NCBI GenBank assembly: GCA_964058845.1 | Contig: CAXKVR010000211.1 | Location: 1-64,000 of the forward strand | Length of the DNA: 64,000 nucleotides | Reading direction: 5' to 3' | Source: Carex sylvatica | Taxonomy: Eukaryota > Streptophyta > Magnoliopsida > Poales > Cyperaceae | Shown: positions 1 to 64,000 of the stretch, piece after piece | Layout of the letters: every line of letters starts with the position of its first letter | How positions within the stretch are numbered: the first letter of the stretch is position 1 | Made by a program: the position numbers and the translations under genes | Notes under the pieces: generated by a model | Told to the model about the DNA's origin: nothing | What the model saw: only the letters and a program-made list of their open reading frames with translations | The model's database searches: none

Positions 1-270
1 TAGTTGCGCTGCGATCGAAATACTACAGAAATTGTCTAAGGTTGTAGATGGGTAAGAATTTCTAACAGACAATATTTCTTTGAGGTACAATCCACGACCT
101 TTATGCATTAATTAGAAGAAACTAAATTTCATGCAAATATTCTTATATAGAGTAAAATCTATTTGGTATTATCATTGGAAATTACTTCTTCTTTTTTTAT
201 CTTGGGAGAATGGTGGAATTAAGGAAGTAAAAAGGAGATCATGTATGTACCGGATACTGATTGAATTGGG

Positions 271-307
271 GGGGGGGGGGGGTGGGGGGGGGGGGGGGGG
301 GGGGGGG
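271..307. repeat. Poly-G tract in CNL copy 1
   Basis: A run of G interrupted by a single T. The paralogous place in copy 2 (about 29083-29088) has only a handful of G. It lies just 3' of the exon 2 donor on the minus strand, so it is inside intron 2 and would be a C-run in the transcript. Confidence 0.9.
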
Positions 308-418
308 AGTTATAAATTTGGTTTGAATGTGATGAGACTGAGCTAAACCAAAAATACATCATGACCTTTTTTATACCTGACAAGTACCTTCCAAGTTAGA
401 ACTGAAAAAGGGATGTAC

Positions 419-2463
419 CTTTGCACAAGCTCTTCAAGGCATTTCTCAGCTCTGTCCTCCATTGTCCCACCTCTACCTTTCGGGATGAATTCTTCAGCCA
501 TCCACATTCGGGTAAGGTGCCTTCCCGAAATTCTATCATCTTCAAGAAAAGCAGCAAAATAAAGAAAACATGATTTGAGATGGTCTGGCAAGTCTTCGTA
601 ACTCTTGGCTAGAATCTGCATGCACTTCTCCCCATCTTCATTTCTCCAATCCATGGTCTCCTCCACTTTGCTCCAAGCACTGTAGGTGCGATCTCTCCTT
701 GTGAGGATACCACCTAGCACAATCAATGCCAAGGGTAGCCCACCGCATTTTTTCGTTAAACTTTTGGCGATTTCCAAGAGATCACCAGGGTAGTTCTCAG
801 GTTCTATATGTTGTTGAAAAGCCCTTCTGAAGAGGAGAGCAAGACCCTCAGCGCCGGTTAGGTAATTAATTTTATGTACATCTGTATTGCAGTCAGCCGC
901 TTTAGCAACATCTAGCAATCTGGTGGTAATTATCACACGGCTCTCATTGTTCTGATCGGGTAATGCTTTTTCCAATTGCTCCCAAAAATTAATGTCCCAG
1001 ACATCATCTAGGATAATTAAGTATCTCTTGCATCTCAACAAGCTCTTGAGCTTCAGCACTAAATCACCATCTGTTATGGGTGGATTTCTATTTTTCATTT
1101 GAGGTTCAATTGAGTAAAGAATTTCTCTCCAGAGATAATTTAAATCGTACTTTTGAGAAATTGACAGCCATGCCCTACAATGGAAGTGCCTCTCCAATTC
1201 CGCACTGCATGTGGTTACAAGAATACATTGGTTACATCAAGAAAAAAACAGTCCAAAGAGAATATTTTTATTGGTCAATAAAGCGGTCCAAAGAGAATAC
1301 ATTTATTGTACAATTTTTTTTCCATGTTACAGGATTGATAAATTATCTGTATTCTTAAGAAGATTTGGACCACATAATATAAGGAGAAGACTAATTTAAT
1401 CAAGTCTTTGTATAAAAATTACCATGAAGCTAAGAAAATTACCATCTCTTAAATTCTATTAACCAAAACAGAGTAACTAATTTTTATTAAGGCGTAAATA
1501 TTACAGTTACTATTTATGGAAAAAATTATCAGAATCATATGGGTGTAGTTGAGTAAAATTTCAGTATATTTTTTCATTAAACATTTCAGTATATTTATGT
1601 GCATGTTTACAGATCGTCATAATTTAATTTTTCCCGATTCAATTAAATTACTAAACAATCCCTTTATATAACCCAGTGTTGCAAATAATGGTATGCACTC
1701 GTCAAACGGACAAAGTACTGCCAAGCGATTAATTGAGAATAATGGGGAATAATCGGCCGATTAGTCGGGAAAAGCCTTAACTGAAAAAGAAATCACAAAC
1801 TTTTATGCAATTCATATAAAAACATCAGTTAAAAAGATAGCACATGTACCTTTTGTATACTTTTTGAGCCAAGGTGGTTTTGCCGAGGCCGCCAGTGCCC
1901 ACAATCGAGAGCACCGTGCACCTTGAAATGCTGCTATCAAGCAGCTGCTTAATAATCTTGGCCTTGTCATCATCAAGGCCAACAACTTCTGGATCATCAA
2001 CCTTATCAGAAGGATCTAAATCATCAACATCATCATCGAGAGCTCCAAGCTTTTCATGAATTCCGAACTGGATTCCACGCTTCAAAATCCGATTGAGTTT
2101 TTGCGTGATACCTTCGAGCTCTTTATGCAGGCCACGCTTGTATGTTTTATAGTTTCTTGTAACATCCGTCCTCTTTCTTTTGAGCCAGTTGGAACTTTCT
2201 GGACTGGTTTGTTCAATGTTAACCCGGAAGGTATCAATGACACTATTTATTTTGTCGCCAATTTCTTTGACCTGGTTTAGCCACTCTGTTACCAATTCAC
2301 TTGTGTTTCGCTTGGAATTGGCATCTCTTAGCAAAGCATGGATCAACCGAAGTTCTTGCTGCATCTGTTCAATCTGCTCACGCACATCCTTCAGTTCTTG
2401 AGCTTTATTAGTCAAGAAATCAGCAAGCTTGCCCAACACATAGCTCACAGTTGCCTCTGCCAT
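419..2463 (-). CDS. CC-NBS-LRR immune receptor, copy 1, 3'-partial at window edge
   Basis: Two exons are visible, 1850..2463 (614 nt) and 419..1204 (786 nt), with the same lengths and splice sites as the complete paralogue at 24-31 kb (donors AG|GTACAT, acceptor ATGCAG|T). The predicted product starts MAEATVSYVLGKLADF, a Rx-type coiled-coil domain, and carries the P-loop GTGGLGKTT (residues 189-197), kinase-2 LIILDDVWD (267-275), RNBS-B SRVIITTR and GLPLAL (360-365). Proteins of this family are cytoplasmic ATP/ADP-switch receptors for pathogen effectors. The MHD motif and LRRs are absent because the third exon would lie left of position 1. RNBS-D reads CFLYFAAFLEDD where the paralogue has CFLYFAAFPEDY; the conserved proline is lost. 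The visible exons are open, so whether it is a gene or a pseudogene cannot be decided here. Confidence 0.85.
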
Positions 2464-2588
2464 GTATTTTCGATTGTGGGAAGGTCTTTCTTTCTCTCTT
2501 TTTTTTCCTCTTTTGCTGGGAGGGGGTTGAAAGTGATTTAGCTTTGTTCTTTGTTCTTGGGGATGATTAGTAGATGTACATGAGACGG

Positions 2589-2597
2589 TTATATTTA
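2589..2597 (-). promoter_or_regulatory. Candidate TATA box of CNL copy 1
   Basis: On the minus strand the word TAAATATAA lies 126 bases upstream of the ATG at 2463. The same word is kept at the same distance in front of copy 2. This is a motif match only. Confidence 0.35.
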
Positions 2598-2802
2598 GAG
2601 ACTTAGAGAGCTTGATTTAAGTTTAAATTAGACAAAAAGGAAAACATAAAGGATAAGTTAGCGTACTAACCACGGTGCACTGTAGTTAGTGTATCTTTGA
2701 AAAAGGAATGAAGAGATCATAGTTCATAGGCATCTTTCTTTGCTTTGGCTCTTCACTCACAACCTATCCCTACTCATCCAACAGTGATTAGATCTGTAAC
2801 GA

Positions 2803-2975
2803 TCAGTCACCTGACTCAAAAAAATTGAAACGGATGGCCCGGATTTGATATTAACCGGTGCCTGTTCAGGATGATGGAGAGGACAGTATTATTTGTGCTT
2901 TGAGACTCACATATACCAAGTTAAAAATGTCAATCTTGGGCCATCCGATTTAATTGTACTCAGTCAAGTAACTGA
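2803..2975. repeat. Inverted-repeat element inside a 370 bp copy-1-only segment
   Basis: TCAGTCACCTGACTC at 2803 matches the reverse complement of the bases ending at 2975 (TCAGTTACTTGACTG), with further pairing around GGATGGCCC. The whole segment of about 2790-3165 is missing from copy 2. It is a fold-back MITE remnant; which copy is ancestral is not settled. Confidence 0.55.
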
Positions 2976-3338
2976 GGGGATGTGAATTCATGGAACAGTG
3001 ATCAGTCTCCACACCTTGATTTAGGGCAATCATTCCAATTCTGCTTGTCCATGTAGTTACGCACTCTTGCAAAAGGAAATAACTTTATCAATCACATGCT
3101 AATTTTTAATATTTTATGGTGATATCACATGTAGTTACCCACTCATTCCAATTTCATTTTTTTTTTAGGGTAAAGCGATACCTTTTTATATAATGGGTAC
3201 ATGCTTTTCCATTTCTCCCACCACGCTGAGTGGAACTGTTTTTTGCGGGATTCGATACTAACTTTTCTATTTCTCCGACTATTTTGCTGGGCAAAATACC
3301 TTTTTTTTTTCGAGATTCGGTACGTGCTTTCTAATTTC

Positions 3339-3526
3339 GAAATGAAATCTGCTGAAATTCTTGAGGATTTCAGGTTCCTGAAATTTTAAATTCAATTATT
3401 TAAGTTTTTTTATACACGAATATCAAAGCAGACATAATTTTATGCACAAATTACAAAAATATATAGATGGTTGGATTGAAAATTTCAGAGTCCTGAAATC
3501 ACCGTGGATTCCACAGATTTGAACTC
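3339..3526. mobile_element. Mutator-type MITE (188 bp)
   Basis: The element is flanked by the 9-bp direct repeat TCTAATTTC (3330-3338 and 3527-3535). The paralogous segment has a single TCTAATTTC at 32104-32112, the empty site. Terminal inverted repeats run about 55 bp: GAAATGAAATCTGCTGAAAT at the left against GAGTTCAAATCTGTGGAATC reading in from the right, continuing into GATTTCAGG..CTGAAATTTT on both sides. A 9-bp target duplication and long TIRs are the Mutator-superfamily signature. It has no coding capacity. Confidence 0.85.
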
Positions 3527-4299
3527 TCTAATTTCACGCACCTTCTTTGCTTAGTGGGACCGCTTCTATGCTAATGAGTTCAATGCAAATGATGGTGTTG
3601 GACCGCTTTTCTATCATCAAACTAATATTTATTGATTTGAATATAATTAGGGTGTTGTTAACTCTTAAGTTCACTAAGCTACTCGGTGAACTCAAATCTA
3701 AAATTCGTTGAATCAGTTCTAAATGATGAATCCGAATTGTTGAAACCTGCCTATCTTACAAGTGATTCGTCTTCATATGAAAATTTTGAACATTCAAATT
3801 AATTTAGTACAAAATCAATCGGTCAAAATTAGAAAGTTAATAAATTAATTTTAATGCATTCACTTTTTGAATATTTTTTTATCGCTTAACTTTATACTAA
3901 ATTAATTCGAATGTTTAAAATTTTCACATGTAGACACATCACTGGTAAGATATGTGGGTTTCAACGGTTCGGACTTGTCATTTAAAACCGATTTGATGGG
4001 TTTTAGACTTGAGTTCATCAAAATACTTGGTGAACTTAATTAAGACATCCTAGTTCTACTCGATTAATTTTGTTATTTTATGAAAAAAAAAAAGCAAAAT
4101 ACGATAGATTTTTAGAATTGTACTTATCAATTTCTCTTGATAAGCACATCACATTCTAACTTTGTTCAAATTATACATTAGAGAATTAAACTTTTGAACT
4201 AATACTATTTTTTACTACACGTTGATGATTGGTTGTAATTTGTTTTAATTTTTTTGTTGTTTTTCATTAAGGTGTACTCACTGATAGCCACTATCAGTT

Positions 4300-5733
4300 T
4301 GAATTAATGCCCAATGAGATGAGTCATGAGTCAATTAATTAATGGCGTGTGGAATCAAATTAGAAAAGCGACGTTTTTCTACGGAAATTTAATGAATCCA
4401 ACAATACGTACATATATATTGATTGCTTAACAAAATAAGTCCTACTCCTCAACATTTAAAATGCATGGTATTAAAAATGATTGGTACCATGCAATTAATT
4501 GTCAGTAATCTAACTAGACTAACCCAATTTAATTTGGTGAATTCAATAATTAATGCAGGTTTCGCGAGTTCAAACAACATCACTCGTGAAGTAGACCGGT
4601 TTGAATGGTTTGAATTTATTTTTTGAGAATTGATAGAGTTTGGAGTTAAACTCACACTAGTTTTAATATTCAAATAGTAGTAGTATACATTCTGCAAACA
4701 AAAAAGAAATATGACTTGATATATATCCGGAATTCATCAATTAATTATAACCAACAAAATGTATGGCTTCATTGTGTTTCATTGCACATGTAAATTCTAC
4801 CATGAAATAGGCCGTTATTCTAATCTTAATTACAAGTAATGTTTACTAAAACACAAATTAATTAGTTTTCACGAACAATATGTTAGACAATTATATCAGT
4901 AATGTAATGCAGGATTTTCTATGATCAATAATTAATCAACCAAAGTTACACAACCCATGGTACTTAACTGTGGAGAATTGATGTCTTTTTTGGGCTTCTT
5001 CGGCAGAAAAAAAATTAACGGGAAATTAAATGGAACCTTGATATTTCCCTATAGCGTTGGGCTGCCACTTTTTCTCCCCAAAACCACCCACCAGTTTTCC
5101 TCTTATTTTTTCCGTCTAAGTTAAAATTGGTGAGAAAAATAAAATTCAGTCTGACTCAATTTTCATTTTCTCAAATTGCACGGCGCACTGCTTATATATA
5201 TACTTTCTTTCTGCTCAAATAATAAATACACCTTCATCAAAGAGATTTTGAAATTATATTATGAAATATATACAAGATTCTTCAACAACAACGTATCAGC
5301 ATAACACTTCTGATTTAAGAAAAAAAAAAAATTTACTAAATAATAATAAATACGGGAAATTATATTATGTTATATTATATTTATTTATTTAATTTAATTA
5401 TTTATAATTTATTAAAAAAGAAAATTGTACAGTATCAAATATTTTAGAAAGAAAAATATGATTTTCCACAATTAAACTCACGGTACGACCGAACGCTTAT
5501 TTCAGCATATTCCCCTAATTATTCATGTGCATACCTATACTCATGTGTTCCTGCTTTTCTAAAAGTGAATTCTCATTCTCATCACATCTCATTCCGTGTA
5601 ATTCCGTAACATCTGAGCAGGCCCTTCATGTGGATCGCCTTTGGAATAATGCAAGATGGGTCTTCTAAAGGTACATTTCATCCCTAAACTTGTTAATGTA
5701 GAATTATGCAATATAGAGAAGGCCTATAAGATG
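4300..5733. other. Intergenic DNA without recognised genes
   Basis: Strongly AT-rich sequence between duplication A and the MULE, with poly-A runs and an extreme A/T block near 5320-5420. I see no coding potential, TIR or paired repeat that I can support. Confidence 0.6.
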
Positions 5734-6548
5734 AATGATTTACGGCCATTTTTATTAATACCTTAAAAAAAAAAAAAAATTAACAATACCTCTGTGGGCT
5801 GTTTTTTTTTATTTATACCTGACTGCCAGACCCACAGGCGGCCCATATATTGAAGCACTGCCCCCCCCCCCCCACACACACACACACAGGCAGTTCTCTT
5901 CCTAAGCAAACCGCACCCCCCCAACGGGCGGTCCACTATGCATCCATTATCCCACCCGTGAACCCCTCCCTCCCTCTTCTCTGCCTCATTCTGAACCAAA
6001 AAGGAAAACAAAACAAAACAAAGACGAATTGCTGAGCACTCTTGATCCGTCAATTAGAAAATATATTTGTTAGTTACGACATAATTAGAAAACTAAGCAA
6101 TTCCATCAAAACCGTCTCCTCTAAGTTATAACGTATCTATTTCATCATTTTTAAAACTAATCAATTCTAAAATCATCTCCCAACAGACCGCCTATGGCAG
6201 AGGCGATCTGCTATGGTCCTGACCGCCTCTGCCACGGACGGTCCAATAGGAATGCCTATTTATTCAATTTCTCTCTCTCTCCTCCCTCCAAATTCATTAT
6301 ATCACCCACTTCAGAGTCAGATAGAAGGGAGAAAGACCTGAAGGCGATTTTCTTGGCGATTTTGGGCGATTTTCTATACGACTGCAGCTACAGGTAAATT
6401 AAATAATTTTTCAAATATTATTTTATTATTGTATAATTAGTGTATATTTGTTTTGTTGTTGAACATGATGGACAGTAGCAAAAGAGGTACTGAGGATGCC
6501 AAATGTCACTGTAAAGAAATATTTTTTTTAAAAATATTTGGTATCCAA

Positions 6549-9019
6549 TTATCTACTGAACGCCCCCCCATGCTGATCGGGATAAGAATGGAAAGATCCA
6601 CCCCAAGTGGAAGCAAGATAATCGGTACGATACATGTCAGAAACATAGTGATCCTCACAGTAGTTCCTTACTTGGCATACCGCCATTACGTGACTACAGG
6701 GTATGTGACTTAGTTGGGGTCCTTGGCATGTACAGGTTACCGCCCTGGCATCTCTGAATTTAACCATGCACTTTGAAGCCCTCTTCACAAACTCCATATT
6801 GCCATCTGGTTTGCGGCTGGTAGGAACGTATTCATTTGGATTTTGCACTTTGAATTATGTACCATCATTATCCATCGGGATCACGTTCATAGTTGCACCT
6901 TTGTCTCTGTGTTGTCTTAGTTTCTCCTCCACCCTTATTGAAAATGACTGGTTTATCCTTATTAATTATGCGGCCTTAGCATGCCGTTCTTGAAACCAGG
7001 TATTCAACTTCTAGAATGTTTCTTCTACAACTGCAGCCACAAGCAACATTTGGCTCTGTTTGAATACTGCATTCAGCGACTCGGACCCATTGGTGATCAT
7101 AATTCTCCAACGCCAATCTCCATCATGAGATTGATATATTTTTTCGTATGCTGGATCTTCGTTGACATCTCAGGGATTATTTTTGTCGACCTTCATTAAG
7201 TAGAAATTTGCATTTGGCATGTACTACAGAAAAATAAGAAATGAAATAATATAAGTAAACAATTGTACTAAAAAACCGTCTTCTAAAAATACAATAAGTA
7301 AACAATTGAAATATATATACCTTTGCAAAACTGCTAGTGATCTCTACCACCCTTTTCGGTTTTTTCTTTCTGCAATTTCGTCTAAATATTTCTAGAACTC
7401 ACTTGTCATTTCTGGTTGCCTTGAAAAAGGTTCTTCGCAATGTGTTGCATACACAACCTGTGCACACACTAGCCAGTACGTGTTGACCAACCGTAATTTT
7501 CAGGACTAAAAACATATTTTATTCCTTTGTGCTGGTCTGATATCACACAAAAAAACTTCCCTTCCCCAATCACCCTTCTTATTAAAAACTGCATAAAGAA
7601 TCCCGAGTTCTCACCATCCTCTTTCTAAACAATTGCAAAGGCCAAAGGCAACAACTGGTTCTCAACATCATATGCACATGCTATCAGTAATCTCCTCTCA
7701 TAACGGCCAGACATGAAGCATGCATCAATGCTAATAACAGGTCTGATGTATGGCACAGCTTGGATACAAGCACCAAAAGCCCATGCTATGCCCTTGAATT
7801 GCTGAGCTCCTTCTATTAGCACTCCGTCCTTATAAAAAAAGGGGTCATGCCACCTCTCATATACCGTGCCGACATTTATACTTTCCATGGCCTGGAGCAA
7901 TGGTGCCAGATAGCCGTATGAATCCTTCCAACTACCGAATATTCTGTAAACCGTAAGTTCACGACCTCTCCACAGCCTGTTATATTTTGGGGTTACATAT
8001 TTGTATTTGTGTCTGATAGTTATAGACACCGCCCTGATGCTCATAGATGAGTCCTCCTTAATGTCTTCCTCAATTGCATCGACAATTAGTGATGTCGTCA
8101 GCTGTGCATGGTCTATCGTTGTGGACGCAGACTTGCATGTATGGGATGCTTCACACTTCTTAATCATCCATGCTTCTTCTGCACCTGCAGGGGTTGCAAA
8201 AAGGAAAAACTCGCACTGCGGGTGAGTTTTACATAACACAACTAACCTTGTTCGATCCCTTTTGTGTAATTTACATTCCCAGTTGCCGTGAACATGAGTC
8301 TCATAGATTTTTTTTATAAGTTCATCTATGTTGGTATAAAGTTATCCTGGGGCAAGTTCGTCATTGTATACAACACGACGGCCAAAATAGGTAATGTCTG
8401 CCTCTTCAAAAGCTGTGGTATCGTTGAATGTGATAATCGGATGCTTATTTCTTTGACCTATAATCGGGAATTTTTCTTCCCTGGATAAACCTGGTACATT
8501 TGCATCGCAATCTGATAAATCATCGGATTCCCAAATCCCTTCGTATTCATCTCCCGTTTCCATTTCTCTTTCTGGTATTGCATCAATAGCATCAATATTA
8601 ATATCAATATCAGTTCGATTAACGGGTACCGATCCTGACTCTGGCATATTTGGATATCTTGGGATTATGGGTGTCTATCTGGGTGGTGGTGGTAACTCTT
8701 TAGTATTTTCAGAAGAGTTGTGGTACCCAAAGTTGTCATAACCAGGGCTGTAGTACCTCTGATTGTCATAAAGGAAGTGGTGGTCGTACCCCTGGTTGTC
8801 ATAAGGGGAGTGGTGGTCGTACCCCTGATTGTCATAAGGAGAGTGGTGGTGATACTCCTGGTTGTCATAACCTGAAGGTCCAGTCCCGGCCGCACTAGAA
8901 GGTCCAGCTCCAGCCTGAGGAACCCTATTTGAATATATGTCCATTACCGAGATCCCACTAGACTCAAATTGAGTGTACACAACTCTCCATAAATTCGCAT
9001 TTGTTATTGGAAACCTCAC
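6549..9019 (-). pseudogene. MULE transposase (MURA-type) pseudogene
   Basis: Reading right to left on the minus strand: an N-terminal part (9019-8675) with 11-residue repeats around NQGYDHHSPYD; an acidic segment (8647-8342); a MuDR-like region (about 8330-8160) containing VVLCKTHPQCEFFLFA; the MULE DDE-type core with ISIDACFMSGRYE and LLPLAFAIV (about 7740-7620), then CVISDQHKGI (about 7540); and a SWIM zinc finger CTCQGPQLSHIPCSHVMAVC (about 6720). Two catalytic-type aspartates are recognisable. Stops interrupt the frame right after AFAIV (near 7627) and before CVHRLCMQHIA (near 7465), and frame changes separate the blocks, so it is inactive. Confidence 0.88.
8690..8880. repeat. 33-bp tandem repeats in the MULE transposase N-terminus
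   Basis: About five units of a 33 bp motif containing GGTTGTCATAAGG and GTGGTGGTCGTACCCC. On the minus strand they encode His/Tyr/Asp-rich 11-residue repeats. They keep the reading frame, so the expansion happened while the frame was still constrained, or by chance in threes. Confidence 0.8.
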
Positions 9020-9758
9020 AAAGTAAGGTCTACCCCCCGCCCCCCTTTGTGAGTTTTCAAACTATGTAGCCAATTCTATTTCATACCTGTTGTGGTTTGT
9101 AGCAGTCTTTTTGTATATTAGCTGCTTGAGTTCCTGAAATGTGGTATTTTCATTAATCTCGAAGCCAAATGCCGCGTCTTTCGTGTAATACATGTCATCT
9201 ATACCCTTTTATAACTTGTCGCCCACATACAGTGCAACTAACATCTTTTCCTTAATAAACTACATTTAAAAAATAATTTTATAAGTATTATAGTAATTGT
9301 ACAGTAATTATAATGAGCACAATAATAAATGGCTAATTAAAAATAAAAAATTTGTTGCTACAGTACTTGTACAGTAATTCTACATTAATTATACAGTAAT
9401 CCTATAGTAATGGACTAATTAGTAATAATTAAAAAGAATTTACAAAATAATACATGTCGTTACAGGAGACGGGCGGCTGGGCGCAGCTTTTTTTTTTTTG
9501 GTTCGAAATGAGGCAGAGAAGAGGGAGGGGGGTTCACGGGTGGGATAATAGATGCATAGTGGACCACCCGTGGGGAGAGGGGGGGGGGGTTTGCTTGAGG
9601 AGAGAACCGCCTATGAGGAGGGCAGTCTGCTTCAATATATGGCCATTCTATCCCGTGGGTCTGGCGATCGGAGTATTAATAAAAAAAAAAATAGCACACA
9701 AGGGTATTGTTAAAATTTTAATTTTTCAGAATATTAATAAAAATGGCCGAAAGATTTA

Positions 9759-10480
9759 AGACCTAGATTTTAAAAGAAAAGGTAAAAAAAAGACCTAGAT
9801 TTTAGTCTATTTCCAAAATATAAAATTTCATTTTGCTGTTTTCAGAACATGTCATTGGTATGATTCCCATCCAACAGTAAAGATAAAATATAAAAAAAAA
9901 ACATGGCTCGGAAAGTAAATCGATTGATTTTGAAATTAACCTCATCAATGGACTGGATGAACTTAAAAATATCATATATAGTTCTTACTATTCAAATATT
10001 AATGTTATGTATGCATTGACTTGCAAACCATAAGAGAAGTACCTGAGGTGCAATAATTAAGTCTGACACATCCGTTTAACCTGACACGAATCTCAAAACG
10101 CCCCCTATAGTTTCTATGCATTAGCACCGGATTGAATATTTGACCTGGCTGGAATTAATCTGGGCTGTTTGTTTATTATTGCACTCCTTATGTATTTGAT
10201 GGGACACACCCACCAACCTTTCAATCGAATTAATTAATAAGGATAATAAATGTATGGATATATACACCTACCACGAAACAGAGACGAGTAATGAGTTAGA
10301 TCTAGATTTCAAAAGAAAAAATAAAACATAAGGTGAAATTTTCATATACATATTTCCAAACTCTTTAATTTATGTATTTCTGTCTCTAAATTAGATTATT
10401 TTATATTTATCCATATATATAATACATAAAAATTATAAACTCTACACTTTTTAAATTTTAAAATTACTTGCATATTTTTA
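9759..10480. other. Intergenic spacer
   Basis: AT-rich DNA between the MULE and a LINE tail. A short stretch at 10036-10145 starting GTACCTGAGGTGCAAT resembles ends of fold-back MITEs seen at 50.6-50.8 kb. No gene is seen. Confidence 0.45.
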
Positions 10481-10498
10481 ATTAACCCGTTTAGAATC

Positions 10499-10840
10499 TG
10501 TGGTGGTCTACTAGGAGCAATACACAAACTCACCTCAGGAATCTGTGGGACGCCATCTGGACAGCGGGATGCTGGGCTATTTGGAAGGAACGAAACAGGA
10601 GATTGTTCACGCAAAAACGTACTGAGATGAGAAGCTTAGCAGCAAATGAGGCACGAGAGGCATTCAATTGGTACAGGATGCTGGGATTGGGAGCCAGAGA
10701 TAATGTGGCCATGTAACTTGTATTTTATATTTGAGATGAGCTTTGTATAAATAATAGGGTAATTTAGGGACCTCTAATGTTATGTAAATAATCTTTTATA
10801 TCAATGAAATTGACAGTGTTCTCATTGTCCTTCAAAAAAA
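10499..10840 (+). mobile_element. 5'-truncated L1-type LINE (3' end)
   Basis: An open stretch from 10501 to the stop at 10714-10716 encodes the C-terminus of a plant LINE ORF2. It shows the typical LWDAIWTAGCWAIWKERNRR block and ends NWYRMLGLGARDNVAM. A short 3' UTR and an A-run follow. The copy is bracketed by an imperfect direct repeat of about 18 bp: ATTAACCCGTTTAGAATC at 10481 and ATTAACCAGTTTAGAATC at 10841. These are the marks of target-primed reverse transcription with 5' truncation. It is a dead copy. Confidence 0.9.
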
Positions 10841-11165
10841 ATTAACCAGTTTAGAATCCACTGAATTGTACGCTGCTCAAGCGTGCTGTGCCACAAAAGA
10901 TCCGAGGTACAAGAAGTCAAGCACTCACATGGAAGGAATTAATAATTCAAGGCAGACGCAGATCGATCGGAGGTGCATTAATTTTATTTTGTTTCATTAT
11001 TTTAGTTGATCAGTTGATATTTAGTTTATAGCGCACTGCCAACTGCTCATTTAATTCATTATAGTAAAACTCAAAAGGCATATCTCGAGATCTACTCAAT
11101 TCATTAATTTGCATAATTCAGTTTATTTAATCGAGGTCAGATCTATCTGCATGATTGCATCCAGC

Positions 11166-12284
11166 TAGGGGTTTGCTAACCGGTACGGGCCGGGCGGTCT
11201 GGGTATATCCGGGGTCGGGCACGGGTACGGGTCGGGTACGGGTATCACGGGTATACGGGTACCACGGGCTGGGTATCACGGATATTTTTTTCAAAACCCT
11301 TGTCCTGCCCGTCTTATATCCGTGCCCGTGGTACCCTTGACGGGCAGGACGGTCCGAGTACCCAGTCCGGTTTTTTTTTTTTTTTTTTTTTTTCTCTCTG
11401 TTCTTTTTTTTCTCTGTTTTTTTTCTGTTTTTTTCTTTCTGTTTTTTTTTCTGTTTTTTTTTTTACGGTGTTGTACAAATATCATTACGTGTTTATAATT
11501 CGACTTTTAAAATCAAAATAGCTCAATATCAAATAGTGTATATAAATAAATAAAATTTGTAACTTATATATAAAAATTATTCATGCGAAAATTTGTATAT
11601 TTATTCGGCTAAATACAAATGTATTTATTTATTTCTTTACACGAGTCATTTTATTTTATTTTCAAATTCTCATTCTAATTATATAGTTTCATAATTTATT
11701 TATATCTCGAAATTTTTAGTTTACATTTTAAATTGATAATATATTTTTTAAACGTTCATTTATTTTTAATAGGTTAAATAAAATATAAATCAAAAATATA
11801 ATTAAATCAAAAACTTTAAAACAATAAATAAAAAAACATAATTTAAAAAACAGAAATTAAAAAAATAGAATTTAAAAAGCAGAATTTAAAAAACAGAAAT
11901 TAAAAAACGAAATTAAAAAAACAGAATTTCAAAAACAGAATTAAAAGAACAGAATTTAAAAAATAGAAATTAAAAAACAGAATAAAAAAAAAGGGGGGGA
12001 AATTTAAAATTTTTGAAATTAAAAAAAAACGGGTACGGGCACGGGTACGGGCACGGGTACGGTATACGGGCACGGGCACTAGGGTATACGGGTACGGGTA
12101 ATCTGGTCCGGGTATGGTCGAGTTTTTTTCCAAAAGGGCGTACCCTACCCGTTTTATGTCCGTACCCGTGTACCCGTGTACCCATTTACCCGACCTATAC
12201 CCAGGCTCGGACACGGGTACCCCGGGTAGCGGGCACGGGCGGATCAGATACGGGAGGTCCGGGTCGGATTTTTGCAACCCACTG
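11166..12284. mobile_element. Non-autonomous hAT element with CGGGTA repeats, short form
   Basis: Ends TAGGGGTTTGC and GCAACCCACTG (reverse complement CAGTGGGTTGC). The flank CATCCAGC is duplicated at 11158-11165 and 12285-12292, an 8-bp target duplication typical of hAT. Inside each end are arrays of GGGTACGGG/CACGGGTACGGG words in facing orientations. Then come a T-rich tract with CTGTTTTTTT, a core that begins GGTGTTGTACAAATAT and is shared with 46920-47240, and an A-rich tract with AAAAAACAGAAATT. No transposase is encoded. It looks like an internally deleted relative of 46250-49748. Confidence 0.88.
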
Positions 12285-12292
12285 CATCCAGC

Positions 12293-15200
12293 TGCTCCCG
12301 AATTTTTTATTAAATTTTGGGGCACTGACAACTACCCATTTGTATTTAATTCATTAGTTAACTGAAATGCAGCTGTCGAGGTCTGCTGAATTCATTTGTT
12401 TAATTCAGTTGATTTTATCGAAGTTCAGATTTAGTAATTATGTAATTGCATAATTAAATCTTCCTCTCCATATATCTTTCTATGCACTAAATCGTTATAT
12501 ATGTTTTTTCACAGACCATTAAGCTATTACTAGCATCAATTGATCTGCTGTTATCAACTTGAGCCTAATGTTTGTGTTTTGCTTAGTTCCCATTTTTATG
12601 TTACCTTTTATATAATACAAAATGTCGTCTTCTGATTTATTTTTTGCAACAAAATAAGATCCGATTGTATGTTTCAAAGATAGTTTTTCTTTTATTGGAA
12701 ATTTTTTTTTAAAATCTTTTTTGCGAGTTAGTTGTTTGAGATTATTATTATATTTACCTTCAATTGTGTTTTCAACACCGCACATATATAGTATGCAATC
12801 AATTAGCAATCAATTAATAGTCTATGGGATTATCAACAATTTAATACCTCACATAACATGCACTCAATTGCTACCTAATGAGATTCTCAACAAGTACATA
12901 TGATATAAAATTTCTTTTAATATCATCAATCTTCTGGTACAAGTAGACACATGCATTTTACTGCACAGATCAGATATCCACATCACATATCTGATCTTTA
13001 CTTTGTTTCTTTTTATTCAGCTACCTTCAACTGTTAATTGTTGTTCGAAGAAGAGAACATCTGTAAAACGTTAATTAACACATTTCCATCAAAACAGATA
13101 ATTTAGAGATGGCAAAAGAAGACCTTAATATCAAACTCGATCTGAGATGACTGAAGTAATGAATTAATTTAGCCCAAAACTAAAATGACCTGAAACTCGA
13201 TTTGTCTGAATTGAAACAACTAGAAACCTAAGAAGACTCGAAGCCGGAGGACTTTAATTAAGAAACTTGAATGAACTGAAACTCAAAAAATAACTAAAAC
13301 CTGAATTAATTGGATGGTTGAAACCTTAAATTGAAGGTAGAATGAACCAGGCGATGGTCTTAAATATGCTGAAGTCCAATCAATAGAGAAGAAAGGGTGC
13401 TAATTTGATCAATTGAAGAAAATGCATCTGGATTAAATGAAGAAAGGATGAAGCGTTCAGATTAAATGAAGGAAGCAAATTCGAATTGCTCTGTCCTCTG
13501 CCACTGCTGGCTCATAAAATTAAGGAGGTAGCTGTTATAGTACCACTACTGGCTCCTTTATTTTTTGTAGAACTCAACACTTCCAAAATTTCTATTGAAA
13601 AATTGTTAACAATTAACTTCTTTTCATTAATCCCCTTAAAGAATAAGAGAGATATTAGAAAATGTTGTTAATTAATTTGTATGTTCTCTTTTTTGCACTA
13701 CTTGATTAATCTAATAATATGATGCACGTCGGTGCTCTCTCGCACAGAATCGTGATTTTTAATTGAAAACCATCAAGTAAGAGGTCACTGCATTTTAGCC
13801 TCTGATTTGCCCACAAGAAAAATCGCTCATCGCAAAAATGTGTTTTTCGCTGAATCAATCTGAGCTGCACGTCAATCCAGATCCCCGACGTCTCGAACTA
13901 AAAAATAGTTCATGCGTATTTTTTTATTAGTTCATTAGTTTGCACTCCAATAGCACCCTCAAATGGTTTGTACACCTAAGTTCCTTAAATTGCTGGAATA
14001 AATTCGAAAAAAAAAAATATAAGACAAAATAATCTGGTTGGCAAAAAATTGTAAAAATAATTATAACTACCAAATAAGTAATTTGGATTTAATGAAGACT
14101 TTTTAAAGAATTTTTCTCTATTTAATTACATGTTATACAGATTTTCCTGAATTATTACAAAACACAAGAAACACAATCCAGGTTGGAAAATAAGGGAAAA
14201 AAATAGAACTTGTAAAAATTTAACATGAATTAAATCATATCGGCATGACACGACACGTCTACATAACACTATCTTCCCTTTTTCTCAAAGAATGCTTAGG
14301 CTATGCTCCAGAAACCACTCGCGCAGAGGAAAGGGACATGAGGTAAAGGAAAGAATGTGACCACGTGTTACTCCCTCTACACCTCAAATCTGGAGGACGG
14401 ATTTCAAAGGTTTTGTACTTCCTCTCCTCTCTGATCTGAGTATGTGTCATCTTCCTTTCCTTTAATGAAAGATTTCTTCTCTTTTCTCGAGCACACCCTT
14501 AGTATTTCATGAGAGGCCTTTGACCTTTGGTCCACCAGCAGGGTTGACATCTTTGTAATGGCTGTAAAAAATAAATGAGTTGGGAAGAGAAACAGGCCAG
14601 CAATGAAAATATCTTGGTCCACCAACTCGATCGAGCTGGAAAGAAAATAAAACGAGGACAGGATATCTTGGGCCGATGCGAAAGAGGCAATTTTTGGAGC
14701 AGCTTGTCCTCCAAGGTAGCTATAGCTAGCTCCTGGGTGTTGATTTGGTCAACTCAACTATTCGAATTCTGTTGTTAATTTAGCTCAAAACGCTGTCAAT
14801 TAATCAGCACATGAAAGGAGCCTTTGACAGGGCCAGGGTTATATTAGTTGAATTAGCTAAACAAACTACAATTAACAAGCACATATTTGTACCTTTTTCG
14901 TGTATTAAGAGAGCAATATAAATCCAAATAAAATCAGAAAGTAATATAAATTTAATAAAATTCAGCCAAAAAAAAAAATTCGAAAACTTCTGACTTTCCA
15001 AAATCTGATACAATTAGAACCTGAGATTTTGCAAGACTATAACCAGCGATTGAATACTCTGTTGAGGTGCTGCCGATTTCGAGTTAAGCGAGGTCGAGAG
15101 CACGAGAGAGAGAGGCGGAAGCGATAGGCGCGCAGTGGAGAGAGAGAGGAGGAATCAACGAGAAGGGCTTTGAGAGAGGGAGCAGAATGGAAGGAGAGGC

Positions 15201-15320
15201 GGGATTCGGGGGTTCGTCGACGAGAACGGCGGTTGCAACGTAGAGACAAACGCGAGAGAGAGAGAAAATGGCAGGTTAGGGTTTGGTGCGAGCTTTGGCG
15301 CCAGGGCTTTTTTTCGGAAT
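12293..15320. other. Intergenic DNA with MITE debris
   Basis: Mostly AT-rich. At 13104 the sequence TAGAGATGGCAAAAGAAG resembles a hAT terminus and is followed by repeated CTGAAACTCGA-like words, but I find no matching right end or target duplication. Around 14290-14505 weak inverted similarity (CTTAGGCTATGCTC against TAAGGGTGTGCTC) suggests an old MITE. An open frame at 12519-12809 on the minus strand resembles nothing I recognise. No gene can be supported. Confidence 0.45.
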
Positions 15321-15324
15321 AACA

Positions 15325-15483
15325 ATTTCAGCGACCGGCGACAGCACCGGCAGCTGATACGGTCGCAGAAAATGGTTGTCGTCTCAGAAGTCTGATTTTC
15401 TTTTTTCTGAAAAATCACTTTTAGTGACCGACGACAGCACCAGCCGCTGATACCAGTCGCTGAAAATAGTTTCTGTTGTAGTG
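15325..15483. mobile_element. CACTA-like transposon terminus
   Basis: The bases end TTTCTGTTGTAGTG, which reads CACTACAACAGAAA on the other strand, the form of CACTA (En/Spm) ends. Just inside are two direct units of about 100 bp containing GCGACAGCACC and GCTGATAC, resembling subterminal repeats. The opposite end was not found, so extent and class are uncertain. Confidence 0.5.
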
Positions 15484-15629
15484 CTTGTATATTATATAGT
15501 GAGTATTTTCTTACTAATAATGGATTTCATACTAATAATAGCGTCTTAGTCAATTCCAATTAATACAAGAAATTATTAGCACTATTTAGAAAATAATTAA
15601 TTGGATTCTAACTATCTATTCATCTGCAG

Positions 15630-16044
15630 TTTGATATGGGTGATGTTCTTGTTAACGGTCAATCTACTGGAAATTCTTAAATTTTTGCCATCTTAAATGT
15701 GTATTCAATTTAGTTATTATCAATCTTTATCTTTGTTATTTTACCAATTTGTTTGATAATTGTATTTACATGCTCTGTCATCAGGTTTCTGCTCAGGTGG
15801 GTGTTCAACCATAGCTGATTCTAGAACCTCCTTGATTGCGGGTCCCACGGTATTTTCTTTATTAACAGTTGATGCTAATTTTTTTTTTTTTTTTAATGTT
15901 TTGTTTAACTGAGGAGATTGTTTCTTGTAGTCTGTTATTACTGAGATAAATCAGAAGATTGGAGCAGCTCGGGTGGTGAGTCAAGAGTACAAAACTGTAG
16001 TGGCACAATATGGCCAACAGATTTTGGACATGCTAGTAGCACAG
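15630..16044 (+). pseudogene. Phytepsin-type aspartic protease pseudogene fragment
   Basis: Three exon-like pieces are recognisable: 15630-15669 (FDMGDVLVNGQSTG), 15785-15849 (FCSGGCSTIADSRTSLIAGPT) and 15931-16044 ([20 protein letters not shown].. and on to [13 protein letters not shown]). Together they match the second catalytic motif of plant pepsin-like proteases and the start of the saposin-like plant-specific insert. The catalytic-site signature DSGTS reads DSRTS, a conserved insert cysteine is Tyr (SQEYK for SQECK), and the first donor has lost its GT (ACTG|GAAATT). The rest of the gene is absent. The intact enzyme is vacuolar or secreted; this copy is non-functional. Confidence 0.82.
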
Positions 16045-18324
16045 GTTAAGTTTATATATTATTTTTTCTTCTAACTTTTTCTCTCTTGTTGCGCTAAATT
16101 GTGAACTCTGTGGCACATTTGAGGCCTAATAATACAATAGAAAGAGATAACTATAAAATGTACAAGGATTTATAGTTCAAAGGAAAATATATAGAGAAAT
16201 TGAACTCTTTAAAAGGTGGATTAGTCAAGCACTCATCAAGTTGTCTGAATTCATAATCTTACATGCTCATCTTACATAATAACGTTCTCAATCGTATACA
16301 AAATATTGGCAAAGTTGGAGTTTGTATTAAATAGAAATTTCAATAATATTGTCTTAAATAGATGTCCAAATTAGATAGTGGTGATTTTTTTAACAGTGCT
16401 AGCCTCACTTTATTGTCAATTCCACTGATCGGGATCGTGTTAATGTTATTCTCTCTAACTTTCCGTTGAAAATATGGATATTATGTCATGTTGTTTGTAT
16501 ACGACATAATAAATTGCTTCCTTGATTTTTTTTTCGAAATAAAAGTTATATATGCATTTATATATTTTTTAAAAGTAAGCATAGTTGCTTCAAATATAAT
16601 TAAATACACAATTAATTGTGCTCTTCCATCATATAGAAAATGCATGACTTTTTCGCTAGCTACAATATCTCAAGCATCGACAACATTCGCATAGCATGGG
16701 GTAAATTTTTCTTAAATGAAGTATTGATTCATAAAAGTAAAACAATTTAGGATGTGATAATTTGTAGTAATTTAGGAGTTTAATTATATGATGTGTATGA
16801 TATTTGATTATTACTTCTTACTGTGCAAAAAAAAAAAAATTAGAATGCCAGCAAATATACGGAAGCTGGCCAAATAAAAAAAAAAATTTAACTACAATAA
16901 CAAATCAGAATCAGTTATTTGGGAAAACAGATTCAAAAACCAACCATTGGGAAAACCGATCCTAATGGTCGGTATCTGGATCGGTTTTTCCAAATAACCG
17001 ATCCTAATTAGTTATTGTATTTCAAAAAAATATTCAAATAACCATTTGGATCAGTTATCTGTAACAACCGATCCTGATTTGTAACATCTAATGGATACTA
17101 ATATGGCTGATCCTAATTATAATTTTTAGTATTGGCTATATAACTGATCCAAATTAGTTGATCACACCAGTATCGGTTGGATCAGGATCGTCTCTAGATC
17201 CGATCTTAATGTGCGTAAATAACCGATCCCGATGTGTGTTTTTCCACTAGTGTGTTGCTTCCTTCTTTTAATGGCCATGATTAACCAAGAAAATCATCCT
17301 GTTTCATTATCATCTTGAAAAATAAAACGAAGTATCAAAGACTATTTTGAATTTATCTCTGATATTTTAGGAGATTAACGAGCTAAACTGGTTAACAATT
17401 TTACATTTGAAATTTGGAGGTACTGAGTTTAACAACTATATGCTCAACGTTTAAAAGATCAAGATCTTCATCAAATAAAGATCCAAATATCATGTACTAT
17501 AGGGTCCAAAAAATTAATTGCATAACATACTTCATCATAAGATATCCCAAACCTCATAGATAATAGGAGCTTTTACATAATTTTAATTAATCTAATAATC
17601 TAAACTTCATAACAGCTCATCAGTTGGCCACTTCGATATGGTTCTGAAACTTGAAATCAGAATCGGAATCGGAAGAATCGGCCAAAATCGGAAGAATCAG
17701 ATCGGTAACTCGAATTTTTTTGGCAAAAGCTTATTTTGTAGTCAAAAAGTAGAAAAAAATTGATAAAAATAATTTATAAAAAAACTATCTTGAAACAAAA
17801 TATTACACTCAAATAATCCACAATTATAAAATATATTGCAAATACTATAAATAAAATATATTTTTATTGCTAGAAGCTATTCGAATTGTGAGACGCGCAT
17901 TCCCTCATTTCTTTCATTTTTTTTTAAATGTAAAAGAATCCTGAAGTCCGACAAAATTTTTATATTTTCAATTCTTCTCTCTTGAGGGGCCCACATATCT
18001 CTCCTTTTAAGAAATAATCTCTCACTCATCCACGTGTCTATTTCTTGTCTCTAGTTAGAAATTGCATCTCTATTCAATCTTGCCTCAACTTAGAAATTAC
18101 TAAAATTTGCTACAGAAAATCTTTAAATTTCGGGGCCATCCTTTTTAATTCAATTTCGGACCCAGTCACTACTTAAAAAATATTTTTCTCATCGCCTCTT
18201 TACCATCCGATGTGCTTCAGCACAGATAGTGTACGCAACGAGTGGCTGCACTGTAATTACGTTGAACTTTTTAGCAATTTAAAACATTTCAGTGTGTACA
18301 TAATATTTTATGTATATAATTTAA
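16045..18324. other. Intergenic DNA with transposon remnants
   Basis: Contains a CACTA-like subterminal array (16910-17252, listed separately). Near 17650-17710 there are AATCGGAA repeats like those of the element at 18333, but without recognisable ends. No gene is seen. Confidence 0.45.
16910..17252. mobile_element. Possible second CACTA-like end with AACCGATCC subterminal repeats
   Basis: About eight spaced copies of AACCGATCCTAAT-like words, in both orientations, lead to TGTGTTTTTCCACTAGTG ending at 17252, which reads CACTAGTGGAAAAAC on the other strand. Dense subterminal words next to a CACTA end fit an En/Spm-like transposon. The other end was not identified. Confidence 0.45.
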
Positions 18325-18332
18325 GTGCAAAG

Positions 18333-18940
18333 CATGGAAGGAAATATCGACCGATACCGATTCGGATCGGCTGATACGTATTGGTATCGGCTAAGACTGA
18401 TTTGATACTGGTCCAATACTCGTGAATTTTGTGTTTTTCATCCAATTTCTGTCATTCTGGTCATTATTCGTCTGAAAACTTGAACCCGTGATTGATTAAA
18501 TAGAGTATCAACTATGAATCCGTGATTGGTTAAATAGTGTATCAACTATATATGCACATGCGGAAAATATAGATATGAAGATGTTAATAATCATTCATTT
18601 GGGTTTACAATGTTTTTTATTTTTTTTGTTCTGGACAACAATATCTCTATTTTTATCATAATACAGACGACGATGAAGTGATCTAGCCAGCACGACAAAG
18701 TTTTTAGTATTGAAAGAGTGTGTTTATAGTTTTAATGCTTGTATTATATTGTATTAGTGGATTATTTGATTGTAATCATTTATCTAAGTATAAATTACTG
18801 ACAAATTATTTTTATCAATTTTTTTTTATTTGTTTAGTGGAAAACAATCTTTTGGCCAAAAAGTCCAATTTTTCTATCTGAATCGGCCGATACCGGCCGA
18901 TACACCGATCCCGATTCCGAAACCAATATTTCCTTCTATG
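18333..18940. mobile_element. Non-autonomous hAT-like element with CCGATACCGA repeats
   Basis: Ends CATGGAAGGAAATAT at 18333 and the reverse complement of CATAGAAGGAAATAT ending at 18940. The 8-bp target duplication is GTGCAAAG (18325-18332 and 18941-18948). Subterminal words GACCGATACCGATTCGG, GGTATCGGCT and CCGATACCGGCCGATAC fill both ends. The interior is AT-rich and non-coding. Confidence 0.85.
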
Positions 18941-19130
18941 GTGCAAAGTGGGCAGCAAATCGAAATAAAGGCTAATTGGAATTCTTCTATAAATGACGTC
19001 TTAATTTGAGCCGTCCGATCTGGATGAGGGACATTTAAGATGCTAGATGAAATAATCGGCCATTTTTTTCCCAAGCATCCCCCTTCCTTTTCTTCCCAAG
19101 CGCTTTACTTTACTCGGGTAATACGAACCT

Positions 19131-20427
19131 GGTAATTAAGATAGTTAATGGGAATAGAAAAGATAATTCAAATCCAGTCAGGAACTTGGTAAAATGAGAT
19201 TCAGACTGTTTATTTTAATTTGGTACGAATTTTAATGATCTCCGTGTATCTTTTTTTTCAAAAATAGTGGTATTTACCACCGATTTCATTGAAATCAAGA
19301 ACCATAGCATATTTGATCTAGTACGTAAAATTGGTACCAAAATCAAATATAACAAGTTTTTACAGTTGTTCAAAACATAAGCAAAAGCAATAAGAAAAAT
19401 CAAAACATCATAACATGCCCACAATAAAGTAAGGCAACAATATAAGAAAACACGAAAACATCATATTATGCATAAAATTAAGTACTACAAATCTAATAAG
19501 TTTTCATACTCTTCCTCGTCACCAGACATTGGATATGGGGAGTTGCCATCCCCAGAACCATGCACTAGGAGGTCCAAAGCTTGAGTCGAATCTAGACTTC
19601 TTTTCTCTTTCGACAAAAGGAGATCTAGAAGATCCTTAACATCAAAAGGCATCATAAGATTTAATTTAAAAAATGAATCATCCTCCCTAAATTTACATCA
19701 AAATTGAGTCAAAGCAATAATCTTAGTACCAATAACCTTAATAGAATAAGGGGAATTAACATTAAAACATAATTTATTGCATTCTAACCAAGTAGCACCT
19801 CGTAATAATTCAATTAATAGTCTATCTTTTAAAGGAATAGAAGCATCAATCATCGATAAATCCTCTAAAGTTTGACAATTGTAACTAAAGTTATTATGAT
19901 CTGCTATCCAAATCCAGATTAAGCTAATGTAAAAACATTGAATAAAAAGATGCTCTGTACTCTCTATTTGATCACAAAACATACATTTCGTTTCTAAAGC
20001 ATGTTAAAAAAACACCGCTCAACTGAAATTTCTTCAGCACGCGTAGTACTAAAGAGATTAATTAATTATATAGAAAAGAGCTAGCGTTGGAGAAATTTGC
20101 AATTGAACGTACTAGAAGATTGGGCCTGTCTGTGTGCATGTCTCACCAGATCTGTCTTAATTAATTTGATCCCGGATTATTTAAATAATGAAGTTTAGAA
20201 ATTTCAACTTTTTTTTTTCATATCCATTTTCAATTCAGTTTATATTAGTATTAATATAACTAATGGTATGTAATAGTAATCCATATTATTTGATAAATAA
20301 AAAAACACAATCAGATAACAGATGATTCAGATTATTTGATAAATAAAAACACTAACACATGACAAATAATAACAGTCCACGAGGCATAAACAGTAATGTA
20401 AATAATTTGATACAAAGTTCAAAAATT
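19131..20427. repeat. Segmental duplication B, left copy
   Basis: Matches 42107-42897 in direct orientation, from GATAGTTAATGGGAATAG to ATTTGATACAAAGTTCAAA. This copy is interrupted by a LINE (19251-19994) absent from the other. No gene of its own is recognised. Confidence 0.85.
19251..19994 (-). mobile_element. 5'-truncated LINE tail on the minus strand
   Basis: On the minus strand 19982-19698 encodes a zf-RVT-like LINE C-terminus (CDQIESTEHLFIQCFY.., then GATWLECNKLCFN). The same frame continues past one TGA to a stop near 19490. A 3' UTR follows, ending in a run of eight A at 19251-19258. The related segment at 42210-42220 shows the uninterrupted sequence GTGTATCTAAAG, so the insertion boundaries are seen directly. 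No convincing long target duplication is visible. Confidence 0.85.
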
Positions 20428-20776
20428 AGGAGTTCCTGATTTCAGTACAGATTTTAGTTCTACACTTGTACATTCTGGTTCCATTTCAGTACTTATTTTA
20501 GTCCTCTTCCGATCCTCTTCTATACTTTTCTTTTTCTCCGTTATTTAGGGCTAATAAGTGAATTGAGGCCTACAGAGACTAATTCCTTATGGTGCCATAC
20601 TGCTCAGGTTAAATGCCAGTTTATGTAAACTCTGCTACCATATCAGACAAGTCTCCAGTAATACAAGAGCCCCAATGGAGAGGTTCAGGAGCTGTTTGTT
20701 CCAGTATTACAATTGTTTGAACATGCTGATAAAATATCATGTTAGCGAACTTATGATTTTCTTACCATTCTAACAG

Positions 20777-20962
20777 AGTCGAGTTCAAATACAAGAGCCC
20801 CAAGGAGAGGTTTCAGGAGCTGTTTTGTTCCAACATGAGTATCTTGAGACAGTTAAAATCGGTCATGTGTATAGGCGTAAATTGTCTAGCGAGTTGATCA
20901 ATGATATGATCAATACTTTGGGTAGATATGTAAAGAAAATAGGGAATTTGATCATAACTTAG
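20777..20962 (+). pseudogene. Orphan FBD exon of an F-box/FBD family gene
   Basis: A 186 nt open exon follows an acceptor CTAACAG|AG. It begins SRVQIQEPQGEVSG, contains FQHEYLETVKIG and ends YVKKIGNLIIT plus stop. This matches the C-terminal FBD exon of the F-box gene at 59420-59596 and the fragment at 56645-56830. No F-box or LRR exon lies upstream on this strand. A damaged second copy of its 5' part is at about 20656-20706. It is likely the tail of a lost gene; the frame is nevertheless intact. Confidence 0.75.
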
Positions 20963-21649
20963 TCTCTTATTATCTTATTTAGTTTGTTACACATCCCTTA
21001 TAATTCTGACAAGTTATGTTTGGGTATGGATTTATTTTTAATGTTGAAGTTAGTATTGTTAACTTATTTTGAGACTGGCTTTGTGTTATTGGTGTATTGA
21101 ATCCTAAGAGTCTACATTTTGCGCCATTATTGCAGTGGGCTGCCATTGTTGATCAGAGCTGACTGACAAAAATTGAATTTGTCGGATTGCACCTTGATCG
21201 GAGGTTGTTAATATAGTCTGAAGTTTTTATTTTGAATTGTATGTTGATATCAACAATGGCAGGTATATATAATGCTATTACAGGATAGAAGATATGGGTC
21301 ATTACTGGAATTGCTTGTATAATGCTATGTTGAATGTTCTACCTCTTTTGTATGGGTATATTTAGCAGGTATGTGTCATTTGCAGTTGGTTATGTGTTTC
21401 TTTGGTAATTTTTTTTATCTTGGTTAAGGTGTGCGCATGTTCATCTCATCCAAATAAGATATTATGCTTCTGTTAGGGAGTTTCAGTTTTACTGTTAACT
21501 TATCATGTACTGTTGAGGCCACAGAAACTATCTGCTCATTTCAACTCCAATTGAATTGACATAAAAGTAGAGTTTATACGTACCATTCCTACCTTAATTT
21601 CCTTAATATTACAGCTGCATATCTTGGATTTCGTCATACAAATTGATTG

Positions 21650-21890
21650 GAAAGGCGATCACATCAGACCTGTACAAATCCTCATTGTTCTACCGCTTCT
21701 AAAACCCTAGCAAAAATTGATTCTTCTCTCTCTATGGGGCCGACTCGTTTCTTTTATGTCGGATCCGGGTGTTGTTGGAGACCCGAACTCGGTGTTGTTC
21801 GGGTGGGCTTGGATTGGCTCTTCACTTGCGCTACGGGCCTGCTTCTAATGTGATTTCAGGGCCTTGTATCTGGCCCAACCCATTAATATT
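21650..21890 (-). promoter_or_regulatory. Displaced F-box family promoter fragment
   Basis: On the minus strand this has TGGGCC near 21880, then TAGGGTTTT (telo-box) at 21701-21709 and a GAGA-rich leader. It is similar to 45945-46249 and 57130-57230. TGGGCC (site II) plus telo-box is a known pair in promoters of growth-related plant genes. The FBD exon nearby is on the opposite strand, so it is not in working order. Confidence 0.5.
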
Positions 21891-23077
21891 TTTAGAAAAG
21901 AGTTGTGCAACAAATAAAGAACACTGTAAAACTGGTAGAAAATATTAAATGCAGAACATGTCTGAGAAAATCGAACTCCCAAGTGAATTTAGATTTTGTA
22001 ATTTTTATATGCAGTTATTGAGAAATATATATATTTTTTTTTTAAAATTTGGATTGTGGGGACTACCCTCAAAAATATTTTTTAATTTATTTCCCAACTT
22101 TTCATGTCAAATAAAAGGCAAGTTTTTTTTTGGTATGGATTTCTTTTTATATGTTGAAGTTAGTATTGTTAACTTATTTTGAGACCCAATTTTTATTTTT
22201 GGTGTATTGAACCCTAAGAATGCATGTTCTGCAATTATAGTGATCTCAGCTCAGTTATTGCAAATTCATTTGTAAATTATGTATTGATACTTACAAATTT
22301 TGTAATCAAACTGTTACTTCCTTTTCTTATTATGTAATATTATTTTTTGTTAGATCTATTAATTGTATTGACTTCATGGTAAACATGATAGTTAATTTAA
22401 ATAGAAAAATTCTCCTAGCATGAATCAGTAACTGTTTTAAATCGATATAGGAGAGAGTTCGTTTTAGGAGGGTTCGAAAATGAATTTAAATTAAGATTCA
22501 AATATATTTGACATTTTATCAAGTATGAATTCAAATTATATACCGTATCTAAATTCCTATATATATATATCAAGTATTTGAATATCTGGATCCGTATTTG
22601 AATATTTAACGAATACGGATATGTATTTCTAATATTGTCTCATACGGATGCGAATATGGATATTTTTCTAACAAATACGGATATATATACATAACTAATT
22701 TAAGATCTAAGTATTTCATTTTTTATAAGATTTATATTTCTTGAAATATTTTGATCTACAATATGAAAATAATTAGTGATTAATTTTTATCGTCATGATA
22801 TAATTTTTTTAACTTATATTTGTTATGAAAATATTTGGCAGCCATTTTTCATGAGAATAGGTGATATTTAAATATCTTAATTATTTATGTATTCATATCT
22901 GTATTTTTTTTAGTTCAATTTATATCCATATTCAAAATTGTTCATATTCAATTTATTTGTTAAGAGTAAGGCTTGCGACTCTGCCTCTCTTCTGATCCGT
23001 CACTTGTTTTAAAAAACTTCACGGGCCAGGGAGTACTGCTGCTTAATTTAAGCCACATATATGATGGCTTGGGTTGG

Positions 23078-23124
23078 GTTTAGGGTTTTGGGTTTAGGAT
23101 TTAGGGTTTAGGGTTTAGGGTTCT
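23078..23124 (+). repeat. Interstitial telomere-like repeat
   Basis: Several units of TTTAGGG or one-base variants (GTTTAGGGTTTTGGGTTTAG and so on) in a row. The unit is the plant telomere repeat, but the tract is only about 45 bp and imperfect. Confidence 0.8.
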
Positions 23125-24088
23125 CAGGTGGTGATCATTAGTTTTGACCTAAAAAAAGTATCCACTCGGGTCGGTTTGGGCTTAAATGGGTTGGGTTCAC
23201 GCGTTTGAATGATTTTTTTGGAATTAATATGTTGTAGAAAGATTCTGGTGTAGAGTTTATGAATATGATCGGTAGTAGATAAATAGAAATTTATAAAATA
23301 CTAATTAGGTTTTAATATAATTAATTGGAGGTGAAGTCTCTCATTTCTTTCACTCAGTTATGTAAAATAAAAATATTGTGAAACATATGTTTAAAAGCTA
23401 TGTATAATAAAAATATTATTTCACTCATTTCTTTCACTCAGTATGACGTCAACGAAACGTATTTAGAAATAATTATAAATATTCGAACTTCTGTCCATTC
23501 AATTAAAAAGAAAGAAATATTAGACAAAAAAATAACGTGTTCGTGTCATACTGTGCATCAAATATTTATTTAATGTTACGACCAAAGATTCAAGTCCATC
23601 CAATTAATAAACGAATTTAAGTAAATCACAACAATTAATCCGACCCAATTCAAATCCATGCAATTAATAAGTACAATAATTACAATTATAAAAACTGAAA
23701 GTACATAGTTAACAACAGAAAATTAAATCTAGCAATTACAACAACGGGCAAGCATGAAAAGTTGAACGGTGCAGGAACAACAAACTGAAATAAAGGAACT
23801 TATAATATTATAATGAGACTCACATCTGACCGTTCGTCTCTAATTAAGCAGAGAGAATATGTATGATTATGCCATGCCTTCTTCTTGTATTTTTCCATAT
23901 GATCTCTTTTTATTGTTCGTTAATCGGCCTGCTCAACATGTAATTAAGAGTAGTTAAATTACAGTGAAAATAATAAAAAAACAGCTGATAATCGAACTTA
24001 AAGCCTTACAGCTACGCAAAGTATATGAATAGCAAATCAAGACTGAGGAATTTGTAAAGCAATTTTACAACCAAAGAAGCATGAGATC

Positions 24089-27000
24089 TCACCATATACG
24101 CACAGATGGGATATGCTCAAATTTGGGTCGATCTTTTCCTTGCATAGATTCGCGTAGCTCACGTGAGGTCGACCATACTACTAGCTCTTGAAGAGTCCGC
24201 ACCTCTTGTAGCTCGGGAAGGACGTTCAAACTATCACAACTGTCAATTTTGAGGTGAGTAAGGATGGGAAGAGCTCCCTCTTTTATGTCCCAATGACGTA
24301 GGTTCGACAATAGAAGAAGCTTCAGTTTTTTGAGTCTAGGAAACCCTCCGGTTGAACAGATCATCTCAGTTCCCACATATGATTCAAAAGTTAAATTAAG
24401 TATACTGAGGCTCTGCAACCTCTCCAATATGGGCATTGGATCTTCATGGAGCCCAGACCTTCCTAGCGTCAATTTGGTGAGGTTTGTTGGAAACATCTCA
24501 ACACTTGGAACACATATATTTCTATCCCACACTCCATTGAGATGTAGTTTCTGTATCTTCCCATGACAAGGTAAGTCTTTTGTCCCCCGAAATGGTAGCA
24601 ACTGGTCACCTGGTCTTTCAATACTAAGGTATACCAACTGTTCTGAACTTCTCAGCACATCCTTGAGGTTTTGCCACTCTATACCGCATGCAAAATCTTG
24701 ATCCATACCATAGTAAATTCCTAACGTACGCAAGTTGATACAACATCCAAAATCAGCACTAAATTCTCTCTTTATCTTCACATTTTTAACTGTTTGTAGA
24801 TTTGTATGCTGATCCCATTTTAATGGTAAATAGAAGTTCAGGGATCCATATACATGCCTTAGAGTTGGGATTACGACATCACACAAATCTATAGTTTTTC
24901 CTATCACATAACGGTCAACATCTACTGTTTCCGATTTCTCAAAATCAATGGTTTCTAGATTATGGAAGGAAAACTTCTTAAATATATCTTGTGGAATATG
25001 GCAGTTTCTTAAACCCAAATACGTCAAGTGTTTCAAGCCCTTCGGCCACTGTCTCGGAGTGAATTCGGTCATGTCTACATTCTGCAAGGTTAACACTCTA
25101 AGTAGACTAAAACCACTATAATTTAGTTTACTAAACCTACAAACCTCTGCTAAATATTGGCCAACACCAAAACAGAGTAAAGTGCGAGTGTTTTCTGAAT
25201 AAACACCATCCTTGGTGAGGCTGCAAAATTGCAGTGCCGCACGGCATGGCTTTCTATCAGCTAGCTGGTTAACATCTTCTTCTGCTTTGGAGAATACGGT
25301 GAAGAAGTTCTTCTCTTTGGCTTCGCGAATAGCCAGGTCCCGTAGAAGATCGTGCATACTACAGTATTTGCAATAGCCGTTCCAAGATTTTTTAGTTACT
25401 TGAATCAAGCACCTACAGTAGTATTTTTCATACAATTAACATGAAAGAAGAAGGAAAATATTTGTTTATGAATAAGGAGGTATTACTTGAAGTCAAATTA
25501 AAATGAACACTTGGCTATATCTTTCATCCATATAGGTAGGTATTCCTTAAAGAGGTCCCACTTGGAATATTGCAGATATGCAGTGATAGTTATATAAAAT
25601 ATATTTGGCCGACTCGAAATGCTAAAATTATTACTGTAAAATTTCTTACTCGGCTAATTAATATATTAAGTGGCATATAAATTTGTTTTGAGTGGATATA
25701 TTATGTTACATTACAAATGTTTGTATATGGATAAAATTAAAAATGTTGGTATTGCTTGACGGTGAAGCCATTAATTAAGAATATTGTTGTCCTCTTTTAT
25801 TTAGATCTAAAAAATACATCTAATACTCAATGGTATTAGTTTGTTATTTACAGCTCATGTTTTACCTGACTCATAGTAATTACTCTCATGTGCTAAATTA
25901 AATTGTTGGTATATACCATAGCGCACAGATACAAAATCTGATGTGATTCTTTAGAATCACAGGACCCTGCTATTCTAAATCTACCCATTCATCTATTTGG
26001 AGATTCGTGCATAAAAAATAAATTATTTTGAGATTTGTGCATTCCCAAAAATAAAGAGGTGGATTTAGAATGACATAATCCTACGATTCTTTTAGAATCA
26101 CAGCAGATTTATTTCCATAGCACACATGCACGAGACCTCGTCTCTTTTCAGAAAGACATAGGTTCAATTTTCGAGAAGAACATTTGAAAAATACTACGGT
26201 ATGTACCGTAATAGAAAGCCTTTAATAAAAATGAAAATAAAAATTACATGCAGTCTCATTACAAAAATATGACTTTTAAAGTAATTCACAACTCATTAAT
26301 CAAGATTAGTGATATTAGGTGTCTAGTTTCCAATTTAAGATTTAAATATTTTTTAAACGATATTAAGCAAATTAGGCAAGTGCAAGATGCTCCATATTCT
26401 ACTTTGTATTAGCTTCCTTTTTTAAGCAAGCGCAGTATGCTGAAAATGATTTTTTTTCTCTTACCTCAACGTTGCGCCAAATAAAATATATGTTTTTAAA
26501 ACAACGTGTGATTTTCAGTAAACTGATTAAAGCTAACTTGTTGTAGACACGAAGACCGGCCATTAATCTACTGGCAAAAGACTAGACTTCCATCCTTCTT
26601 TAAAGAAAAGAAAACAAAGCTGTAGACATATATACTAATCACCAAAGCTAATTAGCCACATTTTTTTTTTTTTTTGTCAGAAAAAATATCGGGCTATCTT
26701 AGTGCTCCACTCTTTCCAAAAATTTTGTTGTCAATTATGAATTTCTTGATATAAATTTTTGTTCTTACTTGATTGAAATTTTAATAGATTTGTAAGGTAA
26801 ATAGAGGTTATTATTTTACCTTTAATCATCTAAAGCTTTTATTGTTTTACTATTCAAATTATAAGGTAATTTAAAATTTTATTGATGAGTATAGTAAATA
26901 GAGGTTATTCTTTTAACTTCATGGAATCTTCTAAATTTTTTATTTTTATTTTTTACTTTTCAAATTATGGTGTAACGATAGAACACAAGATCAATTAAAT

Positions 27001-30000
27001 AAGAGAATGAAAAAAATAGTAACTTATAAATTCTGTTTTCTTTAATTTTCATTACCTCCTATCTGTAGTTTACAATTAAACAACGAATATATTATTATAA
27101 TTTTTCAAAAAAATCTTAGTAAACAAATATTTTTCTATAATATATATAGAGGTATATATATATTAAATTAAACAATGAATCTAATATAAAATCGATTGTT
27201 CCTAAAGTCCCGTGCAAGTAAGTCGTTTTTCATTTTTCATAGTCCAAAAAGTCAATCCAAACCATTAGATGTGATCTCTATATTAAAATGTGCTTCTGGT
27301 TTTACGATTTTGTTAAACCATCGTTGGATCAGCGATTTTCAAAGTGGCTTAATAAATAGTAAAAAAAATCAGAAAAATATAAAATTTAATCTCCAAGTAC
27401 ATTTTAATACAGAGATCACATCTAATGGTTTGGATCGACTTTTTGGACTTTGAAAATTAAAAAATAACTTAGTTGCACGGGACCTCAGGAACAATCGATT
27501 TGATATTAGCCAACTCCTATATATATATATACAGAGAGAGAGAGAGAGATGAGCTACGGTGAGCTATAGAGTAAAACACGTTTATGCTCCACACAATCTC
27601 TTTATTTTCAAAGTTCAAATAGCCGATTCGAATTCCAACATGTTCTTCATAATAAAATATGCTTGGAAACTAAATTTTACATTTTTTTGGAATTTTTTTA
27701 CTATTTATTAAGCCACTTTGAAAATCTGAAAATCCGACTGAACAGTGAAAACAGTAAAAATTTCTGGACCACTGGATCGGCAATTTTCAAAGTCACTTAA
27801 TAAATAGTAATAAAATTTCGAAAAATATAAAATTTGGTCTCCAAGCACATTTCAATATCGACATCATGTTGAGTGATTCGGATCAGTTGTTTGAATTTTC
27901 AAAATGAATTTTTTTTGCCATGGAGTAAAAAATCTATGTTACTCTATAGCTTACCATAGCTCATCTCTCTATATATATATTGTTTTAAACCAAGGGAGGC
28001 TTAAGTGCCACCCTGCCCTTGATTCCTAAATACAGTACTTTACGCATTCTCCATATATATATATATATCTACATATGTCGATATCAAACTTCTAACCATG
28101 TTAATGACAATCATGCAACGTTATATCTAACTCCATGAAACATTGACAAACAACAAAATATCTATTTTTCAATCTTTTCTGTAACAAATAATTTGTTGCC
28201 AAAAACTTTGTAATTGAGTTTCCACAATTTCTTCTATAATTAACGATGATAACATATGTAAGCCACGAAGAATTGCTGGTCATCAAAAAAATATATTGCT
28301 GTACCTTTTTCTAAGGTAAAACTTAATTTTAATTCCTTTCAGCGAAGATCAGAGCATTCTACACACCTGAGCGTACACTTACATTTTCGCCAAATGGCAC
28401 AAGCATTCAATGATATACAAATATAAAGAAGTTTGTTTACAAAATTACTTAAATATGACTTCTCTTTTCGACTTGTTCTCCCAAGAGAAACAAAATGAAA
28501 ATGGTTTAGTAATATCGAATTATTCCCTGCATGTTCAACACGGTCTATCTTCTACAAACTATACATGTTCTATAATATCTAGCTAAATGTTAATAAAATC
28601 TAACTATCTATTAAGAGATACCAAATAATAGTTAGGGCCAACATATTTGTTTAAATTAATTTATATTATTTAAAAAATATATTTTTATTAAATCGATTAT
28701 TTGAAAGCTAGCCGTAAAATAACTTTTGCACTATTGTACTCTGTTCTATTTGTTTTGTTTCAGTTGGCAAGGTATGTTAAGGAGGAGTGCATGAATACGG
28801 AAAATGTTATTTAGTTGCGCTGCGATCGAAATGCTACAGAAATTGTCTAAGTTAATTTGTAGATGGGTAAGAATTTCTAACAGACAATATTTCTTTGAGG
28901 TACAATCCATGACCTTTATGCATTAATTAGAAGAAACTAAATTTCATGCAAATATTCTTATATAGAGTAAAATCTATTTGGTATTATCATTGGAAATTAC
29001 TTCTTCTTTTTTTATCTTGGGAGAATGGTGGAATTAAGGAAGTAAAAAGGAGATCATGTGTGTACCGGACACTGATTGAATTGGGGGAGAGTTATAAATT
29101 TGGTTTGAATGTGAGACTGAGCTGAACCAAAAAAATACATCATGGCCTTTTTTATACCTGACAAGTAGCTTCAAAGTTAGAACTGAAAAAGGATGTACCT
29201 TTGCACGAGCTCTTCAAGGCATTTCTCAGCTCTGTCCTCCATTGTTCCACCTCTACCTTTCGGGATGAATTCTTCAGCCATCCACATTCCGGTAAGGTGC
29301 CTTCCCGAAATTCTATAATCTTCGGGAAAAGCAGCAAAATAAAGAAAACATGATTTGAGATGGTCTGGCAAGTCTTCGTAACTCTTGGCTAGAATCTGCA
29401 TGCACTTCTCCCCATCTTCATTTCTCCAATCCATGGTCTCCTCCACTTTGCTCCAAGCACTGTAGGTGCGATCTCTCCTTGTGAGGATACCACCTAGCAC
29501 AATCAATGCCAAGGGTAGCCCACCGCATTTTTTCGTTAAACTTTTGGCGATTTCCAAGAGATCACCAGGGTAGTTCTCAGGTTCTATATGTTGTTGAAAA
29601 GCCCTTCTGAAGAGGAGAGCAAGACCCTCAGCGCCGGTTAGGTAATTAATTTTATGTTCATCTGTATTGCAGTCAGCCGCTTTAGCAACATCCAGCAATC
29701 TGGTGGTAATTATCACACGGCTCTCATTGTTCTGATCGGGTAATGCTTTTTCCAATTGCTCCCAAAGATTAATGTCCCAGACATCATCTAGGATAATTAA
29801 GTATCTCTTGCATCTCAACGAGCTCTTGAGCTTCAGCACTAAATCCCCATCTGTTATGGGTGGATTTTTATTTTTCATTTGAGGTTCAATTGGGTAAAGA
29901 ATTTCTCTCCAGAGATCATTTAAATCGTACTTTTGAGAAATTGACAGCCATGCCCTACAATGGAAGTGCCTCTCCAATTCCGCACTGCATGTGGTTACAA

Positions 30001-31487
30001 GAATACATTGGTTACATCAAGAAAAAAACAGCCCAAAGAGAATACATTTATTGTACAATTTTTTTTCCATGTAATAGGATTGATTAATTATCTGTATTCT
30101 TAAGAAGATTTGGACCACATAATGTAAGGAGAAGACTAATTTAATCAAGTCTTTGTGCAAAAATTACCATGAAGCTAAGAAAATTACCATCTCTTAAATT
30201 CTATTAACCAAAACAGAGTAACTAATTTTTATTAAGGCGTAAATATTACAGTTATTATTTATGGAAAAAATTATCAGAATCATATGGGTGCAGTTGAGTA
30301 AAATTTCAGTATATTTTTTCATTAAACATTTCAGTATATTTATGTGCATGTTTACATATCGTCATAATTTAATTTTTCTCGATTCAGTTAAATTACTAAA
30401 CAATCCCTTTATATAACCCAGTGTTGCAAATAATGGTATGAGCTCGTCAAACAGACAAAGTACTGCCAAGCGATTAATTGGGAATAATGGGGAATAATCG
30501 GCCGATTAGTCGGGAAAAGCCTTAACGGTTTGGTCACCGCCAACGATTAATCGGCCAATTATTCCCGATTATTGCCGATTTAGTTAATTTGTTAAACAGG
30601 GATTTTGTTCACCATTAAAAGGAAGTGACAGGATGCTCTAGTTAATAAATACGCATGAGGTAATTAATTACTAACAGTAATGAAGATTCATGACAAAAAC
30701 TCCTTCCTTGCGTGATAAAAAGAAATCTAAACAAATGATCTAATTAATTTGGACAGTGAGTTCTTACAAACGAGTTGGTTTGGGATTTAATTTTCTTGTT
30801 AACCAAATCTAAAAAAAGAAATCACAAACTTTTACGCAATTCATATAAATTAAAACATAGATAGCACATGCACCTTTTGTATACTTTTTGGGCCAAGGTG
30901 GTTTTGCCGAGGCCGCCAGTGCCCACAATCGAGAGCACCGTGCGCCTTGAAATGCTGCTATCAAGCAGCTGCTTAATAATCTTGGCCTTGTCATCCTCAA
31001 GGCCAACAACTTCTGGATCATCAACCTTATCAGAAGGATCTAAATCATCAACATCATCATCGAGAGCTCCAAGCTTTTCATGAATTCCGAACTGGATTCC
31101 ACGCTTCAAAATCCGATTGAGTTTTTGTGTGATACCTTCGAGCTCTTTACGCAGGCCGTGCTTGTATGTTTTATAGTTTCTTGTAACATCCGTCCTCTTT
31201 CTTTTGAGCCAGTTGGAACTTTCTGGACTGGTTTGTTCAATGTTAACCCGGAAGGTATCAATGACACTATTTATTTTGTCGCCAATTTCTTTGACCTGGT
31301 TTAGCCACTCTGTTACCAATTCACTTGTGTTTCGCTTGGAATTGGCATCTCTTAGCAAAGCATGGATCAACCGAAGTTCTTGCTGCATCTGTTCAATCTG
31401 CTCACGCACATCCTTCAGTTCTTGAGCTTTATTAGTCAAGAAATCAGCAAGCTTGCCCAACACATAGCTCACAGTTGCCTCTGCCAT
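24089..31487 (-). CDS. CC-NBS-LRR immune receptor, copy 2, complete (three exons)
   Basis: The gene reads as complement(join(24089..25412, 29199..29984, 30874..31487)). The exons are 1324, 786 and 614 nt, 2724 nt in total, and join in one frame to give 907 residues plus stop. Splice sites are AAAAG|GTGCAT to ATGCAG|T, and CAAAG|GTACAT to CTGTAG|G. Domains: Rx-type coiled coil (about 1-125, EDVID motif degenerate), P-loop GTGGLGKTT (189-197), kinase-2 LIILDDVWD (267-275), RNBS-B (293-300), GLPLAL (360-365), RNBS-D CFLYFAAFPED (417-427), MHD (486-488, MHDLLRDLAI), then irregular LRRs to the C-terminus. Length and motif order are normal for an RPP8/RPP13-like CNL, a nucleotide-switch receptor that triggers defence. 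Intron 1 is 889 nt; intron 2 is 3786 nt and holds two MITEs. No premature stop is seen. The LRR exon joins in exact phase, but no cDNA is available to prove it. Confidence 0.9.
27149..27516. mobile_element. Fold-back MITE in CNL intron 2 (first of two)
   Basis: Inverted repeats include CTAATATAAAATCGATTGTT at 27181 against CTAATATCAAATCGATTGTT reading in from 27509, followed by CCCGTGCAA on both sides. The core carries TTGGATCAGCGATTTTCAAA and GTGGCTTAATAAATAG, shared with the elements at 27546 and 35561. It sits in TATATA-rich sequence. The left end carries about 25 extra bases after AGAGGT. Confidence 0.75.
27546..27968. mobile_element. Fold-back MITE in CNL intron 2 (second of two)
   Basis: Ends AGAGATGAGCTACGGTGAGC and, from the right, AGAGATGAGCTATGGTAAGC, each running on into TATAGAGTAA. 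The core has the same CACTTAATAAATAGTA and ATATAAAATTTGGTCTCC blocks as its neighbour. It lies between a GA run and a TATATA run. Confidence 0.8.
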
Positions 31488-32919
31488 GTATTTTCGATTG
31501 TGGGAAGGTCTTTCTTTCTCTCTTTTTTTTCCTCTTTTGCTGGGAGGGGGTTGAAAGTGATTTACCTTTGTTATTTGTTCTTGGGGATGATTAATAGATG
31601 TACATGAGACGGTTATATTTAGAGACTTAGAGAGCTTGATTTAAGTCTAAATTAGACAAAAAGTAAAACATAAAGGATAAGTTAGCGTACTAACCACGGT
31701 GCACTGTAGTTAGTGTATCTTTGAAAAATAAATGAAGAGATCATAGGCATCTTTCTTTGCTTCATTTTACTTGGCTCTTCTTCACTCACAACCTATCCGT
31801 ACTCATCCAACAGTGATTCTGTAACAGATAAGCGAGACCTTTCCTTTTTCTTTTTTAAGGGTAAAGCGATACCTTTTTATATAATCGGTACATGCTTTCC
31901 CATTTCTCGCACTACCTTTTGCTGAGTGGAATTCCTTTTTTTTTTGCTGAGTGAAACCTTTTGTGCGGTACATGCTTTTCCATTTCTCCCACCACTTTTG
32001 CTGAGTGGAACTGTTTTTTTGCGGGGTTCGGTACTAACTTTTCTATTTCTCCGACTATTTTGCTGGGCAAAATACCTTTTTTTTCGAGATTCGGTACTTG
32101 CTTTCTAATTTCACGCACCTTCTTTGCTGCGTGGAACCGCTTCTATGCTAATCATGAGTTCAATGCAAATGATGGTGTTGGACCGCTTTTCTATCATCAA
32201 ACTACTATTTATTGATTTGAATAGAATTAAGGTCTTGTTAACCCTTAAGTTCACCAAGCTACTTGATGAATTCAAATCTAAAATTCGTCGAACTAGTTTT
32301 AAATGACGAATCCGAATTGTTGAAACCTGCCTATCTTACAAGTGATGTGTCTTCATATGAAAATTTTAAACATTCGAATTAATTTAGTATAAAATCAATC
32401 GGTCAAAATTAAAAGGTTAATAAATTAATTTTAATGCATTCATTTTTTGAATGTTTTTTTTATCGCTTGACTTTTATACTAAATTAATTCGAATGTTTAA
32501 AATTTTCACATGTAGACACATCACTCGTAAGGTATGTGGGTTACAACTGTTCGGACTTGTTATTTAAAACCAATTTGATGGGTTTTGGACTCGAGTTCAT
32601 CAACGGACTTGGTGAACTTAATTAAGACATCCTAGTTCTACTCGATTAATTTTGTTATTCTATGAAAAAAAAAAATAGCGAAATATGATAGATTTTTGGA
32701 GTTGTACTTGTCAATTTCTCTTGATAAATACATCACACCCTAACTTTGTTCAAATCATACATTAGAGAATTAAACTTTTGAACTAATACTATTTTCTACT
32801 ACACATTGATGATTGAACTAATACTATTTTTTACTACACGTTGATGATTGGTTGTAATTTGTTTTAATTTTTCTGTTGTTTTTCATTAAGGTGTACTCAC
32901 TAATAGTCACTATCAGTTT
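28812..32919. repeat. Segmental duplication A, right copy
   Basis: Direct copy of 1-4299, offset by about 28.8 kb. It keeps a longer intron 1 (segment 30520-30810 is absent from the left copy). It has extra tandem units of a roughly 60 bp motif containing TTTGCTGAGTGGAA upstream of the gene (31915-32110) and a 40 bp tandem duplication near 32778-32850. Similarity begins at TAGTTGCGCTGCGATCG and ends at CTATCAGTTT. Confidence 0.93.
31613..31621 (-). promoter_or_regulatory. Candidate TATA box of CNL copy 2
   Basis: On the minus strand TAAATATAA lies 126 bases upstream of the ATG at 31487, matching copy 1. A pyrimidine-rich stretch (31508-31540 on the plus strand) falls in what would be the 5' leader. 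This is a motif match only. Confidence 0.35.
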
Positions 32920-34378
32920 TTTGAAAAAAAATAAAAAATAGAAAAGTTGATGAGTTGTTGTTGCTTTCCTGTGTTAATTTTTTATCCGTGTTAACTTTTT
33001 TGCAGTCCATCGAATCTAAAAGGATGGTTGTGATTAAAGATTATATTTAATTGTCAGATAGAGTTAACTTGATATTTAGATTTCAAGCATTCAGTTAATA
33101 TTAGAATTAAATTAACAATGAATAAAGTCGCACATTGTGTTGCTATGCGGATATATATAGTTCAAATCGTTGATCCAAAACATAATGCTCTGAAATTTTT
33201 ATTATATATGTCCAAAAAAAATTAAAATTTTCAAATCTACACTTTAATTGCAAAATATTCCGAAGGTGCCCAAATCGGAAAATAATCTCTCTGATCTAGA
33301 GTTTCTCTTTTCGGGTAATTATTTTGCGGATCTGCAGATTTCTGTGGATTTTTTTGGGTGTTTTAATTGTTTGTTTTTTTAGATGTTTTAATATATATTT
33401 TTTAATGTTTTAATTTTTTCAAGATGTTTTAATTGTTTGTTTTAGATATTTTAATTGTTTGATTAGTTATGTGAAGTTTTATTTGATAATTGTTTGAATA
33501 TACGAATATGTTATCAAATGAGAAGTTAGAGTGTAAGACGTACAATATTGAAAATCAAATTTTTTTTAGATGTCAAACAATATATATATTAATTAAACCA
33601 CTAATAATAGATATCATAAATTAAAATAAAATAAAAACATGTAGGCAAAAATAAAATCCAAAATTATCACAACAAATTAAAATTACAACAACATAAAAAT
33701 TTTAAAACACCAACGTTGACATCTATATTTGAAGAATATCATTTTGCAGAAAAAGACCCTTTTTTTACTCCTCTTGAGAAAGATGGTTATATCTATGCTT
33801 GTCTCGCCGCTTCTTCTACATTACAAATAAATCATTTATAAATAAATGAGAATTTGTTCAAGATAGAATAAATAATATTAGTATATATAAATTATTAAAT
33901 CATGCATTTTACCTGCTATATTTGGGGTGTCAATGGCACCATTTTATCCGTTTATTCGATCCGTATCGTATCCAAAAATATGGGTAACATAAGATTTTTT
34001 TTTTTTTTTGTTAACTTATCGGATACATGTAACGATTTTTTTTGTTTTCGTATAAGATAACTTTTAAAAATAAAATTATATATAGATATATATTTGTATG
34101 AAGATGATACATGATACAATAAAATTTTGTATTTTCCGTTATCCACTACACCATATGATGCCAATTCACGAATTTTATTACTATGGTCATAGCTCATAAA
34201 CACTGATTATTTATCCGCTACACCATATGATGCAAAGTTATTATCATAGAAGAGAGAAATTTGGGAGCAGTGATGAAATGTGGCCCTCTCAATTTTGACC
34301 ATATCGCTCTGACCTACACTGGTCCCACTGACAAATCTGCTTTAATTTCTATCCGCACAAAGTCTTACTAATGCTGAC
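32920..34378. other. Intergenic DNA without recognised genes
   Basis: AT-rich. Around 33929-34215 are weak repeats (GTGTCAATGGCACC; a tandem ATCCGCTACACCATATGATG) that look like a decayed non-autonomous transposon, but ends and target duplication are not clear. Confidence 0.4.
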
Positions 34379-34379
34379 C

Positions 34380-34995
34380 TATGTTAGTCGGATACTTCAT
34401 TTTAGATACGTATCGGATACCGATACGAGTTCGATACGGCCACGATACGTATCCGATACGTCAGCTGGCGTATCAGCTGACATGGCGTATCTCTAAACTG
34501 CAAATACGGTCACGATGTGTTGAAACCCATTCTGATACGTCTGGATACGTGTTGAAACAGTTCCGATACGTCTGGATACATGTTGAAACAGTTCCGTTAC
34601 GACTGAATACGTTGGACTATCAGGATACTAGTGACCTGCACTCATGAGCCGCGCATACACCAAACTCATGAACCGCCCTAGCCTAAACTCACACTGATTA
34701 ATTTTTTTCCTTCCTGCAAGCCTCGAACTTGGGATGTCCCAACTGAGTATCAAAATTACAAACCAACAGGACCGATCATAACTTGTGTTATATTCTAACA
34801 AATAATCAATATAATTGAAACTTTCATTCAGCTTTTATTTTTTGTTTATAAATTTAATTTAAGTTGTGATTATCTAAATAAAATATATAAAATAATAATA
34901 AAATAATATATATAATAGACGTATCGTATCTGAGATTTTTAAAAATTATCGTATCGTATTCGATACGATACTCGTACCCGTATTCATGCAACATA
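34380..34995. mobile_element. Probable hAT-like element with CGATACG repeats
   Basis: The left end TATGTTAGTCGGATAC and, from the right, TATGTTGCATGAATACGGG are similar. Between them are many GATACGTATC, CGATACGA and GTCTGGATACGTGTTG words. No matching 8-bp flanks were found, so the class rests on architecture shared with the other word-repeat elements in the window. Confidence 0.5.
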
Positions 34996-35560
34996 GACGT
35001 GAACAAATAGTTGCACATTGCTATTACAAATCGTGTTTGATATGGCATAGATTCCCATGTGATTGACAGTCGGAAATATTCAGTGAAGAAATCATACAAA
35101 TCGCTTCAAACAAAACAAAGCGTCATCCGCCAGTTAGAAATATTTGGTTTTGTACATTTCTTTTTGTATATTCAGGGAAAGAGGGAAAGAGTAAGGAGAA
35201 GAAGAACTACTGAAATTTTCATATTATATTAATATTTTTCAATTCTCATACATTCAAATGACATCTTGCATTTTATATATTCACCATTTTATCTACATAC
35301 TCAACTAAGACTAACGGTCAGTTAACCATCACATTTAACTATAGTATTTTTGAATTTTGAATTTACGTTTTCCATGAACTTCAACATAGAAGATTAATTA
35401 CAACCGACTAAAAATATTAATTTCAACATAGAAAAATATCATTAATTGTAACATTCCATTAAAATTTGGTCTTCGATCATGCTGAGTGGTTCAGAGATCG
35501 ACTGTTTTGACATTATAAAAAAACAAATGTAAGAAATTAACAAATATATATATATATATA

Positions 35561-36000
35561 GAGGTTGGCTACTATGCTTATATAAGCATATCCCCACATA
35601 TGCTTATAACTCATTTTTGTATTTTCAATATCCAAATGGTCGATCGGAACCGTTCATCTTATTCTCCATATTAATATGTTCTTGGAGACCAAATTTTATA
35701 TTTTTCTGAATTTTTTTACTATTTATTAAGCCACTTTGAAAATCGTTGATCCAACGGTGGCTGCACAAAACAGTAAAATCAGCAGCCACCGTTGGATCAG
35801 CGATTTTCAAAGTGGCTTAATAAATAGTAAATAAATTCAGAAAAATGTAAACTTTGGTCTCCAAGCACATATTAATATGGAGAACAAGATGAACGGTTCA
35901 GATCGACCATTTGAACATTGAAAGCACAAAAATGAGTTATAAGCATATATGGGAATATGCTTATATAAATATGCTTATATAAGCATAGTAGCCAACCTCT
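35561..36000. mobile_element. Fold-back MITE in a TA microsatellite
   Basis: Near-perfect inverted ends GAGGTTGGCTACTATGCTTA and AGAGGTTGGCTACTATGCTT (from the right), with TATATATA on both outer sides. The centre is a further inverted repeat around CCACCGTTGGATCAGCGATT, and the inner block TTGGTCTCCAAGCACAT is shared with the MITEs in CNL intron 2. Insertion into (TA)n fits a TA-targeting MITE family. Confidence 0.85.
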
Positions 36001-36115
36001 ATATATATATATATAAGGTATTTGAACCGTACTTATTTTACTATTAATATAATGTTTTGATTGTTTTAAATAAAAAAAGATGGTACAGTCGTATTTTTTA
36101 TGGAATACATATTAC

Positions 36116-36278
36116 TTGAGGTAACTCAAATTTTGAGTTTAGATTCGGGCCGTTCAATCTGCTTTAGCACAAATATTAATGGGTCCTGTGTATTTTATGT
36201 TAATTACTACAAATGATCGATTATGATCGAACAATTCAAATCTGAACTAAAAATTTGAGTTACTTCAAAAAGATCCAG
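36116..36278. repeat. Small inverted repeat (MITE-like)
   Basis: TTGAGGTAACTCAAATTTTG at the left pairs with sequence ending TTTGAGTTACTTCAA at the right, continuing into a partly matching GATTCGGGCCGTTC and GATTTGAATTGTTC. About 160 bp, no coding. Confidence 0.6.
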
Positions 36279-36419
36279 ACTATCCTACAGTGCTTTCTGT
36301 TACAAATTAACCAACAACTTTATGATCATGATTTACATATTTAGGACTTGATGTATATATAAGAGTTTTTACATGATGTAAGGATCGATTAGGACTTGAA
36401 TACATATATTTTTCTAATT

Positions 36420-37090
36420 TAAATATATGCAACTACAACTAGCCGTTGCAATTTAGTCTATATATTTTTTACTTTATAAACTCTCTAAACAGATAAGAGT
36501 ATAATTTGAAAAATACCACTCGCGGTTATGCCGAGTATCTTTGGATGGTGAATCTCGAATTATTTGAGGATTATTTTATGATATGTAAGTGATGGATCTT
36601 CTGATATCCAATGCAAGTATATGAAATTTGTGAATTTCTTTGATTAAAATATATTAAAAACATAAGTTTGGAGCCTACTTTCTAGAAGTCTATTTCTTTG
36701 TCAGGTAGATTGCTTTTTAATTCATTCAGTGCTTGTTAAAAACATTGCAGATCGATCAGTTTTATAATTATTAAATTATTTTATAATTTCAAATAAGTAA
36801 GGGGCTAAATATAAACGTTTCAGTAATGTGTCATCAAAATAGAATTGTAAGAGACATAGTGACAAGATTCGCAAATTATATCCAAATAATTTATTTTTTT
36901 GGTGATGCCGAACTGAATGTCGAATTATATATTCGGTTGACTGAACTTTGACCGAATTAAACCCGAATAATTCACGATATTTACAAACTTTTTCTGAATT
37001 TTACAAATTTTTCACGCAATTTTCCCGAATTTTTCCCATAATATATATTTTTATCTCTTGCAGCACTGAGATCTGTGATCCGAATAATTC
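36420..37090. repeat. Direct duplication C, left copy
   Basis: Matches 40150-40830: the block from CAACTAGCCGTTGCAATTTA through AGTTTGGAGCCTACTTTCTA to the CCGAATTAT-rich element. Similarity fades inside that element, so its right end is lost here. Confidence 0.85.
36855..37090. mobile_element. Truncated hAT-like element with CCGAATTAT repeats
   Basis: The same left junction as at 40562: flank GTAAGAGA (36847-36854) followed by CATAGTGACAAGATTCGC. Words CCCGAATAATTC and CCGAATTATACCCG follow. No right end with a repeated flank is found, because the duplicated block stops inside the element. Confidence 0.65.
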
Positions 37091-37540
37091 TAAATCATTT
37101 CCGAATTATACCCGAATTATTCCCGAATCACGAATTATAAACTGTTTCAACAATCATTAATTTATCAAAAATATTGTACAAAAAAATATTGGATGTATTT
37201 TTCAAAATCCAAAAAACCTATCTGAGTCATTGACATTATCTATATATAAAAAATATTATAAGAAGTTAAATTAACATTATTAAAAAAAAATACTATGTTT
37301 TTGGAAATTGGAAGAGAGAAAATCCATCAATTTCAGAAAATCTAAACTATTGGACAGCCATGAATTTCTCCCCATAGAAAAATAAAAAGAAATATAAAAT
37401 TTAATTTTCTCCCATACAAAAAGTTTTGCTATGCATACACACATTCATCCGTACTATGACTTCATATCTCTATTTTCAAAGTTCAAAGAATTGATATAAA
37501 CCGCTTGACATGATCTCTATAGAAAAATGAGGAGGGTTCA

Positions 37541-38142
37541 TGTCACGATACCGTCATTGGGTCGGAGATCACGACAAGAGAGGCACGCTCACATCCATCC
37601 TTTGTCCTGGTGACCTATGTCGCAAATAAAAAAAATACAAAGAAACAATACGAAGTCAACTACAAACTTCAGTAACCGATTATTTAACGACACACTTCTC
37701 TATTATTGACTTAATTAAACAACCATTCAAATAGACTAGATCAATCCACACAAATTCACTTCAAATTATGAATACATATTTAATTGACTATAGCACATGG
37801 ATCTGGGTTATCAGTAAAACAAGTTACACAATATCCGTATCATTTCATTTCACACAATTATATCATTTTATAATTTCTCAGAACACACAATCATATCATT
37901 TTACAAATCAAATTCAAAACTCAGATCTGCTATCTCGTTAAATATGCCCACATAGTCCAATACCCAATTCGAAAATCTAATTCAACAAAACAAATCGAAA
38001 GCATAAATTATAGAGAAGTCTGATTACCTGATAGTAATCAACCCAAAATCCAAATCGAACTGAAGCAACTGTTCAGAATCAACACGACATAGTCGAAATT
38101 CCAATCGGACTTGAAATCAAATATCATTTATCGGGTGTTACA
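37541..38142. mobile_element. Solo LTR (602 bp)
   Basis: Starts TGTCACGATACC and ends CGGGTGTTACA, a TG..CA pair in the form common in plant Ty3-type LTRs. The 5-bp flank GTTCA is on both sides (37536-37540 and 38143-38147). No internal gag-pol region or second LTR is present, so it is the product of LTR-LTR recombination. It interrupts a diverged MITE-like segment near 37455-37535. Confidence 0.85.
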
Positions 38143-38147
38143 GTTCA

Positions 38148-39027
38148 AATGCTTTCATTTTTTTAGCACCCATAATACCTGCACTTTTTTTCTTCTTTAA
38201 ACTTATATGTTAAAATAAAACTATTTGTTGCATATATATATTATTATCTCTATATACACATCTAAAAATATCAATTTTCCATTTTGGATTTATATGAATA
38301 AAAAAGATGAATAACCAACATCCAATATCTATCCACATAACGGTGTATTTTTTACAAGCTTATGATATTAATCGATATTCAAATCGAAATTTCATGATAT
38401 CTTAAATGTGCATGAAAAAAATAGTATAGATTTATTTTGATATTTTAGTTTTTAATTTTAAGTAATTATAGTTTTAAAAATTGAGATAAAAAATAAAAAC
38501 ATTTAAAATCTCCTCATACGAGAATAAACTGAAAAAAGCTTATTTTACTGTATTTTAAATAAGAAGAAAATCTCTTGATTTAAATTCCAAGAGACTTTTT
38601 ATTTTTATTTTTTTGAATCTGATCATCTATTTCAAATTGGATAGTACAATTCAAATAGATTCTCCTTTATCTCTCCATCCTAATTATCTTTTGAAAAAGT
38701 AGGTGATACCAATTTACTTGTACGAACAATCAGAAAAGTCCATATGCAAGAACAGTGAGCGGAGCATGCAGTGTCGCTGTCACCGGTGAACAACTAAATT
38801 GTGCATGTGATGTGTTTCTTGATGCATCCACTCAGGTAATAGAGACTCTTTACTGTATCCATTGACTACAAGTCAAGCCACGACAGAGATCCATTTGAAA
38901 GCCTTTGCACTTCGTGAGTATAACATTAGTGTAGTGAGTTATAAATTAACAGACAAGCTAGCTAGTATATATTAATTCTTAATGAAACCTGTACCTGTTA
39001 TTCACAGTAAATATATACTGCTGGGCT
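38148..39027. other. Intergenic DNA without recognised genes
   Basis: AT-rich spacer between the solo LTR and the palindrome. No supported open frame, TIR or RNA gene. Confidence 0.5.
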
Positions 39028-39040
39028 GGCATCAACCACC

Positions 39041-40001
39041 GACATTTTTATTTTTACCCAAAAAAAAAAAATTATTTTATTAAAAATAACCAAGATTTAA
39101 AAATAATTTTAAAAATATCCAACCCGTGGAAATTTTCCACGGGCCCAAACTTTTTTATTTATTTTTTATTTTACAAAAACAGAAATTTATATTTACTTTT
39201 TATTTTTTTATGAAAATATTATAAATGTTGGATTTTTTTTTTGAAAATAGATGGAATACAATACAATTTGATTTATTAGAAAGACTGTAACAAATAATCC
39301 GATCAATATTTTTCAGGCCGGATTTTTCGCGGCTGTAAGAAAAATTAATATATTTCATTATGTGTTATTGTAAAAAAAATAAAAATGCATGGATTCTGAG
39401 TTATTGATCCCGGTTCAAAAGTCACTTGTAGGTAATATAGAAATTATTGTGATCCTTCTAGTATATTTAATTTATAAAAAGTTGTATCTATTTTAAAAAA
39501 AATAAAAACTTTAAGTTATTTAATGGTTGTTATTTAAAAAAAAATCTCAAAATAGATACAACTTTTTATAAATTAAATGTACTAGAAGGATCACAATAAT
39601 TTCTATATTACCTAGAAGTGACTTTTGAACCGGGATCAATAACTCAGAATCCATGCATTTTTATTTTTTTACAATAACACATAATGAAATATATTAATTT
39701 TTCTTACAGCAGCGAAAAATCCGGCCTGAAAAATATTGATCGGATTATTTGTTACAGTCTTTCTAATAAATCAAATTGTATTGTATTCCATCTATTTTCA
39801 AAGAAATATATCCAACATTTCTAATATTTTTATAAAAAAAATAAAAAGTAAATACAAATTTCTGTTTTTGTAAAAAAATAAAAAATAAAAAAGAGTTGGG
39901 CCCGTGGAAAATTTTCACGGGTTGGGTATTTTTAAAATTATTTTTAAATCTTGATTATTTTTAATAAAATAATTTTTTTTTTTGGTAAAACTAAAAATGT
40001 C
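39041..40001. mobile_element. Near-perfect 961 bp palindrome with flanking direct repeat
   Basis: The arms, about 39041-39502 and 39536-40001, are nearly exact inverted copies separated by about 33 bp. They share GACATTTTTA at the ends, CCCGTGGAAA, CAGGCCGGATTTTTCG and GATCCCGGTTCAAAAGTCAC. The flanks are GGCATCAACCACC (39028-39040) and GGCATCAAACACC (40002-40014), a 13-bp direct repeat with one mismatch. No coding. The flanking repeat argues for insertion as a unit; 13 bp is longer than usual for Mutator (8-11). A diverged single-arm relative lies at 51430-51780. Confidence 0.85.
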
Positions 40002-40149
40002 GGCATCAAACACCAATAATTCAATATCTATTAATTAATTAACCTTTGAACTGATCACCACCTGCCATTTCAGGCATTTAAATTCCTCTGATCCTCTTGT
40101 CTCATCATTTCATATTACACCAACATTTTTGGTTTGTCTCTAGTTAAAT

Positions 40150-40830
40150 ATATACTACTACAACTAGCCGTTGCAATTTAGTCTATATATATTTTTTGTA
40201 AGCTCTCTAAACAGATAAGAGTGTCATTTGAAAAATACCACTCGGTTATGCTGAGTATTTTTGGATGGTGAATCTCGAATTTGAGGATTATCTTATGATA
40301 TGTTAGTCATGGATCTTATATCCAATGTAAGTATATGAAATTTATGGATTTGTTCGATTAAAATATATTAAAAAAAAAAGTTTGGAGCCTACTTTCTAGA
40401 AGCCTATTTCTTTGTCAGGTAGATTGCTTTTTAGTTCATTCAGTGCTTGTTAAAAACATTGCATAGTTTTATAATTATTAAATTATTTTATAATTTCAAA
40501 TAAGTGAGGGGCTAAATGTAAACGTTTCAGTAATGTATCATCAAAATAGAGCGGTAAGAGACATAATGATAAGATTCGCGTATTATATCCGAATAATTTG
40601 TTTTTTTGGTGATGCCGAACTGAACGCCGAATTATATATTTAGTTGACTGAACTTTGACCAAATTAAACCCGAATAATTTACGAATTTTACGAACTTTTT
40701 CTAAATTTTACAGATTTTTCACAATTTTTTTTCAAAATTTTCTCATAATATATATATTTTTTATGTTTTGCAAGACTGAGATCTCTGATTCAAATAATTT
40801 CAAATTATATCCAAATTATTTTTGAATTAC
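40150..40830. repeat. Direct duplication C, right copy
   Basis: Direct copy of 36420-37090 about 3.7 kb away, with small indels. The hAT-like element at its right side is complete here. Confidence 0.85.
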
Positions 40831-40884
40831 AAATTTTTGATCTCGCCGAATCGAACCCGAATAATTCATTTGTCACGTACTATG
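40562..40884. mobile_element. Non-autonomous hAT-like element with CGAATTATT repeats
   Basis: Flanked by GTAAGAGA (40554-40561 and 40885-40892), an 8-bp target duplication. Ends CATAATGATAAGATTCGC and, from the right, CATAGTACGTGACAAATG. Interior words include CCGAATAATT, GCCGAACTGAACGCCGAA and CGAACCCGAATAATTC. No coding. Confidence 0.8.
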
Positions 40885-40892
40885 GTAAGAGA

Positions 40893-41429
40893 TACACAGT
40901 ATGTAAAACTTATTTGCTAATTTTCTGTATCATCAAAATACAGCATTAGTATTTTTCAATGTGCTGGGGTTAATTACTAACTTTAGTAATGAACTCGTCT
41001 AAATGAACCTTTTTTCTTATACATATATTGTTCGCGGTCAAAACCGTCAACTTTCAAAAAAAAATAAAAAAATACAACATGACGTGTTTGTCTTGGGGAA
41101 GCTCGTGCGGTCGTCGATTTAGCGAGGAAATAATTAAGCCAATTAACACGTGGATCGACACAGAAAATTAAGAAAGAAAAGAAAAGATTATGGGTTGTGA
41201 CGTCACTGAATTGTCAATGATTTCTATATCCAAGTATCCAACATTAAGCATATACACATCTTGCGGATTCCACAAGATATATCAAAGAAGACAATACAGT
41301 TGCAAAAAAGCGAATGCTATACTTTAATTTCCTCCTTAATCAGTGTAAATTTTAGATAAATCCGGTTCAGAGTTAAATGCCATGGATCTAAAATGACATG
41401 TGAATCCCGAAATGCTTTCCAAAAATTGT
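40893..41429. other. Intergenic DNA without recognised genes
   Basis: AT-rich spacer between two hAT-like elements. I see no feature I can support. Confidence 0.5.
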
Positions 41430-41437
41430 GTATACCA

Positions 41438-41897
41438 TAGTGTATTGAAAAGACCCGCCCGGTCCAGGACCAAACCGTCCGAACCGTAGACTAGTTCGGA
41501 CCATGTTGGACTTCTGGATTGGATCGAACTAATCCAAGGGACGGGTCTAGCAAGAATTTCAACCGAATTTTTCAACTAAATCCGCCCAAATCCGTTCCGC
41601 ACTAACCTGAGACCAGCCTAGACCCGAACCAGACCAAACTCGGACCGAACCGTGACCCAGAACGGACTAAACCACACAGTCCAGTTTCGGTCAGAAATAG
41701 TCACTATTTAAAAAAAAAAAAAAAAAAAACAGATTCTAACCCGGACCCGACCTTGGACCATTATTCTAGCACAGGTTTGAGCCAACTCCTCCAAATTAAA
41801 CCTACCGGATCCGAAACGTGCTAACCCATATACTCGTTGGATCCTCGGACCATGAAAACTGTGGACCGGCCCGACCCGACCCGTTTGCAATTCACTA
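41438..41897. mobile_element. Non-autonomous hAT element with GGACC/CCGAACC repeats
   Basis: Ends TAGTGTATTGAAAAGACCCG and, from the right, TAGTGAATTGCAAACGGGTC. The 8-bp target duplication is GTATACCA (41430-41437 and 41898-41905). The interior is dense in GGACC, CCGAACC, CCGACCC and related words, with one A-run in the middle. No coding. Confidence 0.88.
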
Positions 41898-42106
41898 GTA
41901 TACCATACATTTTTATTAATATTTGATATACATTATAGAGTATAATTTAAGATCTGCCAAATTTGAGTTTTATTTAATTATATATATTGTTGGTATGTAT
42001 TTTGAATTTGTAATCCTAATGGCCTAACTGTACAATATTGAGAAGTCAATAAGAAAATGGCTAAACCAACATGTATTACAAAAGAATAAAGAAATTAATC
42101 AGTGAT

Positions 42107-42897
42107 TAAGATGGTTAATGGGAACAGGAAAGATAATTCAAATCGAACCTGGTAAATTGAGATTCAGACTGTTTATTTTAATTTGGTACAAATTTCAAAG
42201 ATCTCCGTGTATCTAAAGTATGTAAAAAAAACCGCTCGGCTGAGATTTCTTCAGCACGTGCAGTACCTAAAGAGATTATATAGAAAAGAGTGTTGGAGAA
42301 ATCAGCAATGGAATAACCGACCATTTTTAATATTAAAATGGTAATGGACCGGTGATCGGATATGTGCCGATTCAATGGAATTCGTAACCTCAAAAATGAA
42401 TCTTTTGAGTTAATACATCTGGACCATCAGATTAGTTTCATAATTCGTGCGTATTAGATCCACACTAATATTAAAAACTCTCTATATTTTAGATAAAAAT
42501 TAAATGAGTTCCATTTATAATCGGACGACTGAGATGTATTACCTCAAAAGAGCACTTTTGAGTTAATGCAAACGATGCGGACTCAATTCAATTCTGCGGA
42601 GCTCAACCTATAATATATATATCCTCTAGAAGATTGGGCCTGTCTGTGTTCATGTCTCACAAGATCTGTCTTAATTTGATCCGGAATTATTTAAATAATG
42701 CAGTTTAGCAATTTCAACTTTTTTCTTTTTTTTTTCATATCCATTTTCAATTCAGTTCATATTAGTATTAATATAACTAATGGTATGTAATAGTAATCCA
42801 TAGTATTTGATAAATAAAAACACTAACATATGACAAATAATAACAGTCCACGAGGCATAAACAGTAATGTAAATAATTTGATACAAAGTTCAAAAAT
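42107..42897. repeat. Segmental duplication B, right copy
   Basis: Direct relative of 19131-20427. It lacks the LINE but has its own insertion at about 42313-42623 between GCAATGGA and CTAGAAGATTGGGCC. Confidence 0.85.
42313..42623. mobile_element. MITE insertion in duplication B right copy
   Basis: About 310 bp absent at the paralogous place near 20110. Inside, GAATTCGTAACCTCAAAAAT..TTTTGAGTTAATACATCT and GAGATGTATTACCTCAAAAG..CTTTTGAGTTAATGCAAA form an inverted pair. Related to the element at 43779-43930. Confidence 0.7.
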
Positions 42898-43778
42898 CTT
42901 TAATTTAGTCCATAAATAAAAAGTTAAAATTCAATCAAGAAAATAGTTTTAAACAGTCCAGTTTAGCATTTCATGGTAATTATAATAACAATGTTGATTA
43001 TTTATATTTATTATTTCTCCATCGTAAATCTTGATTATTCATTTGCATGATTTATCCATTTCGAACAAAAATAAGAGTCGGTTTTTTTTTTTTTTATTCA
43101 AACATGCCCGTAAGAATAACTTATATAATCCATTCCCTTCATTCTACCTATTTTTGCTAAATTGTCACCCAACTCATTGTAGCTTCACAGTTGAGAGTAA
43201 GTTTTTTATTGGACTAAATTTGAGTGATTTGTTCCAGAAAAACGAAATAGCGGAATAGAGTAGAAAAAAAATGTTTTATTTCTGCTGAATAAGAAAAAAA
43301 AAAGTGAGTGGAATTGGAGATTGAATTGGATTTGAATTTTTGCGGGCAAATTCCTGTTTTTTACATTTTGGTTTCTTCTTTATTCCTATATAAGCTAATT
43401 TTTATTTTATGATAATTGTGAAATAGATGAATGATAGATTTGGCTAGTTTACTAATATTTTTCTGCTCTTTCACTATTCTATTATTCTACCACCAATCGA
43501 ACACAACTAAAATTGTGAGAAATTGAAATATATTCCAAATTTTACTTTTGTTCTATTCCAATAGTTTCCTGGGCCCTTTTTTATCCATCTCAATTACGCT
43601 GAACCCTTCTCTTTCCGTAATCACATCAATAGAAGTTTTTGATATTTTTTTATTTCTGTAATCACATCAATAACCTTTCTCTCTTTTTTTCTCAATGAAT
43701 TTAGCCCACGATGGCCCAAACAGCACAAGTCTATTCGGCCCAAACAGCTTTTCTGTAATGTGGGAGGAGTCTGTAAAG
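42898..43778. other. Intergenic DNA without recognised genes
   Basis: AT-rich, several T and A runs. No supported gene; the open frame at 43031-43258 has no recognisable domain. Confidence 0.5.
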
Positions 43779-43930
43779 AGGGAATTCGTATCTTCTGCAT
43801 TAACTCAAGAAGGAATCTTTTAAGTTAATGTATCTCGACCATCCAATCTATTTTAAAAATCGTGCAGACTAGATCGGCACTAATATTTAAGGGCCCTCTA
43901 TGTTATAAGCAGAAGCCGAATTAACTCCAT
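43779..43930. mobile_element. MITE truncating the F-box pseudogene
   Basis: Left GGGAATTCGTATCTTCTGCA and, from the right, TTAATTCGGCTTCTGCTTAT form imperfect inverted ends; the same family as 42313-42623. The coding similarity of the F-box fragment stops at its right edge. Confidence 0.6.
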
Positions 43931-44539
43931 TTAAAATCCTGGAGCTCTATGCCATTTAGCTCCAAAAATTTGAGAAAAGGTAAATTTAGTGATACCGGCC
44001 TAATGAAGGTTTTCACTCCGTTGAGAGACATCGAAAGATGTTGTAGGCTTGCACAGGTAAAAACTAAATCAAGCATATCTAACAAATTACTACTAACAAT
44101 GTCGATATCGATCAGTAGTGGCCTAAAAAGCACTACACGATCAAGCCATCCAATAGAGGCATCAACTTCAAAACTATAAATACGACGCACGCAACAAACT
44201 CTATCCAAGTTTGTTGGCACTCTGTTGTCCAAAACATCAGTCATTAACCCCTCAAACCTAGCCACAGACATTCTAAATGCTTCATTACAGTCTACACAAC
44301 AATAATCATCCTCTGCACTGCAATCATGATCCCTGAATTCCAAGAAATCCTTCTGTTTGATGTCCAGATTTAGCAACAGCAGCCCATATGTTTTTCCATA
44401 TTTTGGACAAAACACAGGTCTGCACGGCCTCTTTCGTGATCAGAAAAGAGAGGATATGGGTCAAAACCTCATCATGCAAGCTACTGATCCGATCATATTC
44501 AACATTCTCTCTGCCACCACAATTCCTGGTCAACTCCAT
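43921..44539 (-). pseudogene. F-box/LRR family pseudogene, frameshifted and truncated
   Basis: From an ATG at 44539 the frame reads [18 protein letters not shown], then an F-box ([20 protein letters not shown]). A one-base excess in the T-run 44369-44371 (plus strand) shifts the frame. The next frame continues as [11 protein letters not shown].., with DNRVPTNLDRVCCVRRIYSF and SLNLPFLKFLELNGIEL, parallel to the gene at 59-61 kb. The frame ends at 43921 next to a MITE, and the LRR remainder and FBD exon are missing. Intact relatives are substrate receptors of SCF ubiquitin ligases. Non-functional as it stands. Confidence 0.85.
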
Positions 44540-44704
44540 CTTTTGCCATTCAATTAAGCATTCCAACAAACATCTGGCATTCAGAACTCATGCATTATAA
44601 TGCAATCATGAATCAGGACATATATATAACGAGATATAGGAGGAAAACATCTCAACTTCAAGGAAATAATCTTTAGATGCCACTGCTCTAATTACCACAA
44701 TGGT

Positions 44705-44985
44705 TAGGGACGGATCTAAAGCTATTCAAAAGGTAGCAAAGTCACCCCTATGATTTTAAAATTTTAGTTGTGTACTAAGATTTAATTAAATTTTATTTTT
44801 TTAGAACATTTTATAAAGAGCTAGCCCCCCTCATAAATACCATATATGTACTTGTAGTCTAGTGGTTAGAGCTTATTTTGTGTTGGTGGAGAACTTGGGT
44901 TCAATTCCCACCAATCACAATTTGTGCATTTTAAGTTTTAGCTCCCTCTATCAAGATTTTCTAGTTCCACCTCTGACAATGGACA
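44705..44985 (+). repeat. Element with tRNA-like pol III promoter boxes (SINE-like)
   Basis: At 44856-44935 there is TAGTCTAGTGGTTAGAGC (A-box-like) and, 33 bases on, GGGTTCAATTCCC (B-box-like), spaced as in a tRNA gene. The surrounding stretch begins GGGACGGATCTAAAGC and, read from the other end, GTCAGAGGTGGAACTAGAAA. The acceptor stem does not pair, so it is not a tRNA. It could be a tRNA-derived SINE or a MITE that captured such a sequence. Confidence 0.5.
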
Positions 44986-45729
44986 CTATAATGCATTTGG
45001 CTACTAGAAGTAGTAATTAACATTTAACCAATTACCTAAACAGACTAGTAATAATAAGAACCATTCAAACCATTTCAATGGGTCAAAGACAGTTAGGAAT
45101 TTTATAGTAACTGCTTTCACCACAGTCAAAGACATTTACCAGTTTAACCTAGAGTTGTTAGATTCACTTATTAATGACTATATATAACCTCTTGATTGTA
45201 CAAGTAAACCACAAGGTATAATAAAACAATCATTCAAATTACTTTTCATCCAAAGCTTTCATCGTATCAGAAAAGGAATAATGCTGAAATAAAGCAAATT
45301 CCTAAACTAGGAATTATACTTCGTATCATATACTATTCCAGCTAATAATAAAAACTTTATTCCAGAAAATAAGTCTCAATTCCAGAAATTATCAGAGAGC
45401 TTACACCCCTAAATTTTGACCGCAAATCAGCTTTTTTCAGTCTTACAAACCACCCCAAGGTTCCTTAACCAGCAAGCAGCAATACCAGAATTCAATCAAA
45501 ACCCAAAAAAAGAAAATACCAAACCAGCACTAAATACTAGTCCAATGCCTGAACCGTACCAAAATCAGCAGAAAAATACCGGCCTCAGATCAGAATTAAA
45601 ACTAATTTAAAAAACAACAATACATGAAATTGGACTAGTACCAAAAACAGCCTGGTATGAATCAGTGTCATACCAGAAACAGCAAGAAAAACATAAATCA
45701 AACCAGAAAAAGTAAAAATGTGCCTATCA
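44986..45729. other. Upstream region of the F-box pseudogene
   Basis: AT-rich. 45600-45729 resembles 56836-56925 (words such as TACCAGAAACAGCAAGAAAA), so it probably belongs to the former 5' intron or leader of the F-box family. No coding is recognised. Confidence 0.4.
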
Positions 45730-45852
45730 GAAAATCTGATCTCAGAATCAACAAGGTGTGTCCCGGGTCCTAGAAGTGAACCTTCAGCTTCAGACTCTCA
45801 AGAAAGGAGATCTATCGTGCACAGTCTCTCTCTCTCTCTCATCTAACAATAC

Positions 45853-45904
<52 letters not shown>

Positions 45905-46249
45905 TCTCTTCAATTTGTGGCCTACCACCGGAGAGAAACCCTCATTGTTCTACCACTTCTAAAACCCTAGCGCAAACTGATTCTTTTTTTTTCTCTCTCT
46001 CTCTACGGGGCTGACTCACTTCTTTTTTGTCGGATCCGGGTGGTGTTGAATTCGTATCCCCTCAGGTTAACGCATCTCAAACCTCAAATAATCCTGACCC
46101 TGTCATCCCGACAGCTGAGAGTACATCTGAGCCGTCCGTTTCAATTGTGTTGAATCAGGTATCTGGGAGGATATGGATCCAGTGTTGTTCGGGTGAGCTT
46201 GGTTTGGCTCCTCACTTGCGCTAAGTGCCCGCTTATAATGTATCTTGCC
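45730..46249 (-). promoter_or_regulatory. F-box family 5' region with telo-box and CT/GA microsatellite
   Basis: Similar to 56925-57190 (CAAGGTGTGTCCCGG, CTTCAGCTTCAGACTCTCAA). On the minus strand it has TAGGGTTTT (telo-box) at 45961-45969 and a long GA run (45820-45900) in the presumed leader. The upstream part, with TGGGC site II-like words, now lies at 49757-49775, split off by the hAT element 46250-49748. Confidence 0.55.
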
Positions 46250-47639
46250 TAGAGGTTTGCACCCGGACCGGGTTCGGGCGGACCGGGTTTACCCGGGGTC
46301 GGGTACGGGTTTGGGTCGGGGACGGGTAGGTCGGGTAAACGGGTATCTCGGGTCGGGTATACTCGGGTATAATTTTCAAAAACCGTACCCTACCCGAGTT
46401 TTACCCGTGCCCGTGGTACCCGGCACGGGTAGGGCGGTCCGGGTATGGTACCCGGTCCGGGTCGGGTACCCGGTCCGGTCCGGTTTTTTTTTTTTTCCTG
46501 TTTTTTTTTTTTTCTATTTTTCTCTGGGTTTTTTGTCTGTTTTTTTCTCGGTTTTTTTGTCTTTTTTTTTTCAGTTTTTTTTCCTTTTTTTATGTTTTGT
46601 TTTATGTTTTGTTTTATGTTTTATTTTTCTGGTTTTTTTTTCTGTTTTAATTTTTCTGTTTTTTTTCTGTTTTTTTTTCTGTTTTTTTTTCTGTTTTTTT
46701 TTCTGTTTTTTTTTTCTCTATTTTTTTCTGTTTTATTTTTCTGGTTTTTTTTTCTGTTTTTTTTTTCTGTTTTTTTTTCTGTTTTTTTTTTCTGTTTTTT
46801 TTTTCTGTTTTTTTTTTCTGTTTTTTTTTCTGTTTTTTTTTCTGTTTTTTTTTTCTGTTTTTTTTTCTGTTTTTTTTTTCTGTTTTTTTTTTCTGTTTTT
46901 TTTTCTTTTTTTTTTACGGTATTTTTTTACGGTGTTGTACGAATATTATTACATGTTTATAATTCGACTTTTAAAATCAAAATAGTTAAATATCAAATAG
47001 TGTATATAAATAAATAAAATTTGTAACTTATATATAAAAAATATTCATGCGAAAATTTGTATATTTATTCGGCTAAATACAAATGTATTTATTTATTTCT
47101 TTACACCAGTCATTTTATTTTATTTTCAAATTTTCATTCTAATTATATAGTTTCATAATTTATTTATATCTATAATATATTTTATAAACGTTCATTTATT
47201 TTTAATAGGTTACATAAAATATAAATCAAAAATATAATTAAATCTTTTACTTTAAAAGAATAAAATAAAAATAAAATTTTTCTTAAATCAATTACTTTAA
47301 AACAATAAAATATGAATTCAGTTAGAATTAATAATATTAATAGGTCCGTTTGCATAAATTCGAATTCTTCTTTAAAATGAATATTTATATTAAAAATTCT
47401 TCATTAGTAATTCTTCTTTAAAATGAATTTTTTTGGAAAATACAGGGCTATTCCAATACATCACCAAAACAATTCAAGTATAGACTCTTTTGCACGTGCA
47501 TCCCTTGGGTCGGTGTTCTGATACCAATTGTTTTGGTGATGTACTAGAATTGCCATGGATTCTCTTTGCGAGTAGGCACCGTAGACTGTCTTGAGCTGTT
47601 TATGTTGCCCTCCAAATCTACAAGTGTATGTTTAGTTAG

Positions 47640-48730
47640 TTTGAGAATAGGCTATTTAAAAATAAATCTAACCTATTTTTTTAACATATTAAAAATAAAA
47701 CTAACCTATTTTAAAAAACAGAAAATAAAAAACAGAAATTAAAAAACAGAAATAAAAAACAGAAATAAAAAACAGAAATAAAAAAACAGAAATTAAAAAA
47801 CAGAAATTAAACTAACCTATTTTAAAAGATCTATGAAAAATAAATCTAACATATTCAAAATAAATATAATCACTTCACATATTCAAATCTATAAAACTAA
47901 CCTATTTTAAAAAACAGAAAATTAAAAACAGAAATTAAAAAACAGAAATTAAAAACAGAAATTAAAGAACAGAAAATAAAAAACAGAAATTAAACTAACC
48001 TATTTTAAAAGACCTATGAAAAATAAATCCGAATTTTGAAAAATAAATCTAACCTATTCAAAACAAATATAATCACTCCACATATTCAAATCTATAAAAC
48101 TAACCTATTTTAAAAAACAGAAATAAAAAAACAGAAATTAAAGAACAGAAAATAAAAAACAGAAAATAAAAAACAGAAATTAAACTAACCTATTTTAAAA
48201 GACCTATGAAAAATAAATCCGAATTTTGAAAAATAAATCTAACCTATTCAAAACAAATATAATCACTCCACATATTCAAATCTATAAAACTAACCTATTT
48301 TAAAAAACAGAAATAAAAAAACAGAAAATAAAAAACAGAAATTAAACTAACCTATTTTAAAAGACCTATGAAAAATAAATCCGAATTTTGAAAAATAAAT
48401 CTAACCTATTCAAAACAAATATAATCACTCCACATATTCAAATCTATAAAACTAACCTATTTTAAAAAACAGAAATAAAAAAACAGAAAATAAAAAACAG
48501 AAATTAAACTAACCTATTTTAAAAGACCTATTAAAAATAAATTCGAATTTTGAAAAATAAATCTAATCTATTCAAAACAAATATAATCACTCCACATATT
48601 CAAATCTATAAAACTAACCTATTTTAAAAAACCTATTAAAATTAAATCCGAATTTTGAAAAATAAATCTAACCTATTCAAAACAAATATAATCACTTCAC
48701 ATATTCAAATCTATAAAACTAATCTATTTT
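47640..48730. repeat. Tandem array of about 110-190 bp units inside the hAT element
   Basis: About six units, each with CTAACCTATTTTAAAAGACC, TCCGAATTTTGAAAAATAAA and ATAATCACTCCACATATTCA. Between them are variable numbers of AAAAAACAGAAAT words. Unit starts near 47818, 47999, 48190, 48352, 48514 and 48620 give spacings of 181, 191, 162, 162 and about 106. Confidence 0.85.
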
Positions 48731-49399
48731 AAAAAACAGAAAATTAAAAAACAGAAATTAAAAAACAGAAATTAAAAAACAGAAATTAAAAAACAGAATT
48801 TAAAAAACAGAAATTAAAAAACAGAATTTCAAAAACAGAAATTAAAAACAAATATAATTATTTGACATATTCAAATCTAACATAAACTAAATAAATCTAA
48901 CATATTCAATAAATCTAACAAATCTAATTACTTAATAAATTTAACAAACCTAACAAATGACAAATCTAATTACTTAATATTCAATAAATCAAGCATAAAC
49001 TAAATGTACTCTACAAAAATAAATTAATCTAAAATGAAATAAATGTTACCTTTAAATCTCGCGAAAATTTTTTGCGGGAGGTGACGAACTTTGTAATTCC
49101 GTTTGCGGATTTGTGTAATGAATTAAATTTACAATTATATTTTTTTTTTAAACAATAAATTAAAAAATAGTGAATAATTAAATTGGAGAATTGAGATTGA
49201 GAGAATGAGAGATGAGAGAATGAGTGTGAATTTTTGGTGAGGAAGATGGGGTATTTAAAGAAAATATTGGGAGGGAATAAAATTTGAAAAAAAAAAAAAA
49301 CCACGGCTGAGTTGACTCGGGTGGGTCCGGCCGGTCGGGTTTGATTAGACCAGTCCGGGCTCGGTTGAACCGGCGGGAATTGAATTCAAAAAAATTTGA

Positions 49400-49590
49400 A
49401 TTCAACAGGTCGGGTCGGGTCAGATCGGGTTCGGGTCGGGTCGGGTCCAGTCCGGGTCGGGTCGGGTCATGTCGGGTCGGGTCGGGTCGGGACGGGTCGG
49501 GTCGGGGTCGGGTCCGGGTCCGGGTCGGGTAGGTCGGGTCGGGTCGGGTCGGGTCGGGTCGGGTCGGGTCGGGTCGGGTCGGGTCGGGCT
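49400..49590. repeat. (CGGGT)n minisatellite in the hAT element
   Basis: More than 30 pentamers CGGGT with occasional variants (CGGGTC, CGGGTTC). The plus strand has closely spaced GGG triplets, a pattern compatible with G-quadruplexes. Confidence 0.9.
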
Positions 49591-49756
49591 TAAATCGGAC
49601 CGGGTTTGGTCGGGTTTTGAACCAAATAATCATACCCTACCCGTTTTTTACCCGTACCCGTGTACCCGTTTACCCGACCCATACCCGGGTAACGGGCACG
49701 GGCGGGTACGGGTCGGGTCCGACCCGGGCGGGTAAAAGCAAACCACTAATCTTGCC

Positions 49757-50000
49757 CAACCCATTAAGATTTATCATAAAAGAATTGTGCAACGAATAAA
49801 GATTTTCTCATGACACAGGCAACGTACGGATGCAGAGCATGTTGAACTCAGAAAACCAAAGTCTTGAATGAAGTCCACGATGGAAAGTGAATTGCAATTT
49901 TGTGATTTATATATGCAGTTACTAAAAAAATATTTTCTAAATGAATAGTTTGGGTTTTTGTGGAAAGAATTATTATTTTTTTAATTCAGGTTGTTGAGAG
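49757..50000. other. Displaced upstream part of the F-box family repeat
   Basis: GCCCAACCCATTAAGATTT and the following AAAGAATTGTGCAACGAATA continue the family sequence that stops at 46249. They match 21875-21920 and 57195-57265. No coding. Confidence 0.6.
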
Positions 50001-50240
50001 CATTGTGATAAATGAATAGTTCGAGTTCGGTTTGATAGGAGTAAAAGTTCGTAATTCGAGAATAATTCAGATATAATTTAGAGGATTAGATACTACAAGA
50101 AAGAAAAATTCATATTTTTTTTCTCGAATAAAATGTATAATGCATTTTTTTGCGTTTTATTCTGTATTCAGTTCAGAAACATTAAAAATACAAATTATAT
50201 GTAAATTATATGTTTATTATTCGCGTACCATGTTACAATG
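50001..50240. mobile_element. Non-autonomous hAT-like element, 240 bp
   Basis: The 8-bp target duplication is GTTGAGAG (49993-50000 and 50241-50248). Ends CATTGTGATAAATGAATAG and, from the right, CATTGTAACATGGTACGCG. Words GTTCGAGTTCGG, CGTAATTCGAGAATAATTC place it near the elements at 40562 and 36855. Confidence 0.8.
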
Positions 50241-50514
50241 GTTGAGAGTACCCTCCAAAATATATTTTTTAATTTGTTTTCCAACTATTCATGTCAAATA
50301 AAAGCAACGGAGGGATCAAAATAATAAGTCTTTTTGTTCATTAAAATTAAACCAAAATATGTACAAAGAATCGAGGATAGGATCGGTAATAATCGTATTT
50401 GTTTAGGAGCTGTATTATGTTTTGCATATACAAAAAATACATGTTGTGTTGCGTGGGTTTTATCATGTCATGACACGTGTTGTTACGTGGCGAGTCGTTT
50501 CACGTGTTGTTACC

Positions 50515-50920
50515 TTGGGGGGATACGGACTCAATTTAAGTGACATGTCGTCTTGTATGTTTAAAAAAAAAAAAAAAGGACGGACTCAATTTAAGTGACA
50601 TGTCGTCTTAATTCATATCAAACTCAATCCGGTGCATGTTACCGGAGGTGCAATTAAAAACAATGGACAGCCCAGATCAATTTAATTCATGTCAAACTCA
50701 ATCCGGTGCATGTTGAGGGTCTGCTTTGAAATTCGTGCCAAGTAAAATGAACAATCCAGATTTATCACTTGCACCTCAGGTACCTGGGGTGATGCGGATT
50801 CACTTAAATTGGTATCTCTTAACACTTTGTAGAATGTCACGTGGTATCCCTTAGATATTGTGAACTGATGACTGGCCTTCTCGAATAAAAATTCTGCACT
50901 CATTGGTATCTCTTAACACC
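50515..50920. repeat. Nested short direct and inverted repeats
   Basis: GGACTCAATTTAAGTGACAT occurs at about 50527 and 50582. TCAAACTCAATCCGGTGCAT occurs at about 50619 and 50691. GGTATCTCTTAACAC occurs at about 50812 and 50905. ACCGGAGGTGCAATT at 50640 opposes CACTTGCACCTCAGGT at 50765. This looks like overlapping MITE insertions; boundaries are not resolved. Confidence 0.55.
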
Positions 50921-50934
50921 TGGTTCATGCCAGC

Positions 50935-51414
50935 TAGAGTGGCAAAAATGGCACGCTGGAACCGGCTCCGTCACGGAACGGCACGGCTCTGGCACGGCAC
51001 GGCACGGCACGGATGTCAGATACGTGCTGTGCCTCGCCTGTCCCGTGCTGTGATCAATTATTAGCAAAGAAGACACGGCACGGCACGGAACACGGCACGA
51101 CACGGCACGGCACGGAACACGGCACGACACGGCACGACATGGAACGGGAGACACGGAAGATACGGAATTGGCTATATATTACTATATTTAGATAAATGTC
51201 AGTTATATTCCGATCCTCTTCTCTTTTTAGATACGGGATTGGCACGGCATGGCACGATTTGGTCACGGCACGCGAGTCACGGCGTGACTCGCGTGCCATG
51301 ACCATTCGCGTGCCGTGACCACCCCTCATAATTTTGGTCACGGTACAGCACGTGACCAAAGTCACGGCGTGTTAGTCACGGCACAGCATGGCACGGCACG
51401 TTTTTTCCACACTA
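50935..51414. mobile_element. Non-autonomous hAT element with GGCAC repeats
   Basis: Ends TAGAGTGGCAAAAATGGCAC and, from the right, TAGTGTGGAAAAAACGTGCC. The 8-bp target duplication is ATGCCAGC (50927-50934 and 51415-51422). The interior is built of GGCAC/GGAAC/GACAC pentamers in tandem and in inverted order (51230-51330). No coding; the open frames are repeat artefacts. Confidence 0.9.
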
Positions 51415-51429
51415 ATGCCAGCACACATC

Positions 51430-51780
51430 TTTTCTGTCTGAATTTTGTCGGAATTTTTTTATTTTTTTAAAATAAAAAAATCACAACATTTTAAATATTT
51501 GTATTTATTTAGAAATAATTTTTTAATATGAATCAATAACTTATATTCAAAATATTTTTATTTTTTTCTAATAACATACAAAAAATATTTTAATTTTTTT
51601 TACAGCTGTGAAAAACCAATCTGAAAAATATTAATCAGAGTTATTTATCATGATCTTTCTAATAAATTCAATTATATAATATTATATCTATTTTTTAAAG
51701 AAATATAACAAATATTTATAATATTTTAATACAAAAAATAAATAAAACATAATATTTTCTATTTTAATTAAAAAAATTAC
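51430..51780. repeat. Diverged single arm related to the 39-40 kb palindrome
   Basis: Shares ordered blocks such as CAGCTGTGAAAAACC..CTGAAAAATATTAATC and GATCTTTCTAATAAATTCAA with 39690-39850. No second arm is seen. Confidence 0.6.
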
Positions 51781-53535
51781 AAATTGGGAGATTCTCCGAA
51801 AATCTAATTCTCCGGATCTGCGTTAACCGAGGCATCCTTGCATCCAGAGAATAAATATCCGAAAAGAATACCTGAATTCGAAGAATTATTCTCTGAATTG
51901 TACAGATTTCGAATTTTTATAATTTGAGTGCATAATGTTAAAATTTATATTTTTTTTAATATTAATAAAAAATTCGAGTAAATGTATATATGAAAAGGGA
52001 TTAAGGGAGGCAATTGAGGTGGTATAAGACCGCTCGACTCTCTGGGGGGACTAACAATAATATTATTTCAGAGTTCCCTTAAAGTTATCGGTCCTTGTGC
52101 ACTTTTTACTTGCAGTCAACTAATTCAGTGAGATTATAAATTAATTGAATTCATGAGATTTCAATTAAACAATTTATTTGAAAATTGACTATTTCAATTC
52201 TTTTTACTACTATACAATAAGTTCTAGACTTGTATAATCTTAATCTTGGTGCCTTTTTTCAAATTTAGGGTCAGAGCCTCTCATCAACAAGTTTGGCAGA
52301 AGGAAAATATCCAGTTATCAGCTCAACAGAGGTTCAAGCAGCCAATTCAACAGGAAATGATGTGTAAGACAACCAGTTGACCCAACAGTCCAACTAGTGA
52401 ACAATTGACCCGAAGCTTTACCGGGTCAATGTCCAGTCTGGTTCTCATAACAATGGTTTTCGTGAATGTAGAGATGGATACTCTGCGGCAATAGTTGTGT
52501 TCTTCTGTGTGGTGTAAATGTTATGATAGTTATGCTTCCTCTCCCTAGCGAAAATGAGTTATTCAACCCTTTCTACTCTTAATACTATCACTTCTTTTTA
52601 ATTAATAATAGAAATTTTCTTTAAATTGTATAAATGGAAATTTCATAAATAATGTTTTATTTTTTAGTTCGTAGACAATGTATATACATAGGTGAGCTGG
52701 GTGACTTCACCCAAAAATTGATAGATGAACAAATCTGCTTTTTTTTTTTCTGTACAATCAGAATTTGTTTGTTTGTGGAAATTTGTATATAGTAAATGAA
52801 ATCAGAATTCGATATATATAGTAAATGATACCAAGTTTATATATCTGTTTGTTTATTTCATCTGATTTACAATATATTTCATCTGTTGGTATAAATACTT
52901 TTCCTGTCATGTTGTTTGTGAAAACATTACAAAAGTTGTATAGATGAACGAATTAGCTAGCTGACTTGCACCTGCGTATTCTTTTTAATTTTCAATACAG
53001 GTACAAATATAGATAGTTTTGTGTACAAATAATTATCCGAATTCATATTCATATCTGCTTCGGAATGTGCATGTATCTGCTTCCAAATCAAAAAATCATA
53101 CCAGCTAGCTGCATCATAAGAGAAAAACAGGATAAAATTAATTTCAATAATGTCAGCAAGGACTCTCCGGTTCTCTGCATTCTCTTCCTATTTTTCACCT
53201 CTCATATTGCCTTGTACCTATGCAAGGCCTGATGGTATTCTCTATCTTTCTTATTCAAGCCTTAATTATTTTTTGAAGTAATTATTGAAACTTCAATTCT
53301 TTGGTTCCACCATGCACAACACGTGGCAACCCTGACACTTCACGACCCTGCAATGAGACTAATTATTGTAGTCGTTATCCTCCTGAAGCAAAGCAGTAGA
53401 GAAATGATTCCTGGTTACATGAAAGAGTCGTGCAATCGGACGAAGAAGAATGTAAAACGTACTTGCGTATGTGTATAAATAATAAGTGAGATTTTATATA
53501 TGTGCTCGTTGGAAATAAAGTGGGGATTTCATATT
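51781..53535. other. Intergenic DNA with one exon-like stretch
   Basis: At 52268-52369 a good acceptor (TTTTCAAATTTAG) is followed by an open frame starting GQSLSSTSLAEGKYPVISST and ending at TAA, with a 3' UTR-like tail. It could be the last exon of a lost gene, but I do not recognise the protein and no partner exon is visible. The rest is AT-rich, without a supported gene. Confidence 0.35.
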
Positions 53536-54105
53536 CATATTAATTGTGAAAATGTGAATTGTACAATTAAAAGTTATATAGGTTGGTGCCAAAAAACTGT
53601 GTTCGTGTATATGTGCAGTAACAAGGAGAGTGATCAAGCAGCCACACTTGGACCCTAATTTTGTTATCCTTAAATAATTAATTATGTTGGTTGAAATGAA
53701 CAATTGTGATGGATAGACTCTGCTGCACTTGACCTCTGTGAATTATTCTCTTGATCACACGGTACGGTTAGTTTGGTACCAAGTCAAAATGGTTCATGCT
53801 TATTATTAGAGCCTCAAAACTACTTTTTTTTATAAAAAAGTTGTGCTATTTCTTTAGACAATTAGATAAAAGTGCATCAAATTAAATAAAAAGAAATTTA
53901 GATCAGATTGATGGGTAGAGCAACCATACTGGTAACTAATTTGATCAGGAAAGCAAGAGAACCATCATGTGTTTAATTGCATATCCAAAAAATTGAAGCT
54001 CATACCACATCATGTGTCAAATTAATGGAAGAAATATATATGAGAACCACAATGGAGAAAATTTTGAATTAAATCAATATTAGATTAACAACAATTCTGA
54101 AAATT
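53536..54105. repeat. Rearranged third copy of the large inverted-repeat sequence
   Basis: 53540-53835 resembles 58840-59130 in direct orientation. 53935-54105 resembles 55110-55370, the other arm. So two arm pieces lie head-to-head in short form next to the main structure. Confidence 0.65.
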
Positions 54106-54226
54106 TAGGGTAATCTGTTCTGACGCATCAGGAAGATCAACTAAATTAAACACATTAGTAAAATAACTAGATTAACACCAAGTAAAACTGTAGACTTGTT
54201 GACTACTATTTAGGGTAATCTGTTCT

Positions 54227-56023
54227 CTTCAGTTTCTTTCTTTTATGTTCAACTTGTTTAACTTATGCTGAGACCTTCCCGATGTATCTGTTTTGCTATG
54301 ATATTTTTTATCCTAGTTGTTTACTTGTGAGTTATTATGACATGCAAAGATATGACCAAATTTGTGTCTAACAATTTTGTTCTATCATGAACAGAATTAT
54401 TTGCTTCTTCACATTACTAACATCTCTCATTGATATGGTACTCAAATCGAACTATTAACACTATACTTCTTATGAAAAAAAAAGTAGTCCGAGGTCTAAG
54501 CATGAACCTTTTTGACTTGGTGGCACCAAAATAATCATACCGTGTGATCAAGAGAATCATTCACAGAGATCAAGTGCAGCAGAGTATCCCTCACAATTGT
54601 TTATGTCAACCAACATAATTACATGAAGAAAAGCAAAATTAGATCTAATTGAGCTGCTTGACCACTTTCCTTGTTAGTGCACATATAGATAACACAAGTT
54701 TTTGGCACAAATCATTATAATTTTTAACTGTACATTTCACAATATGACAATTATTTCTAGCGCGTCACAATGATGTGGAGGCACATCAGAGAGTGACTTG
54801 TTGATTTGAAATGAAAAAGAAGTTGGTTTCCATGTCTTAGCAACGATTTCAAAGAGAAGATTTTTTATTTTACCCATCAGAACATGTTTAGGATTGTCCC
54901 AATTATTACGATTCAGTTAAATTTTATTTGATTACCAGTAATGCAAATTATTGCAACTGCATATCCATGGCGTGCTTCAGACACTGAATAAAGAGTGGTG
55001 CAGGTGTGTACTGGTATTTTATACTTTGTCACAGTTTCTATTATTTTGCTATTCTGACATTGCAGTCGCAGCTGCAGTTGGTCTCACTTTGTGTTTATAC
55101 TGAGAGATTATTGAAGCAGCAATGATGGGTGAAACCATATTGGTAACTAATTGACAGTAAAGTAAGAGCATCATCATGTGTTTAAATGCATATCCAAAAA
55201 AAAAAAAAGTGGAATACAATTTTAAAGGACTTCACTAGTTCAATTCGTATAAATTTCTCAGAAAATTGAAGCTCATATCGCATTGCGTGCCAAAATTAAC
55301 CAAAGAAATATATATGAGAATCATCACGGAGAAAATTTTGAATTAAATCAATATTAGATTAAGAGAAATATAACTGATGCTTCTATATATTATTTTTTTT
55401 AGAAAGGAATAGCTTTCATGTATTAATTCACAGCTGCTAGTTTGGTCGGACAAAAGGAGATATAATGGACAAGTTGAAAGGAGGTGCTAAGAGAACAAGG
55501 AGAGCAGCCCAAGCAAAAGCCCACAAAAAAACTCTTAATAAAACTCTTAAAAAAAAACAATTCATGCAATAAATTTCAGTACATTTCAACACAACATATT
55601 TGAACCGCTAAAATTTGTAAAACCTTTGTGAAGTACACACAATTTCCATACAAGTCACAGCCTAAACTTATTATAGGAGCTGTCCCTCACAGGTCACAGC
55701 TCAGTATGCAGCCGGCATTTTTTAGTAGTCTTTCCCATCGAAATTTCTATTTACTGATCTTACCAATAATATTGACACTACAGAGTCAAGCAACAAGGAA
55801 TGTAATTCAGCTACAAACATTCAATAGCCAGATTAATCCACTTTAATATAGAGAGATCAAAGGTATTGATATGGGGAAATATATACGACTTTTATCCACT
55901 TCATATAACAAACTAGTTTCTAATGTAGTTATAGAAGGGGGTACAGGTCTGATCAGATCATCTTTCCCAATCCCTTCGGCTTAATTTCAATAAAAAAATA
56001 AAAAAAATCTAAGTGCCAATCAA
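54227..56023. repeat. Large inverted repeat, left arm
   Basis: Reverse complement of 57466-59367, beginning CTTCAGTTTCTTTCTTTTAT at the outer end and stopping at AGTGCCAATCAA at the inner end. Blocks recognised throughout include GACCTTCCCGATGTATCTGT, GGTTTCCATGTCTTAGC and CTAGTTTGGTCGGACAAAAG. No convincing coding; the open frame at 55628-55846 has no domain. This arm lacks the small insertion present in the other arm. Confidence 0.88.
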
Positions 56024-56644
56024 TTGCTAGGGAATTTTAGTCCTTTTGCATAACTTAATGGAAGATATGCGATTGTCAAAGAAAGTATAAATATAGGGGT
56101 AAATTAGACACTCAAATCAGAAGGAAATTAAGAATGGTAGGTATTACATGGGATATCTTAAGACTTGTGCATATTCCTGGAGCTCCCTTCCATAAGCAAA
56201 ACATCTTATTTGGACGACAGACGCATACCTGACACCTTAACAATGATTACCAATTTTACCAATTTTACCAGAAAAACATTGAACCAACTACAGAGCTAAG
56301 AATGACACATACCTGCTAAAATAAAACCATACAAAAGAGGAAGAAAATAGCTTTATATATGCGACTCTATTACGGCAGCACATGTGCCATTATTAATATC
56401 AACATATATACGATGAAATCAAATACTCTGATCAGCATAACTCCATTAATGCCAGAAACCGCTGCTGTAACAAAAATGGCAGCAAATGCATTTAGGGTTC
56501 AATAGTCAATACACCAAAGACATAAAGCCAGTCTCAAAATATGTTAACAATACCAACTTCAACATTAAAAAGAAATCCATACCCAAACATAACTTGTCAG
56601 GCATTACAAGGGATGTTTGACAAACTAACTAAGATAATAACATA

Positions 56645-56830
56645 CTACACTATGATCATATTCCCTATTTTCTTTACATATATGCCCAAAGTCTTCATCA
56701 TAGCATTGATCAGCTCGCTAGACAATTTATGCCCCCACTTATTACAGATTTTGACTGTCTCAAGATACTCACACTGGAACAAAACATCTCCTGAAACATC
56801 TTGTCTGGGCTCTTGTATTTGACCTTGGCT
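56645..56830 (-). pseudogene. Orphan FBD exon in the loop of the inverted repeat
   Basis: A 186 nt open exon after acceptor CATAACAG|AG. It begins SQGQIQEPRQDVSGDV, contains CEYLETVKIC and ends YVKKIGNMIIV plus stop. It has the same length as the orphan exon at 20777-20962 and is close to the last exon of the gene at 59-61 kb. Family-like promoter sequence starts about 100 bases upstream, so the F-box and LRR exons have been deleted between them. Confidence 0.75.
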
Positions 56831-56924
56831 CTGTTATGAACCAGTCTAGTACCAGAATCAGTAAGAAAAACAGAAATCAAACCAGAAACACAAAAAATGT
56901 ACATACCAGAACATCTGCTCTCAG

Positions 56925-57235
56925 AATCAGCAAGGTGTGTCCCGGATTCTAGAATTGAACCTTCAGCTTCAGACTCTCAAGAAAGGAGTTCTATCGTACA
57001 AAGAATCTTGCTACTTCTCTCACCTAAAAAAACCCTCTCTCTCTCTCTCTCCAATTTGTAGCGTACCACCTTCTACCGCTTCTCAAACCTCAGCGAAAAT
57101 GATTCTTCTTCTCTCTCTCACACTCACAGTGTCTCTCCAATTCGTAGCTTACCACCGGAGTAAAACCCTCATTGTTCTACCGCTTCTTAAATTATCTGGC
57201 CCAGCCCATTAAGATTTTTCAGAAATTATAATTTC
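56925..57235 (-). promoter_or_regulatory. F-box family 5' region in the loop
   Basis: On the minus strand ATGGGCTGGGCCAGAT (site II-like) at 57195-57212 leads to two AGAAGCGGTAGAA words and a GA-rich leader. Similar to 45730-46249. It sits directly in front of the orphan FBD exon, without F-box coding sequence between. Confidence 0.5.
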
Positions 57236-57465
57236 TCAGACAGAAAAGAATTGTGCAACAAGCCTACAAATAAAGAATAGTGAAGAACATTAAAATTAAT
57301 GTACCAAGTACTTCAAAAAATTTACAAAATAAACAAAAATTAAGTGGTCAATTTTTTTGTCATAACATCATTTTTTGATAAGATAATTTTTTTTTTCAAA
57401 TTTTTTTTTATTTTTCATTACAATACAAGCATTTGTCAAAACAATCTGAGTTTCCTATCTGATTT

Positions 57466-59367
57466 GATTGGCACTTAGATTATTTTTTTTTTTTTGGTTA
57501 AAATTAAGCCAAAGGGATTGGGAAAGATGATCAGATCAGACCTGTACCCCTTTATATAACTAGATTGGAAGCTAGTTTGTTATATGAAGTGGATAAAAGT
57601 CGTATATATTTCCCCATATCAATACCTTTGATCTCTCTCTTTAAATTGGATTAATCTGGCTATTGAATGTTTGTAGCTGAATTACATTCCTTGTTGCTTG
57701 ATTCTGTAGTGTCAGTATTATGGGTAAGATCAGTAAATAGAACTTCTAATGGAAAAGACTACTAAAAAATGCCGGCTGCATACTGAGCTGTGACCTGTGA
57801 GTGGAGTGCGTATTCTCTGAGATATCTCATATTTTGTGTGACTGACATGTCCGGTTCCTATTCGGAGATAGCATGGGGGCAACTATTATTTAAGCTTTGA
57901 GATTTGTGCAGGACGTAGTTGGACTGTTGAGATTTTCCAAAAAGTCACGCACCATATGAGATATCTCAGAGGATGCGAATTCCTGTGAGGGACAGCTCCT
58001 GTAATAAGTTTAGGCTGTGACTTTTACAAATTTTAGCCGTTCAAATATGTTGTGTTGAAATGTACTGAAATTTATTGCATGAATTGTTTTTTTTAAGAGT
58101 TTTATTAAGAGATTTGTTGTGGGGTTTTGCTTGGGCTGCTCTCCTTCTCTCAGCACCTCCTTTCAACTTGTCCATTATATCTCCTTTTGTCCGACCAAAC
58201 TAGCAGCTGTGAATTAATACATGAATAGGGGCATGAAAGCTATTCCTTTCTAAAAAAAATAATATACAAAAGCATCAGTTATATTTCTCTTAATATAATA
58301 TTGATTTAATTCAAAATTTTCTCCGTGATGATTCTCATATATATTTCTTCGGTTAATTCTGGCACGCAATGTGATATGAGCTTCAATGTTCTGAGAAATT
58401 TATACGATTGAACTAGAGAAGTCCTTTAAAATTGTGTTCCATTTTTTTTTGGATATGCAATCAAACACATGATGATGCTCTTACTTTACTGTCAATTAGT
58501 TACCAGTATGGTTTCACCCATAATTGCTGCTTCAATAATAATACTTCCTCCAATGTCACAATAGCAAAATAATAGAAACTGGGACAAAGAATAAAATACC
58601 ACTACACTCCTGTACCAGTCTTTATTCAGTATTTGAAGCACGCCATGGATATACCAATCGAAAAAAATTGCATTACTGGTAATCAAATAAAATTTAACTG
58701 AATCGTAATAATTGGGACAATCCTAAACATGTTCTGGTGGGTAAAATAAATTGTCGCTAAGACATGGAAACCAACTTCTTTTTTATTTCAAATCAACAAA
58801 TCACTCTGGTGTGCCTCCGCATCATTGTGACGCTCTAGAAATAATTTTCATATTGTGAAATGTACAGTTAAAAATTATAATGGTTTGTGCCAAAAACTTG
58901 TGTTATCTATATGTGCAGTAACAAGGAGAGTGGTCAAGCAGCCCACTTAGATCTAATTTTTCTTTTCTTCAAGTAATTATGTTGGTTGACATAAACAATT
59001 GTGATGTATACTCTGCTGCACTTGATTTTGTGAATGATTCTCTTGATCACACGGTATGATTATTTTGGTGCCACCTAGTAAAAAAGGTTCATGCTTAGAA
59101 CCTCGTACTATGTTTTTTCATAAGAAGTATAGTGTTAATAGTTCCATTTGAGTACCATATCAATGAGAGATGTTAGTAATCCGAAGAAGCAAATAATTAT
59201 GTTCATGACAGCACAAAATTGTTAGACACAAATTTGGTCATGTCTTTGCATGTCATAATAACTCACAAGTAAAGAACAAGGATAAAAAATATCAATAGCA
59301 AAACAGATACATCGGGAAGGTCTCAGCATAAGTTAAACAAGTTGAACATAAAAGAAAGAAACTGAAG
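57466..59367. repeat. Large inverted repeat, right arm
   Basis: Inverted copy of 54227-56023 with a 180 bp element inserted at 57802-57981. Its outer end lies about 50 bp from the stop codon of the F-box/FBD gene, inside that gene's presumed 3' UTR. No target duplication was found at the outer ends. Confidence 0.88.
57802..57981. mobile_element. 180 bp MITE inside the right arm
   Basis: Flanked by CCTGTGAG (57794-57801 and 57982-57989). The left arm of the large inverted repeat has the uninterrupted CCCTCACAGGTCACAGC at about 55683-55699. Ends pair over about 35 bp: TATTCTCTGAGATATCTCAT and, from the right, CATCCTCTGAGATATCTCAT. An 8-bp duplication suggests hAT. Confidence 0.85.
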
Positions 59368-59419
59368 ACAACTCAAGTGTTAGGAGGGATGCTTGATAAA
59401 CTAACATAACAATAAATGA

Positions 59420-59940
59420 CTATTTTATGATAATATTCCCTATTTTCTTTACATATTTATCCAAAGTCTTGATCAGATTACTAGCCCATTCAGAATTACT
59501 CCAACATTTGATTTTAACTGTCTCAAGATACTCATGCTGGAAGGAAACATCCCCCAATACCTCTTGTCTGGGCTCTTGTTGTATATCACGTGGGCTCTGT
59601 TACGATAATAAGAAGAAAAAAAAAAGTTGACTGGTACAGCACTTCACTGATAGTTGTAATAGAGTTTATGCAGACAGGCATTTTACTTCATTTGTAAGAG
59701 ACCTGAACCAATTTGCCTTAGTTATGACTCCTTTCATATATAATTAAGCACAGAATGAGAAAAGTATTTTAGGAAAATAATGTCATAATCAGACTGGACA
59801 AGTGTAACAGGCAGTACAAATTATAAGTCATTAAAGCAAATGTATTTATTGTATTAGAAGGAAAGGACATAATTCAATACTTGTATTAATTCTACTGAGC
59901 TGAATGGTAACCAAAGAGAGTATTAATTAGTTAATTGATT

Positions 59941-59977
<37 letters not shown>

Positions 59978-61515
59978 TTACCGCAAAAAGTTCCAAAGTG
60001 AGCTCTTTTAAATTAGGAGAATGCTTGAGAAAACAAGCTATCAGGTAAATGTTACACCTTATATTCCATATTCCTATGCACAATTTCTTCAAGTTGTTAA
60101 ACTTTCTCCAGTTGAGAATATCTTTCTCCAATTGTCCCTTCATTGCAAAAAAGAACAAAATACTTTTAACAGTGACAAACCAATATTTAATCTAGAATGA
60201 TCAACACCTCGAAAGGGTAGTTTGTAGATAATTATACAAGCAGCCTGATTTAGTTTGAAAAAGGACTGAGAAGGATGATTCCGTTAAAGAAAGAATTACA
60301 AGCACATAGAATCAAATGATCATGTAAAACTTAATTTGTTAACAAACTTCAACAAAAGATTCTCTAGAAACCATAACCAAGATACATAGCAGTATCATAC
60401 TTGGAAATTCATGTCCAGACATTTTTATTAATTACCGAAAAGTAAGGCAATATGCCATGTGCTATGTTATGCAAGAAAATGTAATTCTGTTACAGATCAT
60501 TTTTTTGTTCCTCACAACTACAAATAAGGAAAAAAGAAATGTGTCATATCTATTTTAGAGGGCTGACAAAATAGTATACGTACCTTCAACTTAGGATAGT
60601 CCAAACGAAGCTTTAAATTTGTAACATTTGAAAGACCAAAAAGGTTTAGAACTGGCACTTCATCACTATAATCATAATAACGTAATTTGACAGTGGCATT
60701 TACTAGAGATGTCATGTCGTTCAATGAAATGCCCAAAAAATTATCTTTTTCACCACAAGTGATGAACAAAGAGACAAGATTAGGACAAGGGATTTGTATT
60801 TCCTCATACCGATGATCACATGCATAAAGACGCAACTTCTTCAACTTCATAGATGAAATGCTAGAAAAATGCAAAGCACAAAAACATAGATACAGCCTTT
60901 CAAGAGAGGGCCAGCCCATGAAAAGTATTTGTGCAAAATCATAAAGAGCTCTACATGATTTAGCTGTAAAACTTTAAGAGAAGGTAAGTAAATTGACATT
61001 GGTTTAATGATGGGTCTCATGCAATCATAGCAGAACTTCATCACAAGACGTTGTAGGCTTGCACAAGAGAAAATTAAATCAGGTAAATCTACTTCATTAA
61101 AGTTTCCATCAATGTCTATATGGATCACCCGTGGCATTAAAAGTGCCACACGATCAAGCCATTCCATAGAGACAAGAGCTTCACTCCAATGAATTTGACG
61201 CAAGTAATGAACTATATCCAAGTTTGTTGATTCCCGATTGTCCAAAACACCACGCACAAACCGCTCAAACCTAGCCCCAGATTTTCTCCCTTCATCATCA
61301 TCCAGATCATCCATCAAGAATTCACCGGAATTGAAATTCAGAATTGGCATGGTAGCACAAATCTTTCTCCATGTTTTCGACAAGACAGACGTGTAAACGG
61401 CCTCTTTCGTGCTCAGAAACGAAAGGATATGGGTCAAAACCTCATCAGGCAAGCTACAGATCCGGTCATGTTCTACAATCTCCATGCAAACATCTGGCAT
61501 GCAGAATTCCTGCAT
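59420..61515 (-). CDS. F-box/FBD/LRR protein gene, one frameshift
   Basis: Modelled as three exons: 60584..61515, 59982..60137 and 59420..59596. Junctions are TTGAAG|GTACGT, GCAATGAAG|GGACAA, TTTGCG|GTAATC and CGTAACAG|AGC, all in phase 0. From the ATG at 61515: an F-box ([18 protein letters not shown], about residues 16-56), LRR-like segments (DLIFSCASLQRLVMKF, LPSLKVLQLNHVEL, MGWPSLERLYL), NLKKLCIGIWNIRCN and HSPNLKELTLELF in exon 2, and an FBD-type end (FQHEYLETVKIKCW..) in exon 3. Such proteins are SCF ubiquitin-ligase receptors. The frame breaks near 60944-60952: two surplus bases in GAGCTCTTTAT, or equally one missing. It is either a young pseudogene or an assembly error. Other exon models are possible. 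Confidence 0.75.
59941..59976. repeat. GA microsatellite at an F-box gene donor site
   Basis: About 17 GA dinucleotides with one AAA interruption, starting about five bases inside the intron after the exon 2 donor of the F-box/FBD gene. Confidence 0.9.
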
Positions 61516-63000
61516 TACAATGTAGTCAGGAATAGGAGGAACACATAGAGACACGTATTACAATAGGATTCCACCGAGTCATGAACTAGAAATCTATGGA
61601 ATAGGAGGAACCAGATCTAAACTAAAAGGAACAATATTCTTCAGATGCCTTTCTTATATAATTATCAAAATAATACAATGGCCCCGCCGCCCCAGGACCC
61701 TATTTTTGGCTACGTAAATATTAGCCCATACTTGAGCAATTACCAAGGCAAACTTGTAATAAAAAGTAACTAAAAAAGGTGAAAATAAATCTATCAATAA
61801 TAGCACCAGCAGTGAATAATTATACCAGCTCAACTTGTTGCTAGCCCGCTACCAATTTGGTTGGGAGGAGAATTCGTATTGGTAGAAAAACGAGGAAGTA
61901 GGCAAAGAGAAGAAGGGAAATAAATAAGAAGCGCAAGAAGGAAATATATAAACAAGCTCTTGGAAATAAAGGAAGATTTTTTCATTTATAGTATTAAAAT
62001 TAATAAATTTCTTTTGATATCTTAGAACTTAAATGTCCATGATCCGGATCATTGTTTTACTTTGATTTTCTCTCTCAATTTACACTTTAATTATATTCGG
62101 AAAATTATGTACACACATAAATGATTTGAAAGTTGAATTGAAAATGAGCAACATATTATTTCAAATAAGTTTCCTATTTTTAACAAGCAAAATAGACATT
62201 GATTCCCAACATTAACTTGGATTTATTCACTATTTTTAAGACATTTTTCCAGATTTTTTTTTTTCTATTTTATTACTACATCTATCGATTTTACCAAATT
62301 ATACAAAAGACAAAAAATGACCTGGAAAAAACATAAAAGAAATTTATAATTATTAAAAGTGTAACTTGGTTAATTCCTTCTCAAGAAAAAGGAGAAACTT
62401 GGCTTTATCCCCTATTTTTAAAACATATTTTTAGATACTTTTTTTTCTATTTTAGTATAGTTAGATAGATTTTCTCGATTTATAACCTCATAGCTCAGTA
62501 TGTAGCCATGCAACGGCGCTATTCAGAAGAAAAAAAATGCCCTGTTGGTTTTATAAAACAGAGAGTTGTATACCTCTCAACTCAGGACTGTTTAAAAAAG
62601 AGGTCCTGATAACAATTTTCACACCTTTATCAACGCAAAACACCCTGCACTAACTTCCAAAAAAATCACGACAGGACCACTAAATTAGGAGAAAAATGTG
62701 AGCATTTAACATGGATCATTGAATTATTTACCTTCACTCAGGAAAGTATAAATTCCTATGCAGTGAATTCTATTAATTTTTTGGTCCAAAACAATCCATC
62801 CATTTTTCCGTGCAAGAATTCCCTTTTTTCTTTATATCGTCTCTGCACAACTGGGTGGACCACTGGGGACCACTCAACTTCCAAAATAACCATGGGGGGA
62901 CCGCTCAATTTTATTTTTTCTTGAACATTCATCCATCAGTTATCTTCGCACAAAATTTTTTTTTTTTTTGTATCGTCCCTGCACAACTGAGAACCATTAA
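61516..63000. other. Upstream flank of the F-box gene and intergenic DNA
   Basis: AT-rich. 61840-61900 (TTTGGTTGGGAGGAGAATTC) is an inverted relative of 63800-63850, and 62170-62470 resembles 63540-63740, so the right edge is itself a nested repeat. 62800-63000 holds a loose tandem pair (CGTCTCTGCACAACTGGG and CGTCCCTGCACAACTGAG). No gene is seen. Confidence 0.45.
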
Positions 63001-63530
63001 TTAAAAAATAATTATATCATTCCCTTACCCCTGTCCCTCCCCCCCCCCCCCTATCTCCGCACTTTCTCTGTCAATATTAACTTCTTTAACTGACATTTAT
63101 CCCCTCATTTATCCCGCTAATAACTTCCATTTATTCCCGCATTAAATTATATTGTTATCTAATAACAACCACCGCATTAATTATACTGTCGTCTAATAAC
63201 AATCTCCGCATTAATTATACTGTCCTCTAATAACTTTCTTAACTGGTGGACCATTGGGATCGATCGTTATTAGATGACAGTATAATTAATGCGGGGATTG
63301 TTATTAGAGGACAGTATAATTAATGCGGGGATTGTTATTAGAGGACAGTATAATTAATGCGGAGATTGTTATTAGAGGGTTGTATAATTTAATGCGAGGA
63401 TAAATGAAAGTTACTAATTAGCGGGAAAAATGGGGAGATAAATGTCAGTTAAAGAAGTTAATATTGGGAGAGAGAGCGCAGGAATAAATGAGGGGACATA
63501 GGTGAGGGGAATGATATAATTATTCTTTAA
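63001..63530. mobile_element. Fold-back element with tandem repeats in its arms
   Basis: Left AAAATAATTATATCATTCCC and, from the right, AGAATAATTATATCATTCCC; TTAA sits at both outer edges (63001-63004 and 63527-63530). The arms (to about 63240 and from about 63265) are inverted copies. Each contains three to four tandem units of about 43 bp with ATTAATTATACTGTC and CTAATAACAATC. TTAA flanks would fit a piggyBac-like target, but such elements are rare in plants and TTAA is common in AT-rich DNA. Confidence 0.7.
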
Positions 63531-64000
63531 CATAATAGCCACTGATTATCAAATATATATTTTTCTAGTTTATTACTACATATATGTGACGGTTTTACCG
63601 ACCTGTACAAAAAAAAAAAAAAAAGGTTGGAAAAAAAACATTAAAGAAATTTATTATTATCTAAATAGTAAGTTGAATTTATCTCTATTTTTAAACGTTT
63701 TTAAGAACTTTTTCTATTTTTTCTAGCGCTTCTTATAGTACTTTACCAATAAGCCCTAAATATAGATCACAAAATTAGTAGCAGTGCCGCTACCAGCAAA
63801 TGCTATTCCCTCGTTTCTACCAATACGACTTCTCTTCTCAACCAAATTAGCAGCAGACGAATTAATCCTGCACAAGAGGCGCTCAGAGAATTCTTGTTTG
63901 AGCACTAAAATATGAACAAGACCAGGGCTAAGTGGCTATGCATGAATAATGGAGTTTCTTCTATTAACGAAAATAATTTCGAGATTGACATGATAAGTAG
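63531..64000. other. Right-edge intergenic DNA
   Basis: AT-rich; relatives of 62170-62470 and, inverted, of 61800-61990. No gene is supported. Confidence 0.45.

What the first reader, a model, noticed from the sequence alone, without database searches (positions are those of the whole stretch)
11166..51414. A set of hAT-type non-autonomous elements, each written in its own short repeated word
Six elements have an 8-bp target duplication and ends in the hAT style (TAGNG.. or CAT..): 11166-12284, 18333-18940, 40562-40884, 41438-41897, 46250-49748 and 50935-51414, plus 50001-50240. Each is filled by one word family: CGGGTA, CCGATACC, CGAATTATT, GGACC or GGCAC. Known hAT elements carry short subterminal transposase-binding repeats (for example the AAACGG motifs of Ac), so the words could be amplified binding sites, one per transposase lineage. 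Extension of such words over most of the element, with a different word in each family, is unusual and could represent a class of elements evolving by binding-site expansion.
Basis: partly seen in the sequence, partly recalled or inferred. Interest (0 to 1): 0.78.

Follow-up and report, generated by a model that had tools for sequence, protein, structure and literature searches.

The report
Small hAT transposons with repeated ends
Seven small jumping-gene relatives in this plant DNA are genuine hAT-type insertions whose ends carry short repeated words like those that hAT transposases bind; for one family a longer transposase-bearing parent with the same ends was found, so the pattern is real but of a known kind.

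Summary
The seven elements are real. Each has a perfect 8-bp duplication exactly at the stated ends. Copies of two families elsewhere in the genome have duplications in 9 of 9 and 16 of 16 two-ended loci; five end-only reads in the other three families matched 6-8 of 8. Pooled target sites favour T at 2 and A at 7. They form five families: 11166 and 46250 are one, 40562 and 50001 are relatives.

The word claim is only partly right. Words cover 9-16% of six elements and 36% of 50935. In CGGGTA elements they occupy only the two ends, in similar number in ten transposase-bearing ends and nine miniatures. In 12 CCGATA copies 224 of 235 word sites lie within 100 bp of an end. Small copies look 'filled' because little but the ends is left.

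Other hAT transposase loci show other end words. Partners for 41438 are suggested by position; for the remaining three families none is established. Ordinary Ac/Ds-type biology, well displayed.

The parts
46250..49748 (-). Family A (CGGGTA): internally deleted hAT element, TSD ATCTTGCC, ends TAGAGGTTTGC/TAGTGGTTTGC; strand is that of the transposase gene in the parent
   Evidence: TSD, ends; same end blocks in transposase-bearing loci
46250..46480 (+). Word-rich end of family A (3' side of the transposase gene in the parent); 17 CGGGT[AC]/complement sites in the first 300 bp
49318..49748 (+). Other word-rich end of family A, with a GGTCG array at 49408-49588
11166..12284 (.). Second, diverged copy of family A, TSD CATCCAGC; words only at the two ends (6 and 13 CGGGT[AC] sites)
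18333..18940 (.). Family B (CCGATA): hAT-type miniature, TSD GTGCAAAG, ends CATGGAAGGAAATAT/CATAGAAGGAAATAT; words only in the terminal 60 bp
40562..40884 (.). Family C (CGAAT): TSD GTAAGAGA, ends CATAATG/CATAGTA, weak terminal repeat
36855..37109 (.). Second copy of family C, 84% over query 1-258; by eye its left flank resembles that of 40562, so probably one insertion duplicated with its flank
   Evidence: sequences
50001..50240 (.). Relative of family C, TSD GTTGAGAG, ends CATTGTGATAA/CATTGTAACAT
41438..41897 (.). Family D (GGACC / CGGGTC): TSD GTATACCA, ends TAGTGTATTGAAAA/TAGTGAATTGCAAA
50935..51414 (.). Family E (CACGGCA): TSD ATGCCAGC, ends TAGAGTGGCAAAAA/TAGTGTGGAAAAAA; word sites along much of the element

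Best explanation
These are ordinary non-autonomous hAT transposons of five families in a plant genome, carrying at their ends the subterminal repeats by which a transposase of their own lineage recognises them. The transposase, made by a longer relative, is inferred to bind several copies of the word near the ends through its N-terminal zinc finger, to bring the ends together, to cut at the terminal inverted repeats and to insert the element with an 8-bp staggered cut. Shown here: ends, duplications, copies and, for family A, a transposase gene inside elements with the same end blocks. Inferred: that the words are the binding sites, and that B, C, D and E are or were moved by transposases of their own. 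In family A the miniatures look word-rich because internal deletion left little but the ends, not because the words spread through the element.
For: TSD in 7 of 7. Family A: 9 of 30 fetched loci gave a recognised pair of ends, all 9 with perfect 8-bp TSDs. Family B: 16 of 30 gave a pair (one is the window copy), 12 with 8/8 and 4 with 7/8; they stand for about 12 independent insertions. End-only reads of five copies: C147 (C) 8/8, C48 (D) 6/8, C930 and C34 (E) 6/8 each with alike flanks, probably one insertion, C40 (E) 7/8. T2/A7 33 of 62 positions in 31 TSDs, 0 of 20000 shuffles as high. 16 of 40 scored A ends have a PF05699 match within 4 kb, on the strand facing the end; one (C99) is a different transposase, 40% identical, beside a miniature. 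12 of the other 15 also have the other end's block upstream. hAT-like_RNase-H and Dimer_Tnp_hAT in two of three C458 pieces. CGGGT[AC] sites at that end: 14-18 in 10 transposase-bearing ends, 15-18 in 9 miniatures, none further in up to 1.6 kb of the former.
Against: No partner established for B, C, D or E. Of listed end-pattern hits, PF05699 lies on the inner side within 8 kb for 1 of 52 (B), 0 of 61 (C), 2 of 32 (D) and 1 of 100 listed of 166 (E), against about 1.0, 1.1, 0.6 and 1.9 expected by chance. B and C have CAT ends, unlike the TAG ends of family A. Words of 40562 and 50001 are not beyond chance taken alone. 11166, the diverged A copy, has only 6 sites at its left end. Binding was not tested. 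The C458 transposase is in overlapping pieces of different frames, and its far terminus and TSD were not read.
Confidence: 0.88

Rival explanations
1. Binding-site expansion: copies with more words compete better for the transposase, so words have spread over most of the element in each family.
For: 50935 has 36% word coverage with sites along much of its length and tandem 27-bp units. The right end of 46250 has 39 CGGGT[AC] sites against 20-32 in nine miniatures and 13 in 11166 (sums of bins), with a 35-copy pentamer run.
Against: At the other end the number is alike in transposase copies (14-18) and miniatures (15-18). In family B 224 of 235 word sites in 12 copies are within 100 bp of an end. 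A pentamer run can grow by replication slippage without selection. The right end of a transposase-bearing copy was not read, so that comparison is missing.
Confidence: 0.12
2. The words are only simple-sequence drift (slippage) inside hAT elements and have no role in transposition.
For: Pentamer and hexamer arrays are slippage-prone; word statistics of 18333, 40562 and 50001 taken alone are within chance.
Against: Words recur at the ends across copies, and the 3' side of 21 of 30 transposase loci has a word cluster reached in at most 1 of 100 resampled sequences, against 4 of 30 (loci that behave alike) on the 5' side (2 of the 21 are A-type elements). Transposases of Ac, Tag1, Tol2 and Herves bind such repeats, and they are needed for excision or transposition in Ac and Tol2 (PMC3143072, PMC10368747, PMC3260210; passages seen).
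Confidence: 0.1
3. The CAT-ended families B and C are not hAT but another superfamily with 8-bp duplications, such as P.
For: Ends read CAT...ATG; no hAT partner established. That P elements have 8-bp duplications and CA ends is recalled.
Against: B target sites follow the pattern by eye, T at 2 in 9 and A at 7 in 8 of 12 (TSDs; only the pooled set was tested); terminal clusters of a short word resemble those beside hAT transposase loci. No search for P transposase was made.
Confidence: 0.13

Closest known systems
Maize Ac/Ds
   Same: 8-bp TSD, 11-bp TIR, hexamer AAACGG in the terminal 200 bp bound by the transposase, internal-deletion derivatives and short Ds1 types (PMC3260210, passages seen)
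   Different: Other word in each family; up to 36% word coverage in 50935; no sequence comparison with Ac was made
Arabidopsis Tag1
   Same: hAT; its transposase recognises subterminal motifs AAACCC and TGACCC (PMC3143072, passages seen); family D words GACCC/GGACC resemble the latter
   Different: Resemblance of words only; no membership test made
Hermes (house fly)
   Same: Many short subterminal repeats as putative BED-domain sites; about 220 bp of each end needed in cells (PMC10368747, passages seen)
   Different: Insect element, AAGT/AAGC motif; mutating inner left-end repeats left about 70% activity
Rice nDart1/aDart1
   Same: Plant non-autonomous element moved by an autonomous partner (PMC4585910, search listing with start of abstract); hAT membership and GC-rich ends are recalled
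   Different: Not compared by sequence

Membership tests
hAT superfamily (all five families) | 8-bp target-site duplication | tested here: met
   7 of 7 in the window; A 9 of 9, B 12 at 8/8 and 4 at 7/8; outside the window C 1 copy 8/8, D 1 copy 6/8, E 6/8, 6/8 and 7/8
hAT superfamily (all five families) | Target-site preference nTnnnnAn (recalled) | tested here: met
   pooled 31 TSDs; not tested per family; where two copies of a TSD differed one was used
hAT superfamily (all five families) | Short TIR | tested here: met
   8-11 of 12 matches in six elements; 40562 only 5 of 12, so weak for that copy
hAT, family A | Longer relative with hAT transposase and the same end blocks | tested here: met
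hAT, family D | Longer relative with hAT transposase and the same ends | tested here: inconclusive
   2 of 32 pattern hits (C101, C16) have PF05699 about 0.8 kb inside with the gene pointing to the end, as in A; 0.06 expected by chance for 0.3-2 kb.
hAT, families B, C, E | Longer relative with hAT transposase and the same ends | tested here: inconclusive
   B one candidate (C285), whose transposase scores like the A type; C none; E one with the gene pointing away; E list showed 100 of 166 places
hAT, family A | N-terminal BED zinc finger | tested here: inconclusive
   Pfam reports no family in the first C458 piece at E 0.01; a finger-like C/H pattern is seen by eye only, and the frame is broken
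hAT | Words are transposase-binding sites | not testable with these tools
   needs a binding assay

The most novel reading that the evidence does not exclude
In this genome each hAT lineage has diverged to its own short, often CpG-bearing end word, like a private address label, and some miniatures (family E, right end of family A) have multiplied that label beyond what their transposase needs, so that words and transposase DNA-binding domains are co-diverging pairs readable side by side in one genome.
Probability: 0.15. Interest if true: 0.5.

Novelty: new member of a known kind. Interest (0 to 1): 0.27.

Why it matters
One genome offers several hAT lineages with different end words, and one family with long transposase-bearing and miniature members sharing ends. 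That makes the pairing of transposase DNA-binding domain and DNA word testable side by side. It also shows that 'word-filled' miniatures can arise simply by deletion that leaves the two ends.

Tried and rejected
Filling by words as a general property: rejected for families A and B by position counts. Partner search by closeness of element copies and of end-pattern hits to PF05699 matches: clear for A only, suggestive for D. In one search the other families gave 0 of 39 (B), 2 of 42 rows at one place (E, C273), 1 of 9 (D, C48) and 1 of 39 (C, C240); C273 holds both ends of a miniature beside the match and was not taken as a partner, and the others were not followed. C285 (B end 1.6 kb from a PF05699 match, gene pointing to the end, 0.10 expected) is left open: the match scores like the A-type transposases, but the place was not read. 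C118 (E, gene pointing away) is within chance. L035 (C99) and L058 (C691) are A-type elements beside another transposase. A GATACG word array near 34389-34612 has no recognised ends and no BLAST match to the 30 transposase loci. Rfam: no match at gathering threshold. A search with one end of 41438 listed only the window and C65. The CCCTA/CCCTG terminus beside word clusters was seen by motif and by eye, without a control. Nine paper searches in the open-licence library listed no title or abstract start about word-filled plant hAT miniatures as a class; subscription papers and Repbase are not covered. Passages of PMC2872659 (coral MITEs) gave nothing to the point.
Full report
What was checked. 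The window is G000:C211:1-64000 of an assembly of 63,982,083 bases in 950 contigs; NB-ARC, LRR and F-box domains in it indicate a plant. All seven intervals were read. A scan of the window for such repeats found 5 of the 7 among 9 candidates, control 3.

Families. 11166 and 46250 share both ends and an interior block (68-86% identity by stretch); 40562 and 50001 match over 75 and 40 bases. So there are five families: A CGGGTA (11166, 46250), B CCGATA (18333), C CGAAT (40562, 50001, and a further copy at 36855), D GGACC/CGGGTC (41438), E CACGGCA (50935).

Copies and duplications. Genome searches listed 41 (A end), 51 (B), 96 (E), 10 (D) and 40 (C) matches; these count pieces, include the window's own, and for A, B, C and E only the best 40 candidates were scored. 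End patterns: B 52 places, control 0; E 166, control 1; C 61, control 0; D 32, control 0. Family A: 9 of 30 loci gave a recognised pair of ends, all 9 with perfect duplications; in the other 21 no pair was recognised in the stretch fetched, among them L007, L016 and L025, which show a right end but no left end by my criterion. Family B: 16 of 30 gave a pair, 12 with 8/8 and 4 with 7/8; L061 (the window copy) to L063 share one duplication sequence, L078 and L079 are alike, and L067 and L070 share theirs, so there are about 12 independent insertions. Pooled over 31 insertions, T at 2 or A at 7 is found at 33 of 62 positions, reached in 0 of 20000 letter shuffles.

Partner of family A. At C458, L091 and L004 hold reading frames with hAT-like_RNase-H and Dimer_Tnp_hAT domains; the first of three pieces gave no Pfam family. 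The pieces overlap in different frames. The downstream end matches the first 504 bp of 46250 at 89%. Among 40 scored A ends, 16 have a PF05699 match within 4 kb of the 231-bp end block: 14 at 0.95-1.09 kb, C99 at 1.21 and C503 at 1.81 kb, all on the strand facing the end. C99 is a different transposase beside a miniature. Ten of 30 fetched loci carry all or part of the C-terminal exon at 92-100% identity to C458, itself included. For 12 of the 15 remaining loci the block next to the other end of 46250 lies upstream in the right orientation: 11 give elements of about 5.5-8.7 kb, C45 about 16 kb, which may hold insertions; 3 of 15 gave none, but that search scored 40 of 168 candidates. So 46250-49748 is a deletion derivative of such an element. 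The other terminus of C458 itself was not read, so its TSD is not shown.

Where the words are. In 10 transposase-bearing ends CGGGT[AC] sites number 14-18, all within 300 bp of the end; in nine miniatures (607-801 bp) the same end has 15-18 and the other end 20-32; the diverged 11166 has 6 and 13. The middle of 46250 is made largely of T-rich and AACAG arrays instead. In 12 family B copies (three duplicates and the window copy left out) there are 120 word sites in the first 100 bp, 104 in the last 100, and 11 in all the rest. E is the exception, with 36% coverage. Coverage of 40562, 50001, 41438 and 50935 was counted in the window copies only.

Other lineages. In 30 transposase loci the 3' side has a word cluster reached in at most 1 of 100 resampled sequences in 21, the 5' side in 4 (L041, L045, L049 and L051, which behave alike). 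Two of the 21 (L035, L058) are A-type elements lying there, and others are related, so the independent number is smaller. Read outward, some clusters end at a hAT-like CCCTA terminus: CGGATA (L032, itself 6 in 100), GGATACG (L043), AGCTCG (L034, L037), AACCGA (L038), ATACGAA (L040), ACTCGG (L047); no control was made for that terminus. Of the 21 top words, 9 contain CpG (7 of 19 without the A-type two), against 13% of window 6-mers.

Other partners. With listed end hits against the 150 PF05699 matches, D has two ends with the gene pointing to the end 0.8 kb inside (0.06 expected), B one at 1.6 kb (0.10 expected; the transposase scores like the A type), C none, and E one pointing away.

How it works. 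Subterminal repeats bound by the transposase are reported for Ac, Tag1, Tol2 and Herves, and BED domains bind such repeats in Hermes (PMC3143072, PMC10368747, PMC3260210; passages seen). The same role is inferred here. In Hermes, mutation of inner left-end repeats left about 70% of activity, so not every word need matter.

Verdict.

Noticed in passing
window 34389-34612: Array of GATACG/CGTATC words, partly in 31-bp tandem units, without recognised transposon ends; the word resembles that of the transposase locus L043, but BLAST found no alignment.
   Followed up: partly
L031-L060, 3' side of hAT transposase domains: Top end words contain CpG in 9 of 21 significant loci (7 of 19 without two A-type elements) against 13% of window 6-mers; each of the five window families also has a CpG-containing word. 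CpG methylation could modulate binding.
   Followed up: partly
window 46489-46928 and 47711-48848: Interior of 46250 holds T-rich CTG-containing and AACAG-containing arrays that look roughly complementary; similar arrays flank the gene in the C458 copy (L091, L092, L004).
   Followed up: partly
window 343-2616 and 29177-31640: Two very similar NB-ARC disease-resistance gene stretches about 29 kb apart (by eye from the translations), pointing to a segmental duplication.
   Followed up: partly
window 36780-37109 and 40490-40884: Family C copies with similar flanks and the same 8 bases before the element: probably one insertion duplicated with its surroundings (by eye).
   Followed up: partly
window 6549-9061: Reading frames of which one has a SWIM zinc finger, resembling a Mutator-like transposase by eye; another piece (7628-8341) gave no Pfam family.
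   Followed up: partly
window 23076-23122: Short array of GGGTTTA, the plant telomere-type repeat (name recalled), in the interior of the contig.
   Followed up: no
window 54889-58725: Perfect 14-base inverted ends with a palindromic 8-base repeat (AACATGTT); may be an inverted repeat rather than an insertion.
   Followed up: no
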